A program made the position numbers and the translations under genes. The notes beneath the pieces are model-generated. The model saw only the letters and a program-made list of their open reading frames with translations, searched no databases and was not told the DNA's origin. Positions 1 to 64,000 of a stretch of 64,000 bases of DNA are shown piece by piece (position 1 is the first letter of the stretch; every line of letters starts with the position of its first letter). Where the stretch lies: the NCBI RefSeq assembly GCF_030818485.1, contig NZ_JAUTAJ010000004.1:2637501-2701500 (forward strand), given 5' to 3'. The DNA comes from Pseudoroseomonas cervicalis. Lineage in GTDB: Bacteria; Pseudomonadota; Alphaproteobacteria; Acetobacterales; Acetobacteraceae.

Positions 1-286
1 AGACCAGGATCCAGGTATAGCCATCCGGCTCGGCCCGCGCCGCCTCGCCGGCGCCGATCGCGCCCGAGGCGCCGCCACGGTTCTCGATCACCACGGGACG
101 GCCCAGAATATCCTGCAGGCGGGGCTGGAAGATGCGGGCCACGGTGTCGGTGCTGCCGCCCGGGGGCCAGGGGACGACCAGGCGGATCGGCCGCTCCGGC
201 CAGGCGGTCTGGGCGCGCAGCACGGCCGGCCGGGCCAGGGCGGCGACCGCGCCGGCGGCCACCAGGCCGCGGCGGTGAATGATCAT
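1..286 (-). CDS. Tripartite tricarboxylate transporter substrate-binding protein (Bug/TctC family), N-terminal part
   Basis: Periplasmic receptor that would capture a carboxylate or related solute for a TctAB-type permease. About 95 N-terminal residues lie in the window; the rest runs off the left edge. The start ATG (284-286) follows a clear GGAGGA ribosome site. A signal-peptide-like stretch ends near Ala-Gln at residues 24-25, followed by the family hallmark WPERPIRLVVPWPPGGSTD and then VIENRGGASG, both typical of Bug receptors. No TctA or TctB gene is visible. In many alphaproteobacteria these receptors occur as orphans in large numbers, so the ligand cannot be named. The neighbouring LysR gene lies upstream on the same strand and could control it. 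Confidence 0.88.
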   Translation of the reverse strand, partial: MIIHRRGLVAAGAVAALARPAVLRAQTAWPERPIRLVVPWPPGGSTDTVARIFQPRLQDILGRPVVIENRGGASGAIGAGEAARAEPDGYTWILV

Positions 287-418
287 CTTTCTTGTCCTCC
301 CAGTATGGTCCCGCCGCAATCCGCATCCGAGACAGGGAGAGGCGACCCGGGGCCGCGCTTGCCGCACGGGCCCGGGCCGCCTTCTCCTTACGGGAAGGAA
401 AGCATCTGCCCGAAGGTC

Positions 419-1315
419 TCAGCAAGCACGGTTTGGCAGCCCACCGGGTTCGTGGCGAAAACTGTCGATGATGTGCCGCCCCAGCGCCACCGCGGCCGGG
501 GTGTCGGCGCGCTGGGCGAGCGCGATCTCGAATTCCGGCAGGCGGGGCAGGCCATCGGCCTCATCCAGCACGCGCAGCCCCGGCGGCAGCGGGGCGGAGA
601 GGCCGACCGTGATGGCCAGCCCGGCCAGCACCACCGCATAGGTGCCCATCTGGGCGCTGGAGGAATAGGTGACGCGCCAGGGCAGGCCGGCCGCATCCAG
701 CGCATCGGTCGCGGCGCGGCGCCAGATGCAGGAGGGCTGGGCCAGCGACAGGCGCAGCGGCAGCTGCCGGTGCACCGCATGGGCGGAGGAGCCGACCCAG
801 TGCAGCGCCCCGCGCCAGAGCGGGATGCCCGGCCCGCTGCCGCGCAGCTCATTGCCCGCGGAATAGATGGACAGGTCCAGCTCGCCGCGCTCCAGCCGCT
901 CCAGCAGCTCGGTCGAGGGGGCGCAGACCACCTCCAGCTCGGCGGCGGGGTGGCTTTCGGCGAAACGGGCCAGGATGTCGGGCAGCCAGAGCAGCACATA
1001 GTCGTCCGGCGTGCCCAGCCGCACCCGCCCGGTCACCTCGGGGGTGCGGAAATTGGCCAGGATCTCGTCATGCATGGACAGCCAGGGCCGCGCCCGCTCC
1101 AGCAGCCAGGCGCCCTGCGGCGTCAGCGAGAAGCCCTTGGCGCCGCGCACCAGCAGGGCGTGGCCCAGCAGCTCCTCCAGCCTGCGCATCTGCATGGAGA
1201 CGGCGGATTGGGTGCGGCCGACGCGCTGCGCGGCGCGGGTGACGCTCGCCCCTTCGGCGATCAGCACGAAGGAGCGCAGCAGATCGGGGTCGAGGCCGGG
1301 AGGAAGGGCGAGCAT
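419..1315 (-). CDS. LysR-family transcriptional regulator
   Basis: DNA-binding regulator of 298 residues, the usual LysR length. The N-terminal winged helix-turn-helix is at about residues 8-65 (DPDLLRSFVLIAEG, then TRAAQRVGRTQSAVSMQMRRLEELLG). A periplasmic-binding-protein-like effector domain follows from about residue 90. The variant helix sequence resembles the LrhA/HdfR branch. I chose the ATG at 1313-1315 because LysR proteins normally begin just before the first helix; an upstream TTG at 1351 would add 12 residues. It ends 133 bp upstream of the TctC-type receptor on the same strand, so control of that gene is a reasonable inference. The effector is unknown. Confidence 0.88.
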   Translation of the reverse strand: MLALPPGLDPDLLRSFVLIAEGASVTRAAQRVGRTQSAVSMQMRRLEELLGHALLVRGAKGFSLTPQGAWLLERARPWLSMHDEILANFRTPEVTGRVRLGTPDDYVLLWLPDILARFAESHPAAELEVVCAPSTELLERLERGELDLSIYSAGNELRGSGPGIPLWRGALHWVGSSAHAVHRQLPLRLSLAQPSCIWRRAATDALDAAGLPWRVTYSSSAQMGTYAVVLAGLAITVGLSAPLPPGLRVLDEADGLPRLPEFEIALAQRADTPAAVALGRHIIDSFRHEPGGLPNRAC

Positions 1316-1431
1316 GGGGCCATCATCAACCGCATTGATGCCCACCGTCAAAACAATTCGTTTTTCTTATTCCGCGCCCATCGCCAGATTGGTGTCGTCA
1401 CCAACCCCCGGCGCTTGAAAGGCCTCCGGTC

Positions 1432-1662
1432 ATGTCCGCCCAGCTCGGCTCCGCCTCTCCCTGCCCCGTCGCCCTGCGCAGCCCGCGCGGCACGCGCCCG
1501 GTCGGCTGGATGGCGACCCTGCGACAGCTGCTGCGCATGATCGAGACCCGGCAGCATCTTGCCGAACTGGATGAGCGCATGCTGCGCGATATCGGCATGA
1601 CCAAGGCCGAAGCGGCGCATGAGTCGCGCCGCGCCGCCTGGGACACCGGCCGGCGCAGCTGA
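1432..1662 (+). CDS. DUF1127 domain-containing small protein
   Basis: A 76-residue protein carrying the DUF1127 (YjiS-like) motif at about residues 45-65: HLAELDERMLRDIGMTKAEA. Such short arginine-rich proteins are common in alphaproteobacteria; some act with RNA or in phosphate and carbon metabolism, but no function can be assigned here. The start ATG lies 12 nt after GAAAGG; an internal ATG at 1510 would still keep the whole domain. It is transcribed divergently from the LysR gene. Confidence 0.8.
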   Translation: MSAQLGSASPCPVALRSPRGTRPVGWMATLRQLLRMIETRQHLAELDERMLRDIGMTKAEAAHESRRAAWDTGRRS

Positions 1663-1744
1663 GCCCGGCGCGGCGGGCTGCCCCTCTCCGCCCCTTCCCC
1701 AGGGTGGCCCGCCGCGTCCCCCCCCCGGCCCAGCGCGGAGGCGC

Positions 1745-1779
1745 AAAAAAACCGGAGCAGCCCGCGGGGCAGCTCCGGT
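1745..1779 (-). terminator. Rho-independent terminator for the minus-strand hypothetical gene
   Basis: On the minus strand an 8-bp perfect stem (ACCGGAGC / GCTCCGGT) is followed by a run of T residues (the AAAAAAA at 1745-1751 on the plus strand). It sits about 155 nt beyond the stop codon of the 109-residue gene that ends at 1933. Confidence 0.8.
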
Positions 1780-1892
1780 CCAATGCAGCGTTCCGCCACC
1801 CAGGCCGGCGGCGCGGGACCGGGGGCCAGCGACCCTCCGATCCACCCAGGGCGCCGCCGCACCGGCAACACCCTCATGGTCACCCCAGCGCC

Positions 1893-1937
1893 GCGTCCCG
1901 CCGCAAAACCAGACGGCGGCAGCCCGAAAGAATCAGG
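1893..1937 (-). repeat. Degenerate copy of the cobalamin-region 3'-end repeat (core only)
   Basis: Read on the minus strand it begins with the stop codon of the adjacent gene and runs TTCTTTCGGGCTGCCGCC, then a spacer, then GCGGGACGC. This is the GC core of the repeats at 36956, 38222, 44633, 48093, 50777 and 54769, without their AT-rich hairpin arms. It shares 21 contiguous bases with another degenerate copy at 35197-35239, which also covers a stop codon. Confidence 0.6.
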
Positions 1938-2262
1938 CTGCGAGGCGCAGGGCGGGCTGGCGGCGCAGCAGCTCGGCGGCCCAGTCCGGGCCCTCGGCCA
2001 GCAGCTGGTCGATCTGCTGCGGGGTCAGGGTCTCGACATGCTCGCGCGCGGTGGTCGCGGCGCGGTCCCAGCCCTGCAGGGCGGGCAGCGGCGGCACGGC
2101 GCCGCCGGTCAGCTCCAGCGCGCGGCGCGCGGTGCAGAGCAGGCGCGCGGCCTCCTCCAGGCGCAGGCGCTCGGCCAGGCGGCCTTCGGCCAGCTCGTTC
2201 AACGCATTCAGGGTCAGCCGCCGGCGGGTCGCAGGCGGCAGGTCCATCTTCTCGACAGCCAT
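1933..2262 (-). CDS. Hypothetical protein, 109 residues
   Basis: Not recognised. The protein is acidic to neutral and mostly helical in character (LNELAEGRLAERLRLEEAARLL), with no Cys pair, signal peptide or membrane segment. The ATG at 2260-2262 is preceded by GGAG at a suitable distance. A longer open frame reaching 2514 lacks any start signal and would overlap the serA promoter region. It is divergent from serA. A terminator lies downstream, and its stop codon is part of a repeat core. Confidence 0.65.
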   Translation of the reverse strand: MAVEKMDLPPATRRRLTLNALNELAEGRLAERLRLEEAARLLCTARRALELTGGAVPPLPALQGWDRAATTAREHVETLTPQQIDQLLAEGPDWAAELLRRQPALRLAA

Positions 2263-2455
2263 GGTGGGAATCTCCGTTGCATCCCCGCTTCTTGCTTGCT
2301 TGGGCGCGGCGGGGCGTCTTCCCGCCACATGGCCATGTCGGCCGCTAACGGCAAGACGAATCGACGATTTTGCCTCCCGCCCGTCGCATGGCGCCATGCG
2401 CGGCACGCGGCGGTAGCGGCACCGGGGCTGCTTGGATCTGCGCCCTGCTGACCCC

Positions 2456-2477
2456 GGCCTGCGTGCAAACGCAGGCC
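2456..2477. promoter_or_regulatory. Perfect 9-bp inverted repeat upstream of serA
   Basis: GGCCTGCGT and ACGCAGGCC flank a 4-nt spacer, 55 nt before the serA ATG, inside the 269-bp divergent intergenic region. It could be an operator or an RNA hairpin in the serA leader; nothing else in the sequence decides between them. Confidence 0.4.
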
Positions 2478-2531
2478 AAGCCTGCCGGTTTCGCACTTCA
2501 CGAAAGCGCGGCATCCGGGCATCAACCCGCC

Positions 2532-3797
2532 ATGTCCAAGCACAGCCCGCTGTCGAACCAGCGCATCTCCCTCCCCAAGGACCGCATCCGCATCCTTCTG
2601 CTGGAAGGCGTGGCGGACAGCGCCGTGTCGCTGCTCGGCGGCGCCGGCTACAGCAACATCCAGCGCGAGTCGAAGGCGCTGGAGGGCGAGGCGCTGCGCG
2701 AGGCGCTGCAGGGGGTGCATCTGCTCGGCATCCGCTCCCGCACCCAGCTCACGAGCGAGGTGCTGGAGGCGGCGGACCGGCTGATCGCGGTGGGCTGCTT
2801 CTGCATCGGCACCAACCAGGTGGATCTGCGGGCGGCCAAGCAGCTCGGCATCCCGGTGTTCAACGCCCCCTTCTCCAACACCCGCAGCGTGGCGGAGCTG
2901 GTGATGGGCGAGATCGTCATGCTGCTGCGCCGCATCCCCGACCGCTCGCGCTCGGCGCATGAGGGCGGCTGGGACAAATCGGCCACCCATTCGCGCGAGG
3001 TGCGCGGCAAGACGCTCGGCATCGTGGGCTATGGCAATATCGGCAGCCAGCTTTCGGTGCTGGCCGAGGCCTTCGGCATGCGCGTCATCTATTATGATAC
3101 GGTGCCCAAGCTGCCGCATGGCAATGCGGTGGCCGCCGCCAGCCTGCACGACCTGCTGGGCGCGGCCGATGTGGTCAGCCTGCATGTGCCGGAGACGGCG
3201 GAGACCGCCGGCATGATCGGCGCCGCCGAGATCGCGGCGATGCGCTCCGGCGCCATCCTGATCAACAATGCCCGCGGCCGGGTGGTCGATCTCGACGCCC
3301 TGGCCGGGGCGCTGAGGTCGGGCCATCTGCTGGGCGCCGCGGCCGATGTCTTCCCCGACGAGCCGAAGCGCAATGGCGAGCGTTTCGTCACGCCGCTGCA
3401 GGGCCTGCCCAATGTGATCCTGACGCCGCATATCGGCGGCAGCACGGAGGAGGCGCAGGACCGCATCGGCGAGGAGACGGCGCGCAAGCTGGCCGACTAT
3501 TCCGACACCGGCGCGACGCTGGGCGCGGTGAACTTCCCCGAGGTGACGCTGCCGGCGCGGCCCAACGGCACCCGCTACATGCATGTGCACCGCAACGTGC
3601 CCGGCGTGCTGGCGGCGATGAACGAGGTGTTCAGCCGCTTCAGCCTGAACATCGGCGCCCAGTATCTGCAGACCGATCCGGAGATCGGCTATGTGGTGGT
3701 GGATGCCGAGAATGTCTCGGACCCGGAGGGGGTGCTGGCCGCGCTGCGACAAATCCCCGGCACCTTGCGGGCCCGCCTGCTCTACGAGCGCTTCTGA
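2532..3797 (+). CDS. serA: D-3-phosphoglycerate dehydrogenase
   Basis: Catalyses the first step of phosphorylated serine synthesis, oxidising 3-phosphoglycerate with NAD. The protein has 421 residues, close to the E. coli enzyme (410). It has the nucleotide-binding motif [12 protein letters not shown] near residue 164, the catalytic region NNARGRVVD, and the active-site histidine in HIGGST near residue 300. The C-terminal ACT domain (from about 345, [18 protein letters not shown]... RARLLYERF) is of the E. coli type that senses serine, so feedback inhibition is expected from the family. The start is the ATG at 2532; longer open frames upstream have no ribosome site. Confidence 0.95.
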
Positions 3798-3846
3798 AGC
3801 TGGTAGAGAGACCGCCGCGGCGCCCGAGACGCACCGCCCATGGCCA

Positions 3847-3874
3847 GGGGAGGGATTCCGCGGGATCCCTCCCC
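3847..3874 (+). terminator. Hairpin between serA and kdsA
   Basis: A perfect 10-bp stem (GGGGAGGGAT / ATCCCTCCCC) with an 8-nt loop, 50 nt after the serA stop. There is no T-run, so it may be a weak or Rho-assisted terminator or an mRNA-stabilising hairpin separating serA from kdsAB. Confidence 0.45.
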
Positions 3875-3915
3875 GCCTGCTTTCTGATGACCCGCGACCG
3901 CAAGGGGGAGTTCCG

Positions 3916-4779
3916 GTGACCCAGCCCAACCCGATCGTCGAGGCCGGCGGTGTCCGCTTCGGCCAGGACCTGCCCTTCGCCGTCATCGCCGGCCCCTGCC
4001 AGCTGGAGAGCCGCCAGCACGCGCTGGAGATGGCCTCCGCCCTGAAGGAGATCGCCGCGCGGGTCGGCTTCGGCCTCGTCTACAAGACCAGCTTCGACAA
4101 GGCGAACCGCACCAGCGCCACGGCGCAGCGCGGGCTTGGCCTCGAGAAGTCGCTGCCGATCTTCGCCGAGATCCGGGAGAGCCTCGGCCTGCCGGTGCTG
4201 ACCGATGTGCACAATGCCGAGCAATGCGCCCCCGTGGCCGAGGCGGTGGACATCCTGCAGATCCCGGCCTTCCTCTGCCGCCAGACCGACCTGCTGCTGG
4301 CCGCCGCCGCCACGGGTCGCGTCGTCAATGTCAAGAAGGGCCAGTTCCTGGCGCCCTGGGACATGGCGAATGTGGTCGACAAGCTGACCGGCGCCGGCAA
4401 TCCGCAGGTGCTGCTGACCGATCGCGGCACCTCCTTCGGCTACAACACCCTGGTCTCGGATTTCCGCGGCCTGCCGGTGATGGCGCGCACCGGCGCGCCG
4501 GTGGTGTTCGACGCGACGCATTCGGTGCAGCAGCCGGGCGGGCTCGGCGGCGCCTCGGGCGGGCAGCGCGAATTCGTCCCCGTCCTGGCCCGCGCGGCCG
4601 TCGCGGTCGGCGTCGCCGGCCTGTTCATCGAGACGCATCAGGACCCGGACAAGGCGCCCTCCGACGGGCCGAACATGGTGCCGCTGCGCCAGTTCGAGGC
4701 GCTGCTGTCCGAGCTGGTGGCGCTCGACCGGCTGAGCAAGCAGCAGGCCGCCGCCCGCGCCGGGACCGCCGCGGCATGA
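3916..4779 (+). CDS. kdsA: 3-deoxy-8-phosphooctulonate (KDO-8-P) synthase
   Basis: Condenses phosphoenolpyruvate with arabinose 5-phosphate to make KDO 8-phosphate for lipopolysaccharide. The protein has 287 residues, normal for the family. Signature segments include [25 protein letters not shown], the repeated-lysine loop [11 protein letters not shown], and the C-terminal [20 protein letters not shown]. The GTG start at 3916 is chosen because AGGGGGAG lies 6 nt upstream and the family N-terminus fits. Its stop overlaps the kdsB start (ATGA), so the two are translationally coupled. Confidence 0.95.
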
Positions 4780-5564
4780 AGCCGGTCCTGCTGATCCCCT
4801 CGCGCCTGTCCGCCACCCGGCTGCCGAACAAGCCGCTGGCCCTGATCGAGGGCGAGCCGATGATCGTGCATGTCTGGCGCCGCGCCATCGAGGCCGACAT
4901 CGCCCCGGTCTGGGTCGCCACCGACACGGCCGAGATCGCCGAGGTGGTGCGCGCCGCCGGCGGCAATGCGGTGATGACCGAGCCGAACCACCCCTCCGGC
5001 TCCGACCGGGTGTTCGAGGCGCTGAACCGCATCGACCCCGACCACCGCTATGATGCGGTGCTGAACGTGCAGGGCGATTTGCCGACGGTGACGCCCACCA
5101 CCATCCGCGCCGCCGCGGCGCCGCTGGCCGATGCCGAGGTCGCCATCGGCACCGCCGTGGCCCCCATCCTGCTGGCCGAGGAGCGGGCCGCCAGCAGCGT
5201 GGTGAAGATGGTGGGCTCGCCGCTCGGCGGCGGCCGCTTCCGCGCCCTCTACTTCACCCGGGCCGAGGCGCCCTGGGGCGAGGGGCCGCTCTACCACCAT
5301 ATCGGCCTCTATGCCTGGCGCCGCGCGGCGCTGGAGCGCTTCGTCACCCTCGCCCCCTCGCCGCTGGAGCTGCGCGAGAAGCTCGAGCAGCTGCGCGCGC
5401 TGGAGGCCGGCATGCGCATCGACGCGATGGAGGTGGCGGAGGTGCCGCTCGGCGTCGACACCCCGGCCGATCTGGAGCGGGCGCGCATGATGCTGGCCGG
5501 TCATCGCGGCCCCGTCCATGAAAGCCGGCCGCAGGACAGAAGCAGGCAGGACGCGAAGGCCTAG
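4776..5564 (+). CDS. kdsB: 3-deoxy-manno-octulosonate cytidylyltransferase (CMP-KDO synthetase)
   Basis: Activates KDO with CTP for transfer to lipid A. 262 residues. The N-terminal nucleotidyltransferase motif [15 protein letters not shown] and the metal/nucleotide segment VLNVQGDLP are visible, followed by [16 protein letters not shown] and the end motif [12 protein letters not shown]. In many homologues the segment reads NVQGDEP; here it is NVQGDLP, a variant also seen in alphaproteobacterial enzymes as far as I recall. The last 20 or so residues are a charged tail beyond the fold. It overlaps kdsA by 4 bp. Confidence 0.93.
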
Positions 5565-5610
5565 CCAGCGCCCGCGCCGGCCGCCCCCTCCGCCACGGCC
5601 CGACCTGGAT

Positions 5611-5650
5611 GGCCGGCGCCGCCCCCGGGCCACAGGGGGCGGCGCCGGCC
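5611..5650 (+). terminator. Strong hairpin downstream of kdsAB
   Basis: A perfect 16-bp GC stem (GGCCGGCGCCGCCCCC and its complement) with an 8-nt loop, 46 nt beyond the kdsB stop, followed by ATTTCGATT rather than a full T-run. It is probably the end of the kdsA-kdsB transcript. Confidence 0.6.
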
Positions 5651-5775
5651 ATTTCGATTCCCTTACGGTCTGCACAACAAGAAACCCGAAGCAGACTCGG
5701 CCGTTTTCCCCGCAGACGCCGACACGGCGCCGGCGCGGCACTGACGCCACGCCGCCGGAGGAAAGGCACTACAGT

Positions 5776-5955
5776 ATGGACAAGAACCGTATCGAGGGCG
5801 CCGCCAAGCAGGCCAAGGGCGCCATCAAGGAAGCCGCCGGCAAGGTCGCCAACAAGCCCGGGCTCGAGGCCGAGGGCAAGGCCGACAAGCTGGAGGGCAA
5901 GGCCCAGTCCAGCGTCGGCAAGGCGAAGGACGCGGTGCGCAGCGCCACCCACTGA
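5776..5955 (+). CDS. CsbD family stress protein
   Basis: A 59-residue hydrophilic protein matching the CsbD family: MDKNRIEGAAKQAKGAIKE, then repeated lysine/alanine-rich segments (KVANKPGLEAEGKADKLEGKAQ). CsbD-like proteins are abundant, largely unstructured stress proteins of unknown mechanism. The start follows GGAGGAAAGG. It forms a small cluster with the membrane protein and the second CsbD-like protein downstream. Confidence 0.9.
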   Translation: MDKNRIEGAAKQAKGAIKEAAGKVANKPGLEAEGKADKLEGKAQSSVGKAKDAVRSATH

Positions 5956-6154
5956 CCGGAGGCGGGAGGGCCTGGCGCCCTCCCCCACCGCGCCGCGACC
6001 GCGCGGCACACCCCGCCCCGCCGCGTCAGGATCCGCCGCGCGGCGGGTCCGGTGCGGGGGGCGTTTCCCCAACCCGCCTCCGCAGCGCCTGACCGCCCGA
6101 TCGGATCATGCTGCGGCCGCCCACCCCCGGTGCCCCCGGGAGGGAACCCCCCAG

Positions 6155-7093
6155 ATGAGCGCCACGACGCCTCATGACGCCTATGGTGCCACCCCGGTCG
6201 GCCTCGCCGTCGAAGGCGCGCCCAGCCTGCCGCCCAGGATCTCCTGGGGCGCCGTCCTCGCCGGCGCGGTGATCGCGCTGGCCGTCAGCATCACCCTGAA
6301 CGTGCTGGGCGGTGCGATCGGCGCCAACATGATCGACGCCGTGCAGCGCGACACGCCCGACGCCGCGAGCTTCGGCATTGCCGGCGGCATCTGGATGCTG
6401 GTCTCCCACCTGATCGCGCTGGGCATCGGCGCCTATGCGGCGGCCCGCCTCTCCGGCACCGCCGACGGCACCGACGGCACGCTGCACGGGCTGGCGGTGT
6501 GGGGCACCACGGTGCTGTTCTCCGCCCTGCTGCTGGGCAGCGTGGTCAGCGGCGCCGTCTCCACCGCCACCACCAGCATCAGCAACCTGCTGGGCGGCAC
6601 CGCCAACGGCATCGGCCAGGTGGCCGCGACCGCCGGCGGCGAGGCGGCGGACCGCACCAGCACCGCGACGCTGCGCGACGCCGCGCAGTCGCTCGCCGAG
6701 CGGGCGCAGAACGCGCTGACCAATTCCGGCGCCGATCCGGCGCAGATGACCAGCGACCAGCGCCGCGCCGAGATCGGCCGGCTGACCGCCCGCCGCGTCA
6801 CCGAGGGCCCGCTGCCGCAGCCCGAGCAGGCGCGCCTGGCCGCGCTCGTCGGCGCCGAGGCCGGCATCAGCCAGCAGGAAGCCCAGGCCCGCATCCAGCA
6901 GGTCGAGCAGCAGACCCAGCAGAGCCTGCAGCAGGCCGAGGAGCGTGCCCGCCAGGCCGCCGACACGGCAGCTTCCGCGGCCGCCACCGCAGCCTATTGG
7001 GCCTTCGGTGCGTTGATCCTGGGCGCCATCGTCGCGGTGCTGGGCGCGCGCGCCGGCACCCGCGCCATGGCCGACAGCTTTCGTCGCCGCTGA
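6155..7093 (+). CDS. Four-helix membrane protein with coiled-coil insert, function unknown
   Basis: A 312-residue membrane protein. Hydrophobic segments lie near residues 29-51, 75-97 and 112-134, with a fourth near 275-300. Between the third and fourth is a long soluble region rich in Gln, Ala and Glu (QQVEQQTQQSLQQAEERAR) that should form a coiled coil. It lies 25 bp upstream of a CsbD-like gene that also has a C-terminal membrane segment, suggesting a joint envelope-stress role. Homologues are sometimes labelled PhnA-like, but I see no zinc-ribbon or phosphonate-related motif, so I do not use that name. Confidence 0.75.
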   Translation: MSATTPHDAYGATPVGLAVEGAPSLPPRISWGAVLAGAVIALAVSITLNVLGGAIGANMIDAVQRDTPDAASFGIAGGIWMLVSHLIALGIGAYAAARLSGTADGTDGTLHGLAVWGTTVLFSALLLGSVVSGAVSTATTSISNLLGGTANGIGQVAATAGGEAADRTSTATLRDAAQSLAERAQNALTNSGADPAQMTSDQRRAEIGRLTARRVTEGPLPQPEQARLAALVGAEAGISQQEAQARIQQVEQQTQQSLQQAEERARQAADTAASAAATAAYWAFGALILGAIVAVLGARAGTRAMADSFRRR

Positions 7094-7118
7094 ACGACAC
7101 AACGGAAGGAGCAAGAGC

Positions 7119-7394
7119 ATGAACACCGATCGTCTCGAGGGCGCCGCCAAGACCCTGGCCGGCCAGGCCCAGGAAGGCTTCGGCAACCTGACCAATGACG
7201 ACCAGCACCGCGCCGAGGGCCTGGCCCGCCAGGCCGCCGGCCGCGTGCAGGAAGTCTATGGCGAGGCCCGCGACTACGCCCAGCATGCCGGCGAGCGCGT
7301 GGTGCGCGTGGTCGAGCAGCAGCCCCTGACCTCCCTGCTCGCCGTCGGCGCGCTGGGCTTCGTCATCGGCCTCCTCTCCGCCCGCCGCTTCTGA
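7119..7394 (+). CDS. CsbD-like protein with C-terminal membrane anchor
   Basis: 91 residues. The N-terminus MNTDRLEGAAKTLAGQAQEGFGNLTND is CsbD-like. The C-terminus has one hydrophobic segment (SLLAVGALGFVIGLLSARRF), giving a tail-anchored arrangement resembling DUF883/ElaB proteins that tether ribosomes or stress factors to the membrane. A good ribosome site (GGAAGGAG) precedes the ATG. It is probably cotranscribed with the membrane protein upstream, and a strong terminator follows. Confidence 0.82.
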   Translation: MNTDRLEGAAKTLAGQAQEGFGNLTNDDQHRAEGLARQAAGRVQEVYGEARDYAQHAGERVVRVVEQQPLTSLLAVGALGFVIGLLSARRF

Positions 7395-7503
7395 TTTCCT
7401 TCGGCGGCCGGTCAGGGCCCCGACGGGAGGCGCCGCACGGGGGCGGAGCGATCCGGCCCGGTGCGGCGGGCTTCCAGGGCCCTGCGGCCGGTGGGAATGG
7501 ACG

Positions 7504-7533
7504 AACCCCGGGGAGAACGCCCCCGGGGTTTTT
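7504..7533 (+). terminator. Rho-independent terminator after the CsbD-like cluster
   Basis: AACCCCGGGG pairs with CCCCGGGGTT around a short loop, followed by TTTTT. It closes the 6155-7394 transcription unit and insulates argC. Confidence 0.85.
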
Positions 7534-7640
7534 CCATGGGCGGGGGGCGGGCCGCCAACCGATGCCCGGCGGGGTGCGCGGAGCGCCGCACGGGCCGCGC
7601 CAGCCACCCCGGCGCAGCGGGCGCGCCGGCGCGAAGCGCG

Positions 7641-7670
7641 TTGACGCTGCCTCCGGCAACCCCCTACCCT
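7641..7670 (+). promoter_or_regulatory. Candidate sigma-70-type promoter of the argC leader
   Basis: TTGACG (7641-7646), 18 nt, then TACCCT (7665-7670). The expected start site is about 7 nt downstream, at or next to the A of the leader-peptide ATG (7677), so the leader message would be leaderless. The -10 hexamer matches consensus at only three positions. Confidence 0.5.
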
Positions 7671-7676
7671 CGCCGC

Positions 7677-7787
7677 ATGCGTGGCCTTTCCCTCCGCACC
7701 GCCAGCCGACGCCGTCGCTGCTTTGCAGCGGCGGCCTGCATGGCTGCGCGCGGACAGGCCCCCGGCCCGGTGCGGACCCCTCTCTAG
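7677..7787 (+). CDS. Putative arginine-rich leader peptide of argC (attenuator peptide)
   Basis: A 36-codon open frame starting MRGLSLRTAS and then encoding four consecutive arginines (CGA CGC CGT CGC), with three more Arg codons before the run counting from the first residues, ending at a TAG. Directly after the Arg run a hairpin (CGCTGC TTT GCAGCG) forms. An intrinsic terminator lies 53 nt past the stop and only 33 nt before the argC ATG. This is the architecture of ribosome-mediated transcription attenuation: at low charged tRNA-Arg the ribosome stalls on the Arg run and an alternative fold would block the terminator. It is inference from arrangement; no homologue is known to me. Confidence 0.55.
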   Translation: MRGLSLRTASRRRRCFAAAACMAARGQAPGPVRTPL

Positions 7788-7839
7788 CGGTCCACCCGGC
7801 CGGGGCGGCTTCCGCCCGCATCCCCACAGACCCCCGCAG

Positions 7840-7860
7840 CCCCCGGCTCCGGGGGTTTTT
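7840..7860 (+). terminator. Intrinsic terminator in the argC leader (candidate attenuator)
   Basis: CCCCCGG pairs with CCGGGGG and is followed by TTTTT then CTTT, 33 nt before the argC start. Being downstream of the leader peptide and its promoter, it would stop transcription before argC. Upstream segments (for example CCCCGGCC / GGCCGGGG around 7759-7806) can form competing stems. Confidence 0.7.
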
Positions 7861-7893
7861 CTTTGCCTTCTTCCCAAGCCCCAGGACCCCATC

Positions 7894-8871
7894 ATGAGCA
7901 TTCGCGTCGGTATCGTCGGCATCAGCGGCTTCGGCGGCGGCGAGGCGCTGCGCCTCGTCGCCGGCCATCCCTCCTTCGAGCTCGTCTACGCAGCCGGCGA
8001 GGGCAGCGCCGGCAGCCGCCTCGGCGAGCGCTTCCCCGGCCTGCCGGCGCGGCTGGCCGATCTCGTCATCCGGAAATGGGACCCGGCCGGCCTGCCGCCG
8101 CTCGACCTGCTCTTCGCCTCGCTGCCCACCGGCGCCTCGGCCGCGGCGCTGGCGGCGGTCCCGGAGAGCGTGAAGATCGTCGATCTCGGCGGCGACCATC
8201 GCGACGCCGCGGGCTGGGCCTATGGCCTGGCCGATATCTGGCCCGAGCGCATCCAGGGGCAGCGGCGCGTCGCCAATCCCGGCTGCTTCCCGGCGGCCGT
8301 GCTGACGGCCCTCGCCCCGCTGCTGGCCGGGGGGCTGGTCGAGCCCGGCAACATCATCATCGATGCCAAGACCGGCATCTCGGGCGCCGGGCGCGGCGGC
8401 GCCGACAGCCGCTTCGGCTTCGCCGAGAGCAACGAGAATTTGGTGCCCTATGGCCTGCTCCAGCATGTGCACATGCCGGAGATGGCCCGCGCCATCGCGC
8501 GGCTCAGCGGCGGCAGCGCCGCCGGGCTGGTCTTCACCCCGCATCTGGTGCCGATGACCCGTGGCCTGCTGGCGACGATCTACTGCCGCGGCGGCGCCGG
8601 CACGGAGGAATGCCTGGCGGCGGCGCGGCGCTTCTATGCCGGGCGCGCCTTCATCCGCGTCACCGAGCGGCCGCCGCAGACCAAATGGGCGGCCGGCTCC
8701 AACCTCGCCTTCGTCAGCTACGCCGCCGATCCGCAGCGCGGGCTGGTGATGGCGCTGGGGGCGGTCGACAATCTGGGCAAGGGCGCGGCCGGCCAGGCGG
8801 TGCAGAACGCCAACCTGATCTGCGGCCTGCCGGAGACCACGGGGCTGGAGGGAATGCCCGCCTGGCCCTGA
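7894..8871 (+). CDS. argC: N-acetyl-gamma-glutamyl-phosphate reductase
   Basis: NADPH-dependent reduction of N-acetylglutamyl phosphate to the semialdehyde, third step of arginine synthesis. 325 residues. The N-terminal nucleotide-binding motif GIVGISGFGGGEALRLV and the active-site cysteine in NPGCFP (near residue 133) are present, followed by the dimerisation and substrate segments KTGISGAGR and HVHMPEM. The start ATG at 7894 lacks a strong ribosome site (CCAGGACC), which fits a gene under leader control. No other arg gene is adjacent. Confidence 0.93.
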   Translation: MSIRVGIVGISGFGGGEALRLVAGHPSFELVYAAGEGSAGSRLGERFPGLPARLADLVIRKWDPAGLPPLDLLFASLPTGASAAALAAVPESVKIVDLGGDHRDAAGWAYGLADIWPERIQGQRRVANPGCFPAAVLTALAPLLAGGLVEPGNIIIDAKTGISGAGRGGADSRFGFAESNENLVPYGLLQHVHMPEMARAIARLSGGSAAGLVFTPHLVPMTRGLLATIYCRGGAGTEECLAAARRFYAGRAFIRVTERPPQTKWAAGSNLAFVSYAADPQRGLVMALGAVDNLGKGAAGQAVQNANLICGLPETTGLEGMPAWP

Positions 8872-8887
8872 GCGGCGCCGGGCCGGC

Positions 8888-8919
8888 GGGCGCGGCGCCC
8901 GGGGCTGGGCGCGGCGCCC
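8888..8919. repeat. Tandem GC palindromes between convergent argC and ppk2
   Basis: The 13-bp palindrome GGGCGCGGCGCCC occurs twice with a 19-bp period (8888-8900 and 8907-8919). Lying between converging stop codons, it may act as a bidirectional transcription end. There is no T-run. Confidence 0.5.
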
Positions 8920-8936
8920 GGGGCTGCTGCCCGGGG

Positions 8937-9824
8937 CTACTCCTCGCTCTCCAGCGCCTGCCGCGCCTCCTGCAGCCGCGCCCTGCCCTCCGCGGGCAGT
9001 TCCGGATAGCGCGGGTCGATCCGCTCCAGCGCCTCGATCACCGCCTCCACCACCATCAGCCGGGTCAGCCATTTGCGGTCGGCCGGGACGATGAACCAGG
9101 GGGCGTGCGGCGCGGCGGTGGCGCGGATCGCCGCCTCATAGGCCTCCTGATAGGCGTCCCAGTGGCGCCGCTCGGCGATGTCGGAGGGGTCGAGCTTCCA
9201 GTTCTTGTCCGGCTCCTCGATGCGCTTCAGCAGCCGGTCGCGCTGCTCCTCGCGGCTGACATGCAGGAAGAATTTCAGCACCACGATGCCCTGGCGCGAG
9301 AGGTAGCGCTCGAAGGCCGCGATATCCTCCAGCCGGTGCTCCCAGATCGTCGGGCCCGTCACCTCCTCCGGCAGGCGCTGCCGCGCCAGCACCGGCGGGT
9401 GGACCCGCGCCACCAGCACCTCCTCGTACCAGGAGCGGTTGTGGATGCCGATCTGCCCGCGCGCCGGCAGCCGGGCGATGTGGCGGCGCAGGAAATCCTG
9501 GTCCAGCTCCTCCGGCCCCGGCGCCTTGAAGGCATGCACCGAGCAGCCCTGCGGATTGACGCCGGAAAACACGTGCTTGATGGCGCCATCCTTCCCGGCC
9601 GCGTCCATCGCCTGGAAGATGACGAACAGCGCGTGCCGGTCCTGCGCGGCAAGCCGCGCCTGCAGCTCCGACAGCCGCTCCACCCCTTCCCGCAGCAGCT
9701 CTTCCGAGCGCTCCTTGGTGCCGGCGGGGGCCGCGCCGCGGGTCGAGTAATCCCGCAGATGGAACCCCTTGCCGCCGGTCACCCGGCATGCGGCGACCTG
9801 GGCGCGGGCGAAGTCACGGGACAT
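8937..9824 (-). CDS. ppk2: Polyphosphate kinase 2 family protein (polyphosphate:nucleotide phosphotransferase)
   Basis: Transfers phosphate between polyphosphate and nucleoside mono- or diphosphates. 295 residues, single PPK2 domain. Walker A is at FQAMDAAGKDGAIKHV (about residues 67-82), with the lid and catalytic region NRSWYEEVLVARVHP and the Walker B segment QGIVVLKFFLHVSREEQ. The class (I, II or III) cannot be decided by eye. The start ATG at 9824 has GGAGG 6-8 nt upstream; a longer frame to 10010 would run into the upstream gene. It is last in a minus-strand unit after the cupin and OmpA-like genes. Confidence 0.9.
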   Translation of the reverse strand: MSRDFARAQVAACRVTGGKGFHLRDYSTRGAAPAGTKERSEELLREGVERLSELQARLAAQDRHALFVIFQAMDAAGKDGAIKHVFSGVNPQGCSVHAFKAPGPEELDQDFLRRHIARLPARGQIGIHNRSWYEEVLVARVHPPVLARQRLPEEVTGPTIWEHRLEDIAAFERYLSRQGIVVLKFFLHVSREEQRDRLLKRIEEPDKNWKLDPSDIAERRHWDAYQEAYEAAIRATAAPHAPWFIVPADRKWLTRLMVVEAVIEALERIDPRYPELPAEGRARLQEARQALESEE

Positions 9825-9861
9825 GGCGGCCTCCTGCCGGCGAGAGAGAGGGGGCCCCGCC

Positions 9862-10758
9862 TCAGCGGGCGGGGGCGGTCTCCGGCGTGGCGGCGGGCGC
9901 CTCGGGCGCCGGCGGCACCGGCGGCGGCACCACGGGCTGGACCGGCGCCGGGGGCGTGGCGTCGCCCTGCGGGCGCGGGGTGGCGTCGCCCTGTGGGCGG
10001 GGGGCATCACCCTGCGGGCGGGGGGCGGCCGGCGCCTCCGGCGGCGGCACCGGCGGCGGCGGGGCCGGCAGCGCGCCGGGGGAGGCCGGCGCCGGCTGGC
10101 CCGGTGCCGTCTGGCTGGGCGCCGGCTGGCTGGGCGCTGATTGGCTCGGCGCCTGGGGCGCGGCCGGGGCCGCCGGGCTGTCCGGCGCGGCGCCCCGCGG
10201 CGCTGCGGGCGGCTGCGGCGGCGCGGGCGGCGGCACCTCCGGCGCGGGCGCGCGCGGCGTGGCCGGGGCCGCCGGGCGCTGCGGCGCGGCCGGTGCCGGG
10301 GCGGTGGGCGCGGCCGGCGCCTCGGTCCCCGGCAGGGCGGGCAGCACCACGATGGTCACGCTGCGCGATTCACGGTTCGGCGTGCGGCTGGCGAAGCCGG
10401 GGTTGCGCGCCTCGGCGCGGATGCGGTCGCGCTCGATCCCCTGGCCGACCGAGAGCAGCTCCGCCACCTCCCGCGCGCGGCGGGCGGCGAGCTGGGTGCT
10501 GGTGGTCTGCCCGCCCTCGCGCACCGCATGGCCCAGCACGCAGATGTTGCGCCCCGGCTCGGCCTTGGCCAGCGCCGCGGCGGCGGCGACCGGGGTGCGG
10601 GCGCCGTCATTCGGCCGCGCGCTGCCCTGGGGGAAGCGCACTTCGAACACATCATCCTCCAGCCGCTCCGCGCCGATGCAGTTGAACTGGCGGGGCTGGG
10701 CCTCGGCTGCCCCGGCCGGGAGCAGCAGGGGCAGGAGCAGCAGGAGAGACTTCTTCAT
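9862..10758 (-). CDS. OmpA-family protein with long proline/alanine-rich tail
   Basis: 298 residues. A signal peptide (MKKSLLLLLPLLLPAGAAEA) is followed by an OmpA-like peptidoglycan-binding-type domain at about 30-140 (FEVRFPQGSARPNDGARTPVAAAAALAK, ARRAREVAELLSVGQGIERDRI, NRESRSVTIVV). From about residue 145 it is almost entirely Pro, Ala and Gln, with short tandem units such as PRPQGDA (three near-copies) and PSQ(S/P)AP. The tail probably spans the periplasm or is disordered. The ATG overlaps the stop of the cupin gene (ATGA). Confidence 0.8.
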   Translation of the reverse strand: MKKSLLLLLPLLLPAGAAEAQPRQFNCIGAERLEDDVFEVRFPQGSARPNDGARTPVAAAAALAKAEPGRNICVLGHAVREGGQTTSTQLAARRAREVAELLSVGQGIERDRIRAEARNPGFASRTPNRESRSVTIVVLPALPGTEAPAAPTAPAPAAPQRPAAPATPRAPAPEVPPPAPPQPPAAPRGAAPDSPAAPAAPQAPSQSAPSQPAPSQTAPGQPAPASPGALPAPPPPVPPPEAPAAPRPQGDAPRPQGDATPRPQGDATPPAPVQPVVPPPVPPAPEAPAATPETAPAR

Positions 10759-11975
10759 GCGGCGACGAGCAATCCGGATTCGGCCAGGCGCTGCAGCAGC
10801 GCGCTAGCGTCGATGGAGGGGTGCGCGGCGCGCAGCTCGGCCTCGGTGCCGTCGGGGCGGGCGAGCAGCCAATTGGCCGCCTCCGCCTCGGCCGGCGCCA
10901 GCGGCAGGGCGCCGTTCGGCGCCTTGACCACCCATTCGGCGCCGCGCCGCACCGCCTTCACCCCGGGCTGGACCACGCGGAAGGCATTTTCCTCGCTGCC
11001 GCCGCCGGGTGTGGCGGGCGCGGCCAGGCCACGCGCCGCCAGCAGGTCGTTGCCGCCGCGGCGGTAGCGGTAATCCGCCACGAACTTGGCCAGCACATCC
11101 ATCACCTTGGGGTCCCGCGTCAGCTCCGACAGGCGCTGCCCGAGCTGGGCCGCACGGCTGGTCAACGCGAAGCGGGAGGCCGCGGTTCCATCCTGGCGCG
11201 GCAGCGGCTTGCGGAACTCGGTCTCATACAGCACGCGCTCGAGCAGGATGTTCACCAGATCCATGCCGAGCGGCGCATGCACGCCATAGGCGATATGGAC
11301 GGAGCTCGGCGCCTCGGCCAGCGCGTCATGGTACCAGCCGCGCGGCAAATAGAGCAGGTCGCCGGTCTTCAGCGTCACTTGGCCGCGCAGGCGGCCCTTG
11401 GCCTGGTCGTGATGCGCCTGGCCCAGGCTGCGGAAGGCCGGGTGCGGGATCGGCCATTCGGCGCGGCCTTCCCAGATGTTCCAGGTCTTCTCGCCCTCGA
11501 CCTGCACGGCCCAGACGTCATGCGTGTCGAAATGGCTGGGGAAGGCCTTGTGGCTCTGCCAGGAGATGTAGACATTCGCCTGCGCCTTGCCGAGCCCGGC
11601 CTCCTCCAGCGCCGAGGACACGGCGGTCAGGCCGGGCGTCAGGCTGTCCACGTCGTTCAGCACGATCGAGGCGCCGCGCTTCACCCATTCCGCCACCTTG
11701 TGCGACTCGGGCTGCAGGACGGCGGCGTTGTCGCGGCTGGTGGCGCGGCCGCAATACTGCTCCGGCGGCACGGCATTGCCGTCCAGCACCAGCTTCAGCG
11801 ACTGGCTGGACCAGATATGCGTCTGGTCGAGCAGCCGGTTGATCTGCCGCCAGGAGAGCACGGAGGCGAATTTCGCCGCGCCGCCCTGCACATGCAGCGG
11901 CTGCTTGTCATAGTACTCGGCGAAGAACTGCTCCGGTGTGACGGGGGCGAGGAGGTCGGCGAGCGTGCTGATCAT
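10755..11975 (-). CDS. JmjC/cupin_4 domain protein (ribosomal-oxygenase-like)
   Basis: 406 residues of the cupin_4/JmjC family, whose E. coli member RoxA (YcfD) hydroxylates an arginine of ribosomal protein L16. Iron ligands are apparent in SHFDTHDVWAVQVEGEKTW (HxD) and the distal His in the DLLYLPRGWYHDALA / SVHIAYGVH region. The C-terminal part contains a winged-helix-like segment ending ALLQRLAESGLLVAA. The 2-oxoglutarate-dependent role is from family knowledge; the substrate is not shown by the sequence. The start ATG at 11975 matches the family N-terminus (LLAPVTPEQFFAEYYDKQPLHV). First gene of the cupin-OmpA-ppk2 unit. Confidence 0.85.
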   Translation of the reverse strand: MISTLADLLAPVTPEQFFAEYYDKQPLHVQGGAAKFASVLSWRQINRLLDQTHIWSSQSLKLVLDGNAVPPEQYCGRATSRDNAAVLQPESHKVAEWVKRGASIVLNDVDSLTPGLTAVSSALEEAGLGKAQANVYISWQSHKAFPSHFDTHDVWAVQVEGEKTWNIWEGRAEWPIPHPAFRSLGQAHHDQAKGRLRGQVTLKTGDLLYLPRGWYHDALAEAPSSVHIAYGVHAPLGMDLVNILLERVLYETEFRKPLPRQDGTAASRFALTSRAAQLGQRLSELTRDPKVMDVLAKFVADYRYRRGGNDLLAARGLAAPATPGGGSEENAFRVVQPGVKAVRRGAEWVVKAPNGALPLAPAEAEAANWLLARPDGTEAELRAAHPSIDASALLQRLAESGLLVAA

Positions 11976-12299
11976 GCGGAGAGGATAGCCCCGTCCCCGC
12001 GCCGCGGTCACCGGGGGAAAAACGGCCGCGCCACGCGCCCGCGGCGCGCTCCGCGCCGCTTCGCGCGGCGCCGGGCGCGGGGCCCGCCCGCTGCGGCGGG
12101 GCAGCATGGGCGGCGCCGCGCGGGCGCCGCCGCGCACGGCGCGCCGAGCCCACGCGAAGCGGCGCGAAAGCGGCGAAAAGATGGCCCTTTGCCGCCGAAT
12201 ATTTATGCAAATTGCCCCGCAAACCGGCACGCCATGGCTTGAACCGGGCCCGGCCCTGGCCGATTTTCCGGCCTGTCCATCCCAGGAAGGAGCAGGGGC
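11976..12299. other. Divergent intergenic region between the cupin gene and NAD-GDH
   Basis: 324 bp with no credible gene. It is GC-rich with many short self-complementary blocks (12030-12160), then a sharply AT-richer stretch at 12199-12220 (GAATATTTATGCAAATTG), the most likely place for the GDH promoter. AGGAAGGAG just before 12300 is the GDH ribosome site. Confidence 0.5.
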
Positions 12300-15200
12300 A
12301 TGCCGGAAGGCCAGGGCCGCGAGCGCGGCGCAAGGGCGGAGTTGCTGCGCGCGGCGGTGGAGGCGCTCCGCCAGCAGGCACCCGGCCTGCCGGAGCATGC
12401 CGCGACCCTGCTGCACCGCCTGGCCGAGGCGCTGCCGACCGCCGAGCTGGCGGCCGAGCCGCCGGAGCGGCTGGCCGCCGCCGCCGCCAGCCTGCACGCC
12501 TTCGCCGCCGAGCGCGAGCCGGGCAGCGCCAAGGTGCGCATCGTGCCCCCCGGCCCCGGCCGCGGCGCCGTGGCGGTGGCCGAGATCGTCACCGACGACA
12601 TGCCCTTCCTGGTGGACAGCGTGCTGGCCGCGCTCGCCCTCTCCGGCCGCACGCCGCGCCGGCTGCTGCATCCGGTGCTGCGCGTGACGCGCGACGCCGG
12701 CGGCAGGCTGGCCGCCATCGGCGAGGGCGAGGCGGCCGAGAGCATGATGCATGTCGAGATCGCCCCCGCCGCGGCGCGGCTGGTCGGCACCGGCGAGGCG
12801 CCCTCCGAGGGCTGGGAGGCGACCGAGGCGGCGCTGTCCCAGGCCATGGCCGATGTGCGCCAGGCCGTTGCCGATTTCCCCGCCGTGCTGGAGCGGCTGC
12901 GCGCGGCCGAGGCCGAGATCGCCGGCAGCGGCGCCGACGCCGCCGCCGGCCAGGCCTTCCTGCGCTGGATGGCGGAGGACAATTTCGTCTTCCTCGGCCA
13001 CCGGCTGATCCGCTTCGGCGCGGGTGGCGACACGGCGGAGGACGGGCTCGGCCTGCTGCGCGACGCCGCCGTGCCGGTGTTCGACGCGCTGCGCGACCTG
13101 GCCTCGATCCCGCCGGCGGTGCGCGCCTCGCTGCGCGGCGCGGCGCCGCTGGCCATCGCCAAGGCCAATATGCGCGCCCGCGTGCACCGGCCGCAGCATG
13201 CCGATGTGGTGGCCACCCGCGTCTTCGGCGCCGATGGGCAGGTCACCGGCGTGCGGCTGTTCCTCGGCCTGTTCGCGGCCTCGGCCTACAACCGCAACCC
13301 GCGCAGCATCCCCTGGCTGTCGGCCAAGGTGGAGCGCATCCTGGACCGCGCCGGCGTCAACCCGGACAGCCATGATGGCCGCGCGCTGCGCAACATCCTC
13401 GACACCTGGCCGCGCGACGAGCTGTTCCAGGCCGAGGACGACGCCATCCTGGAAGGCGCGCATCGCGCGCTCGACCTGTTCATCCGGCCGCGCCCGGCGC
13501 TCTATATCCGCCGCGACCCGTTCGAGCGCTTCGTCTCCGCCATCGCCTGGCTGCCGCGCGACACCTTCGACACGCGGCTGCGCGAGAAGGTCGGCGCCAT
13601 GCTGGCGCGCGCCTTCGGCGGCCGGCTCTCGGCCTTCCACATCGCGCTCGGCGACACGCCGCTGGCGCGGGTGCACTACATCATCGGCACCACGCCCGGC
13701 GCGGTGACCAGCGTCGACGACGTGGCGCTGGAGGCCGCGGTGGCGCAGGCCGCCCGCCCCTTCACCGACCGGCTGGGCGAGGCGCTGACCGCCGATCTCG
13801 GCGAGACCCGCGCCGCCGCCACCCTGGCGCGCTGGACCGATGGTTTCCCCGCCGCCTATAGCGAGACGGCGACGGCGACCCAGGCCGTGGCCGATCTGCA
13901 GCTGGCCGAGGCCGCGCTGTCCGCCGGCCGCCCCGCCGCGCGCTTCGAGCGCCGCCCGGGCGAGAGCCGCCGCAGCCTGACGCTGCGCCTGGTGCATCCG
14001 GGCGGGCCGCTGCCGCTGGCCGATGCGCTGCCGCTGTTCGAGAGCCTGGATCTGCGCGCCATCGAGGAGCAGCCCTACCATCTGCAGCCCAAGGGCGCCG
14101 ATGGCGCGCCGGCGCGGGCGGTGCTGCATGTCTTCTCGCTGGAGGCCGGCACCGAGCTGGCCGAAAGCCGCTTCCCCGCCATCCTGGAGGCGCTGGCCGC
14201 GCTGCAGGATGGGCGTGACGAGGTGGACGGGTTCAACCGCCTGGTCACCCGCGCGGGGCTCTCCTGGCGCGAGGCCTGGCTGCTGCGCGCGCTGTATCGC
14301 TGGCTGAAGCAGGTGGGCTTCGCCTTCGCCCAGGGCTCGGTGGAGGCGGCGCTGGCCGCCAATCCGCGCGCCGCGCGGCTGCTGGTCGGGCTGTTCAATA
14401 CCCGCTTCGACCCCGCCGCCGAGAATCGCGACACGGCGGAGGCCGCGCTTTCGGCCGAATGGGCGCAGCTGATCGAGGCGGTGGAGGACCCCGACACCGA
14501 CCGCATCCTGACCCGGCTGCGCACCGCCCTCGATGCGGTGCTGCGCACCAACTACTTCCAGGGCAAGGGCTATATCGCGCTGAAGATCGACAGCGCCGCG
14601 GCGGGCGAGATGCCGCAGCCGCGCCCCTGGCGCGAGATCTTCGTCCACGCCCCGCATATGGAAGGCTGCCATCTGCGCGCCGGCCCGGTGGCGCGCGGCG
14701 GCATCCGCTGGTCCGACCGCAGAGAGGATTTCCGCACCGAGATCCTGGGCCTGATGAAGGCGCAGCGGCTGAAGAACGTCGTCATCGTGCCGACGGGGGC
14801 CAAGGGCGGCTTCGTGCTGAAGGGCGCGGTGCCGCCGGCCACCGACCGCGAGGCCTTCATGGCCACCGGCATCGCCGCCTACAGGACGCTGATCCGCGGC
14901 ATGCTGGACGTCACCGACAACCTCAAGGGCGAGGTGGTGGTGCCGCCCCCCGCCGTGGTGCGGCGCGACGGCGACGACCCCTATATCGTCGCCGCCGCCG
15001 ACAAGGGCACGGCGACCTTCAGCGACATCGCCAACGGGCTGGCGCAGGAATACGGCTTCTGGCTGGACGACGCCTTCGCCTCCGGCGGCAGCCAGGGCTA
15101 TGACCACAAGGCGATGGGCATCACCGCCAAGGGCGCCTGGGTGATGATCGCCCGGCATTTCTCCGAGCTCGGCCACGACATCCAGAAGACCCCCTTCACC

Positions 15201-17000
15201 ATGGTGGGCGTGGGCGACATGTCCGGCGACGTGTTCGGCAACGGGTTGCTGGTGTCGAAACAGACGAAGCTGCTGGCGGCCTTCGACCACCGCCACATCT
15301 TCATCGACCCCTCGCCGGACCCGGCCGCGTCCTATGAGGAGCGGGCGCGCATCTTCGCCCTGCCGCGTTCCTCCTGGGCCGATTATAACCCGGAAAAAAT
15401 CAGCGCCGGCGGCGGCGTCTATCCGCGCAATGCCCGCACCGTGCCGCTCTCGGCCGAGGCGCGCGCGCTGCTCGGCATCGAGGCGGAGCGGCCGGACCCG
15501 GCGACGGTGATGCAGGCGATCCTGCGCGCCCAGGTCGACCTGCTCTATTTCGGCGGCATCGGCACCTATGTGAAGGCCTCGACCGAGAGCCAGGCCGAGG
15601 CCGGCGACCGCGCCAATGACGCCATCCGCATCGATGGGCGTGAGGTCCGCGCCCGCATCCTGGGCGAGGGCGCCAATCTCGGCGTCACCCAGGCCGGGCG
15701 CATCGAGGCGGCGCGGCTGGGCGCCGAGGGCGCCGGGGTGAAGCTGAACACCGACGCGCTGGACAATTCGGCCGGTGTCTCGACCTCCGACCACGAGGTC
15801 AACATCAAGATCCTGCTGGCCGATGCCCGCGCCGCCGGCGCGCTGACCGAGCGGCAGCGCGACGCGCTGCTGGTCGAGATGACCGACGAGGTGGCGGCGC
15901 TGGTGCTGCGCGACAATGCGCAGCAATCGCTGGCCGTGTCGCTGGAGGAGGCGATGGGCGCCGAGGCGCTGCCGGCGCATGCGGCGCTGATGACGCGGCT
16001 GGAGGCGAGCGGGCTGCTGGACCGCGCGGTCGCCGGCCTGCCGGATGCCGCGGCGCTGGAGACGCGCATCGCCCAGGGCGCCGGGCTGACGCGGCCGGAG
16101 CTGTCCGCCCTGCTGCCGTTTGCCAAGCTGTGGCTGACCGAGGCGATCGAGCAGGGCGGGCTGGCCGAGGATCCGGCGCTGCTGCCGTTGCTGGAGAGCT
16201 ATTTCCCGAGCGCGCTGCGCCAGGGCTACGCCCCCTATATCGCCCGGCACCGGCTGCGGAAGGAGCTGCTGGCGACCATCCTGGCCAATGACGTGGCCAA
16301 CCGGCTGGGCCCGGCCGGGCTGGCGCGGCTGGCCGCCGGCACCGGCCCGGCCGAGGCGGCGCGCGCCGTGATCCTGGCCGACCGTCTGCTGGGGCTGGGC
16401 GAGGCGATGGATGCGGCGGATGCGGCCGAGGCCCCGGCCGAGGCGCGCTATGCCGCCATGCTGGCGCTGCGCCAGCTGCTGGCCGCCACGGCGCGGGAGC
16501 TGCTGCCGATGCCGGAGACGGCGCTGCCGCTGCAGCAGGCGCTGGACGCGCTGCGCCCGGGGGTGGAGGGTCTGGTCGCCGCCGAGACCGCCGCCGCCGA
16601 GCCGGCCGCCGAGGGTCTGCCCGAGAGCGTGGCGCGGCTGGTGGCCGCCGCCCCGGCGCTGGAGGCGGCGCCGGCCATCGTGCGGCTGTCGCGCCAGGCG
16701 GGGGTGGAGCCGGCGCGCGCCGCCGCGGCCTGGGCCCGGGTGGGCGAGGCCTTCCACCTGCCGGCGCTGCGCCAGGCGGCGCAGCAGGCGCAGGCCACCG
16801 GCCCCTTCGGCACGCGGGCCAAGGCGGCGCTGCTGGATGATCTGGCGGATCTGCAGACGCGGCTGGCCACTTCCTGCCTGAAGGGCAGCCTGCCCGAGGC
16901 CGAGGGCGCCCGCCGCGTGGCGCAGGAGGCCGCGGCCCGCCCCGACCTGGCTGCGGTGACGGTGGCCGTGCGCGAGATCGCCCGCGCGATCCAAAACTGA
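12300..17000 (+). CDS. gdhB: NAD-specific glutamate dehydrogenase (large, GDH-180 type)
   Basis: Oxidative deamination of glutamate to 2-oxoglutarate. At 1566 residues it is the giant NAD-GDH class, not the 450-residue class. N-terminal ACT-like regulatory modules occupy about the first 600 residues. The catalytic core contains GGIRWSDRREDFRTEILGLMKAQ (near 800-823), VPTGAKGGFVLK with the catalytic lysine, and nucleotide-binding segments VGVGDMSGDVFGNG and GEGANLGVTQ. A helical C-terminal domain follows. AGGAAGGAG precedes the ATG. It is monocistronic, followed by repeats and a terminator. The main use is probably glutamate catabolism. Confidence 0.95.
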   Translation: MPEGQGRERGARAELLRAAVEALRQQAPGLPEHAATLLHRLAEALPTAELAAEPPERLAAAAASLHAFAAEREPGSAKVRIVPPGPGRGAVAVAEIVTDDMPFLVDSVLAALALSGRTPRRLLHPVLRVTRDAGGRLAAIGEGEAAESMMHVEIAPAAARLVGTGEAPSEGWEATEAALSQAMADVRQAVADFPAVLERLRAAEAEIAGSGADAAAGQAFLRWMAEDNFVFLGHRLIRFGAGGDTAEDGLGLLRDAAVPVFDALRDLASIPPAVRASLRGAAPLAIAKANMRARVHRPQHADVVATRVFGADGQVTGVRLFLGLFAASAYNRNPRSIPWLSAKVERILDRAGVNPDSHDGRALRNILDTWPRDELFQAEDDAILEGAHRALDLFIRPRPALYIRRDPFERFVSAIAWLPRDTFDTRLREKVGAMLARAFGGRLSAFHIALGDTPLARVHYIIGTTPGAVTSVDDVALEAAVAQAARPFTDRLGEALTADLGETRAAATLARWTDGFPAAYSETATATQAVADLQLAEAALSAGRPAARFERRPGESRRSLTLRLVHPGGPLPLADALPLFESLDLRAIEEQPYHLQPKGADGAPARAVLHVFSLEAGTELAESRFPAILEALAALQDGRDEVDGFNRLVTRAGLSWREAWLLRALYRWLKQVGFAFAQGSVEAALAANPRAARLLVGLFNTRFDPAAENRDTAEAALSAEWAQLIEAVEDPDTDRILTRLRTALDAVLRTNYFQGKGYIALKIDSAAAGEMPQPRPWREIFVHAPHMEGCHLRAGPVARGGIRWSDRREDFRTEILGLMKAQRLKNVVIVPTGAKGGFVLKGAVPPATDREAFMATGIAAYRTLIRGMLDVTDNLKGEVVVPPPAVVRRDGDDPYIVAAADKGTATFSDIANGLAQEYGFWLDDAFASGGSQGYDHKAMGITAKGAWVMIARHFSELGHDIQKTPFTMVGVGDMSGDVFGNGLLVSKQTKLLAAFDHRHIFIDPSPDPAASYEERARIFALPRSSWADYNPEKISAGGGVYPRNARTVPLSAEARALLGIEAERPDPATVMQAILRAQVDLLYFGGIGTYVKASTESQAEAGDRANDAIRIDGREVRARILGEGANLGVTQAGRIEAARLGAEGAGVKLNTDALDNSAGVSTSDHEVNIKILLADARAAGALTERQRDALLVEMTDEVAALVLRDNAQQSLAVSLEEAMGAEALPAHAALMTRLEASGLLDRAVAGLPDAAALETRIAQGAGLTRPELSALLPFAKLWLTEAIEQGGLAEDPALLPLLESYFPSALRQGYAPYIARHRLRKELLATILANDVANRLGPAGLARLAAGTGPAEAARAVILADRLLGLGEAMDAADAAEAPAEARYAAMLALRQLLAATARELLPMPETALPLQQALDALRPGVEGLVAAETAAAEPAAEGLPESVARLVAAAPALEAAPAIVRLSRQAGVEPARAAAAWARVGEAFHLPALRQAAQQAQATGPFGTRAKAALLDDLADLQTRLATSCLKGSLPEAEGARRVAQEAAARPDLAAVTVAVREIARAIQN

Positions 17001-17003
17001 CGG

Positions 17004-17105
17004 CGGGGTCCGGGGTGGCCCTGCCACCCCGGCGGTGGGGTCTGGGGAGGCAGCGCCTCCCCAGATATCTTCCGGTTTGTCTGGGGAGGCAGCGCCTCCC
17101 CGGCA
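17004..17105. repeat. GC-rich palindromic repeat cluster (family 2) at the gdhB 3' end
   Basis: Starts 4 nt after the gdhB stop. It holds one GGGGTGGC / GCCACCCC hairpin and two direct copies of the palindrome CTGGGGAGGCAGCGCCTCCCC (17042 and 17080). The same building blocks recur at 18460, 19724, 53601, 61490 and 61959. Confidence 0.85.
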
Positions 17106-17111
17106 GATGAC

Positions 17112-17145
17112 AAAGGCCGGAAGGGACCTCCCCTCCCGGCCTTTT
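17112..17145 (+). terminator. Rho-independent terminator after gdhB
   Basis: AAAGGCCGG and CCGGCCTTTT enclose an inner AGGG / CCCT stem. The loop is short and TTTT follows. It closes the gdhB transcript, downstream of the repeat cluster. Confidence 0.8.
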
Positions 17146-17195
17146 CCATGCCCGCGCTCTGGCCAGTCCCGGCCCGCGCGGGCAGTCTGCCGCGC

Positions 17196-18458
17196 ATGCC
17201 CTCCTCCCTCACCCGCAAGGCCGTGGCCTGGTCGCTGTATGACTGGGCCAACAGCGCCTTCCCGACGGTGGTCTCCACCTTCGTCATCGCCACCTATTTC
17301 ACCCAGGGGGTGGCGGCCGACCCGGCCACCGGCCAGGCGCAATGGGGCTGGATGCAGACCCTGGCGGGCCTTGCCATCGCGCTGCTCTCCCCGGTGCTGG
17401 GGGCGGTGGCCGATGCCGGCGGGCGGCGGCGGGCGATGCTGCTGCTCTGCACCCTGGTCACCGCCATCGCCACCGGGCTGATCTGGTTCGCCACGCCCGG
17501 CCCCGGCTCGGCGCTGTGGGCGCTGCTATGCGTCGGCATCGCCACGGTGGGGTTCGAGCTGGGCACGGTGTTCTACAATTCCATGCTGCCGCAGGTGGCG
17601 CCGCCCGAGCGGCTGGGCCGCATCTCCGGCCTGGCCTGGGGGCTGGGCTATGCCGGCGGGCTCGCCTGCCTGGTGCTGTGCCTGGTGCTGCTGGTGCGGC
17701 CCGACCCCTCGCCCTTCGGGCTGGACCGTGGCGCGGCGGAGCATGTGCGCGCCACCGCCCTGCTGGTGGCGGTGTGGATGCTGGCCTTCGGCTGGCCGGT
17801 GCTGCTGGCCCTGCCCGACCCGCCGCCCCCGCGCCCGGCCTGGGGCGAGGCGGTGCGGCGCGGGCTGGAGGAGATCGTCCGCGTGCTGCGCGGCCTGCCG
17901 CGCCACCCTTCCATGGCGCGCTTCCTGCTGGCGCGGCTGTTCTACACGGACGGGCTGAACACGCTGTTCGCCTTCGGCGCCATCTACGCCGCGGGGCGCT
18001 TCGGCATGGGGTTCGAGCAGATCCTGGTCTTCGGCATCGCGCTGAACGTCACCGCGGGGCTCGGCGCCGCCGGCTTCGGGCTGGTGGAGGACAGGCTCGG
18101 CTCCCGCCAGACGGTGCTGGTGGCGCTGGCCTGCATGGTGGCGCTGGGCACCGCCCTGGTGCTGACCAACGACGTCGCCTGGTTCTGGGGGCTGGCGCTG
18201 GTGATGGGGCTGTTCATGGGGCCGGCGCAATCGGCCTCGCGCAGCTTCATGGCGCGGCTGGCCCCGCCGGCCGAAGTCGCCGCCTATTTCGGGCTGTTCG
18301 CGCTGTCGGGGCGGATCACGGGCTTCCTCGGGCCCGCGGTGCTGGCGATCGTCACGGGGGCCACGGGCAGCCAGCAGGCGGGCATGGCGACCGTGCTGGG
18401 GTTCCTGGCGCTGGGGGGGGTCATCCTGCTCACGGTGCGGGACCGGCCTATCCAGTGA
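17196..18458 (+). CDS. MFS transporter, UMF1/Atg22-like
   Basis: 420-residue integral membrane protein with about 11-12 hydrophobic segments. The N-terminal signature VAWSLYDWANSAFPTVVSTFVIATYF is characteristic of the UMF1 (Atg22-like) branch of the major facilitator superfamily; substrates of bacterial members are mostly unknown. Mid-protein there is a charged loop (RRGLEEIVRVLRGLPRHPSM). I chose the ATG at 17196 because it fits the family N-terminus; an upstream ATG at 17148 would sit inside the preceding terminator. No strong ribosome site is seen for either. Confidence 0.85.
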   Translation: MPSSLTRKAVAWSLYDWANSAFPTVVSTFVIATYFTQGVAADPATGQAQWGWMQTLAGLAIALLSPVLGAVADAGGRRRAMLLLCTLVTAIATGLIWFATPGPGSALWALLCVGIATVGFELGTVFYNSMLPQVAPPERLGRISGLAWGLGYAGGLACLVLCLVLLVRPDPSPFGLDRGAAEHVRATALLVAVWMLAFGWPVLLALPDPPPPRPAWGEAVRRGLEEIVRVLRGLPRHPSMARFLLARLFYTDGLNTLFAFGAIYAAGRFGMGFEQILVFGIALNVTAGLGAAGFGLVEDRLGSRQTVLVALACMVALGTALVLTNDVAWFWGLALVMGLFMGPAQSASRSFMARLAPPAEVAAYFGLFALSGRITGFLGPAVLAIVTGATGSQQAGMATVLGFLALGGVILLTVRDRPIQ

Positions 18459-18459
18459 T

Positions 18460-18523
18460 TCTGGGGAGGCTTTGCCTCCCCAGACCCCACCACCGGGGGG
18501 ACAGGGTCCCCCCGGACCCCGCC
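18460..18523. repeat. GC-rich palindromic repeat (family 2) between convergent genes
   Basis: Two hairpins, CTGGGGAGGC / GCCTCCCCAG and GGGGGGAC / GTCCCCCC, fill the whole gap between the MFS stop (18458) and the thioesterase stop (18525). Such a palindrome pair can end transcription from both sides. Confidence 0.85.
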
Positions 18524-18524
18524 T

Positions 18525-18956
18525 TCAGCTGGCGGGACTGCCTTCCACACTCTCGCTGCCGGCGCGCCAGCGATGGGTGGAGGCGCCGAAGGCCACCATC
18601 TCGCCCTTGTCGTTGAACACCTCGGTGCGGGCGAAGAAGATGTTGCGGCCGCGCGAGATCAGCTTGCCCTCGGCCACCACCTCGCCGCCCGAAACCTGGC
18701 CGGTGAAGCGGCAATCCAGGTCGATCGTCACCGCCTTGCGGATATTGCCCGGCACGCTGCACCAGAGGCCAGCGAAGGCCGCGGCCTGGTCGATCAGCGA
18801 CAGGATCACCCCGCCATGCACGATGCCGCTGCGGTTCAGATGGCCCGGCCCGCTGTCGCAGACGACACGGGCAAAGCCGTCCCGCCATTCGACCAGGCGG
18901 ATGCCGAGAAGCTCATGATAGGGCGGCGCCGGAGAGGCGAGGTCTTGCTTGGACAT
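18525..18956 (-). CDS. PaaI-type hotdog thioesterase
   Basis: 143 residues with the hotdog-fold PaaI signature LNRSGIVHGGVILSLIDQAAAFAG, where HGG and the following Asp are the usual catalytic region, then VTIDLDCRFTGQVSGGEVVAEGKLISRGRNIFF. It presumably hydrolyses acyl-CoA thioesters; the substrate is unknown. The ATG at 18956 is preferred; a TTG 36 nt upstream is the alternative. It follows the racemase gene at 32 bp on the same strand. Confidence 0.88.
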   Translation of the reverse strand: MSKQDLASPAPPYHELLGIRLVEWRDGFARVVCDSGPGHLNRSGIVHGGVILSLIDQAAAFAGLWCSVPGNIRKAVTIDLDCRFTGQVSGGEVVAEGKLISRGRNIFFARTEVFNDKGEMVAFGASTHRWRAGSESVEGSPAS

Positions 18957-18988
18957 GAAGGCCGGGGTGCCTTGTGCGGCGCAGCAGG

Positions 18989-19711
18989 TCAAGGTGCCAG
19001 CGCGGCCTCCAGCGCGGCGGAGAGGCCCTGGCTCGGCGTGCGGCCAGCGGGCGGCGGGATCGGCTGGGGCTGCGCCGCCACGCGCAGCAGGCAGTCCAGG
19101 CTGTCCAGCACCGGCACGGGCAGGCGCGGCGCCAGGCGCGGGGCGAGGCCGGCGAGGCCCGCGCCGCCCAGCACCACGGCCTCAGCGCCCTCGGCGATGG
19201 CCGCCCCGGCCGCCTCGGCCAGGAGCGACAGGGCGCGTTCGGGCTCGCGCGCGATCATGTCGCCGGTGGGGGTGACGGCGCGCACCAGCACACGCTCGGC
19301 CGGCCAGCCGCGGGAGAGGGCGAATTCCTGCAGCATCGGCACCCAGGCGGTGCCGCCGGTCAGCAGCGCCACGCGCGAGTGCTCGGCCAGCGCCAGGGCC
19401 AGGCTGGCATCGGCCATGCCGGCGACGGGGCGCTGCGCCAGTTCGCGCGCCGCGTCCAGCGCGGGGTCGCCGAAGCAGGCGATGGCGATGGCGTCGACCC
19501 TGTCGCGGTGCTCGGCCACCAGCTCCAGCACGGCGTGGCCGGCGATGGCGGCGGCGGTGCGGCTGGCGATGTAGCGGGCGCCGAAGCGCGCCGTGGCCGG
19601 CACCAGCGTGACATGCGCCAGCCCCATCCTGGCCAGCGCCTGCTGCCCGAGCTGCTGCATGCGCTCGGTCATCGCCGCGTCGGTGTTCCCATTGAGCAGC
19701 AGAATCCGCAT
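18989..19711 (-). CDS. Aspartate/glutamate (hydantoin) racemase family protein
   Basis: 240 residues. N-terminus MRILLLNGNTDAAMTERM is typical of the Asp/Glu/hydantoin racemase family. The two cysteines expected for two-base racemisation are one in AIACFGDPALDAAR (present) and one normally in a VLGCAG(M) segment, which here reads VLGGAGLAGL, so the second catalytic cysteine appears to be glycine. It may therefore not be a standard racemase; maleate isomerase or other relatives are possible. The upstream region is a family-2 repeat, and the ATG at 19711 is the only sensible start. Confidence 0.75.
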   Translation of the reverse strand: MRILLLNGNTDAAMTERMQQLGQQALARMGLAHVTLVPATARFGARYIASRTAAAIAGHAVLELVAEHRDRVDAIAIACFGDPALDAARELAQRPVAGMADASLALALAEHSRVALLTGGTAWVPMLQEFALSRGWPAERVLVRAVTPTGDMIAREPERALSLLAEAAGAAIAEGAEAVVLGGAGLAGLAPRLAPRLPVPVLDSLDCLLRVAAQPQPIPPPAGRTPSQGLSAALEAALAP

Positions 19712-19723
19712 GCGCTGTTCCTG

Positions 19724-19786
19724 ATGGCGGGGTCCGGGGTGGCCCTGCCACCCCGGCGGGGGTTCAGGGGGCGGAGCCCCCTGCCT
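19724..19786. repeat. GC-rich palindromic repeat (family 2) overlapping the end of the ScfR-type gene
   Basis: Contains GGGGTGGC / GCCACCCC as at 17004, and the hairpin AGGGGGC / GCCCCCT. The second hairpin lies inside the 3' end of the regulator gene and encodes its last residues (GGSAP). Confidence 0.8.
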
Positions 19787-21170
19787 TGCTGAACCGATAA
19801 GGTGCCGCGCTTTCCTCATGCGGGTCCAGGTTCAGCCGGTGTTCGAGCGGCGGGAAGGCGCGGGAGCGGCATTCGGCGCGGTCGCAGAGGCGGCAGGACA
19901 GCCCGATGCCGGTGCGCGCCTGGTCGAGGTTGATGCCGTCCGCATAGACGATCTCGGCGGCGCGGCCGATGTCGCAGCCCATGGCGATGACGTGGAGGGG
20001 CGGCGGCTCTCCCCAATGCGCCGCCGGCCCGGTGACGGTTCGGGCGAAGCAGAGGAAGGCGGCGCCGTCGGGCAGTTCGGCGACCTGGACGCGCAGCGCG
20101 CCCGGGGTGGCGAAGGCGGTGTGCGGCACCCAGCGCGGGCAGGAGCCGCCGAAGCGCGCGAAGGGGAAGCCGGCGGCGGAGAAGCGCTTGTCGACATTGC
20201 CGGCGGGGTCGACGCGCAGGAAGAAGAAGGGCACGCCGCGCGCGCCCTCGCGCTGCAGGGTGGAGAGGCGGTGCGCCACCTGTTCGAAGCTAACGCCGAA
20301 GCGCGATGCCAGCAGGTCGAGATCGTGGCGCAGCGCGCGGGCGGCGGCAAGGAAGGGGCCATAGGGCATCAGCAGCGCGCCGGCGGCGTAGTTCAGCAGG
20401 CCGAGGCGGATCAGCGCCGCGGCTTCCGGCGTGCTGGGCGCGGCGGGGGCGAGGATGTCTTCCACGCTGTCCCTGGCTTCCAGCAGCATCAGCTGGAAGG
20501 CGAGCTGGAAGCCGCGGCTTTCGCGGGGGAGGGATTCGGAGAGTTCGAGCAGCCGGGCGGCGGGGTCGTAGCGGCGCAGGCTGCCCTCCAGCGGGCCGAC
20601 GCGCACGCGCAGCGCGTGGCGCTGGCGCAGCCGCTCGGCGATGGCGTGGTTCAGCTCGGCCGGCGCGGCGGCGAGTTCGGCGCCGATGCGCTCGGCGACG
20701 CTTTCCAGCGCGGGGAAGACATTGGCGTGGTCGTGGAAGAAGTCGCGCGCTTCCTCGGTGGGCAGGATCATGCGGCGGCCGCTGGGGAGTGCGATGCCGC
20801 TGGCATCCTCCCGCGCCACGCGCAGCGCGCGGTAGAGGGCGAGCATGGCGCGCGCCGCGTTGGGGGCGCTGCCGGCCAGCGCGCGGATCTCCTCCTCCGG
20901 GGTCTCGTCGAGGCCGAGCAGCGGGTCGGCCAGCACCTCGCGCAGGCTGGATTCCAGCTGCTGCTCCTCGCGCCCGGACAGGGCGGCGAGGTCAACCTGC
21001 AGCGTGTGGCCGAGCTTGATCAGCAGGGCGGCGGTGACGCCGCGCTGGTCGTGTTCGATCAGGTTCAGATAGCTGGCGGAGATGCCGAGCCGGCTGGCCA
21101 GGGCCTGCTGGGTGAGGCTCTGCTCCTGGCGCAGGCGGCGGATGGTGCGGCCGATCAGGGGCCGGGCCAT
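19764..21170 (-). CDS. ScfR/RamB-family transcriptional regulator (short-chain fatty acyl regulator)
   Basis: 468 residues: an XRE helix-turn-helix at about 8-62 (IGRTIRRLRQEQSLTQQALASRLGISASYLNLIE), an IrrE/peptidase-M78-like domain around 150-270 without an obvious HExxH, and a C-terminal cysteine-rich domain (GLSCRLCDRAECRSRAFPPLEHRL) of the DUF2083 type. Relatives include RamB, described as a regulator of acetate and glyoxylate-cycle genes in actinobacteria and Paracoccus. The isocitrate lyase gene lies divergently 153 bp away, so control of aceA is likely. Two CTTTACAA repeats lie directly before its start and suggest autoregulation. Confidence 0.88.
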   Translation of the reverse strand: MARPLIGRTIRRLRQEQSLTQQALASRLGISASYLNLIEHDQRGVTAALLIKLGHTLQVDLAALSGREEQQLESSLREVLADPLLGLDETPEEEIRALAGSAPNAARAMLALYRALRVAREDASGIALPSGRRMILPTEEARDFFHDHANVFPALESVAERIGAELAAAPAELNHAIAERLRQRHALRVRVGPLEGSLRRYDPAARLLELSESLPRESRGFQLAFQLMLLEARDSVEDILAPAAPSTPEAAALIRLGLLNYAAGALLMPYGPFLAAARALRHDLDLLASRFGVSFEQVAHRLSTLQREGARGVPFFFLRVDPAGNVDKRFSAAGFPFARFGGSCPRWVPHTAFATPGALRVQVAELPDGAAFLCFARTVTGPAAHWGEPPPLHVIAMGCDIGRAAEIVYADGINLDQARTGIGLSCRLCDRAECRSRAFPPLEHRLNLDPHEESAAPYRFSKAGGSAP

Positions 21171-21171
21171 T

Positions 21172-21188
21172 CTTTACAACCTTTACAA
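21172..21188. promoter_or_regulatory. Direct repeat CTTTACAA x2, candidate ScfR/RamB operator
   Basis: CTTTACAA occurs at 21172-21179 and 21181-21188, 9 bp apart, in the 5' leader of the regulator gene and within the shared regulator/aceA intergenic region. The position overlaps the regulator's ribosome site (AAAGGTT on the minus strand). Assignment as an operator is inference. Confidence 0.45.
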
Positions 21189-21323
21189 ATTTACGTCCTT
21201 CACAGTGAAGAACGCCACGGTCTTGCGCGAATACAGGCAGGATGGCGGATGAACTTCGCGGTCGCAATGTGAATTATTGACGCACGGCCGATGGGCCAGA
21301 ACGAGCGATCGAGGAATACGGAC

Positions 21324-22679
21324 ATGCGTCACACCCCGCTTCCCTGCCGCGCCCCGGATGGCATCGGCGCCGGCCCCGGCGCCCCGGGCGACCGCTTCGC
21401 CGGCATCCGCCGCGACTACACGCCGGCCGATGTCGAGCGGCTCTCCGGCTCCTTCCGCGTCCGGCACACCCTGGCCGAGATGGGGGCGAAGCGGCTGTGG
21501 CAGCTGCTGCACAGCGAGCCCTACATCAACACGCTGGGCGCGCTGACCGGCAACCAGGCGCTGCAGCAGGTCAAGGCCGGGCTGAAGGCGATCTATCTCT
21601 CCGGCTGGCAGGTGGCGGCGGACGCCAATTCGGCCGGCGAGATGTATCCGGACCAGTCGCTCTACCCGGTGGATTCGGTGCCGAAGGTGATCAAGCGCAT
21701 CAATGCCGCGCTGCGCCGCGCCGACCAGATCGCGCGGCTGGAGGAGAAGGGCGACGACACCCACTGGATGGCGCCGATCATCGCCGATGCCGAGGCCGGT
21801 TTCGGCGGCGCGCTGAACGCCTATGAGCTGATGCGCGCGATGATCGAGGCCGGCGCCGCCGGCGTGCATTTCGAGGACCAGCTGGCCTCCGAGAAGAAAT
21901 GCGGCCATCTGGGCGGCAAGGTGCTGGTGCCGATCAGCCAGCATATCCGCACGCTGAACGCCGCGCGGCTCGCCGCCGATGTCGAGGGCGTGCCGACCGT
22001 GCTGCTGTGCCGCACCGATGCCGAGAGCGCCCAGCTGCTGACCGCCGATATCGATGAGCGCGACCGCCCCTTCATCAGCGGCGAGCGCACGCCGGAGGGC
22101 TTCTTCCGCATCAGGCCCGGGGTCGGCAAGCAATACGCCATCGCCCGCGGCCTGGCCTATGCCCCCTATGCCGATCTGCTGTGGTGGGAGACCTCGGACC
22201 CCGATCTCGACGACGCCCGCGCCTTCGCCGAGGCGATCCACCGCGACTTCCCGGGCAAGCTGCTGGCCTATAACTGCTCCCCCAGCTTCAACTGGAAGCG
22301 CAAGATGGGCGAGGAAGCCGCGGCGAAGTTCCAGCGCGAGCTCGGTGCGATGGGCTACAAGTTCCAGTTCATCACCCTGGCCGGCTTCCATTCGCTGAAC
22401 CATTCGATGTTCCAGCTGGCGCGCGGCTACCGGGAGCGCGGCATGGCCGCCTATTCCGAGCTGCAGCAGGCCGAATTCGCCGCCGAGGCCGAGGGCTACA
22501 CCGCGACGCGCCACCAGCGCGAGGTGGGCGTCAGCTATTTCGACGCGGTGGCGACGGCCGCCTCGGGCGGCACCAGCAGCACCACCGCCATGGCGCACAG
22601 CACCGAGACGGCGCAGTTCCACGACGACGACACCCACACCCGCCCCGCCCCCGCCGCCACCCCGGCGATGGCGAAGTGA
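21324..22679 (+). CDS. aceA: Isocitrate lyase
   Basis: Splits isocitrate into glyoxylate and succinate, the entry to the glyoxylate shunt for growth on acetate or fatty acids. 451 residues. The catalytic cysteine motif [13 protein letters not shown] is intact; other conserved segments are [31 protein letters not shown] and YNCSPSFNW. The C-terminus carries a tail ([20 protein letters not shown]) beyond the fold. The ATG at 21324 has GAGG upstream; an ATG at 21291 has no ribosome site. Malate synthase is not in the window. Expression is probably set by the divergent ScfR-type regulator. Confidence 0.95.
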
Positions 22680-22704
22680 GCGCGGCCCGACAGGAGAGAC
22701 GATC

Positions 22705-22884
22705 ATGACCGAGAGCAACGCCCCCTATCTGGACGACAGCCATGATGACGGGCTGGTGCACAGCCATGGCTGGGCCAGCGAGCCGGCCATCGCGCCCTCG
22801 CTGCACAAGCAGCCCTGCGTCGCCGCGGCGCATGCGGTGCCGACGCCCAGCACCGCCTATCACGACGACCATCAGCGCGGCTGA
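22705..22884 (+). CDS. Small histidine-rich protein downstream of aceA
   Basis: 59 residues, not recognised. It is rich in His and Asp (DDSHDDGLVHSHGW, then AYHDDHQRG at the end) with one Cys, so metal binding is conceivable. A good ribosome site (CAGGAGAGACGATC before the ATG) and its 25-bp distance from aceA indicate a real cotranscribed gene. Its end (STAYHDDHQ) faintly resembles the aceA tail ([10 protein letters not shown]), perhaps a duplicated tail. Confidence 0.6.
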   Translation: MTESNAPYLDDSHDDGLVHSHGWASEPAIAPSLHKQPCVAAAHAVPTPSTAYHDDHQRG

Positions 22885-23002
22885 GCCCCGCTGAGCGGCG
22901 GCCGGCCTGCTCCGGCCGGCCTGCCCTGGCGCTCGGCAGACCCGGCGGCGGGCGCCCCCGGCTCCGATCCCGCCCGCCCCGGCACTTGTCTGCCTGGCCG
23001 GC

Positions 23003-23033
23003 CCGGCCCCGGCGTCCCACGCGCCGGGGCCGG
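23003..23033. terminator. Perfect 12-bp GC hairpin downstream of the aceA unit
   Basis: CCGGCCCCGGCG pairs with CGCCGGGGCCGG around a 7-nt loop. No T-run follows. A second, shorter hairpin (GGCCGG / CCGGCC) lies about 85 bp upstream. Together they probably end the aceA transcript. The remaining gap up to 23127 shows nothing else clear. Confidence 0.5.
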
Positions 23034-23127
23034 TGGCGTTCCGAAGTTAACGGAACATCCATCTTTCGGGCCTTTTTGTGGCAACCCCGCCCCCGCCCTC
23101 GTGTTCACCGGCAGGAGGGGTGTGACC

Positions 23128-23832
23128 ATGCCAATACCTTATTGCGGCGTGGCGCCGCTGCCGGCCGAGCTGTGGGGGCGCTGGAACCTCGACCCCTACC
23201 TGCTGACGGCGCTGGCCCTCGGCCTGGCATGGCTGCTGCTGCGCGGACCCAAAGGCGCGCGCGGCCTGGCTGCGCTGGCCGCCTGGGCGGTGCTGGCGCT
23301 GGCCTTCGTCTCGCCGCTCTGCGCCCTGGCCTCCGCCCTCTTCGCCGCGCGCAGCCTGCACCATGTGCTGCTGGTGGCGCTGGCGGCGCCGCTGCTGGCC
23401 CTGGCCGGGCTGGCGCCGCGGCGCGGCCTGGCGCTGGCCGTGCCGGCGCATCTGCTGCTGCTCTGGGCCTGGCACGCGCCGCCGGCCTATGCGGCGGCGC
23501 TGTCCTCGGACGCCGTCTACTGGCTGATGCAGCTCAGCCTGCTCGGCAGCGCCACCTGGTTCTGGGGCGCGGCGCTGGCGCGCGGCGCGGCGCTGCCCGG
23601 CATCGGCGCGCTGCTGGCCGGCATGGTCGGCATGGGCATGCTGGGCGCGCTGCTGACCTTCGCCCCTGTCGCGCTCTACGCGCCGCATCTGGCGACCACC
23701 GGGCCCTGGGGCCTGTCGCCGCTGCAGGACCAGCAGCTGGCCGGGCTGCTGATGTGGGTGCCCGCGGCGCTGGCCTATCTGCTGCCGGCGCTGGCGCAGG
23801 GCGCGGCCTGGCTGCGGGCGGAACGCGGCTGA
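23128..23832 (+). CDS. ctaG: Cytochrome c oxidase assembly protein, CtaG (Caa3_CtaG) family
   Basis: 234 residues, about six or seven hydrophobic segments, with family features YCGVAPLPAELWGRWNLDPYLL, SLHHVLLV and LLWAWHAPPAYAAAL, then LQDQQLAGLLMWVPAALAYL. This is the Bacillus-type CtaG/Caa3_CtaG membrane protein needed for caa3 oxidase assembly, not the Cox11-type copper chaperone. GGCAGGAGGGG precedes the ATG. It opens an oxidase gene block that continues to 28684. Confidence 0.85.
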   Translation: MPIPYCGVAPLPAELWGRWNLDPYLLTALALGLAWLLLRGPKGARGLAALAAWAVLALAFVSPLCALASALFAARSLHHVLLVALAAPLLALAGLAPRRGLALAVPAHLLLLWAWHAPPAYAAALSSDAVYWLMQLSLLGSATWFWGAALARGAALPGIGALLAGMVGMGMLGALLTFAPVALYAPHLATTGPWGLSPLQDQQLAGLLMWVPAALAYLLPALAQGAAWLRAERG

Positions 23833-23857
23833 GCCCGCCGGCAGGGAGGCAGCGCGG

Positions 23858-24364
23858 ATGGCCTGGCTGAAGGCGGCGCATATCGCCACGCTGTGCATCT
23901 GGTGCGCCGGGCTGCTGATGCTGCCCGGCCTGTTCATCGGCCGCGTGCAGCGCCTGCCGATGCGCGAGCTGAAGCGGCTCTGGCGCTTCACCTGGATCGG
24001 CTACCGCGTGGTGATGTCGCCCGCCGCGGTGCTGGCCATCGCCAGCGGCACCGGGCTGATCTTCGGCTATGCGGTGTTCGAGCCCTGGCTCTACCTGAAG
24101 CTCGCCGTGGTGGGCGGCATGGTCGCCCTGCATATGAGCTACGGCCTGGCGCTCGCCCGGCTGGCCCGGCCGGAGCAGCGTTTCCCGCGCCTGGCGGGCC
24201 TTGCCATGCTGGGCGGCGCCAGCCTGCTGATCCTCGCCGTGCTGCTGCTGGTGCTGGGCAAGCCGCCGCTCGACGCCGCGGCGCTGCCGGACTGGCTGCG
24301 CCAGCCCGGCAGCGGCCGCATCCTGCTTCAATCCTCGTCGTTGGAGAGCATGAGGCCGATCTGA
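23858..24364 (+). CDS. CopD/HemJ-like four-helix membrane protein
   Basis: 168 residues with four hydrophobic segments (about 5-27, 50-72, 80-100, 115-137) and conserved-looking HIATLCIWCAGLLMLPGLFIGR and LHMSYGLALARL. Proteins of the CopD/UPF0093 type are often placed next to caa3 oxidase genes; copper import or haem handling has been proposed for relatives. The exact role is not shown here. Its last 37 bp overlap the end of the convergent DUF2231 gene. Confidence 0.7.
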   Translation: MAWLKAAHIATLCIWCAGLLMLPGLFIGRVQRLPMRELKRLWRFTWIGYRVVMSPAAVLAIASGTGLIFGYAVFEPWLYLKLAVVGGMVALHMSYGLALARLARPEQRFPRLAGLAMLGGASLLILAVLLLVLGKPPLDAAALPDWLRQPGSGRILLQSSSLESMRPI

Positions 24365-24813
24365 TGCTCGAACACCAGCTTGCCCCCATGCCAGCCGGCC
24401 AGGCCGACGAAGAAGGCCGCCAGCAGCGACAGGAAGGCGCCCCAGGGCAGCAGCGCCGCCTCGCCCTGCTGCAGCCGCACGCCCCAATTGGCGCCGGCGA
24501 CGGAGAGCAGCATCACGGCGGCGACGAAATGCGTCCAGCCGGCGCTGTGGCGGCGGATGTCGCGCACCAGCAGCAGCTCCGCCGTGCCGGACAGCCCGGC
24601 CAGCAGGCCGAGCAGGAAGGCCGCGCCCGAGGCCCAGAGGCCGGCGCGCACCCAGAACGGGTCGCCATCCCACCAGTACAGCGCGTCGCAGGCCAGCGTC
24701 GCCATCACCAGCGCGATCGGGAAGGCCACCAGCATGGCGTGGATCGGGTGGCCGGCGACCGCCACCTTGGAGCTGGCGCCCTGGCTGCTGAGCTCGGGGA
24801 TCGGGTCGGACAT
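24328..24813 (-). CDS. DUF2231 membrane protein
   Basis: 161 residues with four hydrophobic segments. The family signature VAGHPIHAMLVAFPIALVMATLACD is clear, then GTAELLLVRDIRRHSAGWTH. Function unknown; DUF2231 proteins often lie among cytochrome and redox genes. It is on the opposite strand inside the oxidase block, and its tail overlaps the CopD-like gene. The ATG at 24813 is chosen because it begins the soluble leader before the first helix. Confidence 0.85.
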   Translation of the reverse strand: MSDPIPELSSQGASSKVAVAGHPIHAMLVAFPIALVMATLACDALYWWDGDPFWVRAGLWASGAAFLLGLLAGLSGTAELLLVRDIRRHSAGWTHFVAAVMLLSVAGANWGVRLQQGEAALLPWGAFLSLLAAFFVGLAGWHGGKLVFEHQIGLMLSNDED

Positions 24814-24846
24814 CGCGCGCCTCCTGGCCGGCGGCACCATCGCCGC

Positions 24847-25806
24847 CTGCGGGCGTTAAGCGCCGCGACCCTGCCCGGGTTCCTCGCCGCCTGCGACGGG
24901 CCGCTCTCCACCCTCGATCCGGCGGGGCCGGGGGCGGCGGCCGTGGCCTGGCTGTGGTGGGCGATGCTGGCGGCCGCGCTGCCGATCCTGGCGCTGGTCT
25001 GCGGCCTCGCCCTCTACGCGCTGCGCGGCGAGCGGCGCGGCCATGGGCTGCGGGTGCGGCGCTTCGTGCTGGGCTGGGGGCTGGTCTTTCCGCTGGTCGT
25101 GCTCGGCGTGCTGCTGGCGGTCTCGCTGCGCACCGGGGAGGCGCTGCTGGCGCGGCCCGAGGAGCCGGGCGTGCTGCGCGTCACCGCCATCGGCCATCGC
25201 TGGTGGTGGGAGTTCATCCACACCGATGCCGCGGGCCGGGCGCTGCACAGCGCCAATGAGCTGCACATCCCCGCCGGGCAGACGGTGGAGCTGCGGATCG
25301 AGGCGCGCGACGTCATCCACAGCTTCTGGGTGCCGCGGCTGACCGGCAAGATGGACGCCATCCCCGGCCACCCCAATGTGCTGCGGCTGCAGGCCGATGC
25401 GCCGGGTGTCTATGACGGGCAATGCGCCGAGTTCTGCGGGCTGCAGCATGCCCGCATGCGCTTCCGCCTGCGCGCCCACCCGCCAGAGGAATACGAGGCG
25501 GCGCTGGCCCGGCTGGCGGCGGCGCGGCCCGACCCCGCGCATCCCGGCGCCGCGGCCTTCGCGCAGAACTGCGCCAGCTGCCACAGCATCGATGCCGGCC
25601 AGGCCAGCGCGGCGCCGAACCTGGCGGGCCTCGCCCAGCGCGACCGGCTCGGCGCCGGGGCGCTGGACTACCGGGAGGCGGGCGATCTGCGCCTCTGGCT
25701 GACCCGGCATGAGCGTATCAAGCCCGGCAGCGGCGAGCCCGCGCATGATTCGCTGCCGTCGGCCGATCTCGACGCCATCATCGGCTATCTGGAGAGCACG
25801 CGTTGA
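24847..25806 (+). CDS. coxB: Cytochrome c oxidase subunit II with fused cytochrome c domain (caa3 type)
   Basis: Carries electrons from cytochrome c to subunit I. After an apparent lipoprotein signal (LPGFLAAC, lipobox cysteine), there are two transmembrane helices (about 35-55 and 73-95), then the CuA domain with GHRWWWEFIH, HSFWVPRLTGKMDAIPGH and the ligand set CAEFCGLQHARM, and last a haem c motif CASCH with a distal Met region. The start is uncertain: the only in-frame start-like codon before the lipobox is CTG at 24847; a GTG at 24943 has a better ribosome site but would lose the lipobox. Total about 319 residues. Confidence 0.88.
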   Translation: MRALSAATLPGFLAACDGPLSTLDPAGPGAAAVAWLWWAMLAAALPILALVCGLALYALRGERRGHGLRVRRFVLGWGLVFPLVVLGVLLAVSLRTGEALLARPEEPGVLRVTAIGHRWWWEFIHTDAAGRALHSANELHIPAGQTVELRIEARDVIHSFWVPRLTGKMDAIPGHPNVLRLQADAPGVYDGQCAEFCGLQHARMRFRLRAHPPEEYEAALARLAAARPDPAHPGAAAFAQNCASCHSIDAGQASAAPNLAGLAQRDRLGAGALDYREAGDLRLWLTRHERIKPGSGEPAHDSLPSADLDAIIGYLESTR

Positions 25807-28310
25807 GCGGAGACCTGTCGCCGATCGCCCGCCACCGCGCGCTGGAGGCGATCTGGGGCACGCCGCCGGGCTGGGGGCGGCTGGCGGCGGTGAACCATTC
25901 GGTGCTCGGCCTGCGCTTCATGGTCACGGCGGCGGTGTTCTTCGCCATCGGCGGCGTGCTGGCCATGCTGATCCGCGCGCAGCTGGCGCTGCCCGGCAAC
26001 GCCTTCATGGATGCCGGCCAGTACAACCAGGTCTTCACCATGCATGGCACGGTGATGATGTTCCTCTTCGCCATCCCGATGTTCGAGGGGCTGGCGCTCT
26101 ACCTGCTGCCGAAGATGCTGGGCGCGCGCGACCTCGCCTTCCCGCGCCTCTCCGCCTACGGCTACTGGTGCTATGTGCTGGGCGGCGGCTTCATCGTGCT
26201 GGCGATGCTGGCCGGCCTCGCCCCCGACAGCGGCTGGTTCATGTACACGCCGCTCTCCTCGGCCACCTACACGCCGGGCATCAATGCCGATGTCTGGCTG
26301 CTCGGCATCACCTTCGTCGAGATCTCGGCGATGGGCGCGGCGATCGAGCTGGTGGCGAGCATCCTGAAGCTGCGCGCGCCGGGCATGGCGCTGCGGCGCA
26401 TGCCGATCTTCGCCTGGTACATCCTGGTCACCGCCGGGATGATGGTGCTGGGCTTCCCGCCGCTGATCCTGGGCTCGCTCCTGCTGGAGGCGGAGCGCGC
26501 CTTCGGCCTGCCCTTCTTCGACCCGGAGCGCGGCGGCAGCCCGCTGCTGTGGCAGCACCTGTTCTGGCTGTTCGGCCATCCGGAGGTCTACATCATCTTC
26601 CTGCCGGCGGCGGGCACCATCTCCACCATTCTGCCGGTCTTCGCCCGCCACCGGCTGGTCGGCTACAACGGCATCGTGCTGGCGCTGATCGCCATGGGCT
26701 TCCTCAGCTTCGGGCTGTGGGTGCACCACATGTTCACCGTGGGCATCCCGCATATGGCGCTGGGCTTCTTCTCGGCGGCCTCGATGGCGGTGGCGATCCC
26801 GACCGCGGTGCAGGTCTTCGCCTGGCTGGCGACGCTGCTGAAGGGCAGGCCGCGGCTCGAACTGCCAATGCTCTACATCCTGGGCTTCTTCTTCGTCTTC
26901 ACCGCCGGCGGGCTGACCGGGGTGATGGTCGCCGTGGTGCCCTTCGACTGGCAGGTGCACGACACGCAGTTCATCGTCGCGCATCTGCACTATGTGCTGG
27001 TGGGCGGCTTCGTGCTGCCGATGATGGGCGCGGCCTATTACTGGATGCCGCTGATCAGCGGGCGGATGCCGGTCTTCCATCTCGGCCGCATCGCCTTCTG
27101 GCTGGTCTTCATCGGCTTCAACATGACCTTCCTGCTGATGCACCTGACCGGGCTGCGCGGCATGCCGCGCCGCGTCTACACCTACCCCGAGGGCATTGGC
27201 TGGGACTGGCTGAACCTGATCTCCTCGGTGGGCGGGTTCCTCACCGCCATCGGCTTCGCGCTCTTCGCCATCGACCTGCTGATGCAGCCGCGCTTCGGCC
27301 GCCACGCGCCGCGCAACCCCTGGGGCGCCACGCCGGAGACGGGCGGGCTGGAATGGGCCATGGCCCTGCCGCCGCCCAGCTACAACACCGCCAGCCTGCC
27401 GCCGGTGGCCAGCCGCACCCCGCTGGCCGGGCAGCCCGGCCTGGCGCGCGCGCTGGCCGCCGGCCGGCACTATCTGGCGGAGCCGCGCCAGGGCCGGATG
27501 GAGACGCTCGGCGTCGAAGTCAGCTCGGGCCGGGTGGACCAGCTGATCCTCCTGCCGAAACCCTCCTTCCTGCCGCTCTGGACCGGGCTCGCCACCGCGC
27601 TGGGCTTCGCCGGGCTGGTGCTGAAGCTGTACTGGCTGGCCGGGTTCGGCGCGCTGCTGGTGCTGCTCTGCGGCCTCGCCTGGTGCTGGAGCATGGGGCT
27701 GCGGCACGACCCCGCGCCGCTGCCGATCGGCCATGGCGAGAGCGCCATGCCGCACCCGGCCGCGCCCTCGCAGCCCGGGCTGTGGGCGATGGGGCTGCTG
27801 CTGCTGGGCGATTCGGCGATGTTCGGCGCGCTGATCTTCGGCGCGCTGTTCCTGTGGCTGGTGGCGCCGGGCTGGCCGCCGCCGCCGCTGCCCGGGGTGC
27901 CGCCGGCGCTGCTGCTGGCGGCGCTGGCCGGGCTGCTGGCCGCCCCCGCCGCCACCGCCCTGGCGCGGCGGCGCCTGGCGCGCGGCCGCGCCGGCACGGG
28001 CTGGATGGCGGCCTCCGCCCTGTGCGGCCTGCTGGCGACCGCGGCGCTGGCGGCGCTGCCCTGGCGGGCGGCGGCCGACTATACCGGCCATGCCCAGCCG
28101 GCGGTGCTGCTGGCGCTCTGCGCCTATGCCGGGCTGCATGCCGGGCTCGGCACCGTCATGGCCGGCTACAGCGCGGCGCGGGAGCGGGCGGGCTATGTCT
28201 CGGCGCTGCGCGACCTGGCGCCGCGCAACACCGGGCTGTGGCAGGGCTATACGGCGCTGGCCGGGCTGGCGGCGCTGGGCTTCTGGCTGCTCTGGGGCGG
28301 GATCGCATGA
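25803..28310 (+). CDS. ctaD: Cytochrome c oxidase subunit I fused to subunit III
   Basis: 835 residues. The subunit I part (to about 560) has the haem a ligand in FTMHGTVMMF, the A1-type GHPEVY (about 257-262, Glu of the D channel, Tyr cross-linked to CuB His), CuB histidines in WVHHMF, and the haem ligands HLHY. The C-terminal part (from about 645, PGLWAMGLLLLGDSAMFGALIFGALF) is a subunit III-like module with about five helices. It starts with TTG overlapping the coxB stop (TTGA), so it is translationally coupled. Such I-III fusions are known in caa3-type oxidases. Confidence 0.92.
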   Translation: MSGDLSPIARHRALEAIWGTPPGWGRLAAVNHSVLGLRFMVTAAVFFAIGGVLAMLIRAQLALPGNAFMDAGQYNQVFTMHGTVMMFLFAIPMFEGLALYLLPKMLGARDLAFPRLSAYGYWCYVLGGGFIVLAMLAGLAPDSGWFMYTPLSSATYTPGINADVWLLGITFVEISAMGAAIELVASILKLRAPGMALRRMPIFAWYILVTAGMMVLGFPPLILGSLLLEAERAFGLPFFDPERGGSPLLWQHLFWLFGHPEVYIIFLPAAGTISTILPVFARHRLVGYNGIVLALIAMGFLSFGLWVHHMFTVGIPHMALGFFSAASMAVAIPTAVQVFAWLATLLKGRPRLELPMLYILGFFFVFTAGGLTGVMVAVVPFDWQVHDTQFIVAHLHYVLVGGFVLPMMGAAYYWMPLISGRMPVFHLGRIAFWLVFIGFNMTFLLMHLTGLRGMPRRVYTYPEGIGWDWLNLISSVGGFLTAIGFALFAIDLLMQPRFGRHAPRNPWGATPETGGLEWAMALPPPSYNTASLPPVASRTPLAGQPGLARALAAGRHYLAEPRQGRMETLGVEVSSGRVDQLILLPKPSFLPLWTGLATALGFAGLVLKLYWLAGFGALLVLLCGLAWCWSMGLRHDPAPLPIGHGESAMPHPAAPSQPGLWAMGLLLLGDSAMFGALIFGALFLWLVAPGWPPPPLPGVPPALLLAALAGLLAAPAATALARRRLARGRAGTGWMAASALCGLLATAALAALPWRAAADYTGHAQPAVLLALCAYAGLHAGLGTVMAGYSAARERAGYVSALRDLAPRNTGLWQGYTALAGLAALGFWLLWGGIA

Positions 28311-28684
28311 TCGCCCGCCTCACCCGTGCTTTGCCGCGGGGCTGGGCGCGGCGCCTGCCCGGCGCGGCGCTGGCGACGCTGGCCTTCATCCTGTGGAGCC
28401 TGGCCTTCGTCGCGCTCTATGCCGCCGTCTCGGTCGGCTGCGCGGCGGGGTGGGAGGCGGTGCCGGTCGGCCCGGCCAGCCTGCAGCGGCTGGTGATGCT
28501 GGCGGTCTGGGCGCTGCATCTGGCGCTGCTCGGCCTGCTCGGCTGGGCCGCCTGGAGCGCCGAGCCGCTGGACGATGCCGAGCGCAGCTTCCGCCGCGTG
28601 GTCGGCTTCGGCGGCTGCGCGCTGGCGCTGGCGGCGACCTTCTGGACCGGGCTGCCGGTGCTCATGACCTCCAGCTGCGCGTGA
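28307..28684 (+). CDS. Small membrane protein of the caa3 oxidase operon
   Basis: 125 residues with three hydrophobic segments (about 22-45, 62-82, 98-118) and two or three Cys. Not assigned to a named family. The ATG overlaps the ctaD stop (ATGA), so it is coupled to the oxidase and probably helps assemble or stabilise it. The last 23 bp overlap the end of the opposite small gene. Confidence 0.65.
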   Translation: MIARLTRALPRGWARRLPGAALATLAFILWSLAFVALYAAVSVGCAAGWEAVPVGPASLQRLVMLAVWALHLALLGLLGWAAWSAEPLDDAERSFRRVVGFGGCALALAATFWTGLPVLMTSSCA

Positions 28685-28853
28685 GCTTCGCCGGGCGCTC
28701 CGGCCAGGACCGCGTCTCGCGCGGCGCTTCCAGCCGGTCGAGCAGCGCCTCGACATCCTCCTGCCGCAGCGGCAGGGGGGCGTCGCGCAGGGCGCGATGC
28801 GCCGCCATCAGCGCCACGAGCTGGACCGTGCCGCAGGACCGGTGATGGAACAT
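28662..28853 (-). CDS. Small hypothetical protein behind an iron-type palindrome
   Basis: 63 residues, not recognised: MFHHRSCGTVQLVALMAAHRALRDA at the N-terminus and a charged C-terminal half. No signal peptide. A good ribosome site (GGGAGAGG) precedes the ATG at 28853, and a palindrome of iron-regulator type lies 43 bp upstream, so expression probably responds to iron. Its 3' end overlaps the end of the convergent oxidase small protein. Confidence 0.55.
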   Translation of the reverse strand: MFHHRSCGTVQLVALMAAHRALRDAPLPLRQEDVEALLDRLEAPRETRSWPERPAKLTRSWRS

Positions 28854-28895
28854 GGTGGGCCTCTCCCCTCCGCTGAGGCCCGCATGCTGGCTTAG

Positions 28896-28912
28896 TTGAG
28901 AATAATTCTCAA
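28896..28912. promoter_or_regulatory. Iron-responsive-type palindrome (Fur or Irr/ICE-like)
   Basis: TTGAGAATAATTCTCAA is an almost perfect dyad, close to the alphaproteobacterial iron-control element pattern (TTTAGAAnnnTTCTAAA) and to Fur-type boxes. It lies 43 bp upstream of the minus-strand small gene (28853) and beyond the 3' end of cobC. The pattern match is seen; the regulator is inferred. Confidence 0.6.
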
Positions 28913-28936
28913 TATCAGAAAGCCGTGACCGGTGTC

Positions 28937-29941
28937 TCAGAGGAGGGCGCGTTGCAGCCGCTCCCAGGCGGCTTCGTCGGGCGGCAGGCCGAAGCGCAGC
29001 CAGCGCGGCCGGGCGGCGAAGGGCCGCACCAGGATGCCCTGGCGGCCCAGCCTGTCGTGCCAATGGCCAGCCTCGCCCTCCGCCAGCCGGAACAGATGCG
29101 TGCCGCCCAGCACGCGCAGCCCGGCGCGCTGCAGCAGCGCGTCCAGCCGCGCACCATCGGCGGCCAGCCGGGCGGCGGCGGCTGCCCGCCAGGGGGCGTC
29201 GGCCAGGGCGGCGCGGCCGATGGCCAGCGCCGGGCCCGACACCGCCCAGGGCCCGAGCGCCGCGCGGATCGCCGCCGCGCGCTGCGGCGCCGCCAGGGCG
29301 AAGCCCAGCCGCAGCCCGGCCAGGCCGTAGCTCTTGCCGAAGGAGCGCAGCAGGATCAGCGCCGGATGCGGCAGCAGCGGCGCCGCGCTGAGCGGGTCCG
29401 GCTCCAGATCGGCGAAGGCCTCATCCACCAGCAGCAGCCCGCCGCGCGCCGCCATGGCATCGGCCAGCGCGCCGATCTCCGCGCGCGACAGGCGGCGGCC
29501 ATCCGGGTTGTTGGGGTTGCAGAGCAGGGCGGCGGGCGCTTCGGCCAGGGCGGCCGCATCCGCCACCTCCTCCACCACCGTGCCCGCGGCGCGCCAGCAG
29601 GCGGCGTGCTCGGCATAGGTGGGGCCGAGGATCGCCAGGCGCGGCAGCGGGAAGAGGCGCGGCAGCAGCTGGATCAGCAGCTGCGTGCCGGGGGCGGCGG
29701 CGACCATGTCGGGGCTGGCGGCGCCATAGGCGGCGGCGGCGGCGGCGCGCAGCGCGGCCTCCTCCTCCGGCTCCGGCAGGCGGGCCCAGGCCGCCGCCGG
29801 CAGGGGCGGCACCGGCCAGGGGATCGGGTTGATGCCGGTGGAGAGGTCGATGAAGGGCTCCGGCGCGCCGGCGAAGCGCGCCCGCGCGGCGCCGAGGCGG
29901 CCGCCATGTTCCAACCCTGCTGCCGCCATGCTAGCCGGCAT
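28937..29941 (-). CDS. cobC: Threonine-phosphate decarboxylase / cobalamin aminotransferase-fold protein
   Basis: PLP enzyme of aminotransferase fold; family members decarboxylate L-threonine phosphate to give the (R)-1-aminopropan-2-ol phosphate arm of cobalamin. 334 residues. Family features are LEHGGRLGAARARF near the start, FIDLSTGINPIPWPVP, LCNPNNPDGR, VDEAFADLEP and the PLP lysine in LRSFGKSYGLAGLRLG. The ATG at 29941 has GGAAGGAG upstream. It is divergent from cobD with only 23 bp between start codons, so both promoters must overlap or lie within coding DNA. Confidence 0.9.
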   Translation of the reverse strand: MPASMAAAGLEHGGRLGAARARFAGAPEPFIDLSTGINPIPWPVPPLPAAAWARLPEPEEEAALRAAAAAAYGAASPDMVAAAPGTQLLIQLLPRLFPLPRLAILGPTYAEHAACWRAAGTVVEEVADAAALAEAPAALLCNPNNPDGRRLSRAEIGALADAMAARGGLLLVDEAFADLEPDPLSAAPLLPHPALILLRSFGKSYGLAGLRLGFALAAPQRAAAIRAALGPWAVSGPALAIGRAALADAPWRAAAAARLAADGARLDALLQRAGLRVLGGTHLFRLAEGEAGHWHDRLGRQGILVRPFAARPRWLRFGLPPDEAAWERLQRALL

Positions 29942-29964
29942 GCCCTCTCCTTCCCGCGCTGGCG

Positions 29965-30957
29965 ATGGCATATTTGCACACCCCCCTGCTGATCCTGCTC
30001 GGCGCGCTGCTGGCCGAGGCCGCCTTCGGCTACCCCAAAGCGCTGTATGCCACCATCCGGCATCCGGTGGTGTGGATGGGCGGGCTGATCGCGGCGCTGG
30101 AGCGGCGGCTGAATGTTCTTTCGGTGCCCTTCGCCGCGCGGCGGCGGCGGGGCGTGCTGGGGCTGCTGCTCCTGCTGCTGGCGGTGGGCGTGCCCACGAC
30201 AGCGTTGCAGCTCGGCCTGCTGGCGCTGCTGCCCTGGGGCCTGGCGGTCGGGCTGCTGGCGCTGCTGGCCGCCACATTGCCGGCGCAGCGCAGCCTGTAC
30301 GAGCATGTGGCCGCCGTGGCCGATGCGCTGGAGGGGCCGGGCGATGCGGCCGCGCGGCTGGCGGCGGGGCAGCGCGCCGTGTCGATGATCGTCGGCCGCG
30401 ACACTGCCGTCCTGGACGAGGCCGGGGTGGTGCGCGCCGCCATCGAGAGCCTGGCGGAGAATTTCTCCGACGGGGTGGTCGCACCCTCCGTCTGGTGCGG
30501 CGTGGCCGGTTTGCCGGGAATCGCGCTGTACAAGGCGATCAACACCGCCGACAGCATGGTGGGCCACCGCAATGAGCGCTACGGCGCCTATGGCTGGGCA
30601 TCGGCGCGGCTGGATGACATCGTGAACCTGCCGGCCTCCCGCCTCGCTGCCCTGTGGATCGGGCTGGCGGCGCTGCTGCTGCCGGGGGCGGATGCGCGCG
30701 GGGCGTGGCGCGCCGTGTGGCGCGATGCGCGGCGCCACCGCTCCCCCAATGCCGGCTGGCCGGAGGCGGCGATGGCCGGCGCGCTCGGCCTGCGCCTGGC
30801 CGGCCCCCGCATCTATGGCGCCGTGCGGGTCGAGGACCATTGGATGGGCGATGGCCGCGCCGCCGCGACCCCGGCCGACCTCCGCCGCGCGCTGCGCCTC
30901 TACCGCCTCGCCTGCTCCCTTCCCTTCTTTTTTCTGGCTGCCGCCGTCCTGTGGTGA
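29965..30957 (+). CDS. cobD: Adenosylcobinamide-phosphate synthase (CbiB/CobD)
   Basis: Membrane enzyme that attaches the aminopropanol arm to adenosylcobyric acid. 330 residues with several hydrophobic segments. Conserved motifs include HPVVWMGGLIAALERRLN, AVSMIVGRDTAVLDEAGVVRAAIESLAEN, NTADSMVGHRNERYGAYGWASARLDD and RSPNAGWPEAAMAGALG. Its last ten residues (FFFLAAAVLW) are encoded by a degenerate repeat core, so the repeat supplies the stop region. Confidence 0.93.
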   Translation: MAYLHTPLLILLGALLAEAAFGYPKALYATIRHPVVWMGGLIAALERRLNVLSVPFAARRRRGVLGLLLLLLAVGVPTTALQLGLLALLPWGLAVGLLALLAATLPAQRSLYEHVAAVADALEGPGDAAARLAAGQRAVSMIVGRDTAVLDEAGVVRAAIESLAENFSDGVVAPSVWCGVAGLPGIALYKAINTADSMVGHRNERYGAYGWASARLDDIVNLPASRLAALWIGLAALLLPGADARGAWRAVWRDARRHRSPNAGWPEAAMAGALGLRLAGPRIYGAVRVEDHWMGDGRAAATPADLRRALRLYRLACSLPFFFLAAAVLW

Positions 30958-30970
30958 GGCGGGACGCTGC
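30928..30970 (+). repeat. Degenerate copy of the cobalamin-region repeat covering the cobD stop
   Basis: TTTCTGGCTGCCGCCGTC followed at the usual spacing by GCGGGACGC matches the core of the six good copies (which read TTTCAGGCTGCCGCCGTC). The cobD stop codon lies between the two blocks. The AT-rich arms are missing or reduced to CTTCTTTTTT. Confidence 0.55.
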
Positions 30971-31430
30971 GTTGGGGCGGGGCGCGGGCTGACAGGGGTC
31001 AGCCATGGCGCTGTTGCCAGGCTGTGGCTGCATGGAACGCGGCCGGGCCGGTGCGGGGGGTGGCCGTGCAGCGACCCCGTCGCGGCCCTGACCGGCAGCT
31101 GGCAGAGAAAAGATGGGGGTCTGGGGGAATTCATTCCCCCAGCCTGCCAGCACTTTCCCCAAAGAAGATTTTTCTTAGTCCTATATTATTTCAAATATAA
31201 GCTAAGTAAATTTTACATAAATCCGCGACCGCCGAGAATCTCCCGAGATTGGCGACGAAACTTTCGCCCGAATCGCATCTCCATGCCTCGCCAGGACTTG
31301 ATTTTCGCGGCGCAGCATCGCAGCTTGGTCTCTCAACAACCGCCAGAGAGTGCATCCGCCCGCGGCCATTGCCGCTTTTCGACACAGAGCGCGGCCGCGT
31401 CCGGCCGCCCCAAGAACGGAGGGCCCTTCC
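30971..31430. other. Gene-free region upstream of gpsA with an AT-rich tract
   Basis: No credible gene. Contents: an inverted copy of an 18-bp repeat (31084-31101, GGCCCTGACCGGCAGCTG) also found twice at 34835-34879; a perfect dyad CTGGGGGAAT / ATTCCCCCAG (31121-31142); and a strikingly AT-rich tract at about 31155-31225 (including TATATTATTTCAAATATA) in otherwise GC-rich DNA. The tract is the most likely promoter region of the gpsA operon. Confidence 0.5.
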
Positions 31431-32561
31431 GTGCTTCCCAACGGATCCGCCACCCGGGACATCGCGTTCCACGACCCCGCCCCGTATCACCGCGTCGCCG
31501 TCATCGGCGGGGGTGCCTGGGGCACCGCCCTGGCGCTGGCCGCGCAGCGCTCCGGCCGCCGCACCAGCCTCTGGGTGCGCGAGGCCGAGGCCATCGCCCA
31601 GATCGCCCGCACCGGGCGCAATCCCTTCCTGCCCGATCACGCCATTCCGCCGGCCATCGCCACCACCGCCGACCTCGCCGCCGCGCTGCGCGGTGCGGAG
31701 CTGGCCGTGCTGGTGGTGCCGTCGCAGCATCTGCGCGGCATCGCGGCGCGGGTCGAGCGGCTGCTGCCGGATGGCGTGCCGGTGGTGCTCTGCGCCAAGG
31801 GGATCGAGGCCGATAGCGGCGCGCTGATGACGCAGGTCATCGCCGAGGAGATGCCGGGCCGCCCGCAGGCCGTGCTCTCCGGCCCGAGCTTCGCCGCCGA
31901 GGTGGCGGAGGACCAGCCGACCGCCGTCACCATCGCCGCCGCCCCTGGCCCGGACGGGATCTTCGCCGAGGGCCATCACGCGGCGCGCATCGCGGTGAGC
32001 TTCGCCAGCCGGCATTTCCGCCCCTACCTGTCCGACGACCCGGTGGGGGTCGAGGTCAGCGGCGCGGTGAAGAACGTGCTGGCCATCGCCTCCGGCGTGA
32101 TCGATGGGCGCGGCCTCGGCGCCAATCCGCGCGCGGCGCTGCTGGCGCGCGGGCTCGCCGAGATCAGCCGGCTGGCCACGGCGCTCGGCGGCCGGGCCGA
32201 GACGGTGCTGGGCCTGTCGGGCGCGGGGGATGTGATGCTCACCTGCTCCTCCACCCAGTCGCGCAATTTCTCCTTCGGCCAGGCGCTGGGCGCCGGCCGC
32301 GCGCCGCGGACGGCGCAGGGCGCGGTGGTGGAGGGGGTGGCCAATGCGCGCTCCGTCCTGGCGCTGGCCCAGCGCCTCGGCGTCGCCATGCCGATCTGCG
32401 AGGCGGTGGACCGCGTCGTGCATCATGGCCTGCCGGTGGAGCGCGCCATCGCCGCCCTGCTGACCGGCCCGCTGCGCGCCGAGCCGCGGGGCCTGGAGCA
32501 CCGCGCCAGCATCGCGCATCCGGCGCTCGCCACGCCGCGGCGGGAGCGCGTCTTCGCATGA
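31431..32561 (+). CDS. gpsA: NAD(P)H-dependent glycerol-3-phosphate dehydrogenase
   Basis: Reduces dihydroxyacetone phosphate to sn-glycerol 3-phosphate. 376 residues including a roughly 20-residue N-terminal extension. The nucleotide motif VAVIGGGAWGTALA, then VVPSQHLR, LSGPSFAAEVAEDQPTA, the catalytic lysine in SGAVKNVLAIASGVIDG, and GLSGAGDVMLTCSS are intact. The GTG start is chosen because AACGGAGG lies just upstream. It overlaps the next gene by 4 bp. Here glycerol 3-phosphate is likely meant for the synthase two genes downstream, as well as for phospholipids. Confidence 0.93.
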   Translation: MLPNGSATRDIAFHDPAPYHRVAVIGGGAWGTALALAAQRSGRRTSLWVREAEAIAQIARTGRNPFLPDHAIPPAIATTADLAAALRGAELAVLVVPSQHLRGIAARVERLLPDGVPVVLCAKGIEADSGALMTQVIAEEMPGRPQAVLSGPSFAAEVAEDQPTAVTIAAAPGPDGIFAEGHHAARIAVSFASRHFRPYLSDDPVGVEVSGAVKNVLAIASGVIDGRGLGANPRAALLARGLAEISRLATALGGRAETVLGLSGAGDVMLTCSSTQSRNFSFGQALGAGRAPRTAQGAVVEGVANARSVLALAQRLGVAMPICEAVDRVVHHGLPVERAIAALLTGPLRAEPRGLEHRASIAHPALATPRRERVFA

Positions 32562-33313
32562 GGGGCGCCGCACAGACCCATCCGCTGAACCTGGTGCTGG
32601 CGACGGATCTCGACGGCACCTTCCTCGGCGGCAGCACGGCGCAGCGCCGCGCGCTGTATGAGCAGATCAACAGCCGCGACGATGTGCTGCTGGTCTTCGT
32701 CACGGGGCGCGACCGCGATTTCATCCGCGCCCTGCTGCGCGAGCCGGGCATGCCGCAGCCGCGCTACGTCATCGGCGATGTCGGCACCTCGGTCTTCGAT
32801 GGGGAGACGCTGGCGCCGATCCCGACGCTGGAGGCGGAGATCGCGGCGCGCTGGAACAATGCCGGCGCGCGCCTGGCGGCGCTGCTGCAGGGCGAGCCCG
32901 GGCTGCGGCTGCAGCCCACCCCGTTCCGCCACCGCCTCAGCTACTATTACGACCCGGCGCTGCTGCAGGATTCCACGCTGCGCAAGGTCGAGGCGGAGGG
33001 GTTCGACGTGCTGACCTCGGCCGACACCTATCTCGACGTGCTGCCGCGCGGCATCGCCAAGGGGCCGACGCTGCTGCGCCTGGTGCAGGCGCTGGGCCTG
33101 CCGGCCGGGCGCGTGCTGACCGCGGGCGACACGATGAACGATTTGTCGCTGTTCCAGACCGGGCTGAAGGGCGTCGCCGTCGGCAATTCCGAGCCGCGGC
33201 TGCTGGAAGCGCTGCGCGACTGGCCCGAGACCTACCGTTCCGCCCTTCCGGGCGCCGCCGGCATCCTCGATGCCATCCGCCATTTTTCCCTGTTGCCGGA
33301 GGCCGTGGCATGA
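32558..33313 (+). CDS. HAD-family phosphatase (sucrose-phosphate-phosphatase-like), probable glucosylglycerol-phosphate phosphatase
   Basis: 251 residues. HAD motif I is ATDLDGTFLGG (nucleophile Asp near residue 17), motif II is FVTGR, and motif IV is AGDTMNDLSLF, with a Cap-II region between, as in sucrose-phosphate phosphatase. Its position between gpsA and a GT20 synthase of the glucosylglycerol-phosphate synthase type (4-bp overlaps on both sides) argues that it removes phosphate from glucosylglycerol phosphate. In some gammaproteobacteria a related HAD domain is fused to that synthase. Activity is inference. Confidence 0.78.
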   Translation: MRGAAQTHPLNLVLATDLDGTFLGGSTAQRRALYEQINSRDDVLLVFVTGRDRDFIRALLREPGMPQPRYVIGDVGTSVFDGETLAPIPTLEAEIAARWNNAGARLAALLQGEPGLRLQPTPFRHRLSYYYDPALLQDSTLRKVEAEGFDVLTSADTYLDVLPRGIAKGPTLLRLVQALGLPAGRVLTAGDTMNDLSLFQTGLKGVAVGNSEPRLLEALRDWPETYRSALPGAAGILDAIRHFSLLPEAVA

Positions 33314-34833
33314 GCACCGAGACCCCGAAATCCTCCCTCGTCATCGTCTATCACCGCCAGCCCTATGAGGAGGCGGTGGAGAACGGGCAGACGGTGTTCC
33401 GCCCGAACCGCAGCCCGAACGGCATCGTGCCGACGCTGAAATCCTTCTTCCGCCGCACCGCGCCCGGCGCCGGCGCCTGGGTGGCGTGGAAGCTGGCGAA
33501 GCCCGGCGAGAGCTTCGAGCGCGCCGTGCATATCGATGACGAGAATGGCGGCTACACCGTCTCCCGCCTCGGGCTGACGGCCGAGGAAGTGGAGAGCTTC
33601 TACCACGTCACCTCGAAGGAGGCGCTGTGGCCGGTGCTGCATTCCTTCCCGTCGCTGTTCCACTACGACAATGCCGATTGGGACACTTTCCGCGCGGTCA
33701 ACCGGAAGTTCGCGGAAGCCGCCGCCGCCCAGGCCGAGGATGACGCCGTCATCTGGGTTCATGACTACAATCTGTGGCTGGTGCCGGCCTATCTGCGGCA
33801 GCTGAAGCCGCGCGCGCGCATCGCCTTCTTCCACCACACGCCCTTCCCGGCGCCGGATGTCTTCAACATCCTGCCCTGGCGGCAGGAGATCCTGGACAGC
33901 CTGCTGGATTGCGACAGCGTGGGCTTCCACACGCCGCGCTACGCCGCGAATTTCGCGGCGCTGGCCCGCGCGCTGGGCGGCGCGGAGCTGGTGGAGGAGG
34001 CCCCGGTGCCGGCCGCCTTCGGCGCGCCCGGCCAGGCGCTGTCCGAGCCGACCATGCCGACCCTGCTGCGCGCCGGCGGCCGCGCTGTGCGCATCGACAC
34101 CGCCCCCGTCGGCACCGATGCCGCGCTGATCGCCGATGTGGTGCGGCGCCCGGAGAACCGCGCCATCCAGCGGGAGATCCGCGACGGGCTCTCCGGCCGC
34201 CGCATGATCATGGCCGTCGGCCGCACCGACTACACCAAGGGCATGATCGAGGCGCTGCAGGGCTTCGAGCGCCTGCTGGAACGCCGCCCCGAGCTGGTGG
34301 GGGAGGTGAAGCTGGTCGCCACCTCGGTCCGCGCCGCGGCGCAGATGAAGGTCTATGAGGACACGCAGCGCGACATCGAGGCGCTGGCCGGCCGCATCAA
34401 TGGCCGCTTCTCCCGCCTCGACTGGACGCCGGTGGTGCTGTTCAGCAACTCCATCCCCTTCGAGACGCTGCTGGCCTACTACAATGTCGCCGATCTCTGC
34501 CTGACCACGCCGCTGCGCGACGGGCTGAACCTGGTGGCCAAGGAATATGTCGCCGCCAAGCAGGGCCAGCCCGGCGCGCTGGTGCTCTCGGAATTCGCCG
34601 GCTGCGCCGTCGAGCTGCCGGATGCGGTGATGACCAACCCCTATTCCAAGCGCAACCTCGACCGCGCGCTGGACGAGGCGCTGGACATGAAGCAGGCCGA
34701 GGCCATCGCCCGCATGGAGCGCATGGGCCGCGCGGTGCAGGAGGGCGATATCAGCCTGTGGACCGACCACATCTTCGCGGAGTTCGAGGCGATCGGCTTC
34801 CGCCCCCCCGCCCCCCTCTCCGCCGCCGCCTAG
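33310..34833 (+). CDS. ggpS: Glucosylglycerol-phosphate synthase (GT20 family)
   Basis: 507 residues of glycosyltransferase family 20, the trehalose-6-phosphate synthase family. However, the N-terminus is [20 protein letters not shown] followed by [11 protein letters not shown], as in glucosylglycerol-phosphate synthases, not the SNR...GGL start of OtsA. Other conserved parts are [45 protein letters not shown] and [18 protein letters not shown]. The product would be a salt-protective compatible solute made from ADP-glucose and glycerol 3-phosphate. The upstream gpsA supports this. Trehalose-6-phosphate synthase remains the main alternative. Confidence 0.8.
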
Positions 34834-34834
34834 T

Positions 34835-34879
34835 TTTCAGCTGCCGGTCAGGGCTTTTCTTTCAGCTGCCGGTCAGGGC
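34835..34879 (+). repeat. Direct repeat just after ggpS, third copy inverted upstream of gpsA
   Basis: TTTCAGCTGCCGGTCAGGGC occurs at 34835-34854 and 34860-34879, 25 bp apart, starting 2 nt after the ggpS stop. Its reverse complement (18 bp) lies at 31084-31101 upstream of the same operon, so copies bracket the operon. Confidence 0.75.
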
Positions 34880-35196
34880 CGATACGGGCGGCGCTGTGGG
34901 GGCAGCGTCGCTCTCCGGCCCTGGGTGGTGGCAGGCGCGTCTGGTACCCTCCGGCCTTCGGATTGCGGTCACCCTGCGCCCGGCTGGCCGGCGGCCGACA
35001 GCAGAAAGCCCTGACCTGAAACACCCCAGGCCAGGGCTTTTTCAGGCGCAGCGCACGGCAGAAAACCCTCGCCCCGCTCCGGCATGCCGGAACCAGGCGA
35101 AGGCTTGAATGCAGGCGGGCGCCGCATCTGTGCAGCGGCCGCCACGCCATCCATGGCTGCGGCGCTACCGGAACAGCGGCGCCGCCCCTCAGTGCA
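34880..35196. other. Gene-free stretch after the glucosylglycerol operon
   Basis: Apart from the terminator at 35005-35042 I see no gene. GC-rich, with several short inverted repeats. All open frames here are short and lack start signals. Confidence 0.4.
35005..35042 (+). terminator. Rho-independent terminator, probably bidirectional
   Basis: AAAGCCCTG-A-CCTG pairs with CAGG-C-CAGGGCTTT, followed by TTTTT in all. The A-run on the other side allows function on the minus strand too. It would serve the gpsA-ggpS operon and the minus-strand 50-residue gene. Confidence 0.8.
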
Positions 35197-35239
35197 GCGT
35201 CCCGCCTCTCAACCCGGCAGCGGCAGCCCGAAAGAATCA
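35197..35239 (-). repeat. Degenerate repeat core covering the stop of a small gene
   Basis: On the minus strand: CTGATTCTTTCGGGCTGCCG, spacer, GCGGGACGC. It shares 21 contiguous bases with the copy at 1893-1937, including the TGA stop codon, and matches the core of the cobalamin-region repeats. Confidence 0.6.
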
Positions 35240-35389
35240 GGCGTGCAGGGTGCGGGCCATGCGGAGGCAATCCTGCAGGCGCAACCGGCCGCCATGGGCG
35301 CGGCTGGCACGGTAGAGGCGGGCGGCCAGCGCGGCGCTGCTCGGCTCAGGGCGGGTGAAGGGGCGCAGCATGATGTGCAGCAGGGTCAT
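35237..35389 (-). CDS. Small hypothetical protein, 50 residues
   Basis: Not recognised. MTLLHIMLRPFTRPEPSSAA then arginine-rich helix-like segments (RLYRASRAHGGRLRLQD). The size and basic character recall DUF1127-type small proteins, but the motif itself is absent. No strong ribosome site. The stop codon belongs to a repeat core shared with the gene ending at 1933. Coding status is uncertain. Confidence 0.4.
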   Translation of the reverse strand: MTLLHIMLRPFTRPEPSSAALAARLYRASRAHGGRLRLQDCLRMARTLHA

Positions 35390-35481
35390 GGCCGGGGGGT
35401 CCAATCGGTTGCTTTCGAAGGTAAAACACCAAGCGTGACGATTCGGTTTACGGCTCCCGAAATGGTCAACGCGGCCACGCC

Positions 35482-36946
35482 CTAGCTGGCCAGCGCCAGC
35501 AGCCCCGGAATGTCCATGTGCCGCTCCAGATGCGCGGCCAGCGCGTCCAGCGCCGCCTCCACCTCCGCCTCATGGTCGCGCGGCGCGGCCTTGGCGCCGA
35601 GCCGCGCCAGCCAGGCGGCGCGCTGCGCATCGGCCGAGAAGAAGCCATGCACATAGGTGCCCGCCACGCGCCCATCGGCCGAGCACGCACCCTCCGCCCG
35701 CCCATCCGCCAGACGCAGCAGCGGGCGCGCCGTGTCCGGGCCGGTGGTGCGGCCGATATGCATCTCATAGCCGGTGAAGCTCAGCCCATCGGCCAGGGTC
35801 GTGCCGGAGGCCGGCGCCAAGCGCTTCTCCCCCGCCAGCACGGTGTCCACCGCCAGCAGGCCGAGGCCGGGCACCGCGCCCGCGGGCCCCTCCACCCCCT
35901 CCGGATCGGCGATCGAGCGGCCCAGCATCTGGTAGCCGCCGCACAGGCCCAGCACCCGCCCGCCGCGCCGGTGATGCGCCAGGATGTCGGTGTCCCACCC
36001 CTCCGCCCGCAGCGCGGCCAGATCGGCGATGGTGGCCTTGGAGCCGGGCAGGATCACCAGATCCACCCCCTCCGGCAGCGCCATGCCCGGGCGCAGCGGG
36101 ATCAGCTCCACCCCCGGCTCCGCCGCCAGCGGGTCCAGATCGTCGAAATTGGCGATGCGCGGCAGCAGCGGCACGGCGATGCGGCAACCCGCGCCAGCAC
36201 GGCGCGGAAGATGCTCCAGCAGATCCTGCGCATCCTCGGCCGGCAGGCGGCGCGCGCCGTCGAAGAACGGCACCAGGCCGAGCGGCGCCCAGCCGGTGCG
36301 CGCCGCGATCTGCGCCATGCCCTCCTCGAACAGGGAGAGATCCCCGCGCATGCGGTTGACGATGAAGCCGCGGATCATCGCCCGATCCTCGGGCTCCAGC
36401 ACCGTGTGCGTGCCGACCAGCGCGGCGATCACCCCGCCACGGTCGATATCGCCCACCAGCACCACCGGCGTGTCCGTGGCCCGCGCGAAGCCCATATTGG
36501 CGATGTCCGCCGCGCCGCAGATTGATCTCCGACGCGCTGCCCGCCCCCTCCACCAGCACGATATCGGCCTCGGCCCGCAACCGGGCGAAGCTGTCCAGCA
36601 CATCGGGCAGCAGCGCCGGCTTCATCGCCTGGTATTCCCGCGCCCGCGCCGTGCCGCGCACCCGCCCTTGCACCACTAGCTGCGCGCCGATCTCGCTCTG
36701 CGGCTTCAGCAGCACCGGGTTCATGTGCACGCTGGGCGCCACGCCGGCCGCGCGCGCCTGCAAGGCCTGGGCCCGGCCGATCTCGCCCCCATCCGCGGTG
36801 ACGGCGGCGTTGTTCGACATGTTCTGCGGCTTGAAGGGCCGCACCGACAGCCCCCGCCGCACCAGCGCCCGCGCCAGACCGGCCACCAGCAGCGATTTGC
36901 CGACGGAGGAGCCGGTGCCTTGCAGCATCAGGGCGCGTGCGGTCAT
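35482..36946 (-). pseudogene. cobQ: Cobyric acid synthase, interrupted by a single-base frameshift
   Basis: CobQ amidates four side chains of adenosylcobyrinic acid diamide. Both halves are well preserved but in different frames. The N-terminal half reads [18 protein letters not shown] ... [13 protein letters not shown] (P-loop-like ATP site present). The sequence then continues in the other frame with [26 protein letters not shown], the amidotransferase cysteine in [11 protein letters not shown], and the C-terminal histidine in GTYVHGFF. Removing one C from GCCGCAG at 36514-36520 (plus strand) restores the expected [13 protein letters not shown]. With the gene otherwise intact this could be a recent mutation or a sequence error. 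The gene follows cobU and cobO on the minus strand. Confidence 0.85.
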
Positions 36947-36955
36947 ATCAGATCC

Positions 36956-37072
36956 TTCTTTTTCTGAAGAAAAAGAAGCAAAAAGACTTTCTGTCAGGCT
37001 GCCGCCGTCCTCCCGTCACAGCAGGACGCCAAACTGACAAAAGTTTTTTGGTTCTTTTTTCCAAAAAAGAAC
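36956..37072. repeat. Hairpin-core-hairpin repeat, copy A (family 1)
   Basis: 117 bp between cobO and cobQ. Left arm: stem TTCTTTTTC / GAAAAAGAA, loop TGAA. Core: CAGGCTGCCGCCGTC ... GGACGCC with the hairpin GTCCT / AGGAC. Right arm: GGTTCTTTTTT / AAAAAAGAAC. It ends 2 nt from the cobO stop. The core hairpin here differs from other copies in both strands of the stem, keeping the pairing. Confidence 0.92.
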
Positions 37073-37074
37073 TC

Positions 37075-37674
37075 TTAAAACTCGATCCCTGCCTGCGCCT
37101 TCACCCCTGCCGCGAAATGGTGCTTCACCGGCATCATCTCCGTCACCAGATCGGCGGCTTCCAGCAAGGCGGGCGGCGCGTTGCGGCCGGTGACGACCAC
37201 ATGCAGCATCGGCGGCCGCGCGGCGAGGCCGGCCAGCACCTCCTCCACCGGCAGGTAGCCATAGCGCAGCGCGATGCAGAGCTCGTCCAGCACCAGAAGG
37301 CCGAGGCCGGGGCGCTGCATCAGCTCAAGCGCCTTTTCCCAGGCACGGCGGCAGGCGGCGATGTCGCGCTCCCGGTCCTGGGTTTCCCAGGTGAAGCCCT
37401 CGCCCATGCTGTGCCATTCGAGGTTGGGCAGCCCCTCCAGGATGGGCCGCTCCCCCGTGCTCCAGGCGCCCTTGATGAACTGCACCACGCCGACGCCCCG
37501 CCCCCGCCCCAGCATGCGCAGCGCCAGGCCAAAGGCGGCGGTGGATTTGCCCTTGCCCGCCCCGGTATGGACCATCAGCAGGCCCTTCTCGACGGTCTTA
37601 GAAGCCACCTCGGCATCCTGCACGGCTTTGCGCTTCGCCATCTTCTCGCGATGGCGCCCGGCATCCTCGGTCAT
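37075..37674 (-). CDS. cobO: Cob(I)yrinic acid a,c-diamide adenosyltransferase
   Basis: Adds the 5'-deoxyadenosyl ligand to the cobalt of corrinoids, using ATP. 199 residues, standard CobO/CobA(Salmonella) type. The P-loop variant VHTGAGKGKSTAAFG is near residue 36; FIKGAWSTGE, FTWETQDRERD and VLDELCIALRYGYL are conserved. The ATG overlaps the cobU stop (ATGA). Its stop lies 2 nt from repeat copy A. Confidence 0.95.
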   Translation of the reverse strand: MTEDAGRHREKMAKRKAVQDAEVASKTVEKGLLMVHTGAGKGKSTAAFGLALRMLGRGRGVGVVQFIKGAWSTGERPILEGLPNLEWHSMGEGFTWETQDRERDIAACRRAWEKALELMQRPGLGLLVLDELCIALRYGYLPVEEVLAGLAARPPMLHVVVTGRNAPPALLEAADLVTEMMPVKHHFAAGVKAQAGIEF

Positions 37675-38180
37675 GGCTCCCCCTTCAGCACCAGCGGCAG
37701 GCCGGCCGCGACGAAATGCACCCGCGCCGCGCGCGCGGCCAGGCGCTGGTTCAGCACGCCGGCCGCATCGCGGAACCGCCGCGCCAGCGCATTCTCCGGC
37801 ACGATGCCCAACCCCACCTCATTCGCCACCAGCACGGTGGGTGCGGCACGAGCCGCCAGCGCCGCCTCCAGCGCATCGGTGGCCGCGCCGATATCGTGCT
37901 CGCCCAGCATCAGATTGGTCAGCCACAGCGTCAGGCAATCGACCAGCGCCGGGCGCGGCCCGGCCTCCGCCAGCGCCACCGGCAGGTCGAGCGGCACGTT
38001 CAGCGTCTGCCAGCGGGAATCGCGCCGCGCCTGGTGCTCCGCGATGCGCGCGCGCATCTCCGCATCCCAGGCCTCGGCCGTGGCCAGATAGGCCCAGGGG
38101 GCGGGATGGCGGGCGATCAGCCCCTCGGCATGGCGCGACTTGCCGGAGCGGGCGCCGCCCAGGACCAGGGTGAAGCTCAT
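37671..38180 (-). CDS. cobU: Bifunctional adenosylcobinamide kinase / adenosylcobinamide-phosphate guanylyltransferase
   Basis: Phosphorylates adenosylcobinamide and converts it to the GDP derivative in nucleotide-loop assembly (CobP in Pseudomonas nomenclature). 169 residues. P-loop LVLGGARSGKSRHAE at the N-terminus, then YLATAEAWDAEMRARIAEHQARR, DCLTLWLTNLM and VANEVGLGIVPENALARRFRD. The ATG at 38180 fits the family; a TTG at 38216 is the less likely alternative. Confidence 0.94.
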   Translation of the reverse strand: MSFTLVLGGARSGKSRHAEGLIARHPAPWAYLATAEAWDAEMRARIAEHQARRDSRWQTLNVPLDLPVALAEAGPRPALVDCLTLWLTNLMLGEHDIGAATDALEAALAARAAPTVLVANEVGLGIVPENALARRFRDAAGVLNQRLAARAARVHFVAAGLPLVLKGEP

Positions 38181-38221
38181 GCGGGCCGGGGTAGCCTGAC
38201 GTCGGAAGAGGGGCAAGAATC

Positions 38222-38336
38222 TTCTTTTTCTGAAGAAAAAGAAGCAAAAAGACTTTTATCAGGCTGCCGCCGTCTCCCGGCACAGCGGGACGCCAAACTG
38301 GAAAAAGTTTTTTGGTTCTTTTTTCCAAAAAAGAAC
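38222..38336. repeat. Hairpin-core-hairpin repeat, copy B (family 1)
   Basis: 115 bp between the LysR stop (9 nt away) and the cobU gene. Same left arm, core (GTCTCCCG ... CGGGAC hairpin) and right arm as copy A. Core sequence identical to copy F at 54769. Confidence 0.93.
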
Positions 38337-38344
38337 TTCTTCTC

Positions 38345-39274
38345 CTACTTCGGCTTCTCCAACCCGGTCAGCCCCGGCATCCTCTCCCGCATCAGCGCGA
38401 TGAAATGCCGCAGCCGCGCCGGCTGCAACCGCCCGGCGGGATAGACCAGCGACACCGGCAGCGGCGCCGCGCGCCAGTCGGGCGCCAGCTGCACCAGCCG
38501 CCCCAGGCGCAGATCCTCCGCCACCGCCCAGGCCGAGACGATGGCGGCGCCCAGCCCCGCCAGCGCCGCGGCGCGCAGCGCGTGCAGGCTGTCGGTGCCG
38601 AGCCGCGGGCGGATCGGGAAGCGCAGCGCCGCATCCTCGCGGGTCAGGGTGACCTCGTCGCGGTAATAGGTGGTCAGCGCCAGCCAGGGCAGGTCGCGCA
38701 GCGCCGCATCCTGCGGCGGCGGGCCATCGCCCCACAGCCCGGGCGCGGCGACGACGATGCGCGGCACATCGGCCAGCCGCACCGCCACCACCGAGGGCTC
38801 CTCCACCCAGCCCACGCGGATGGCGCAGTCGATGCCGTCGGCGATGAAATCCGGCATCCGGTCCTGCAGCCGCCACTCGACCGAGACCTCGGGATGCGCC
38901 GCCAGGAACTCGGCCAGCGGGGCGATCAGCTGGTCCTGGCCGAAGGCATGCGGCGCCTGCACCCGCAACAGGCCGCTCGCCCCCTCGCGGGAGCCGCGCA
39001 GCGTCTCCTCCAGCACCGACCAGCCATCCAGCACCTCCCGCGCATGGGCCAGGCAGCGCTCGCCATCCTCGGTCAGCGCCAGGCCATGGGTGGAGCGGCG
39101 CAGCAGCCGCAGCCCCAGCATCCGCTCCAGCAGCTGCAGCCGACGGCTGATGGTGGGCTGGGTGGTGCCGAGCTGCGCCGCCGCGGCCGAGAGGCTGCCG
39201 GCCTCGACGATGCGCAGGAAGCTGCGCAGCAGCTCGATACGGTCGGCGCCGCCGGCCGGCTCTGGGGTCCTCAT
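38345..39274 (-). CDS. LysR-family transcriptional regulator
   Basis: 309 residues. N-terminal helix-turn-helix at about 12-70 (IELLRSFLRIVEAGSLSAAAAQLGTTQPTISRRLQLLERMLG), effector domain after 95. The sequence resembles the CrgA/DsdC-like branch (LRVQAPHAFGQDQLIAPLAEFLAAHPEVSVE). It is divergent from an MFS transporter with a 93-bp intergenic region, a common regulator-efflux pair, so it probably controls the transporter. It splits the cobalamin genes but has no evident cobalamin link. Confidence 0.88.
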   Translation of the reverse strand: MRTPEPAGGADRIELLRSFLRIVEAGSLSAAAAQLGTTQPTISRRLQLLERMLGLRLLRRSTHGLALTEDGERCLAHAREVLDGWSVLEETLRGSREGASGLLRVQAPHAFGQDQLIAPLAEFLAAHPEVSVEWRLQDRMPDFIADGIDCAIRVGWVEEPSVVAVRLADVPRIVVAAPGLWGDGPPPQDAALRDLPWLALTTYYRDEVTLTREDAALRFPIRPRLGTDSLHALRAAALAGLGAAIVSAWAVAEDLRLGRLVQLAPDWRAAPLPVSLVYPAGRLQPARLRHFIALMRERMPGLTGLEKPK

Positions 39275-39287
39275 ACGTGCCACGTAT
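39273..39287. promoter_or_regulatory. Perfect dyad at the LysR/MFS divergent start, candidate operator
   Basis: ATACGTG-C-CACGTAT overlaps the start codon of the LysR gene. The T-n11-A spacing fits LysR-type sites. Its location points to autorepression and control of the divergent MFS gene. Confidence 0.5.
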
Positions 39288-39367
39288 AGACGATCTACGC
39301 TGCACCGCACTACAGCGGCGGCGCGAAGGGGAATATCTGGGCGGGCATCCTCAAGCGGACGCTCGCC

Positions 39368-40600
39368 ATGACCTCCCTCTCCCTCCCCCATACAGCCAGC
39401 GCATCCACAGCCGACGGCCCCTCCCGCGCGCTGGTGCTGCTGCTGGCCAGCGGCGCCGGTTTCTCGGTGGCCGCGCTCTACTACGCCCAGCCCATCCTCG
39501 GCGTGCTGGAGGGGCAGCTGCCGGGCGACCCGGCGCTGCTCGGCCTGGTGCCGATGCTGGCGCAGCTGGGCTATGCGCTGGGCATCCTGCTGCTGGCGCC
39601 GCTGGGCGACCGTTTCGACCGCCGCCGGCTGATCCTGGCCAAGGCGGCGCTGCTGGTCCTCGCCTTGGCCGGCAGCGGAATGGCGCCCAGCCTGCCCTGG
39701 CTGCTGGCCGGCAGCCTGGCGATCGGCCTGACCGCCACGGTGGCGCAGGACATCGTGCCGGCGGCCGCCATCCTGGCGCCGGAGCAGCATCGCGGCCGCA
39801 TGGTCGGCACGGTGATGACCGGGCTGCTGCTGGGCATCCTGCTCTCCCGCGTCGCCAGCGGCGTGCTGGCCGAGCGGTTCGGCTGGCGCTCGGTCTTCCT
39901 GCTGGCGGCGCTGGCCGAGGCCGGGCTGCTGCTGGCCGCCTGGCGCGCCCTGCCGCGCTTCCGCCCCACCACCACCCTGCCCTGGTCCGGGCTGATGCTG
40001 TCCATGCTGGCGCTGTGGCGGGAACTGCCGGCGCTGCGCCGCGCCACCCTGGCGCAGGGCGCGCTCTCGGTCGGCTTCAGCGCCTTCTGGTCGCTGCTGG
40101 CGGTGATGCTGCACCAGCAGCACCAGCTGGGCAGCGCGCTTGCCGGCGCCTTCGGCCTGGCGGGTGCCGCCGGCGCCCTGGCCGCGCCGCTGGCCGGGCG
40201 GCTGGCCGACCGGCGCGGGCCGGAGCTGGTGACGCGCCTCGGCGCCGCCATGGTGGCGCTGTCCTTCGCGGTGCTGCTGCTGGCCGCCCTGGCCCCGGCC
40301 ACGCTGCTGCCGCCCCTGGCGCAGCTGGCCATCCTGGCGATCGGCGCGGTGGGCTTCGATTTCGGTGTGCAGGCGACGCTGGTGGCGCACCAGACCATCA
40401 TCTACGGGCTGCGGCCGGAGGCGCGCAGCCGGCTGAACGCGCTGATGTTCACCGGCGTGTTCATCGGCATGGCCTCGGGCGCGGGTCTCGGCAGCCTGGC
40501 CTATGCGGCGGGCGGCTGGGCCGGGGTGATGGGGCTGGCGACGCTGGCCGGGCTCACCGCCCTGGCGCTGCGCCTCGGCGGCCGCGCCACACGGCGCTGA
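39368..40600 (+). CDS. MFS transporter (drug/arabinose-efflux type)
   Basis: 410 residues, twelve hydrophobic segments. N-terminal half has AALYYAQPILGVLEGQLPG and the loop motif GDRFDRRRLILAK, typical of major facilitator exporters (YdhP/AraJ-like). A second copy of the loop motif is GRLADRRGPELVTRLG. It probably exports a small organic compound or drug. Divergent from the LysR gene. A terminator follows. Confidence 0.86.
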   Translation: MTSLSLPHTASASTADGPSRALVLLLASGAGFSVAALYYAQPILGVLEGQLPGDPALLGLVPMLAQLGYALGILLLAPLGDRFDRRRLILAKAALLVLALAGSGMAPSLPWLLAGSLAIGLTATVAQDIVPAAAILAPEQHRGRMVGTVMTGLLLGILLSRVASGVLAERFGWRSVFLLAALAEAGLLLAAWRALPRFRPTTTLPWSGLMLSMLALWRELPALRRATLAQGALSVGFSAFWSLLAVMLHQQHQLGSALAGAFGLAGAAGALAAPLAGRLADRRGPELVTRLGAAMVALSFAVLLLAALAPATLLPPLAQLAILAIGAVGFDFGVQATLVAHQTIIYGLRPEARSRLNALMFTGVFIGMASGAGLGSLAYAAGGWAGVMGLATLAGLTALALRLGGRATRR

Positions 40601-40657
40601 GGCGGCGCGGCCCGCGGGGGCCGCAAGCGGGCGGGCCGGCGCGGCCCGCCGCGGTCA

Positions 40658-40691
40658 GGCGGCGCTTCCGGTCCCGGGGCGCCGCCTTTTT
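40658..40691 (+). terminator. Rho-independent terminator after the MFS gene
   Basis: GGCGGCGC pairs with GCGCCGCC around a GC-rich loop, followed by TTTTT. It lies between the convergent MFS and chemoreceptor genes. Confidence 0.8.
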
Positions 40692-40824
40692 CTGTCCTGG
40701 TGTCCGGGCGCGGGATCGTCCTGGCGCCTCGCGGCCCTTCTGCCGGGGGCCCGGGCCGCGGACATGCCCGGCACAAAGCCGGCGCCCCACCGCCCAGGCC
40801 GTCCCCCGGGCCGGCCGCCGCGCC

Positions 40825-42132
40825 TCAGACGGCGCGGCGCGCCTTCTCCATGAAGCCGCCGACCTCGCGGTTCAGCCGCTCCGCCTCGCCCGACAGGCCG
40901 GCCGCCGCCTCGCGCATCGCGGTGGCGGCGCTGTCGGTGGCGCCCGCCGCCTCGCGCACCGCGTCGATGTTGCGGCCGACCTCGGCGGTGCCGGCGGCGG
41001 CCTGCTCGACGCTGCGGGCGATCTCGGCGGTGGCGGCGCTCTGCTCCTCCACCGCGGCGGCGATGGCGGTCGCCACCTCATCGGTCTCGCGCACCGTGCT
41101 GCCGATGCGGGTGATGGCCTCCACCGCCTCGGCCAGCGCGCTCTGCATGGCGCCGATCTGCTGGGTGATCTGGTCGGTGGCGCGCGCCGTCTGGCTGGCC
41201 AGCCCCTTCACCTCGCCGGCCACCACGGCGAAGCCCTTGCCGGCCTCGCCCGCCCGCGCCGCCTCGATCGTGGCGTTCAGCGCCAGCAGATTGGTCTGGC
41301 CGGCAATGCCGGAGATCAGCTGCACCACCTCTCCCACCTGCTGCGCCGCCTCGTTCAGCCCGGCGACCGTGGCGTTGGTCTGCTCCACCGCGGTGACCGC
41401 CGAGCGCGCGATCTGCGAGGCGCGGCCGACCTGGCGGGTGATCTCCGACACGGCGGAGGAAAGCTGCCGCGCCGCGACGGCGACATTCTGCGAGCTGCTC
41501 TCGGCCTGATGCGTGGCGGTGGCGGCGGCGGCGGCGCGCTGGCTGGTCTGCTCGGCGGTGGCGGACATGCCGGTGGCGGTGTCGCGCAGCCCCCCGGCGG
41601 CGCTGGCCACGTTGCGGATGACGCCGCCGACGCTGGCCTCGAACCCCTCGGCGAAGGCGGTGAATTCGCGCGCCTTGCCTTCCATGGCGTTGGCAGCGGC
41701 GTTGATGTCGTTGGCGCCGCTGCGGAAGGCGCCGGGCAGGCCGCGCAGCAGCACCTTGCGGTAGTAGCGCCCGCCGCTGGCCGCGCGCATGGCGCCGGCG
41801 GATTCGCGCACATAGGCGTCGGTGATGTCGAGCAGGTGGTTCACCCGCCGCTGCAGCAGGCCGAGCGCGCCGGGCGCCGGCACCTCCAGCACGCGGGCTT
41901 CCAGGTCGCCCTTGGCGGCGGCCTCGGCCACCGCGGCGGTGCGGCGCATCGCGCCTTCCTGCCGCAGCAGCGCCGCCAGCGCGGCGCCGCAGGCCAGCGC
42001 CGGCAGCAGGGCCAGCCCCGTCTCCACCGCCGTCGCGCCGGAGAGGGCGACATAGCCGGCATGGCCGGCGGCGAGCAAGGTGGCGAGACCGAGGGGCCAG
42101 CGCGGCTCAGAGAGAGAAGACAAAGCGCTCAT
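40825..42132 (-). CDS. Methyl-accepting chemotaxis protein (Aer-like signalling partner)
   Basis: 435 residues. Two membrane segments at about 12-30 and 37-55 with hardly any periplasmic loop, then a HAMP-like linker and a long coiled coil. The conserved hairpin tip is present: [44 protein letters not shown]. It lacks a periplasmic ligand domain, so it must sense from inside or through a partner. The upstream PAS gene overlaps its start by 26 bp, and together they match the domain order of Aer. The ATG at 42132 is chosen because it starts directly before the first helix. Confidence 0.88.
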
Positions 42133-42631
42133 AGCTGGTTCCCTGTTTCGCCAGCAGCTCCTGCAGCGCGGTGGTGCCCTGCTGCATGCCCTGCTTGCGG
42201 TCCGCCGCCGCCTGCTCGATCCGCAGCAGCTGCTGATAGACCGGCCAGACCTTGGCCACCTGCGCCGCATCCGGCTTGCGGCGGTTGGAATGGTAGCCGA
42301 CCACCCGCCCCTGCGCGTCGCGCGTCGGCGTGGCATGGGCGAAGACCCAGTAATGGTCGCCATCGGCGGCCATGTTCAGCACATAGCCGAAGAATTCCTC
42401 GCCACGCTCCAGCGTGTCCCAGAACAGCTTGAAGACGCAGCGCGGCATCTCCGGATGGCGGACGATGCTGTGCGGCTGGCCCAGGATCTCGGCCGCGCTG
42501 TATTTCGCGACGCGCAGGAAGACGTCATTCGCATAGACGATGCGACCCTTCAGGTCCGTCTTGCTGACGATAAGCTCCTCCTCGCCGAGCGGGGCTTCCC
42601 GGCCCGTCGGCGTGATCTTGGTCCTGGCCAT
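42107..42631 (-). CDS. PAS-domain protein, Aer-type redox/oxygen sensor
   Basis: 174 residues. One PAS domain (about 15-125) with strong likeness to the Aer [36 protein letters not shown], then [18 protein letters not shown] and [13 protein letters not shown]. Aer binds FAD and reports the redox state; FAD binding here is inferred. The C-terminus continues with a helix ([14 protein letters not shown]). The coding end overlaps the chemoreceptor start by 26 bp, so the two are translated together. In E. coli both parts are one protein; here they are separate. Confidence 0.85.
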
Positions 42632-42789
42632 ATCCCGGATTCTGCCTGCTTTCCTGCCGCTTCCGGAGCTTAGGCTAAAAAATGTTAACCATTTCCTAGG
42701 CCGGTTTCGGCGCTCCCGGCGGCCGGGCTGGCGGCTGCCGCGAGCGCCGAACATAAGAGATTTCGCATAAAGCGCCCCGCGCGCCGGGT

Positions 42790-42819
42790 TTGACACCCGC
42801 CCCGGCCGCCGCCTAAGCA
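42790..42819 (+). promoter_or_regulatory. Promoter for the cobalamin riboswitch transcript
   Basis: TTGACA (42790-42795), 18 nt, TAAGCA (42814-42819). The start of transcription would be near 42826, right before the riboswitch. Confidence 0.55.
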
Positions 42820-42827
42820 CGCTGCGA

Positions 42828-43012
42828 TGGTCCTCCCGAAGGGGAGGTGAAAAGGGAATGCGGTGCCGGCCCTGCTCCTCGGCGAGGAAGGTCCCAATCC
42901 GCGGCTGCCCCCGCAACTGTAGGCGGAGAGCGCCCCGCCACCCCGGCCACTGGGCACGCGCCTGGGAAGGCCGGCGGGGCGCGCCGGATCCGCGAGCCAG
43001 GAGACCTGCCAT
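42828..43012 (+). ncRNA. Cobalamin riboswitch
   Basis: AdoCbl-type aptamer: GAAAAGGGAA near 42849, GCCCCCGCAACTGT near 42907, and the B12 box GCCAGGAGACCTGCC ending at 43010. High cobalamin would shut down the DUF1636-cobW-cobN operon. Between aptamer and first gene (43013-43168) the leader has GC-rich hairpins; one (GCGCCCC / GGGGCGC) ends next to the ribosome site GGAGAG of the DUF1636 gene, so control of translation start is likely. The aptamer is seen; the mechanism is inferred. Confidence 0.95.
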
Positions 43013-43168
43013 CACCCATCGGATCGTGCCACCGGGCGGGGTGCCCCGGCGGGCGGCGACGGGCCCGGGCGTCACGCTTCGGGCACCCTCGACCCGGGCG
43101 GGCCCGCGCCCCTCCGGGCGGTCGGCATCCCGTGCCTGCACGCGCCCCCCGGGGCGCCGGAGAGACGC

Positions 43169-43600
43169 ATGGAGCCGGCCGCAGACACCCCCCAGGACAC
43201 CGCGCCCGGCATCGCGCCGCCCTGCCTGATCCTCTGCACCACCTGCCGCGCCGGCCGCACTTTGGCCGAGGGCGAGGTGCCGCCGGGCCAGATCCTGTTC
43301 GACAGCCTGGCCGCGGCGCTGGCCGCGCATCCGGCGCCGCCCGTGACGCTGCGCGCGGCCAAATGCCTCTCGGTCTGCGCCCAGGGCTGCGCCGGCGCCA
43401 TGACCCAGGCCGGCAAGTGGAGCTACCTGCTCGGCCGGCTGGACCAGGCGCCGCCGGCCGATCTGCTGGCCTATGCCGAGACCTATGCGGCGCATCCGAC
43501 GGGGGCCGTGCTGCCCTCCCGCCGCCCCGAATCGCTGCGCGGCGCCGTGCTGGGCCGCCTTCCCTCCCTCACCGACGCCCCGCAGGAGAGTGCCGCATGA
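43169..43600 (+). CDS. DUF1636 metal-binding-type protein, cobalamin operon
   Basis: 143 residues. Cysteine-rich with a thioredoxin-like ferredoxin pattern: LILCTTCRAGRTL near the N-terminus and AKCLSVCAQGCAGAM mid-protein. DUF1636 genes commonly accompany cobW and cobN; they may bind a metal or Fe-S cluster and could aid cobalt delivery, but no function is proven. It is the first gene after the riboswitch; its stop overlaps the cobW start. Confidence 0.85.
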   Translation: MEPAADTPQDTAPGIAPPCLILCTTCRAGRTLAEGEVPPGQILFDSLAAALAAHPAPPVTLRAAKCLSVCAQGCAGAMTQAGKWSYLLGRLDQAPPADLLAYAETYAAHPTGAVLPSRRPESLRGAVLGRLPSLTDAPQESAA

Positions 43601-44628
43601 GCGCGCTTGAAAAGGTTCCCGCCACCATCGTCACCGGCTTCCTCGGCGCCGGGAAGACCACCCTGCTGCGCCATGTGATGAGCCGCGCCGGGGGCCGCCG
43701 CATCGCCATCATCGTCAATGAGTTCGGCAGCCTCGGCGTCGATGGCGAGACGCTGAAGGATTGCGGCATCCCCGGCTGCGAGGCGGAGAACATCGTCGAG
43801 CTGGCCAATGGCTGCCTCTGCTGCACCGTGGCCGATGATTTCATCCCGACCATCGAGGCGCTGCTCGGCCGGCCCAACCCGCCCGAGCACATCCTGATCG
43901 AGACCTCGGGCCTCGCGCTCCCCAAGCCGCTGATCAAGGCCTTCAACTGGCCCGCCATCCGCTCCCGCGTTACGGTCGATGGCGTGGTGACGGTGGTGGA
44001 CAGCCCCGCCGCCGCCGAAGGCCGCTTCGCCGACGACCCGGAGGCGGTGGCCGCCCAGCGCGCGGCCGACCCCTCCCTCGACCACGACAACCCGCTGGCC
44101 GAGGTGTTCGAGGACCAGCTGAACGCCGCCGACATCGTCGTGCTGAACAAGGCCGATTTGCTGGATGAGGCCGCGCTCGCGGCGCTGCGCGCCGATCTCG
44201 CCCCGCGCCTGCCGCGCGCGGTGAAGCTGGTGCCGGCGAAGGAGGGCGCGCTGGACCCGGCCATCCTGCTCGGCCTGAACGCCGCCGCCGAGGAGGATCT
44301 CGACGCCCGCCCCTCGCACCACGATGCGGTGGATGGCGCGCATGAACACGACGATTTCGAGAGCTTCGTGCTGGTGCTGCCGGAATACGACTCGGCGGAT
44401 GATCTGATGCGCCGCCTGCCGGAGGTCGCCGCGCGGCACGACATCCTGCGCATCAAGGGCTTCGTGCGGCTGAAGGGCAAGCCGATGCGCCTGGCCGTGC
44501 AGGGCGTCGGCCGCCGCTTCCGCCAGCATTTCGACCGGGCCTGGACGGATGACCGGGACGGGCATCTGGTCGTCATCGGGCAGACCGGGATGGATGTGGA
44601 AGCGATCGCGAAGGAGATTCTCGCCTAA
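43597..44628 (+). CDS. cobW: CobW GTPase (COG0523 metallochaperone)
   Basis: 343 residues. G1 motif FLGAGKTTLLRHV, the metal motif GCLCCTV (CxCC), the switch/guanine motifs LIETSGLALP and VLNKADLL, and a His-rich loop (SHHDAVDGAHEHDDF) followed by the CobW C-terminal domain. CobW is thought to deliver cobalt for the cobaltochelatase, and the next gene encodes its large subunit CobN. The ATG overlaps the preceding stop. It ends 4 nt before repeat copy C. Confidence 0.94.
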   Translation: MSALEKVPATIVTGFLGAGKTTLLRHVMSRAGGRRIAIIVNEFGSLGVDGETLKDCGIPGCEAENIVELANGCLCCTVADDFIPTIEALLGRPNPPEHILIETSGLALPKPLIKAFNWPAIRSRVTVDGVVTVVDSPAAAEGRFADDPEAVAAQRAADPSLDHDNPLAEVFEDQLNAADIVVLNKADLLDEAALAALRADLAPRLPRAVKLVPAKEGALDPAILLGLNAAAEEDLDARPSHHDAVDGAHEHDDFESFVLVLPEYDSADDLMRRLPEVAARHDILRIKGFVRLKGKPMRLAVQGVGRRFRQHFDRAWTDDRDGHLVVIGQTGMDVEAIAKEILA

Positions 44629-44632
44629 GGTC

Positions 44633-44741
44633 TTCTTTTTCTGAAGAAAAAGAAGTTTTCTTTCAGGCTGCCGCCGTCTCCCGGAGAAGCGGGACGCCAA
44701 ACTGAAAAAAGTTTTTTGGTTCTTTTTTCCAAAAAAGAACC
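44633..44741. repeat. Hairpin-core-hairpin repeat, copy C (family 1)
   Basis: 109 bp filling most of the gap between cobW (stop 4 nt upstream) and cobN (start 18 nt downstream). Same orientation as the transcript: left arm first. The segment between left arm and core is shortened to GTTTTCTTTCAGG. The core hairpin loop differs (GAGAAG). Confidence 0.93.
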
Positions 44742-44759
44742 TTCTGAAAGACCTGTCTC

Positions 44760-47700
44760 TTGCACCTCCTCGTCCGCGAAACCCGCAGCCTGGACGATGC
44801 CGAGCAGGCCGAGGATCTCGGCCATGCCCCGGCGGACCTCGTGCTGCTGTCCTTCAGCGACGCGGATCTCGGCGCGGCGGCGATGGGCTGGTCGCGGCTC
44901 GCGGAACCACGGCCCACGCTGCGGCTGGCCAATCTCGGCCGGCTGCGGCACCCGATGTCGGTGGACCTCTATGCCGAGGACACGCTGGCGCGTTCCCGCT
45001 GCGTGGTGATCCGCCTGCTGGGCGGGCTGGAATACTGGCGCTACGGGGCGGAGGAGGTCGCGGCGCTCTGCCGGCGGGAGGGCATCCCGCTGGCGCTCCT
45101 GCCCGGCGACGGGCGCGACGATGCCCGGCTCGCCGAACTCTCCACCGTGCCGCCCGCCATGCATGCCCGCATGGACGCGCTGCTGGCCGAGGGCGGGCCG
45201 GACAATCTGGCCGCCGCCCTGCGCCTGGCCGCGCACTGGGCCGGGCTCGGCGCCGATGACGGCACTCCGCCCATCCCCCTGCTGCTCTGCGGCGAGCACG
45301 GGCTGGGCGCGGAGGAGGCCGACCCGCAGGCGGTGATCGTCTTCTACCGCTCCCACCTGCTCTCCGGCGACATCGCGCCGATGCTGGAGCTGGCCACGGC
45401 GCTGCGGGCACGCGGGCTGCGGGTGCGCGGGCTCCATGTCGCCAGCCTGAAGGAGCCGGGCTCCGCCGCGCTGGTGCGGGAGCGGCTCTCGGCCTGGCGC
45501 CCGGCGGTGGTGCTGAACGCCACCGCCTTCGCCGCGCGGCAGGAGGGGGAGTCGCCGCTGGAGGCCGCCGGCGCCCCCATTCTGCAGGTGATGCTCTCCG
45601 GCGCGGCGCGGGAGGCCTGGGCGGCCTCGCCGCGCGGGCTGTCGCAGAGCGACCTCGCCATGCAGGTGGCGCTGCCGGAGCTGGATGGGCGGCTGCTGAC
45701 CGCCGCCATCGGCTTCAAGGCCCCGGCCGAGCCCCTGCCGGGGCTGGAGCAATCCCGCACCCTGCTGGCGCCCGATGCCAGCGGCATCGCGCTCGCCGCC
45801 GACCGGGCGCTGGGCTGGGCGCGGCTCGCCGCCACCCCGCGCGCCGGGCGGCGGGTGGCGGTGCTGCTCTCCGACTATCCGGCGATGGGCGGGCAGGAAG
45901 GCCATGCGGTGGGGCTGGACAGCTTTGAAAGCCTCGCCGCCCTGCTCGGCGATCTGGCTTCCGCCGGCTACGACACCGGCGGCGCGACCGTCACGGCCGA
46001 AACCCTGGCCCAGGCCCTGACACGCGGCGCCCCCACCCCGCTGCTGTCCCTGGAAGACTACCGGGCGGCCTTCGCCACCCTGCCCGAGGCGCTGCGCCAA
46101 TCGGTCACCACCGCCTGGGGCGACCCGGAAGACGACCCCACCTGCCAGGACGGCGCCTTCCACGCCCGCCATCTGGAACTGGGAAAAATCCTGATGGCGG
46201 TGCAGCCGGATCGCGGCGGGGCGCTGGACCGCTCGGCCGCCTATCACGACCCGGACACGCCGCCGCGCCATGGCTACATCGCCTTCTACCTGGCGCTGCG
46301 GCGCGGGGCGGATGCGCTGCTGCATCTCGGCACGCATGGCACGCTGGAATGGCTGCCGGGCAAGGCGGTGGCGCTGTCGGAGGCCTGCGCGCCCCGCGCC
46401 CTGCTGGGCGGGCTGCCGGTGGCCTACCCCTTCATCGTCAACAACCCGGGCGAGGCCGCGGTCGCCAAGCGCCGCCTGGGGGCCGTCACCATCGGCCATC
46501 TGACGCCGCCGCTGAAATCCGCCGGCCATCACGGCGCCGCGGCCGAGTTGGAAAAGCTGATCGACGAATACGCCGCCGCCGACGGGCTGGACCGCCGCCG
46601 CACCGCCCTGCTGCGCCGCGCCATCCTGGACCGCGCCGGGGAGGCCGGGCTGCTCGAGGAAGGCCATATCCCGCGCGACATCCCGGAGGAGGAGGCGCTC
46701 TCCCGCCTCGATGCCTGGCTGTGCGACGTGAAGGAGCTGCAGATCCGCGACGGGCTGCACATCTTCGGCCGCCCGCCGGCGCCGGAGCGCCGCGCTTTGC
46801 TGCTGGAGAATCTGGCCCGCGCCACGCCCGGCTTCGACCCGGCGCGGCTGGATGCCTGCGCGGCGGCCGAGCGGGATGCGCTGCTGGCGGCGCTGGACGG
46901 GCGCTTTGTCCCCCCCGGCCCCGCCGGCGCGCCGACGCGTGGCCGCGCCGATGTGCTGCCCACCGGGCGGAACCTGTACAGCATCGACCCGCGCGGCGTG
47001 CCCACGCGCTCCGCCCTGGCCCTGGCCGAGAAGGCCGCCGACGACCTGCTGCGCCGCCACCGGCAGGAGCAGGGCGACTGGCCGCGCCATCTGATGCTCG
47101 ACCTCTGGGGCAGCGCCACGCTGCGCACGGGGGGGGAGGATCTGGCGCTTGCTTTACTGTTGATGGGCGCGCGGCCGGTGTGGGACGCGGCCTCGGCCCG
47201 CGTCACGGGGGTCGAGATCATCCCGCTGGCGCTGCTGGACCGGCCGCGCGTCGATGTCACGCTGCGCATCTCCGGCCTGTTCCGCGACGCCTTCCCGGCG
47301 CAGATCGCGCTGTTCGACGAGGCGGTGCGCGCCATCGCCGCGCGGGACGAGGCGCCGGAATGGAACGCGCTGGCCGCCAGCGCGGCGGGGCTGGAGGGCG
47401 CCGCGCTGCGCCAGGCCACCGCCCGCATCTTCGGCGCCGCCCCCGGCGCCTATGGCACGGGGCTGGAGGAGATCCTGACCAAGGGCGCCTGGGCGCGGAG
47501 GGAGGATCTCGGCCATGCCTGGATCGCCGGCTCGGCCGCCGCCTATGGCCAGGGGCTGGAGGGCGTCGCGGCGCCCGAGGCGCTGCGCGACCGGCTGGCC
47601 CTGGCCGAGGCCTTCCTGCACAGCCAGGACCATGACGGCACCGACCTGCTGGACAGCCCCGAGGTCGCCGCCCATGCCGGCGGTTTCGCCGCCGCCGCCG

Positions 47701-48083
47701 CGCTGCTCGGCGCCAGCCCCGCCCTCTATCACGCCGACACCAGCCGCCCCGGCGAGCCGCGCCTGCGCAGCGTGGCGGAGGAGGTGGCGCGCGTGTTGCG
47801 CGGCCGCGCCGCCAACCCGGCCTGGATCGCCGGCATGATGCGCCATGGCCGCCGCGGCGCCGCCGAGATCGCCCGCGCGGTGGAGGCGCTGCACGGCTTC
47901 GCCGCCACCCTGCCCACCCGCTTCGACCGGCAGTTCGATTTGCTGCACGCGGCGACGCTGGGCGACGAGGCGGTCCTGTCCTTCCTGGCCGAGCACAATC
48001 CGGAGGCGCTGGCGGCGCTGCGGGCGCGCTTCGCCGAGGCCCGCGAGAGGGGGCTGTGGCATGCGCGGCGGAATGATGTTTAG
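44760..48083 (+). CDS. cobN: Cobaltochelatase subunit CobN
   Basis: Large subunit of the aerobic, ATP-dependent chelatase that inserts cobalt into hydrogenobyrinic acid a,c-diamide. 1107 residues, somewhat shorter than the 1275-residue Pseudomonas denitrificans protein. Family segments: LGHAPADLVLLSFSDADL, LRHPMSVDLY, LRRGADALLHLGTHGTLEWLPGKAVALSEAC, FIVNNPGEAAVAKRR, TGRNLYSIDPRGVPT. The start is a TTG with no clear ribosome site, directly after repeat copy C. The two smaller chelatase subunits are not in the window. Confidence 0.93.
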   Translation: MHLLVRETRSLDDAEQAEDLGHAPADLVLLSFSDADLGAAAMGWSRLAEPRPTLRLANLGRLRHPMSVDLYAEDTLARSRCVVIRLLGGLEYWRYGAEEVAALCRREGIPLALLPGDGRDDARLAELSTVPPAMHARMDALLAEGGPDNLAAALRLAAHWAGLGADDGTPPIPLLLCGEHGLGAEEADPQAVIVFYRSHLLSGDIAPMLELATALRARGLRVRGLHVASLKEPGSAALVRERLSAWRPAVVLNATAFAARQEGESPLEAAGAPILQVMLSGAAREAWAASPRGLSQSDLAMQVALPELDGRLLTAAIGFKAPAEPLPGLEQSRTLLAPDASGIALAADRALGWARLAATPRAGRRVAVLLSDYPAMGGQEGHAVGLDSFESLAALLGDLASAGYDTGGATVTAETLAQALTRGAPTPLLSLEDYRAAFATLPEALRQSVTTAWGDPEDDPTCQDGAFHARHLELGKILMAVQPDRGGALDRSAAYHDPDTPPRHGYIAFYLALRRGADALLHLGTHGTLEWLPGKAVALSEACAPRALLGGLPVAYPFIVNNPGEAAVAKRRLGAVTIGHLTPPLKSAGHHGAAAELEKLIDEYAAADGLDRRRTALLRRAILDRAGEAGLLEEGHIPRDIPEEEALSRLDAWLCDVKELQIRDGLHIFGRPPAPERRALLLENLARATPGFDPARLDACAAAERDALLAALDGRFVPPGPAGAPTRGRADVLPTGRNLYSIDPRGVPTRSALALAEKAADDLLRRHRQEQGDWPRHLMLDLWGSATLRTGGEDLALALLLMGARPVWDAASARVTGVEIIPLALLDRPRVDVTLRISGLFRDAFPAQIALFDEAVRAIAARDEAPEWNALAASAAGLEGAALRQATARIFGAAPGAYGTGLEEILTKGAWARREDLGHAWIAGSAAAYGQGLEGVAAPEALRDRLALAEAFLHSQDHDGTDLLDSPEVAAHAGGFAAAAALLGASPALYHADTSRPGEPRLRSVAEEVARVLRGRAANPAWIAGMMRHGRRGAAEIARAVEALHGFAATLPTRFDRQFDLLHAATLGDEAVLSFLAEHNPEALAALRARFAEARERGLWHARRNDV

Positions 48084-48092
48084 TTTTCTCTC

Positions 48093-48204
48093 GTTCTTTT
48101 TTGAAAAAAAGAACCAAAAAACTTCTGTCAGTTTGGCGTCCCGCTGTGACGGGAGACGGCGGCAGCCTGAAAAAAGTCTTTTGCTTCTTTTCTTCAGAAA
48201 AGAA
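48093..48204. repeat. Hairpin-core-hairpin repeat, copy D (family 1), inverted
   Basis: 112 bp, 9 nt after the cobN stop and 26 nt before cobG. Inverted relative to copy C: the GTTCTTTTTT / AAAAAAGAAC arm comes first. The other arm has lost one T and one A on the two sides, keeping the pairing (TTCTTTTC / GAAAAGAA). Confidence 0.92.
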
Positions 48205-48230
48205 GATCTTCCTGAAAAGGCTCCCTTCTC

Positions 48231-49415
48231 ATGTCATCCGTGAAGGGCTGGTGCCCCACCCTCCACGCCCCGATGGACACGGGCGATGGCGTGCTGCTGC
48301 GGGTGAAGCCCTTTGGCGGGCGGCTGAGCGTGGCGCAGGCGCGCGCCCTGGCGGCCATCGCCCCCGGCGCCATCGAGCTGACCAACCGTGCCAACCTGCA
48401 ATTGCGCGGCGCCAGCGCGGAGGGCGCCCCGGCGCTGGCCCAGGCGCTGGTCGCCGCCGGGCTGGCCGATGCCGATCCGGGGCGGGAGGCGCGGCGCAAC
48501 CTCATCGCCTCGCCGCTGCTGGGGGATGACCCGACGATCCCGGCTGCGGCGTTGGGCTGGCGGGATGCGCTGACCGGGGTGCTGGAGGAGGCGGGCACCC
48601 TGCCGGGCAAGTTCGGCCTGGTGCTGGAGGCCGGCGGCGTGCTGCCGCTGGCGGGGGTGGAGGGCGACATCACCCTGCGCCTGGCCGGCGATGGCACCGC
48701 CTGGCTGCGGCTGCAGGAGGCCCCCTGGCAGGCGCGCGGCGCCACGCCGGGGCAGGTCGCGGCGCTGGTGGAGGCGTTCCGCGCCAGCGGTGCCAGGCGC
48801 ATGCGCGGCGCGGTGGCGCAGCTCGGCGCCGCCGCGCTGTTCGCCGCCGCCGGGCTGGTGCCGGAGGCTGCGCCCGCGGCTGCCGCATCCGCGCCGGAGG
48901 TGCTGGGCTTCCACCCCTATCCGGGCGGGGCGCGCGGCGCCTTCGGGCTGATGCCGGAATTCGGCGTGCTGGACGGGGCCGGGCTGCTCGCCCTGGCCGA
49001 TCTGGCCGAGCGCTTCGGCGATGGCATGCTGCGCCTGACGCCCTGGCGCGCCGTGCTGCTCGGCGGTGTGACGCAGCCGGCGGCGCTGGCGGCGGCGGCC
49101 CTGGGCTGGGTCACCGACCCGGCCGATCCGCGCCGGCGCATCGTGGCCTGCCCCGGCTCGGAGGGCTGCGCCAGCGGCCTGGCCCCGGTGCGGCAGGATG
49201 CGCGGGCGCTGCTGGCGCAGGGCGCGGTGCCGGGGCGGGGCTTGCTGCATCTCTCGGGCTGCGCCAAAGGCTGCGCGCACCCCGCGCCGGCGGCGGCGGT
49301 GCTGGTGGCGGCGCCGGGGGGCTATGCCCTGCTGCGCCAGGCCCGCGCCGGCGACACGCCGCTGCGCAGCGGACTCACCCTCGCCGAGGCGGCGGCCGAA
49401 CTGGAAAAAGAATGA
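48231..49415 (+). CDS. cobG: Precorrin-3B synthase
   Basis: Oxygen-dependent conversion of precorrin-3A to precorrin-3B, a marker of the aerobic pathway. 394 residues, built like nitrite/sulphite reductases. The Fe-S/sirohaem-type cysteine set is in VACPGSEGCASG and LSGCAKGCAHP near the C-terminus. The N-terminal KGWCPTLHAPMDTGDGVLLRV is typical. Its presence means the C-ring contraction needs O2. The stop overlaps the cobH start. Confidence 0.93.
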   Translation: MSSVKGWCPTLHAPMDTGDGVLLRVKPFGGRLSVAQARALAAIAPGAIELTNRANLQLRGASAEGAPALAQALVAAGLADADPGREARRNLIASPLLGDDPTIPAAALGWRDALTGVLEEAGTLPGKFGLVLEAGGVLPLAGVEGDITLRLAGDGTAWLRLQEAPWQARGATPGQVAALVEAFRASGARRMRGAVAQLGAAALFAAAGLVPEAAPAAAASAPEVLGFHPYPGGARGAFGLMPEFGVLDGAGLLALADLAERFGDGMLRLTPWRAVLLGGVTQPAALAAAALGWVTDPADPRRRIVACPGSEGCASGLAPVRQDARALLAQGAVPGRGLLHLSGCAKGCAHPAPAAAVLVAAPGGYALLRQARAGDTPLRSGLTLAEAAAELEKE

Positions 49416-50041
49416 GCGGCTACGACTACATCCGCGACGGCGCGGCGATCTATGAGAAATCCTTCGCCACCATCCGGGCGGAGGCCGATCTCACCGTCTT
49501 CTCCCCGGCCGAGGCGCGGGTGGCAGTGCGCGTCATCCATGCCTGCGGGCTGGTCGAGGTGGCGCGCCATATCCGCTTCGCCCCCGGCTTCACCCAGGCT
49601 GCGGAAAGCGCGCTGCGCGCCGGCGCGCCGGTGCTGTGCGACGCCAAGATGGTGGCGCAGGGCATCACCCGCCCGCGCCTGCCGGCGGCGAACGAGATCC
49701 TCTGCCTGCTGGACGATCCGCGCGTGCCCGATCATGCGCGCGCCATCGGCAACACCCGCTCCGCCGCCGCGCTGGATTTCTGGGGCGAAAGGCTGCGCGG
49801 CGCCGTCGTCGCCATCGGCAATGCGCCGACGGCGCTGTTCCACCTGCTGGAGCTGATCGATGCCGGCGCGCCGCCTCCCGCCGCCATCATCGGCCTGCCG
49901 GTGGGCTTCGTCGGCGCCGCCGAATCCAAGGCGGCGCTGGCGGCGTGGAACCGCGTGCCCTGGATGATCGTGGAAGGAAGGCAGGGCGGCAGCGCCATGG
50001 CGGTGGCCGCCGTCAACGCGCTGGCGATGGAGCGCGAATGA
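49412..50041 (+). CDS. cobH: Precorrin-8X methylmutase
   Basis: Moves the C11 methyl group to C12, giving hydrogenobyrinic acid. 209 residues. YDYIRDGAAIYEKSFATIRAEADL is the family start, and the catalytic histidine is in RVIHACGLVEVA (near residue 43). GNTRSAAA and PVGFVGAAESKAAL follow. It overlaps cobG and cobI by 4 bp each. Confidence 0.95.
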   Translation: MSGYDYIRDGAAIYEKSFATIRAEADLTVFSPAEARVAVRVIHACGLVEVARHIRFAPGFTQAAESALRAGAPVLCDAKMVAQGITRPRLPAANEILCLLDDPRVPDHARAIGNTRSAAALDFWGERLRGAVVAIGNAPTALFHLLELIDAGAPPPAAIIGLPVGFVGAAESKAALAAWNRVPWMIVEGRQGGSAMAVAAVNALAMERE

Positions 50042-50763
50042 GCGGCGTGCTGCACATCGTGGGCGTGGGCCCCGGCGATCCGGAGCTGGTGACGCTGCGC
50101 GCCGCGCGCATCCTGGGCCGCGCGCCGTCCTATGCCTTCTTCGCCAAGCGCGGGCGGGCGGGCCATGCCGTCACCATCGCCACGCCGCATCTGAACCCGG
50201 CGGCCGAGGCGCTGCGCTTCGAATACCCCTACACCACCGAGCTCTCCGTCGAGGATGCGCGCTATGCCGGCGGCATGGGCGAATTCTACGACGAATGCGC
50301 CGAACGCCTGGCCGGGCGCCTCTCGGCCGGCGAGGAGGTGGCGCTGCTCTGCGAGGGGGATCCCTTCCTCTACGGCTCGGCCATGTATCTGTTCGACCGG
50401 CTGCGCGGGCGCTTCGCGGTGGAGGTGACGCCCGGCATCACCGCCATGTCGGGCTGCTGGTCGCGCGCCGCCGCGCCGATGGTGCATGGCGATGATGTTC
50501 TCTCGGTGCTGCCCGCCACCATGCCGGAGGCCGAGCTGGCCGAGGCGCTGCAGCGCTGCGACGCCGCCGTGGTGATGAAGCTCGGCCGCAACCTGCCCAA
50601 GCTGCGCGCGGTGCTGGAACACACCGGCCTGCTGCCGCGCGCCATCTATGCCGAGCGCGGCACCATGCCAGGCGAGGTGGTGATGAAGCTTGCCGAGCGG
50701 GATGACAGCCCGGCGCCGTATTTCGCGCTGGTGCTGATTCCGGGGCGGCAGGGTGTGAGATGA
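50038..50763 (+). CDS. cobI: Precorrin-2 C20-methyltransferase
   Basis: SAM-dependent methylation of precorrin-2 at C20 to precorrin-3A. 241 residues, tetrapyrrole methylase fold. GVGPGDPELVTLRAARIL is the N-terminal SAM loop, then ALLCEGDPFLYGSAMYLFDRL and VTPGITAMSGC. The ATG overlaps the cobH stop. Repeat copy E follows 13 nt after its stop. Confidence 0.95.
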   Translation: MSGVLHIVGVGPGDPELVTLRAARILGRAPSYAFFAKRGRAGHAVTIATPHLNPAAEALRFEYPYTTELSVEDARYAGGMGEFYDECAERLAGRLSAGEEVALLCEGDPFLYGSAMYLFDRLRGRFAVEVTPGITAMSGCWSRAAAPMVHGDDVLSVLPATMPEAELAEALQRCDAAVVMKLGRNLPKLRAVLEHTGLLPRAIYAERGTMPGEVVMKLAERDDSPAPYFALVLIPGRQGVR

Positions 50764-50776
50764 CAGAAGAGAACAT

Positions 50777-50891
50777 GTTCTTTTTTGAAAAAAAGAACCA
50801 AAAAACTTTTGTCAGTTTGGCGTCCCGCCTGGACGAGAGATGGCGGCAGCCTGAAAAAAGTCTTTTTGCTTCTTTTTCTTCAGAAAAAGAA
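50777..50891. repeat. Hairpin-core-hairpin repeat, copy E (family 1), inverted
   Basis: 115 bp between cobI and cobJ, inverted like copy D. It is the most diverged of the six in the core (GATGGCGGC instead of GACGGCGGC and a changed loop), but both AT-rich arms are intact. It ends 8 nt before the cobJ ATG, so its arm (AGAAG) may serve as the weak ribosome site of cobJ. Confidence 0.92.
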
Positions 50892-50899
50892 GTTCTTCC

Positions 50900-51658
50900 A
50901 TGAACTGGCTGAAGATCATTGGCTTAGGCCCCGGCGCCGAAGACCTCCGCACCCCCGAAGCGACGGCGGCGCTCGCCGAGGCCACCGACATCATCGGCTA
51001 CGCCCCCTATGTCGCGCGGGTGCCGGCGCATCCCGGCCAGCGCCGCCACGCCACCGACAATCGGCAGGAGCTGGAGCGCGCGGCGCATGCGCTGGCGCTG
51101 GCGGCGTCCGGCGCGCGGGTGGCGGTGGTGTCCTCCGGTGATGCGGGCGTCTTCGCCATGGCCAGCGCGGTGTTCGAGGCGCTGGAACAGGGCCCGCCCG
51201 AATGGCGCGCGCTGGACATCGCCGTGCTGCCGGGGCTGTCGGCCATGTTCGCCGCCGCGGCGCGGCTGGGCGCGCCGCTCGGGCATGATTTCTGCGCCAT
51301 CTCGCTCTCCGACAATCTCAAGCCGTGGGAGCTGGTGGAAAAGCGCCTGAATGCGGCGGCGGGGGCGGGCTTTGTCATCGCCCTCTACAACCCGATCTCC
51401 AAGGCCCGCCCCTGGCAGCTCGGCCGGGCGTTTGATCTGCTGCGGGCGATCCTGCCGGGCAGCGTGCCGGTGGCCATCGCCACCGCCATCAGCCGGCCGG
51501 AGGAGCGGCTGGCGCTGACCACGCTGGCGGAGGTGGTGCCGGAGGCCGCCGACATGCGCAGCCTGGTGCTGATCGGCACGGCGGAAAGCCGGCTGGTGGC
51601 GCGGGGCGAGGGGAAGCGTCCCTGGCTCTACGCGCCGCGCTCGGCGCGCCGGGCATGA
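50900..51658 (+). CDS. cobJ: Precorrin-3B C17-methyltransferase
   Basis: Methylates C17 and drives ring contraction to precorrin-4. 252 residues. IIGLGPGAEDLRTPEATAAL, IGYAPYVARV, VVSSGDAGVFAMA, LPGLSAMFAAAARLGAPLGHDFCAISLSDNLKPW and ALYNPISKARPWQLG are diagnostic. No good ribosome site is seen except bases contributed by repeat E. The 3' end overlaps the convergent cobK by 31 bp. Confidence 0.95.
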   Translation: MNWLKIIGLGPGAEDLRTPEATAALAEATDIIGYAPYVARVPAHPGQRRHATDNRQELERAAHALALAASGARVAVVSSGDAGVFAMASAVFEALEQGPPEWRALDIAVLPGLSAMFAAAARLGAPLGHDFCAISLSDNLKPWELVEKRLNAAAGAGFVIALYNPISKARPWQLGRAFDLLRAILPGSVPVAIATAISRPEERLALTTLAEVVPEAADMRSLVLIGTAESRLVARGEGKRPWLYAPRSARRA

Positions 51659-52383
51659 AGCCAGGCGAGCGCATCCGCCGCATCCTCCACCACGGGCAGG
51701 CCGGGCGGCAGCGGCGGGCGGGCCAGCAGATGCACGGGCACGCCCAGCTCCCGCGCCGCCACCAGCTTGGCCGCCGTCGCGGCACCGCCGGAATTCTTGC
51801 TGGCGATGCGCTCGATGCCATGGCGGCGCAGCAAAGCGCGCTCCTCCTCCAGGGCGAAGGGGCCGGTGGCGGTCAGCACCTCGGCGCGCGGCGGCAGCAG
51901 GGCCGGGTCGGGCGGGTCGACGCTGCGGATGACGTAATGGTGCCAGGGCGCGGCGCGGAAGGCGGCCAGCTCCTTCTGGCCGATGGTCAGCAGCACGCGG
52001 CGCGGGGTGTCGCCCAGCGCGGCGGCCAGGGACGGCATGTCGGGGTGTTCCGTCCAATCGTCGCCCGCGCCGGGCATCCAGGCGGGGCGGTGCAGGCGCA
52101 GCAGCGGCGCGCCGGTGGCCCCGGCCGCCTGGGCGGCATTGGCGGTGATGCGCGCGGCGAAGGGGTGGGTGGCGTCCAGCAGCGCCTGGATGCGCTCGGC
52201 GCGCAGGTAGTCGGCCAGGCCCCCGGCGCCGCCGAAGCCGCCCAGCCGCGTCGGCAGGGGCAGCGGGCGCGGCGCGCGGGTGATTCCTGCCAAGGAAACC
52301 GTCACCTGGTATCGGTTATCCTCGGCCAAGGCACGGGCCAGGCCCGTGGCCTCGCCGGTTCCCCCCAGCAGCAGAACGCGCAT
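51628..52383 (-). CDS. cobK: Precorrin-6A reductase
   Basis: NADPH-dependent reduction of precorrin-6A to 6B. 251 residues. MRVLLLGGTGEATGLARAL is the family N-terminus, with DATHPFAARITANAA, LTIGQKELAAF and the SKNSGGAATAAKLVAARELGVPVHLLARP region. It is on the opposite strand to its neighbours: its start is 11 bp from the cobL start and its tail overlaps the cobJ end. Confidence 0.94.
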   Translation of the reverse strand: MRVLLLGGTGEATGLARALAEDNRYQVTVSLAGITRAPRPLPLPTRLGGFGGAGGLADYLRAERIQALLDATHPFAARITANAAQAAGATGAPLLRLHRPAWMPGAGDDWTEHPDMPSLAAALGDTPRRVLLTIGQKELAAFRAAPWHHYVIRSVDPPDPALLPPRAEVLTATGPFALEEERALLRRHGIERIASKNSGGAATAAKLVAARELGVPVHLLARPPLPPGLPVVEDAADALAWLHARRAERGA

Positions 52384-52394
52384 AGTCCCTCGAG

Positions 52395-54020
52395 ATGAAC
52401 ACTCCGTGGCTGACCATCCTGGGCATCGGCGAGGACGGCGTCGAGGGCCTCTCCCCCGCCGCCGCGACATTGCTGGCCGGGGCGGAGGCGGTGTTCGGCG
52501 CGGCGCGGCAGATCGCGCTGGCCGCGCCGCTGATCCGCGGCGAGCGCCACCCCTGGCCGAGCCCGATGCTGGAGGGAATCCCGGCGCTGCTCGCCCGGCG
52601 CGGGCGGCCGACCGTCGTGCTGGCCTCGGGCGACCCGTTCTGCTTCGGCATCGGCACCACGCTGGCGCGGCAGCTGGAGCCTGGGGAGTTCGTGACGCTG
52701 CCGGCGCCTTCCGCCTTCTCGCTGGCCGCGTCGCGGCTGGGCTGGGCGCTGCAGGATTGCGCCACGATTTCTTTCTGTGGGCGGCCGGTAGAGCGTCTGC
52801 TCCCGTTGCTTCAGCCGGGGGCGCGCATCCTGGCGCTGTCGGCCGATGCCTCGACGCCCGCGGAGGTGGCCGCGCTGCTGGAACGGCATGGCTTCGGCCC
52901 GACGCGGCTGCATCTGCTGGAGGCGCTGGGTGGCCCGCGCGAACGGGTCCGCGTCGCCGAGGCGCGCGGCTTTGCGCTGCGGCCCGATCCGCTGAACCTG
53001 CTGGCGCTGGAGGTGATGCCGGGTCCGGGCGCGCGCATCCTGCCGCTGGCGGCGGGGCTGGATGAGAGCCTGTTCGAGCATGACGGGCAGATCACCAAGC
53101 GCGAGGTCCGGGCGGTGACGCTGGCGGCGCTGGCGCCGCGGCAGGGCGAGCTGCTGTGGGATGTGGGGTGTGGCAGCGGCTCGGTCGCCATCGAATGGCT
53201 GCTGCGGCACCCGGCGAACCGCGCCATCGGGCTGGAGCCGAAGCCGGACCGGCTGGCCCGCGCCGCGCGCAATGCCGCGCAGTTCGGCGTGCCGGGGCTG
53301 GAGCTGGTCGAGGCCGCCGCGCCGCAGGGGTTCGAGGGGTTGCCGCAGCCGGATGCCATCTTCCTGGGCGGCGGCGCCAGCCGGCCTGGGGTGCTGGAGG
53401 CGGCCTGGGCCGCGCTGCGCCCGGGCGGCCGCCTGGTGGCCAATGCCGTCACGGTGGAGACCGAGATGGTGCTGCTGTCGGCCTTCGGCCGCTGGGGCGG
53501 GGAGCTGACGCGGATCGGCGTCGAGCGGCTGGACCGGGTGGGCGGCTTCCACGGCTACCGCCCCGCGATGACGGTCGTCCAATACGCCGTTGCCAAACCG
53601 ATGGCGGGGTCTGGGGAGACCCTGTCTCCCCAGCGGGGTCCAGGGGCAGCGCCCCTGGCCACGGCCGGTCTTGGCTTGCGCCCCTCTGCCACCGGCCCTG
53701 ATCTCGTCGCGCTGATCCGCCGCGCCGAGGAATTGTCGGGCCATCGCGTCGCCCGCCTCGCCGCCCCCGCCTTCCGCGAGGGCGCCGAGGCCTTGTCCTT
53801 CGCCGCCGACAGCCTCGGCCTTCCCGTGGTGTTCATCGACCGCGACGCGCTGCTGGCGGTCCAGGGCCGCTGCCCCTCGCGCTCCGAGGCCTCGCTGCGC
53901 GCCACCGGCATCGCCTCGGTGGCGGAGGGCTGCGCGCTGGCGCAGGGCGGGCGGCTGGTGCTGGCGCGCATCGATGGCAGCGGGGTCAGCTGCGCCCTTT
54001 CGACGGAGTCCGAGACATGA
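52395..54020 (+). CDS. cobL: CobL-CobE fusion: precorrin-6B C5,15-methyltransferase (decarboxylating) plus CobE
   Basis: 541 residues. CobL occupies 1-402 with two methyltransferase parts: the N-terminal tetrapyrrole methylase ([30 protein letters not shown]) and the C-terminal CbiT-like Rossmann part ([35 protein letters not shown]). It methylates C5 and C15 and decarboxylates. Residues 403-422 are encoded by a family-2 palindromic repeat. From about 423 a CobE/CbiG-C-type domain begins ([22 protein letters not shown] ... [15 protein letters not shown] end). CobE is normally a separate protein. The stop overlaps the cobM start. Confidence 0.92.
53601..53660. repeat. GC-rich palindromic repeat (family 2) inside the cobL-cobE coding sequence
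   Basis: CTGGGGAGAC / GTCTCCCCAG and CAGGGGC / GCCCCTG hairpins, the same building blocks as at 17004, 18460, 61490 and 61959. It is 60 bp long, 20 codons, so the frame is kept and the repeat becomes a linker rich in Gly, Pro and Ser. Confidence 0.88.
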
Positions 54021-54763
54021 CCGTGCATTTCATCGGCGCCGGGCCGGGGGCGGCGGACCTCATCACGCTGCGCGGGCGCGATCTTCTGGCCGCCTGCCCG
54101 GTCTGCCTCTATGCCGGCTCCATCGTGCCGCCGGCGCTGCTGGCGCATTGCCCGCCGGGGGCGCGGCTGGTGGACACCGCGCCGCTCGACCTCGACGCGA
54201 TCGAGGCCGAATACCTCCGCGCCCATGCGGCGGGGCAGGATGTGGCGCGGCTGCATTCCGGCGACCTCTCGGTCTGGTCCGCCATGGGCGAGCAGATCCG
54301 CCGGCTGGAACGCCACGGCATTCCCTACACCGTCACCCCCGGCGTGCCCGCCTTCGCCGCCGCCGCCGCGACGCTGGGGCGGGAGCTGACCATCCCCTCC
54401 GTGGCGCAGAGCCTGGTGCTGACGCGGGTCTCCGGCCGCGCCTCCCCCATGCCGGGGGGCGAGACGCTGGAGGGCTTCGGCGCCACCGGCGCGACCCTGG
54501 CGCTGCATCTGGCGATCCACGCTTTGCCGCAGATCGTGCAGCGCCTGGCGCCGCTCTATGGCGAGGACTGCCCCGTGGCGGTGGTGGTGCGCGCCTCCTG
54601 GCCGGAGGAACGCGTGGTGCGCGCGACGCTCGGCCGCATCGAGGCGGAGATGGCGAAGGAGCCCGCCGAACGGACGGCGATCATCTTCGTGGGGCCAGGT
54701 CTTCGCGAAGCGCAAACGGAAAGCGCTTTATATTCTACTGAATATCAGAGAAGATTCAGATAG
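54017..54763 (+). CDS. cobM: Precorrin-4 C11-methyltransferase
   Basis: Methylates precorrin-4 at C11. 248 residues. [50 protein letters not shown] and [21 protein letters not shown] mark the family. The ATG overlaps the cobL-cobE stop (ATGA). The end of the gene ([11 protein letters not shown]) is AT-richer than the rest, near repeat copy F. Confidence 0.95.
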
Positions 54764-54768
54764 TAATC

Positions 54769-54883
54769 TTCTTTTTCTGAAGAAAAAGAAGCAAAAAGAC
54801 TTTTTCAGGCTGCCGCCGTCTCCCGGCACAGCGGGACGCCAAACTGCCAAAAGTTTTTTGGTTCTTTTTTTCAAAAAAGAACC
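54769..54883. repeat. Hairpin-core-hairpin repeat, copy F (family 1)
   Basis: 115 bp filling the gap between the convergent cobM (stop 5 nt away) and cbiD (stop 2 nt away). Left arm, core and right arm as in copy B, with identical core hairpin. Confidence 0.93.
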
Positions 54884-54885
54884 CT

Positions 54886-55998
54886 TTACTGACTGACCGC
54901 CAGCAGCGCCCCATCCCGCCCGAACAGCGCCACATCCACCGCCACCGGCGCACCCTCCACCACGGCGGCGGCCACCGCCCGCGCCCGGTCCGCCACCGCC
55001 TGGGGCAGCGCCACCCCCTCGGCCTCGGCCAGGCGGAACGCCTCCAGCGCGGTGTTGGCGCCGGCGATGCGCGCTTCCAGCGCCGCGCTCCCACCTGCCT
55101 CCCGCGCCAGCGCCGCCAGCGCCGGCAGATCCACCCCGCCGCGGCGCGAATGCAAATCCAGCCGCCCCTGGGCCAGCTTGGTCAGCTTGGCGAGGCCCCC
55201 CGCCACCGTCACCCGCGCCACCGGATGGGCGCGCAGGTATTTCAGCATGCCGCCGACGAAATCGCCCATGTCGATCAGCGCCTGCTCCGGCAGGGCGTGC
55301 AGCCGGCGCACGGCGTCTTCCGAGGTGCTGCCGGTGGCGCCCGCCACATGGCGCAGCCCCGCCGCCCGCGCCACATCCACCCCGCGATGGATCGAATGGA
55401 TCCAGGCGGCGCAGGAATAGGGCACCACCACCCCCGTCGTCCCCAGCACCGACAGCCCGCCCAGAATGCCCAGGCGCGGATTCATGGTCTTCTGCGCCAG
55501 CGCCTCGCCGCCGGGGATCGAGATCTCGACCTGCGCATCCGCCTCCGCCCCCGCCACCTCGGCCAAAGCGGCGCAGATCATGGCGCGCGGCACCGGGTTG
55601 ATGGCGGGCTCGCCCGGCGGCAGCGGCAGGCCGGGGAGCGTCACGGTACCCACCCCCTCCCCGGCCGCGAACACCACGCCGGAGCCCGGCGGGAGCAAAC
55701 GCACCGTGGCGCGGATCAGCGCGCCATGGGTGACATCCGGGTCGTCGCCGGCGTCCTTGACCACCCCCGCACGCGCCGCGCCGTCCAACTGAAAAAAAGA
55801 TTCGGCCAGGGCGAAGGCCGGGCGCTCGCCGCGCGGCAAGGTGATGGTGACCGGGTCGGGGAAGGCGCCATCGCGCAGCGCGGCATAGGCGGCCTTGGCC
55901 GCCGCCGTGGCACAGGCGCCGGTGGTCCAGCCCCGGCGCAGCGGAGGGTCTTCCTGCGGCACGCCGCCAGCTTTATCCCCCACCCCCGCCCCTGTCAT
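54886..55998 (-). CDS. cbiD: Cobalt-precorrin-5B (C1)-methyltransferase CbiD
   Basis: Methylates C1 of the corrin precursor, in the classical scheme of the anaerobic pathway. About 370 residues. RRGWTTGACATAAAKAAY, FAAGEGVGTVTLPGLPLPPGEPAINPVPR, GGLSVLGTTGVVVPYS and DFVGGMLKYLRAHP are diagnostic. No CobF gene is in the window, so CbiD may supply the C1 methylation in this otherwise aerobic pathway. The ATG at 55998 is chosen; a GTG at 56007 would leave only 5 bp to the divergent cobA. Confidence 0.9.
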   Translation of the reverse strand: MTGAGVGDKAGGVPQEDPPLRRGWTTGACATAAAKAAYAALRDGAFPDPVTITLPRGERPAFALAESFFQLDGAARAGVVKDAGDDPDVTHGALIRATVRLLPPGSGVVFAAGEGVGTVTLPGLPLPPGEPAINPVPRAMICAALAEVAGAEADAQVEISIPGGEALAQKTMNPRLGILGGLSVLGTTGVVVPYSCAAWIHSIHRGVDVARAAGLRHVAGATGSTSEDAVRRLHALPEQALIDMGDFVGGMLKYLRAHPVARVTVAGGLAKLTKLAQGRLDLHSRRGGVDLPALAALAREAGGSAALEARIAGANTALEAFRLAEAEGVALPQAVADRARAVAAAVVEGAPVAVDVALFGRDGALLAVSQ

Positions 55999-56012
55999 CC
56001 GGAGCACGCGGC

Positions 56013-56810
56013 ATGACCCGATTAGAGCATCTCGCCGCCCTGCTGGGGGAGGCCCCGCCCGAACTCCGCCCCGGCCAGGTCTGGCTGGTCGGCGCCGGGC
56101 CGGGCGACCCGGCGAAGCTGACGCTGGAGGCGCTGGCCGGCCTCGCCCAGGCCGAGCTGCTGGTGCATGACGAGCTGGTGGACCCGCGCATCCTGGCCCT
56201 GGCGCCCGAGGGCGCGGAGCGGCGCTTCATGGGCAAGCGCGGTGGCCAGCCCTCGGCGAAGCAGGCCGATATCATCGCGGCGCTGGTGGCCGGCGCGCGG
56301 GAGGGGAAGCGCGTGGTGCGGCTGAAGGGCGGCGACCCTTACGTGTTCGGCCGCGGCGCGGAGGAGGCGATGGCGCTGGCCGAGGCCGGCATCCCCTGCC
56401 GCGTGGTGCCCGGGCTGACGGCGGGGCTGGCCGGGCTGGCGGCGGCCGGCATCCCGGCCACGCTGCGCGGCGCCGCCCAGGCGGTGACGCTGGCCACCGC
56501 CCATGCGCCCGATGGCGCCCCGGATGCGCTGGACTGGGCGGCGCTGGCGCGGCTCGGCCAGCCCCTGGTGCTCTACATGGCGATGCGGCGGCTGGAGGCG
56601 ATCGCCGAGTCGCTGCTGGCGGCGGGCATGCCGCCCGGCACACCGGCCGCCGTGGTCCGCGCCGCGACGACGCCAGAGCAGCAGGTGCTGGAGACGACAC
56701 TGGCAGACATGCCCGGCGCGGTGCGGGCGGCGGGGCTCGCCGGCCCGGCGGTGGTGGTGCTGGGCGCGGTGGTGCGCGCCCGCGCCCTGCTGGCCCCCGG
56801 CGCGGCGTGA
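56013..56810 (+). CDS. cobA: Uroporphyrinogen-III C-methyltransferase
   Basis: Methylates uroporphyrinogen III at C2 and C7 to precorrin-2, the branch point from haem. 265 residues, a single-domain SUMT, not the CysG fusion. VWLVGAGPGDPAKLTLEAL, LLVHDELVDPRIL, VVRLKGGDPYVFGRGAEEA and TAGLAGLAAAGIPATLR are typical. GGAG lies 9 nt before the ATG. It is divergent from cbiD with 14 bp between starts. Confidence 0.94.
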   Translation: MTRLEHLAALLGEAPPELRPGQVWLVGAGPGDPAKLTLEALAGLAQAELLVHDELVDPRILALAPEGAERRFMGKRGGQPSAKQADIIAALVAGAREGKRVVRLKGGDPYVFGRGAEEAMALAEAGIPCRVVPGLTAGLAGLAAAGIPATLRGAAQAVTLATAHAPDGAPDALDWAALARLGQPLVLYMAMRRLEAIAESLLAAGMPPGTPAAVVRAATTPEQQVLETTLADMPGAVRAAGLAGPAVVVLGAVVRARALLAPGAA

Positions 56811-56817
56811 GCGCATG

Positions 56818-56849
56818 AAAAAGGCCCGGGGGACAGGGTCCCCCGGGCC
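56818..56849 (-). terminator. Rho-independent terminator of the minus-strand lipoprotein unit
   Basis: On the minus strand GGCCCGGGGGAC / GTCCCCCGGGCC is followed by TTTTT. It lies 24 nt after the stop of the gene ending at 56873, and close to the cobA end. Its stem resembles family-2 repeat hairpins. Confidence 0.8.
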
Positions 56850-56872
56850 GGTCCGTGGCGTCGCCGCCAATC

Positions 56873-57457
56873 TCAGCGATTGGTGTTGCTGCGGCGGGTG
56901 TTGGTGTTGCCGCTGCTGCGCGGGCTGGTGTTCGAGGTCGCCGGCGGCGCGGTGACGCGCGGCGTCACCACCGGGGCGGCGGCGGCCGGGGCGGCGGCCG
57001 GCGTCGCGGCCGGCGCGGCCACCGCCTGCACCGTCACGTTCAGCTTCACCGAGGTGGAGCCGGGCAGCAGCCGCACCGTGAAGCTGTCGGTGCCCACGAA
57101 GCCCGGATCCGGGATGTAGTCGATGCGGGTGTAATCCCCCACGCTCTGCACCCGGGCCCGGCCATTGGCGGGGCGCGCCGTCAGCAGGCCGGCATCGAAG
57201 GGCTCCGGCCCCGGCTTGGCGACATTGGCGCCGCACCAGCCGCCATCATTGCCGATGGTCATGGCGATTTCGGTCTGCTGGCCGTCGGTCAGCCGCGGCT
57301 GGTCGTTCGGCACGGTGCAGAGCGCGGCCTTGCCCTGCAGGTCCACGGCGTAGACCGGCAGGCGGGAGGCCGTCACGGCCGCCGGACCAGGCGGCTTGGC
57401 GCAGGCGGCGAGCAGGGCAGGCAGGGCGAGCACCGCCCAGAGCGTAGCCGAACGCAT
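56873..57457 (-). CDS. Predicted lipoprotein with Ig-like region
   Basis: 194 residues. Lipoprotein signal MRSATLWAVLALPALLAACAKP with the lipobox LAAC. The middle holds an Ig-like/cadherin-type segment (GDYTRIDYIPDPGFVGTDSFTVRLLPGSTSVKLNVTV). The C-terminus is Ala/Pro-rich then Asn/Thr/Ser/Arg-rich (SSGNTNTRRSNTNR). Function unknown; an envelope location is expected. The ATG overlaps the upstream stop (TGATG), so the two are one unit. Confidence 0.78.
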   Translation of the reverse strand: MRSATLWAVLALPALLAACAKPPGPAAVTASRLPVYAVDLQGKAALCTVPNDQPRLTDGQQTEIAMTIGNDGGWCGANVAKPGPEPFDAGLLTARPANGRARVQSVGDYTRIDYIPDPGFVGTDSFTVRLLPGSTSVKLNVTVQAVAAPAATPAAAPAAAAPVVTPRVTAPPATSNTSPRSSGNTNTRRSNTNR

Positions 57458-58063
57458 CAACGGGCCGCCCGGCGGGTCGCGTTGGCGCGCGCCTGGGTGG
57501 TCGAGCGCGCCGGCGTCGCGGCGGCGGCCGAGGCGCTGGTCGTGCAATTGCCCAGCGTCGCCGGCAGCAGGTCCTTCGAGGCGGCGTAGGAGGCCAGCTC
57601 GGCGGCGGAGGGCAGCGCCATCACCTCGCGGAACAGCCGCGCATTGCGGGCGCAGAAATCGGCGCCGATGCGGTTGGCTTCCTGCGACCGGGCATTCGCC
57701 AGGTTGGTGATGAAGGCGTCATTGGCACGCCGGCCGGCGTTGCGGTCGCGGCCGGTGAAGTGCTGGATCACCGCCATGTCGTTGCGGCTGAGGTCGCTCC
57801 GGTAACGCTCGATGAAGGCGTTGTAGGCGTCCTCGGTGTCGCAATTGGTGGCGACGACCATCAGCTCCGTCTTCAGCGCCGACAGCTCGAACATCTTCTG
57901 CTGCTCTTCGCTGGCGCAGCGGAACGGCGCGGCCATGGCGGCAGAGGAGGCGAACACGGTGCTGAGCGCCAGCAGCCCGGCCAGGCCCTGGCGGCACAGG
58001 CGGCGGCCCCCGGCTGGACGTGGCGGCCTGATGCAGTTTCGAAAGCGGGTGGCGCTGGACCAT
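57457..58063 (-). pseudogene. Secreted hypothetical protein with an N-terminal frameshift
   Basis: The mature part (APFRCASEEQQKMFEL ... TTSASAAAATPARS) has four Cys and is probably periplasmic; family not recognised. Its signal peptide (RRLCRQGLAGLLALSTVFAS, then SAAMA) has no start codon in frame. A strong ribosome site GGAGAGGAAAGG and the ATG at 58061-58063 lie in another frame. Removing one C from the run of five at 58007-58011 joins MVQRHPLSKLHQAATSSRG to RRLCRQGLAG, giving a normal signal peptide. So there is a one-base frameshift in a homopolymer, by mutation or sequence error. Confidence 0.65.
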
Positions 58064-58405
58064 GCCCCTTTCCTCTCCGTTCTTGATGCTGCGCGCGATT
58101 GCGGCGGCGGACTGGGACAATTGAAAGGCGAAGCGACGGGGCCGTGGCCACCACCCCCACGCCCTCGCGGGGCGGGGTCGGGGCCGGCCGGCCCAGCGTT
58201 CGCATACCGTGACAGGCCAGGGCTGGGCAAGGGCGAGAAACAGGAATCTGGCCGTTTACGCTTACAAGAAATCAACTTGTTACACCGAATAGCTACGGTG
58301 CCGTCTGCACTTCACCCCGGGGCGGGGGCCGGCCGCGCCCCACCGCCCTGGCGCGCGGCGCCCCCGGTGCTAAACCCTGGCCGCGAGGCGGCGGGAGAGG
58401 CAGGC
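58064..58405. other. Divergent intergenic region before cobB
   Basis: 342 bp without a credible gene. It has an AT-richer part at about 58255-58300 (AAATCAACTTGTTACACCG), the likely promoter zone, and GC-rich hairpin-forming blocks on both sides (GGGGCCGGCCGGCCC near 58182). No riboswitch-like B12 box was found here. Confidence 0.4.
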
Positions 58406-59728
58406 ATGCGGGGGCTGGTGATCGCAGCGCCGCGCTCGGGCGCGGGGAAGAGCACGCTGACCATGGCGCTGCTGGCCGGCTTCCGCCGGCGCGGCCTGGC
58501 GGTGGGCGGCGCCAAATCCGGCCCCGACTATATCGACCCCGCCTTCCACGAGGCCGCCTGCGGCCGCCCCAGCCCCAATCTCGACAGCTGGGCGATGCGC
58601 CCCGCCCTGCTCGACTCGGTCGCCGCCCGCGCCGCCGCGGGGCTCGACCTGCTGCTGGTCGAATCCGCCATGGGGCTGTTCGACGGCGCGGGCGAGGCGC
58701 CGGGCCGCCAGGGCAGCGCCGCCGACCTCGCCGCCCGCTTCGGCCTGCCGGTGCTGCTGCTGCTCGACGTCTCCGGCCAGTCGCAATCGGCCGGCGCGGT
58801 GGCGCGTGGCTTCGCCACCCACCATCCCGGGGTGCGGCTGGCGGGGGTGGTGCTGAACCGCGTCGCCAGCCCGCGCCACCGCGCCGGCGCCGCCGGCGCC
58901 ATCGCCGCCGCCGGCCTGCCGGTCTGGGGCGCGCTGCCGCGCGAGCCCGGCATCGCCCTGCCGGAGCGGCATCTGGGCCTGGTGCAGGCGCGCGAGCAGG
59001 GCGACCTGCCGGCCCTGCTGGACCGCCTGGCCGCGCTGGCCGAGGCCGAGCTGGACCTCGACGCCATCGCCGCCGCCGCCGAGCCCCTGCCCGCGCTCGC
59101 CGCCGGCGCCGCCCCGCCGCTGCCGCCGCCGGGCCAGCGCATCGCCATCGCGCAGGACGATGCTTTTTCCTTCCTCTACCCGCATGTGGTGGCGGGCTGG
59201 CGGCAGGCGGGGGCCGAGCTGCTGCCCTTCTCGCCGCTGGCCGACCAGGCGCCGGACGACTCGGCCGATGCCTGCTGGCTGCCCGGCGGCTATCCCGAAT
59301 TGCAGGCCGGCCGGCTGGCCGCCGCCACACGCTTCCTGGCCGGGCTGCGCCGCTTCGCCGAAACCCGGCCCGTGCATGGCGAATGCGGCGGCTACATGCT
59401 GCTGGGCCAGGGGCTGGAGGATGCCGGCGGCAGGCGCCACGCCATGGCCGGGCTGCTCGGCCACGCCACCAGCTTCGCCCGCCGCCGCATGACGCTCGGC
59501 TACCGCGCCGCGCGGCTGCTGGCGGACGGCCCGCTGGGGCGCGCCGGCAGCTTGCTGCGCGGCCATGAATTCCACTACGCGACCGTCACCGAGGCCGGGC
59601 AGGACGCCCCCTTCGCCAGCCTGGAGGACGCCGCCGGCCGGCCGATCGGCGAGGGCGGCGGGCGGCGCGGCCTGGTCTCCGGCAGCTTCTTCCACGCCAT
59701 CGCCACCGAGGAGGAGGCGCGCCCGTGA
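58406..59728 (+). CDS. cobB: Hydrogenobyrinic acid a,c-diamide synthase
   Basis: ATP- and glutamine-dependent amidation of the a and c side chains before cobalt insertion. 440 residues. N-terminal P-loop LVIAAPRSGAGKSTLTMAL, then AKSGPDYIDPAFHEAACGRPSPNLDSW and VESAMGLFDGAG. The C-terminal glutamine amidotransferase has the nucleophile in VHGECGGYMLLG and the end GSFFHAI. GGGAGAGGCAGGC precedes the ATG. Its stop overlaps the cobT GTG start. Confidence 0.94.
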   Translation: MRGLVIAAPRSGAGKSTLTMALLAGFRRRGLAVGGAKSGPDYIDPAFHEAACGRPSPNLDSWAMRPALLDSVAARAAAGLDLLLVESAMGLFDGAGEAPGRQGSAADLAARFGLPVLLLLDVSGQSQSAGAVARGFATHHPGVRLAGVVLNRVASPRHRAGAAGAIAAAGLPVWGALPREPGIALPERHLGLVQAREQGDLPALLDRLAALAEAELDLDAIAAAAEPLPALAAGAAPPLPPPGQRIAIAQDDAFSFLYPHVVAGWRQAGAELLPFSPLADQAPDDSADACWLPGGYPELQAGRLAAATRFLAGLRRFAETRPVHGECGGYMLLGQGLEDAGGRRHAMAGLLGHATSFARRRMTLGYRAARLLADGPLGRAGSLLRGHEFHYATVTEAGQDAPFASLEDAAGRPIGEGGGRRGLVSGSFFHAIATEEEARP

Positions 59729-60768
59729 CCCTGCCCGCCCTGCCCCAGGATCTTTCCACGCCCTTCGCCAGCCTGGAAGCGCTGCGCGCCGCGGCGCTGG
59801 CCCCGCCGCCCGGCGATGCGGCGGCCGATGCCGCCATCGCCGCCCGCCAGGCCCGCCTGACCAAGCCGCCCGGCAGCCTCGGCCGGCTGGAGGCGCTGGC
59901 CGGCTGGCTCGGCCGCTGGCAGGGCCGCGCCATGCCGCGGCTGGAGCGGGTGCAGGTGCTGGTCTTCGCCGGCAATCACGGGGTGGCGTCGCGCGGCGTC
60001 TCGCCCTACCCGGCCGCGGTCACGGCGCAGATGGTGGCGAATTTCACCGCCGGCGGCGCCGCCATCAACCAGCTCTGCCGCGCCGCCGGCGCCGATCTGC
60101 GCGTGGTGCCGCTGCGGCTGGACCAGCCCACCGCCGATTTCACCGAAGCCCCGGCGCTGACCGGGGCCGAATTCCTCGCCGCCCTGCGCCAGGGCGCCGC
60201 CGCGCTGGCGCCGGACACCGACCTGCTGGCGCTGGGCGAGATGGGCATCGCCAACACCACCGCCGGCGCCGCCCTGGCCGCCGCCCTGTTCGGTGGTGGT
60301 GGCGACTGGGCCGGGCGCGGCACGGGCATCGATGATGCGGGGCTCGCCCGCAAGCAGGCGGTGATCGAGGCCGGCCTCGCCTGCCATCGCGCGGCGCTCT
60401 CAGACCCGCTGGAGGTGGCGCGCCGCCTGGGCGGGCATGAGCTGGCGGCGATGCTGGGCGCGGCGCTCGCCGCCCGGCTGCGCGGCGTGCCGGTGCTGCT
60501 GGACGGCTTCACCAGCTGCGCCGCCGTGGCGCCGCTGGCGCGCCTGGCCCCCGGCGGGCTGGACCATGCCGAGGTGGGCCATTGCTCGGCCGAGGCGGGG
60601 CACCGCCGGCTGCTGGCGGCTCTGGGCAAGGCGCCGCTGCTCGATCTCGGCATGCGGCTGGGCGAGGCCTCGGGCGCCGCGCTCGCCATCCCGCTGCTGC
60701 GGGCGGCGCTGGCCTGCCACAGCGGCATGGCGAGCTTCGAGGAAGCCGGCATCGCCGGCCCCGCCTGA
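59725..60768 (+). CDS. cobT: Nicotinate-nucleotide-dimethylbenzimidazole phosphoribosyltransferase
   Basis: Activates the lower-ligand base to its ribazole phosphate. 347 residues. LTKPPGSLGRLEALAGWLGRWQG, VLVFAGNHGVASRGVSPYPAAVTAQMVANF, GEMGIANTTAGAAL, FTSCAAVAPL and the catalytic Glu region LDLGMRLGEASGAALA are all present. It has a GTG start overlapping cobB (GTGA). Named CobU in Pseudomonas nomenclature. Confidence 0.95.
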   Translation: MTLPALPQDLSTPFASLEALRAAALAPPPGDAAADAAIAARQARLTKPPGSLGRLEALAGWLGRWQGRAMPRLERVQVLVFAGNHGVASRGVSPYPAAVTAQMVANFTAGGAAINQLCRAAGADLRVVPLRLDQPTADFTEAPALTGAEFLAALRQGAAALAPDTDLLALGEMGIANTTAGAALAAALFGGGGDWAGRGTGIDDAGLARKQAVIEAGLACHRAALSDPLEVARRLGGHELAAMLGAALAARLRGVPVLLDGFTSCAAVAPLARLAPGGLDHAEVGHCSAEAGHRRLLAALGKAPLLDLGMRLGEASGAALAIPLLRAALACHSGMASFEEAGIAGPA

Positions 60769-61529
60769 TGCTGCGCGCCCGGCTGGAGGAGCTCTGCGCC
60801 GCGCTCGGCCTGCTGACGCGCCTGCCGTTGGGCCGCCTGCCCTTCCCCGCCGAGCCCCAGGGTCATGCCCGCGCCGTCTGGGCCTATCCGCTGGTGGGCG
60901 GCGCGCTGGGCGCGTTCTGCGGCGCGGTGCAGTGGGCGCTGGTGGCGGCCGGGATGCCGCCGGCGCTGGCCGCGCCCTGGGCCATCGCCGTGCTGCTGCT
61001 GGCCTCCGGCGCGCTGCATGAGGACGGGCTGGCCGACACCGCCGACGGCTTCGGCGGCGGCCGCGGCGCGGAGCGCAAGCTGGCCATCATGCGCGACAGC
61101 CGCATCGGCAGCTTCGGCGCCCTGGCGCTGATGCTGGCGCTCGCCACGCGCGGCCTGGGCCTGGCCGGGGCGGAACATCCGGTGGCGCTGATGGCCGGCG
61201 CCGGCGCGCTGGGCCGCGCGGCGATGCTGCTGCCGCTCGGCCTGCTGCCGCCGGCGCGCACCGATGGGCTGGCGGCGGGGCTGGGCAAGCCGCCACGCGC
61301 GGCGCTGCTGGCGGGAACCGCCCTGGGCTTGGTCATCGGAGCCGCGCTGCTGCCGCCCGCAGCCATCCTGGCCGCCCTGGCCATGGGCGGCGGCATGAGC
61401 TGGCTGGCGCGGAAACAAATCGGCGGGCACACCGGGGATGTCCTGGGCGCCACCGCCCTGGTGGCCGAGTGCGCGGCGATCAGCCTCGGCCAGGGGGCGC
61501 TGCCCCCTGGACCCCCGCCGGGGGGATAG
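60768..61529 (+). CDS. cobS: Adenosylcobinamide-GDP ribazoletransferase (cobalamin synthase)
   Basis: Membrane enzyme joining the GDP-activated corrin to the ribazole, the last assembly step. 253 residues with several hydrophobic segments. LGLLTRLPLGRLPFP is the family N-terminus and HEDGLADTADGFGGG the metal-binding active-site motif; MRDSRIGSFGALAL follows. The natural end is near AAISLGQ; the last residues (GALPPGPPPGG) are encoded by a family-2 repeat. The ATG overlaps the cobT stop. It is named CobV in Pseudomonas nomenclature. Confidence 0.93.
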   Translation: MLRARLEELCAALGLLTRLPLGRLPFPAEPQGHARAVWAYPLVGGALGAFCGAVQWALVAAGMPPALAAPWAIAVLLLASGALHEDGLADTADGFGGGRGAERKLAIMRDSRIGSFGALALMLALATRGLGLAGAEHPVALMAGAGALGRAAMLLPLGLLPPARTDGLAAGLGKPPRAALLAGTALGLVIGAALLPPAAILAALAMGGGMSWLARKQIGGHTGDVLGATALVAECAAISLGQGALPPGPPPGG

Positions 61530-61956
61530 GATCCCCCCGGACCCCGCCTTCGGTGCGGAAACGCAGGACCAGAGCGTGGGGCTGCGGGGTCTCGGTGGCG
61601 CCAGAGGGCACGGTGGCGCGCCAGAACGGCAGGGCCGTGGGCAGGGCGGCCACCTCCCACTGGCCGGGCAGGGCAGCAAACAGCCAGCGCGCGGCCCAGC
61701 GCCCCAGCCCGGAGCGACGATGCGCGGGCGCCACGTAGAATTCGGCCATGGCGTGGTCGAGCGGCAGGCCGAGGCAGGACCAGCGATTGACCAGGGCGAA
61801 GCCCGCCACCGCCCTGCCCTCGCACAGCAGGAAGGGCAGCCGCCCCGCCTCCGCCCAGTAGCTGTCGAGCCAGGGATCATCGGGCGGCTCGCCCATTTCG
61901 GTTCTGTACCGCGCCAGCATGTCCTGCAGCAGCGCCCTGTCCGCAGGCGCGGCCAC
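61480..61956 (-). CDS. GNAT family N-acetyltransferase
   Basis: About 158 residues. GNAT core: AVAGFALVNRW, AMAEFYVAPAHRRSGLGRWAARWLFAALPGQWE, where the RRSGLG region is the acetyl-CoA loop (Q/RxxGxG/A). Substrate unknown. The start is uncertain: a GTG at 61956 best fits the family N-terminus (ADRALLQDMLARY), an ATG at 61920 is the alternative. The start lies against one family-2 repeat and the C-terminal 20 or so residues (GGVRGDPIPPAGVQGAAPPG) are encoded by another, which also overlaps the cobS end. Confidence 0.75.
   Translation of the reverse strand: MAAPADRALLQDMLARYRTEMGEPPDDPWLDSYWAEAGRLPFLLCEGRAVAGFALVNRWSCLGLPLDHAMAEFYVAPAHRRSGLGRWAARWLFAALPGQWEVAALPTALPFWRATVPSGATETPQPHALVLRFRTEGGVRGDPIPPAGVQGAAPPGRG
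61490..61549. repeat. GC-rich palindromic repeat (family 2) shared by the ends of cobS and the GNAT gene
   Basis: CCAGGGGGC / GCCCCCTGG and GGGGGGAT / ATCCCCCC hairpins. It carries the stop of cobS and codes in both directions for the C-termini of two convergent genes. Confidence 0.88.
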
Positions 61957-61958
61957 GG

Positions 61959-62023
61959 ATGGCGGGGTCCGGGGGGACCCTGTCCCCCCGGCGGAGGGGT
62001 CTGGGGAGGCGGAGCCTCCCCAG
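61959..62023. repeat. GC-rich palindromic repeat (family 2) between gshA and the GNAT gene
   Basis: GGGGGGAC / GTCCCCCC and CTGGGGAGGC / GCCTCCCCAG hairpins, the reverse arrangement of the copy at 18460. It fills the gap between the gshA stop (62030) and the GNAT start. Confidence 0.88.
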
Positions 62024-62029
62024 AAGCCG

Positions 62030-63373
62030 TCAGACCGCCGCTTCGGCAAAGATCTTCGACACATCGCCGCCCCAGGCCTCGCGGTAGCGGCGCAGCCAGT
62101 GGTCCGCCTGGGTTTCGCCCGAGTCGAGGATGGCGTCGAGCGGGTCGAGATGGCGTTCCTCGCCCAGGCCGCGCGCCTTCAGCCCGTCGCGGGCGATGGC
62201 CACGACGTCGCGGCCGAGGTCCCGCAGGGTGCGGCCCTGGAAGTCGGTGGTCAGCCCGCCTTCGGGCGCGGCGATGCGCAGCGCCTGCAGGCTGGCCACC
62301 GGCCAGGGGCGGACCAGGGCGGCGGCGGCCTTCTGCGCCGAATCGTCATAGAGCAGCCCGGTCCAGAAGGCCGAGAGCGCGACCATCATCGCCGGGCTGC
62401 CGGCATCGGCGCCGCGCATCTCCAGGAAGCGCTTCAGGCGGACATCGGTGAAGACGGTGGTGACGTGGTCGGCCCAGTCGCCCATCGTCGCCTCGATGCC
62501 CGGATGGCCGGGCAGGCCGCGCGCCATGAACTGGCGGAAGGTCGAGCCGGTGGCGTCGATCCAGGCGCCGTCGCGCATGATGAAATACATCGGCACGTCG
62601 AGCACATGCTGGGCGAAGCGCTCGAAGCCGAAGCCCTCCTCGAAGGCGACGGGGGGGATGCCGGTGCGGTCCGGGTCGGTCTCGGTCCAGACGCGGCCGC
62701 GCAAGCTGCGCAGCCCGTTCGGCCGGCCCTCGCGGAAGGGGGAATTGGCGAAGAGGGCGGTGGCCAGCGGCTGCAGGGCGAGGGAGACGCGCAGCTTCTC
62801 GACCATGTCGGCCTCGTCGCCGAAATCGAGGTTCACCTGCACGGTGCAGGTGCGCAGCATCATGTCGAGGCCCATGGCGCCGACGCGCGGCATGTATTGC
62901 CGCATGATGGCGTAGCGGCCCTTCGGCATCCAGGGCATCGCCTCGCGCGTCGCCAGCGGGTGGAAGCCGAGCGGCGCGAAGCCGAGGCCCAGCGCGCCGG
63001 CGACCGCGCGGGTCTCCTCCAGATGCGCCGCCAGCTCGGCTTCGGTGCCGTGCAGATCGGGCAGCGGCGCGCCGGAGAGCTCGAACTGCCCGCCCGGCTC
63101 CAGGCTGATCGAGGCGCCGCCCTGCTTCAGCCCGATCGGGTTGCCGCGGTCCAGGATCGGCTCCCAGCCGCGCGCGGCCAGGCCCTCCAGCAGGGCGCGG
63201 ATGCCGCCCGGCTCATAGGGTGGCGGCAGGAGGTCGGCGTGGCGGAAGCCGAATTTCTCGTGCTCGGTGCCGATACGCCAATCGGCGCGGGGCTTGCTGC
63301 CCTGCGCGAACCACTCGGCCAGTTGCCGCACGGAATGGATCGGCGTGAGATCGGCCTCGCCGGGATTCGACAT
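62030..63373 (-). CDS. gshA: Glutamate-cysteine ligase (GCS2/plant-type)
   Basis: First step of glutathione synthesis, ATP-dependent. 447 residues, the size of the plant/alphaproteobacterial class. RIGTEHEKFGFRH at the N-terminus, SISLEPGGQFELSGAPLPDLHGTEAEL, MLRTCTVQVNLDFGDEADM, FMARGLPG and TGLLYDDSAQKAA are diagnostic. The ATG at 63373 has GGAAGGTG upstream; a GTG two codons earlier is possible. It follows rsmE on the same strand with 63 bp between. Confidence 0.94.
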   Translation of the reverse strand: MSNPGEADLTPIHSVRQLAEWFAQGSKPRADWRIGTEHEKFGFRHADLLPPPYEPGGIRALLEGLAARGWEPILDRGNPIGLKQGGASISLEPGGQFELSGAPLPDLHGTEAELAAHLEETRAVAGALGLGFAPLGFHPLATREAMPWMPKGRYAIMRQYMPRVGAMGLDMMLRTCTVQVNLDFGDEADMVEKLRVSLALQPLATALFANSPFREGRPNGLRSLRGRVWTETDPDRTGIPPVAFEEGFGFERFAQHVLDVPMYFIMRDGAWIDATGSTFRQFMARGLPGHPGIEATMGDWADHVTTVFTDVRLKRFLEMRGADAGSPAMMVALSAFWTGLLYDDSAQKAAAALVRPWPVASLQALRIAAPEGGLTTDFQGRTLRDLGRDVVAIARDGLKARGLGEERHLDPLDAILDSGETQADHWLRRYREAWGGDVSKIFAEAAV

Positions 63374-63436
63374 GGTCACCTTCCGTGCGCCCGGGCCCGG
63401 GCAGGGCGCCCGGCGTGGCTGGGGGGAGAGTAAAGC

Positions 63437-64000
63437 TCAGGAGGGAGCGGCCCAGTCCCCCGCCAATGCCTGCAGCACGGCGAGTCCCGCGACCGCTGCC
63501 GTCTCCGCCCGCAGGATGCGCGGGCCGAGCGCAGCCGGTGAAACAAAGGGGCGCCGGCGCACCGCGTCAAGCTCCTGGTCCGTGAAACCCCCTTCGGGCC
63601 CGACCAGAAGCCCGAGCGGGGGTGCCTTGCCGGCCAGAACCACGCTCAGCGATGGTGCTTTGCCGCGCGCATCCCCCACCAGCAGCGGCGCGCCATCCCA
63701 GGCGTCGAGCGCCGCATGCAGGTCGAGCGGCGCGGCGATCTCGGGGATGTCCAGCCGCTCGCACTGCTCCGCCGCCTCGCGCGCGATGCTGGAGAGGCGC
63801 TCCAGATTGACCCGGCCGATGACGCAGCGGGCGGTGAAGACGGGGCGGATGCTGCGCACGCCGAGCTCGGTCGCCTTCTCGACGATCCAGTCCATGGCGT
63901 CGCGCTTCACCGGGGCCAGCAGCAGGCGGAGATCGGGGCCGGAGCGCTGCGGGCGCAGCCGCGATTCGGGGCGGAACTGCACGCGGTCCTTGCGCAGGGT
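63437..64000 (-). CDS. rsmE: 16S rRNA (uracil1498-N3)-methyltransferase, C-terminal part
   Basis: SPOUT-class methyltransferase modifying U1498 of 16S rRNA. 187 C-terminal residues are in the window; the start is beyond the right edge. MDWIVEKATELGVRSIRPVFTARCV is the family segment, with AAEQCERLDIPEIAAP, the SAM knot LLVGPEGGFTDQEL, and LGPRILRAETAAVAGLAVLQA. The visible frame continues unbroken to 64000. Confidence 0.93.
   Translation of the reverse strand, partial: TLRKDRVQFRPESRLRPQRSGPDLRLLLAPVKRDAMDWIVEKATELGVRSIRPVFTARCVIGRVNLERLSSIAREAAEQCERLDIPEIAAPLDLHAALDAWDGAPLLVGDARGKAPSLSVVLAGKAPPLGLLVGPEGGFTDQELDAVRRRPFVSPAALGPRILRAETAAVAGLAVLQALAGDWAAPS

Follow-up and report, generated by a model that had tools for sequence, protein, structure and literature searches.

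Why does one repeat of about 115 bp occur six times beside the stop codons of a cobalamin (cob) gene cluster? The window (the whole stretch of 64,000 nucleotides that was analysed) and its relatives lead us to an answer that we consider probable: the repeat is a non-autonomous, BIME/MITE-like interspersed palindromic repeat of the Acetobacteraceae that acts as a bidirectional intrinsic terminator.

Six copies in the window and their architecture

The six copies noted in the first-pass annotation are present where it placed them (mean column identity in their alignment is 82%), and comparison of ORF ends with element ends confirms a distance of 2-13 nt between arm and nearest stop codon in 6/6 cases. 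Neighbouring genes were identified with NCBIfam and Pfam; the four co-directional cob pairs proposed earlier (cobW-cobN, cobN-cobG, cobI-cobJ and cobO-cobQ) are right. Overall, neighbours are co-directional at 5/6 copies and convergent only at copy F:

36955-37072, + strand: copy A, type 1 core; between cobO (stop 37075, - strand) and cobQ; 2 nt from stop to arm
38221-38336, + strand: copy B, type 1 core; between a lysR-type regulator (stop 38345, - strand) and cobU; 8 nt from stop to arm
44632-44740, + strand: copy C, type 1 core without the CAAAAAGAC stretch; between cobW (stop 44628) and cobN; 3 nt from stop to arm
48093-48206, - strand: copy D, type 1 core; between cobN (stop 48083) and cobG; 9 nt from stop to arm
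50777-50892, - strand: copy E, type 1 core; between cobI (stop 50763) and cobJ; 13 nt from stop to arm
54768-54882, + strand: copy F, type 1 core; between convergent cobM (stop 54763) and cbiD (stop 54886); 4 nt from stop to arm, 3 nt on the other side

Each element consists of two inverted AT-rich units around a GC-rich core, and each unit is a perfect hairpin with a CAAAAAnACTTTT tail, as in copy B:

38221..38244, + strand: left arm hairpin, CTTCTTTTTC-TGAA-GAAAAAGAAG
38245..38313, + strand: tails and GC core; the tails can pair, which gives a central stem or one long hairpin
38314..38336, + strand: right arm hairpin, GGTTCTTTTTT-CC-AAAAAAGAAC

Folding of the window copies yields two alternative folds, with z-scores of -2.8 to -4.9 for the six. 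The outer ends of the element start with AAG, and on either strand the exit-side arm supplies a U-rich stretch, GUUUUUUGGUUCUUUUUU. Two core types can be distinguished: an interrupted type 1 (-22.5 kcal/mol) and a strong, symmetric type 2 (-37.1 kcal/mol), found in 16 and 51, respectively, of the 67 full-length copies in the genome from which the window derives (the source genome).

Paired stem changes, to which copies A and D had first drawn attention, are few overall. Two-sided changes affect 0/14 predicted pairs among the 51 symmetric-core copies and 2/29 pairs, each in a single row, among 20 copies from several genera; covariation is scarce because the arms barely vary, and between genera the arms are conserved in sequence, not in pairing alone. 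By eye, the GC hairpin ahead of the U-rich arm differs in two single-arm copies of the source genome (L103 and L131), and another GC hairpin likewise stands there in a microvirus genome. In genus g112 folding of the core barely exceeds that of shuffled sequences (z -0.4).

A search of the window against Rfam gave no match above the gathering score for the repeat copies; the only match is a cobalamin riboswitch at 42813-43027.

Dispersal and gain at orthologous junctions

The apparent restriction of the copies to the cobalamin region stems from the extent of the window: a check for confinement to this one locus found the repeat genome-wide, beyond the cobalamin genes. The hairpin pattern TTCTTTTT-N(0-12)-AAAAAGAA reads the same on both strands; the source genome contains 150 sites and a reversed control 0, so the repeat is not a product of chance. 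A profile gave 90 matches, from which the 67 full-length copies (score above 60, right end present) were used for the context counts below; one further full-length copy (score 54) and eight core-only matches were left outside, and 14 single-arm or partial copies were treated apart.

DNA matches were obtained in 14/38 genomes (the source genome included, and one distant genome only at E 1e-4). The left-arm pattern is present in 88/299 family genomes (assigned to Acetobacteraceae through named relatives) and in 0/380 from other families of the same class, and the number of arm-pattern sites per genome varies from 0 to hundreds within a single genus. Arm similarity between genera is 0.87; core similarity is 0.70 in one genome, 0.51 in one genus and 0.42 between genera, with 0.39 for shuffled sequences (40 elements delimitable by pattern, of 44 paired elements and 20 sampled copies of the source genome). 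The core is lineage-specific and near the random level between genera.

Loci lacking the element, which the first-pass annotation had suggested looking for, exist in most relatives. The cobO/cobQ, cobW/cobN and cobN/cobG junctions are filled in the source genome, G010 and G006, which form a 100/100 group in the CobN tree. Because most other readable relatives are empty at these junctions, many with overlapping or close genes, the cob copies are gains. For copy A, the junction is filled in G010 and G006 and the element is absent in the 8 other relatives with a readable junction. The junction of copy C is also filled in G010, G006, G005 and G016, and that of copy E in G006 and G016 (in G010 it is mostly N-masked), while G016 carries a truncated element in opposite orientation at the junction of copy F. 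Such patterns would arise if copies multiplied within a lineage from a local master and settled at gene 3' ends, with a GC core that may be exchanged between the two inverted AT-rich units.

Gene ends, stop codons and core types

Positional context was analysed in two genomes of one genus, namely the source genome and G006 (the best-scoring copies of each type among roughly 500 candidates), with gene calls from a home-made codon-score finder rather than an annotation; p-values are uncorrected and the copies are not independent. A gene end lies within 30 nt of 62/67 copies in the source genome and of 46/49 G006 copies outside the cob loci. Convergent gene pairs flank 29/67 copies of the source genome against 21/202 control gene pairs (p 2e-8), and divergent pairs only 2/67 against 51/202 (p 1.4e-5); the corresponding counts for G006 are 33/55 against 9/103 and 1/55 against 27/103.

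Stop codons that adjoin the element are preferentially TAA (62/89 against 11/185 in the source genome, 40/83 against 10/90 in G006). With simpler side calls, TAAG is seen at 26/48 gene-end sides versus 1/18 gene-start sides, and AA at -6/-5 is frequent at gene-end and gene-start sides alike. An AAG outer end joined after the T of a stop codon would rebuild TAA.

The two core types differ in the gene arrangement around them. Convergent neighbours are found for 2/16 type 1 and 27/51 type 2 copies in the source genome (p 0.008), and for 6/17 and 25/32 in G006 with the cob loci excluded (p 0.005); in both genomes weak-core copies are more frequent in tandem runs and strong-core copies between convergent genes. 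In a sample of 62 elements mostly from other genera, genes end within 30 nt of only 39/62, TAA is weakly favoured (10/42 against 15/165, p 0.015), and neither convergent (10/62 against 12/148, p 0.09) nor divergent pairs (9/62 against 12/148, p 0.21) deviate significantly.

Layout and position fit those of an intrinsic terminator, a GC-rich hairpin with a U-rich tract behind it where transcripts end. We infer that the GC core with its flanking A/T stems would form the long hairpin and the exit-side arm the U-rich stretch, on either strand. Type 2 copies, with their strong symmetric core, would then end transcripts between convergent genes; type 1 copies, as in the cob cluster, would be weaker, and between co-directional genes they would either be tolerated or serve as partial terminators or processing hairpins. 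The suggestion that the repeats are attenuation or processing elements thus receives indirect support, in that the context best fits bidirectional transcript ends and the weaker-core variant is more often tandem.

Other results speak against termination. A simple terminator scan found 1/6 window copies (copy C, + strand) and overall no more sites than in shuffles. Five window copies lie about 7-40 nt ahead of the next start of a co-directional gene; there, full termination would shut off any downstream gene that lacks a promoter of its own. A sigma-70 scan, which may not suit this organism, gave no promoter for the downstream genes at the window copies. The exit-side arm is kept in 7/10 tandem single-arm copies, which is not significant.

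A bolder version can be put forward tentatively. The repeat might be mobile, insert into stop codons, restore them (T|GA to TAA, at either side where a gene ends) and terminate transcription in both directions, its universal arms recognised by a putative factor and its GC cores loaded by each lineage, with selection sorting strong copies to convergent sites and weak ones to operon interiors and so rewiring transcript boundaries genome-wide. If right, these bacteria would owe many of their transcript ends to the spread of a repeat and not to local evolution, and where genes of the cobalamin operon overlapped (TGATG, ATGA) its gain would have uncoupled their translation. Orthologous sites, some filled and some empty and with hairpins of graded strength, would offer a natural series for studying how a repeat evolves into a regulatory part, and the repeat could serve as a marker for typing and assembling Acetobacteraceae genomes.

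Two other explanations, both rather unlikely in our opinion, concern the same observations. The first is a purely selfish repeat without a role, which inserts anywhere in a gene-dense genome and survives where it is least harmful, behind stops and away from promoters. Patchy counts within a genus, lineage-specific cores, empty sites and the lack of a significant convergent bias in the other-genera sample are all in line with it; alone it predicts neither the sorting of core types by gene arrangement seen in two genomes nor the TAA bias, and the retention of orthologous copies across 4-15% CobN divergence also speaks against it.

The second, by analogy with what is reported for ERIC in Yersinia (PMC2229807), is an intercistronic RNA-processing or stability element: the cob copies would be co-transcribed and their hairpins would set mRNA decay between genes. 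The five window copies between co-directional genes would suit this role, as would the two alternative folds. Type 1 copies in tandem pairs also more often have the next gene within 50 nt (13/27 against 4/30 for type 2, p 0.008; both genomes pooled, with shared cob copies counted twice), but the gap as a continuous measure does not differ significantly (p 0.06), and the convergent, non-operon placement of 29/67 copies in the source genome and 33/55 in G006 is not what such an element would lead one to expect.

Mobility and relation to known repeats

The earlier view of non-autonomous mobile elements at gene 3' ends gains from the dispersal, the within-genus counts, the filled and empty junctions and the lineage-specific cores, and loses from the fact that no target-site duplication was found and no mobilising gene recognised. 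In 12-nt flanks the longest common string averages 2.65 against 2.75 in shuffled pairs, and flanks of 20 and 30 nt likewise give no excess.

Mobilisation of a REP/BIME system by a RAYT (Y1 tyrosine transposase) acting on single-stranded hairpins seems improbable. The lack of a target duplication would agree with it, as would inverted hairpin dimers able to fold apart or jointly, which is how REP dimers are described in passages of PMC3733652. Y1_Tnp (PF01797) matches occur in 35/299 family genomes; 20 of these 35 were sampled, chosen with element counts known, and by eye 16/20 loci hold a RAYT-type gene. In this sample 12/16 RAYT-type genes are in element-bearing genomes versus 76/283 for other genomes (p 1e-4), a co-occurrence that may be non-random. 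Against this, Y1_Tnp has no match in the source genome, G016, G017 or G020, the alignments show, by eye, neither a GTAG nor a CGTC tag on the arms, and in only 1/20 loci (G050) is there an arm hairpin 40 nt or less from the open frame, so a RAYT as general carrier is rejected.

In the fetched loci a longer, autonomous relative was likewise not recognised. Arm pairs facing each other at 130-6000 nt comprise nine cases there. Six span 136-172 nt, L285 spans 424 nt, and L296, on a viral contig with six ORFs, spans 864 nt; the ninth, in G006, spans 2444 nt and matches the window's MFS and lysR-type genes by alignment. No transposase was recognised within the nine, and the five ORFs inside or overlapping the 864-nt interval have no Pfam match. 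The sixth ORF of L296, just outside the interval, is a DNA methyltransferase.

Equally improbable is a binding site at the DNA level, with the A/T-tract palindromes as target of a nucleoid or partition protein and the position at gene ends secondary. Conservation of the arm sequence between genera, beyond pairing, would be expected of such a site, and copies look depleted off the main contig C4 (at least 3 among about 76 listed sites, against 23% of the genome, p 6e-6), but lineage-specific cores and the association of core with context are left unexplained. An IS630/Tc1-type MITE with TA target duplication (like ERIC, RUP and Correia) is very improbable despite the repeat's size, its terminal inversion and the TA in many flanking stop codons, since flank strings equal to those of shuffled pairs give no sign of a TA duplication, and the flanking T belongs to the stop codon, being present mainly where a gene ends.

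The repeat looks like a new family within a familiar class of bacterial repeats, with unusual parts. Judged by titles and abstract openings, none of the open-licence papers listed in word searches describes it, and the papers listed as matching the arm letters in their text are unrelated. Small size, terminal inverted repeats, no evident gene, dispersal and presence/absence at orthologous sites agree with a MITE in the broad sense; dispersed, intergenic inverted dimers with a variable spacer agree with REP/BIME.

BIMEs, or REP dimers, are portrayed in parts of PMC3733652 as short palindromic inverted pairs with a variable spacer, in many copies, intergenic and patchy, folding separately or as one structure. 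Our repeat shares these traits as given there, but its arms are AT-rich and untagged and its genome has no Y1 transposase match. The same source, in part, reports CGTC repeats to be missing in Acetobacteraceae; the type 1 GC core has a CGTC-plus-palindrome layout, a resemblance only. GTAG-class REPs differ in that the repeat flanks a RAYT gene, while here there is no PF01797 match (source genome, G000) and an arm lies near the frame in only one of the 20 loci.

Delihas 2007 (PMC2229807) describes ERIC/IRU as a 127-bp intergenic palindrome in transcribed regions with a reported effect on mRNA stability, between genes in Yersinia, and the table of this review gives TA ends and target duplications; the present repeat differs by having no duplication and no fixed core between genera. 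CIR elements (Caulobacter, Brucella), which the same review describes as alphaproteobacterial intergenic repeats of about 110 bp with arms, are alike in size, arms, location and class. CIRs carry copies of the GANTC methylation site; any GANTC is present in only 23/67 of our copies, 21 times at one left-edge spot, and a link with CIRs by way of GANTC is rejected.

Uptake signals (USS/DUS) of Neisseria and Pasteurellaceae occur as inverted pairs, which Kingsford 2007 (PMC1852404) finds enriched where genes converge and interprets as co-opted terminators; they share with our repeat both the inverted pairing and the convergent enrichment. They differ in being about 9-11 nt long with generally at least 1000 per genome, whereas the element here measures 115 bp, combines arms with a core and occurs in 0 to hundreds of copies.

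Build of the element and its core types

In the window (73.4% G+C) six full copies of the palindromic element, 109-118 bp long, were found where the first-pass annotation had placed them. The neighbouring genes also agree with that reading: cobO/cobQ (copy A), cobW/cobN (C), cobN/cobG (D) and cobI/cobJ (E) are co-directional and cobM/cbiD (F) is convergent. At copy B a lysR-type gene precedes cobU. The window copies are composed as follows:

Left hairpin arm: CTTCTTTTTC-TGAA-GAAAAAGAAG
Left tail: CAAAAAGACTTTT (shortened in copy C)
Core: GC-rich, about 40 nt, between the tails
Mirror tail: AAAAGTTTTTTG, after the core
Right hairpin arm: GGTTCTTTTTT-nn-AAAAAAGAAC

Because the two tails pair mutually, a single strand can form either three hairpins or one long hairpin. 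The best fold has three hairpins in copies A, B and F and a single long hairpin in D and E; a set of 20 copies drawn from several genera also gives the long hairpin as its consensus fold. Folding energies of the window copies are well under those of shuffles.

The element occurs throughout the window's genome (4.89 Mb, five contigs), where 150 sites match the arm hairpin pattern and none matches that pattern reversed. A profile made from the six window copies and run on fetched stretches of this genome gave 90 matches, of which 67 cover the full length, 14 have one arm or are partial, eight consist of the core only and one is full but scores low. Among the approximately 76 copies listed, 3 lie off the main contig, even though that part makes up 23% of the genome.

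Two core types were distinguished among the 67 full copies. The commoner type 2 (51 copies) comes close to a perfect palindrome, CAGTTTGGCGTCCCGC...GCGGGACGCCAACTG; in type 1 (16 copies, including all six in the window) GGCTGCCGCCGTCTCCCG stands in place of the left half. The core region folds with a mean energy of -22.5 kcal/mol in type 1 and -37.1 kcal/mol in type 2. GGCTGCCGCCGTCTCCCG is also found as short GC repeats without arms, with a layout similar to CGTC-tagged REPs. The genome has at least 59 exact matches to GGCTGCCGCCGTC, about ten of those within full elements, and some form arrays with a spacing of 38-42 nt. Other features of the window are:

1883-1937, 30923-30985, 35179-35241: short GC repeats that match the core of type 1 but have no AT arms
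16996-17067, 19720-19789, 53597-53636, 61955-62026: second GC-rich hairpin repeat family, GGCGGGGTCCGGGG...CCCCGG
35482-36946: cobQ, apparently divided between two reading frames by a sequencing error or as a pseudogene (35765-36946 for the N-terminal CbiA portion, 35482-36603 for the glutamine amidotransferase portion)
42813-43027: cobalamin riboswitch (Rfam RF00174, 109.7 bits), upstream of the run formed by the DUF1636 gene, cobW and cobN

Position at gene ends and a putative terminator layout

A gene end lies within 30 nt of 62 of the 67 full copies. Of the 67, 29 are in convergent, 36 in tandem and 2 in divergent pairs, against 21, 130 and 51 of 202 element-free neighbouring pairs (convergent excess, p = 2e-8; divergent deficit, p = 1.4e-5). 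TAA is the stop codon in 62 of 89 genes ending at an element and in 11 of 185 elsewhere. Gene-end and gene-start sides alike show a tendency to AAGAAT at the element edge, whereas a preceding T, giving TAAG, is seen on 26 of 48 gene-end sides but on 1 of 18 gene-start sides; the AA of the element thus often completes the stop codon. In the relative G006, 33 of 55 copies are convergent and 1 of 55 divergent (control pairs 9/103 and 27/103), with TAA at 40 of 83 genes at the element against 10 of 90 elsewhere. In a sample of 62 elements, 44 of them paired and 18 single, which come almost entirely from outside this genus, neither the convergent nor the divergent shift reaches significance, the rise in TAA is only mild and a gene end lies within 30 nt in 39; the strong positional biases are therefore demonstrated only for the genus of the window's genome.

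Core type is related to gene arrangement. In the window's genome 2 of 16 type 1 and 27 of 51 type 2 copies are convergent (p = 0.008); the shares are 1/10 and 27/51 after removal of the window copies (p = 0.016), and 6/17 and 25/32 in G006 without its cob loci (p = 0.005). In tandem pairs the gap to the next gene is at most 50 nt for 13 of 27 type 1 and 4 of 30 type 2 copies (p = 0.008), though tandem gaps taken whole differ only at p = 0.06.

On either strand, a GC-rich stem lengthened by the A/T tails is followed by a U-rich stretch; this is the layout of a bidirectional intrinsic terminator, as which the element probably acts. A counterpart is seen in the uptake-signal terminators of Neisseria, which are likewise enriched between convergent genes (PMC1852404). 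By eye, an unrelated GC hairpin directly precedes the U-rich arm in two single-arm copies (L103, L131) and in the solo unit of a microvirus genome, where it is long. Against the terminator reading, a simple terminator scan of the six window copies recognised copy C alone. Space for new promoters is scarce at the cob copies, which hence must be read through at least partly; type 1 copies are taken as putative weak terminators or processing hairpins.

Probable gain at the cob junctions and divergence between lineages

Five junctions were read in the cob region of 13 relatives of the same genus. The element is present at cobO/cobQ, cobN/cobG and cobW/cobN in the window's genome, G010 and G006. 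The cobI/cobJ junction is filled in the window's genome and G006 (in G010 it is mostly N, with one arm visible), and cobM/cbiD in the window's genome and G010 (G006 being rearranged). G005 and G016 also carry it at cobW/cobN. G016 has a further copy at cobI/cobJ and one at cobM/cbiD that is truncated and reversed. Loci lacking the element, which the first-pass annotation had proposed to seek in relatives, do exist: cobO/cobQ is empty in the eight other relatives read. In five of these the stop overlaps the next start; in G005, G009 and G013 other short or unrelated sequence is found. At other junctions some relatives without the element there (G003, G013) have different hairpin repeats in the gap. 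Hairpins resembling the GGCGGGGTCCGGGG...CCCCGG family sit in some cob junctions of relatives without the AT element. In a midpoint-rooted CobN tree the five carriers group together with good support, as do the window's genome, G010 and G006 inside that group. Given the empty junctions and this grouping, the simplest reading is that the cob copies were gained and then retained.

Gene order differs between G006 and the window's genome by rearrangement. Three G006 joints coincide with element copies (L083, 3181, 5544 and 7617), which suggests that copies have recombined with each other; one further joint, in L084 near 1.7 kb, is not at a copy.

Among 40 cores taken from 14 sources, the mean alignment score divided by length is 0.70 for cores of one genome, 0.51 for cores of one genus and 0.42 for cores of different genera, against 0.39 for shuffled cores; arm similarity between genera is 0.87. 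The arms are almost invariant apart from the pair beside the left-arm loop (mostly C-G, T-A in two Acidiphilium, G-C in G086). Such constant ends around a local core would be expected if local masters were amplified under a common end constraint.

Relation to known repeats and spread

No target duplication was seen at the element flanks, and no Y1 transposase (the enzyme of REP repeats, RAYT) was matched in the window's genome. At 19 of the 20 loci read in relatives, the 40 nt next to the Y1-hit gene contain no arm, and a recognised transposase was absent from all nine facing-arm pairs. In L164 and L165 (genomes G167 and G282) a Y1-transposase-like match falls within a long reading frame, which we take to be methyltransferase-like. 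The element behaves like BIMEs, MITEs and repeat-derived terminators, but is set apart from REPs by the tag and RAYT tests, from ERIC-type MITEs by their duplication test and from CIRs by their GANTC test. The six window copies match nothing in Rfam, and no description was found in the open-licence literature, judged by title and abstract start. Among the small interspersed palindromic repeats, we class the element as a new family and variant.

Of 299 genomes in the family, 88 carry the left-arm pattern, as do 34 of 102 genera; the reversed control gave 0 among the matches listed. Counts spread widely inside one genus: in g112 they are 275, 166, 0, 1, 0 and 203 per genome, both strands summed and with both arms able to match. 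A class-wide draw of 385 genomes gave two matches, the window's genome and one other, among five from its family, and none in the 380 outside it; a looser DNA search found one distant class member (E 1e-4). Two plasmid records of P. cervicalis match, the matched stretch starting 4 and 2 nt after annotated stops. The solo arm unit of the microvirus (L253, MG945182.1, a Microviridae record from cattle blood) lies at 695-735, between two annotated features; its host is perhaps a member of the Acetobacteraceae. The arm tail pattern also occurs in 45 viral-contig stretches (L296-L340), possibly prophages or prophage flanks.
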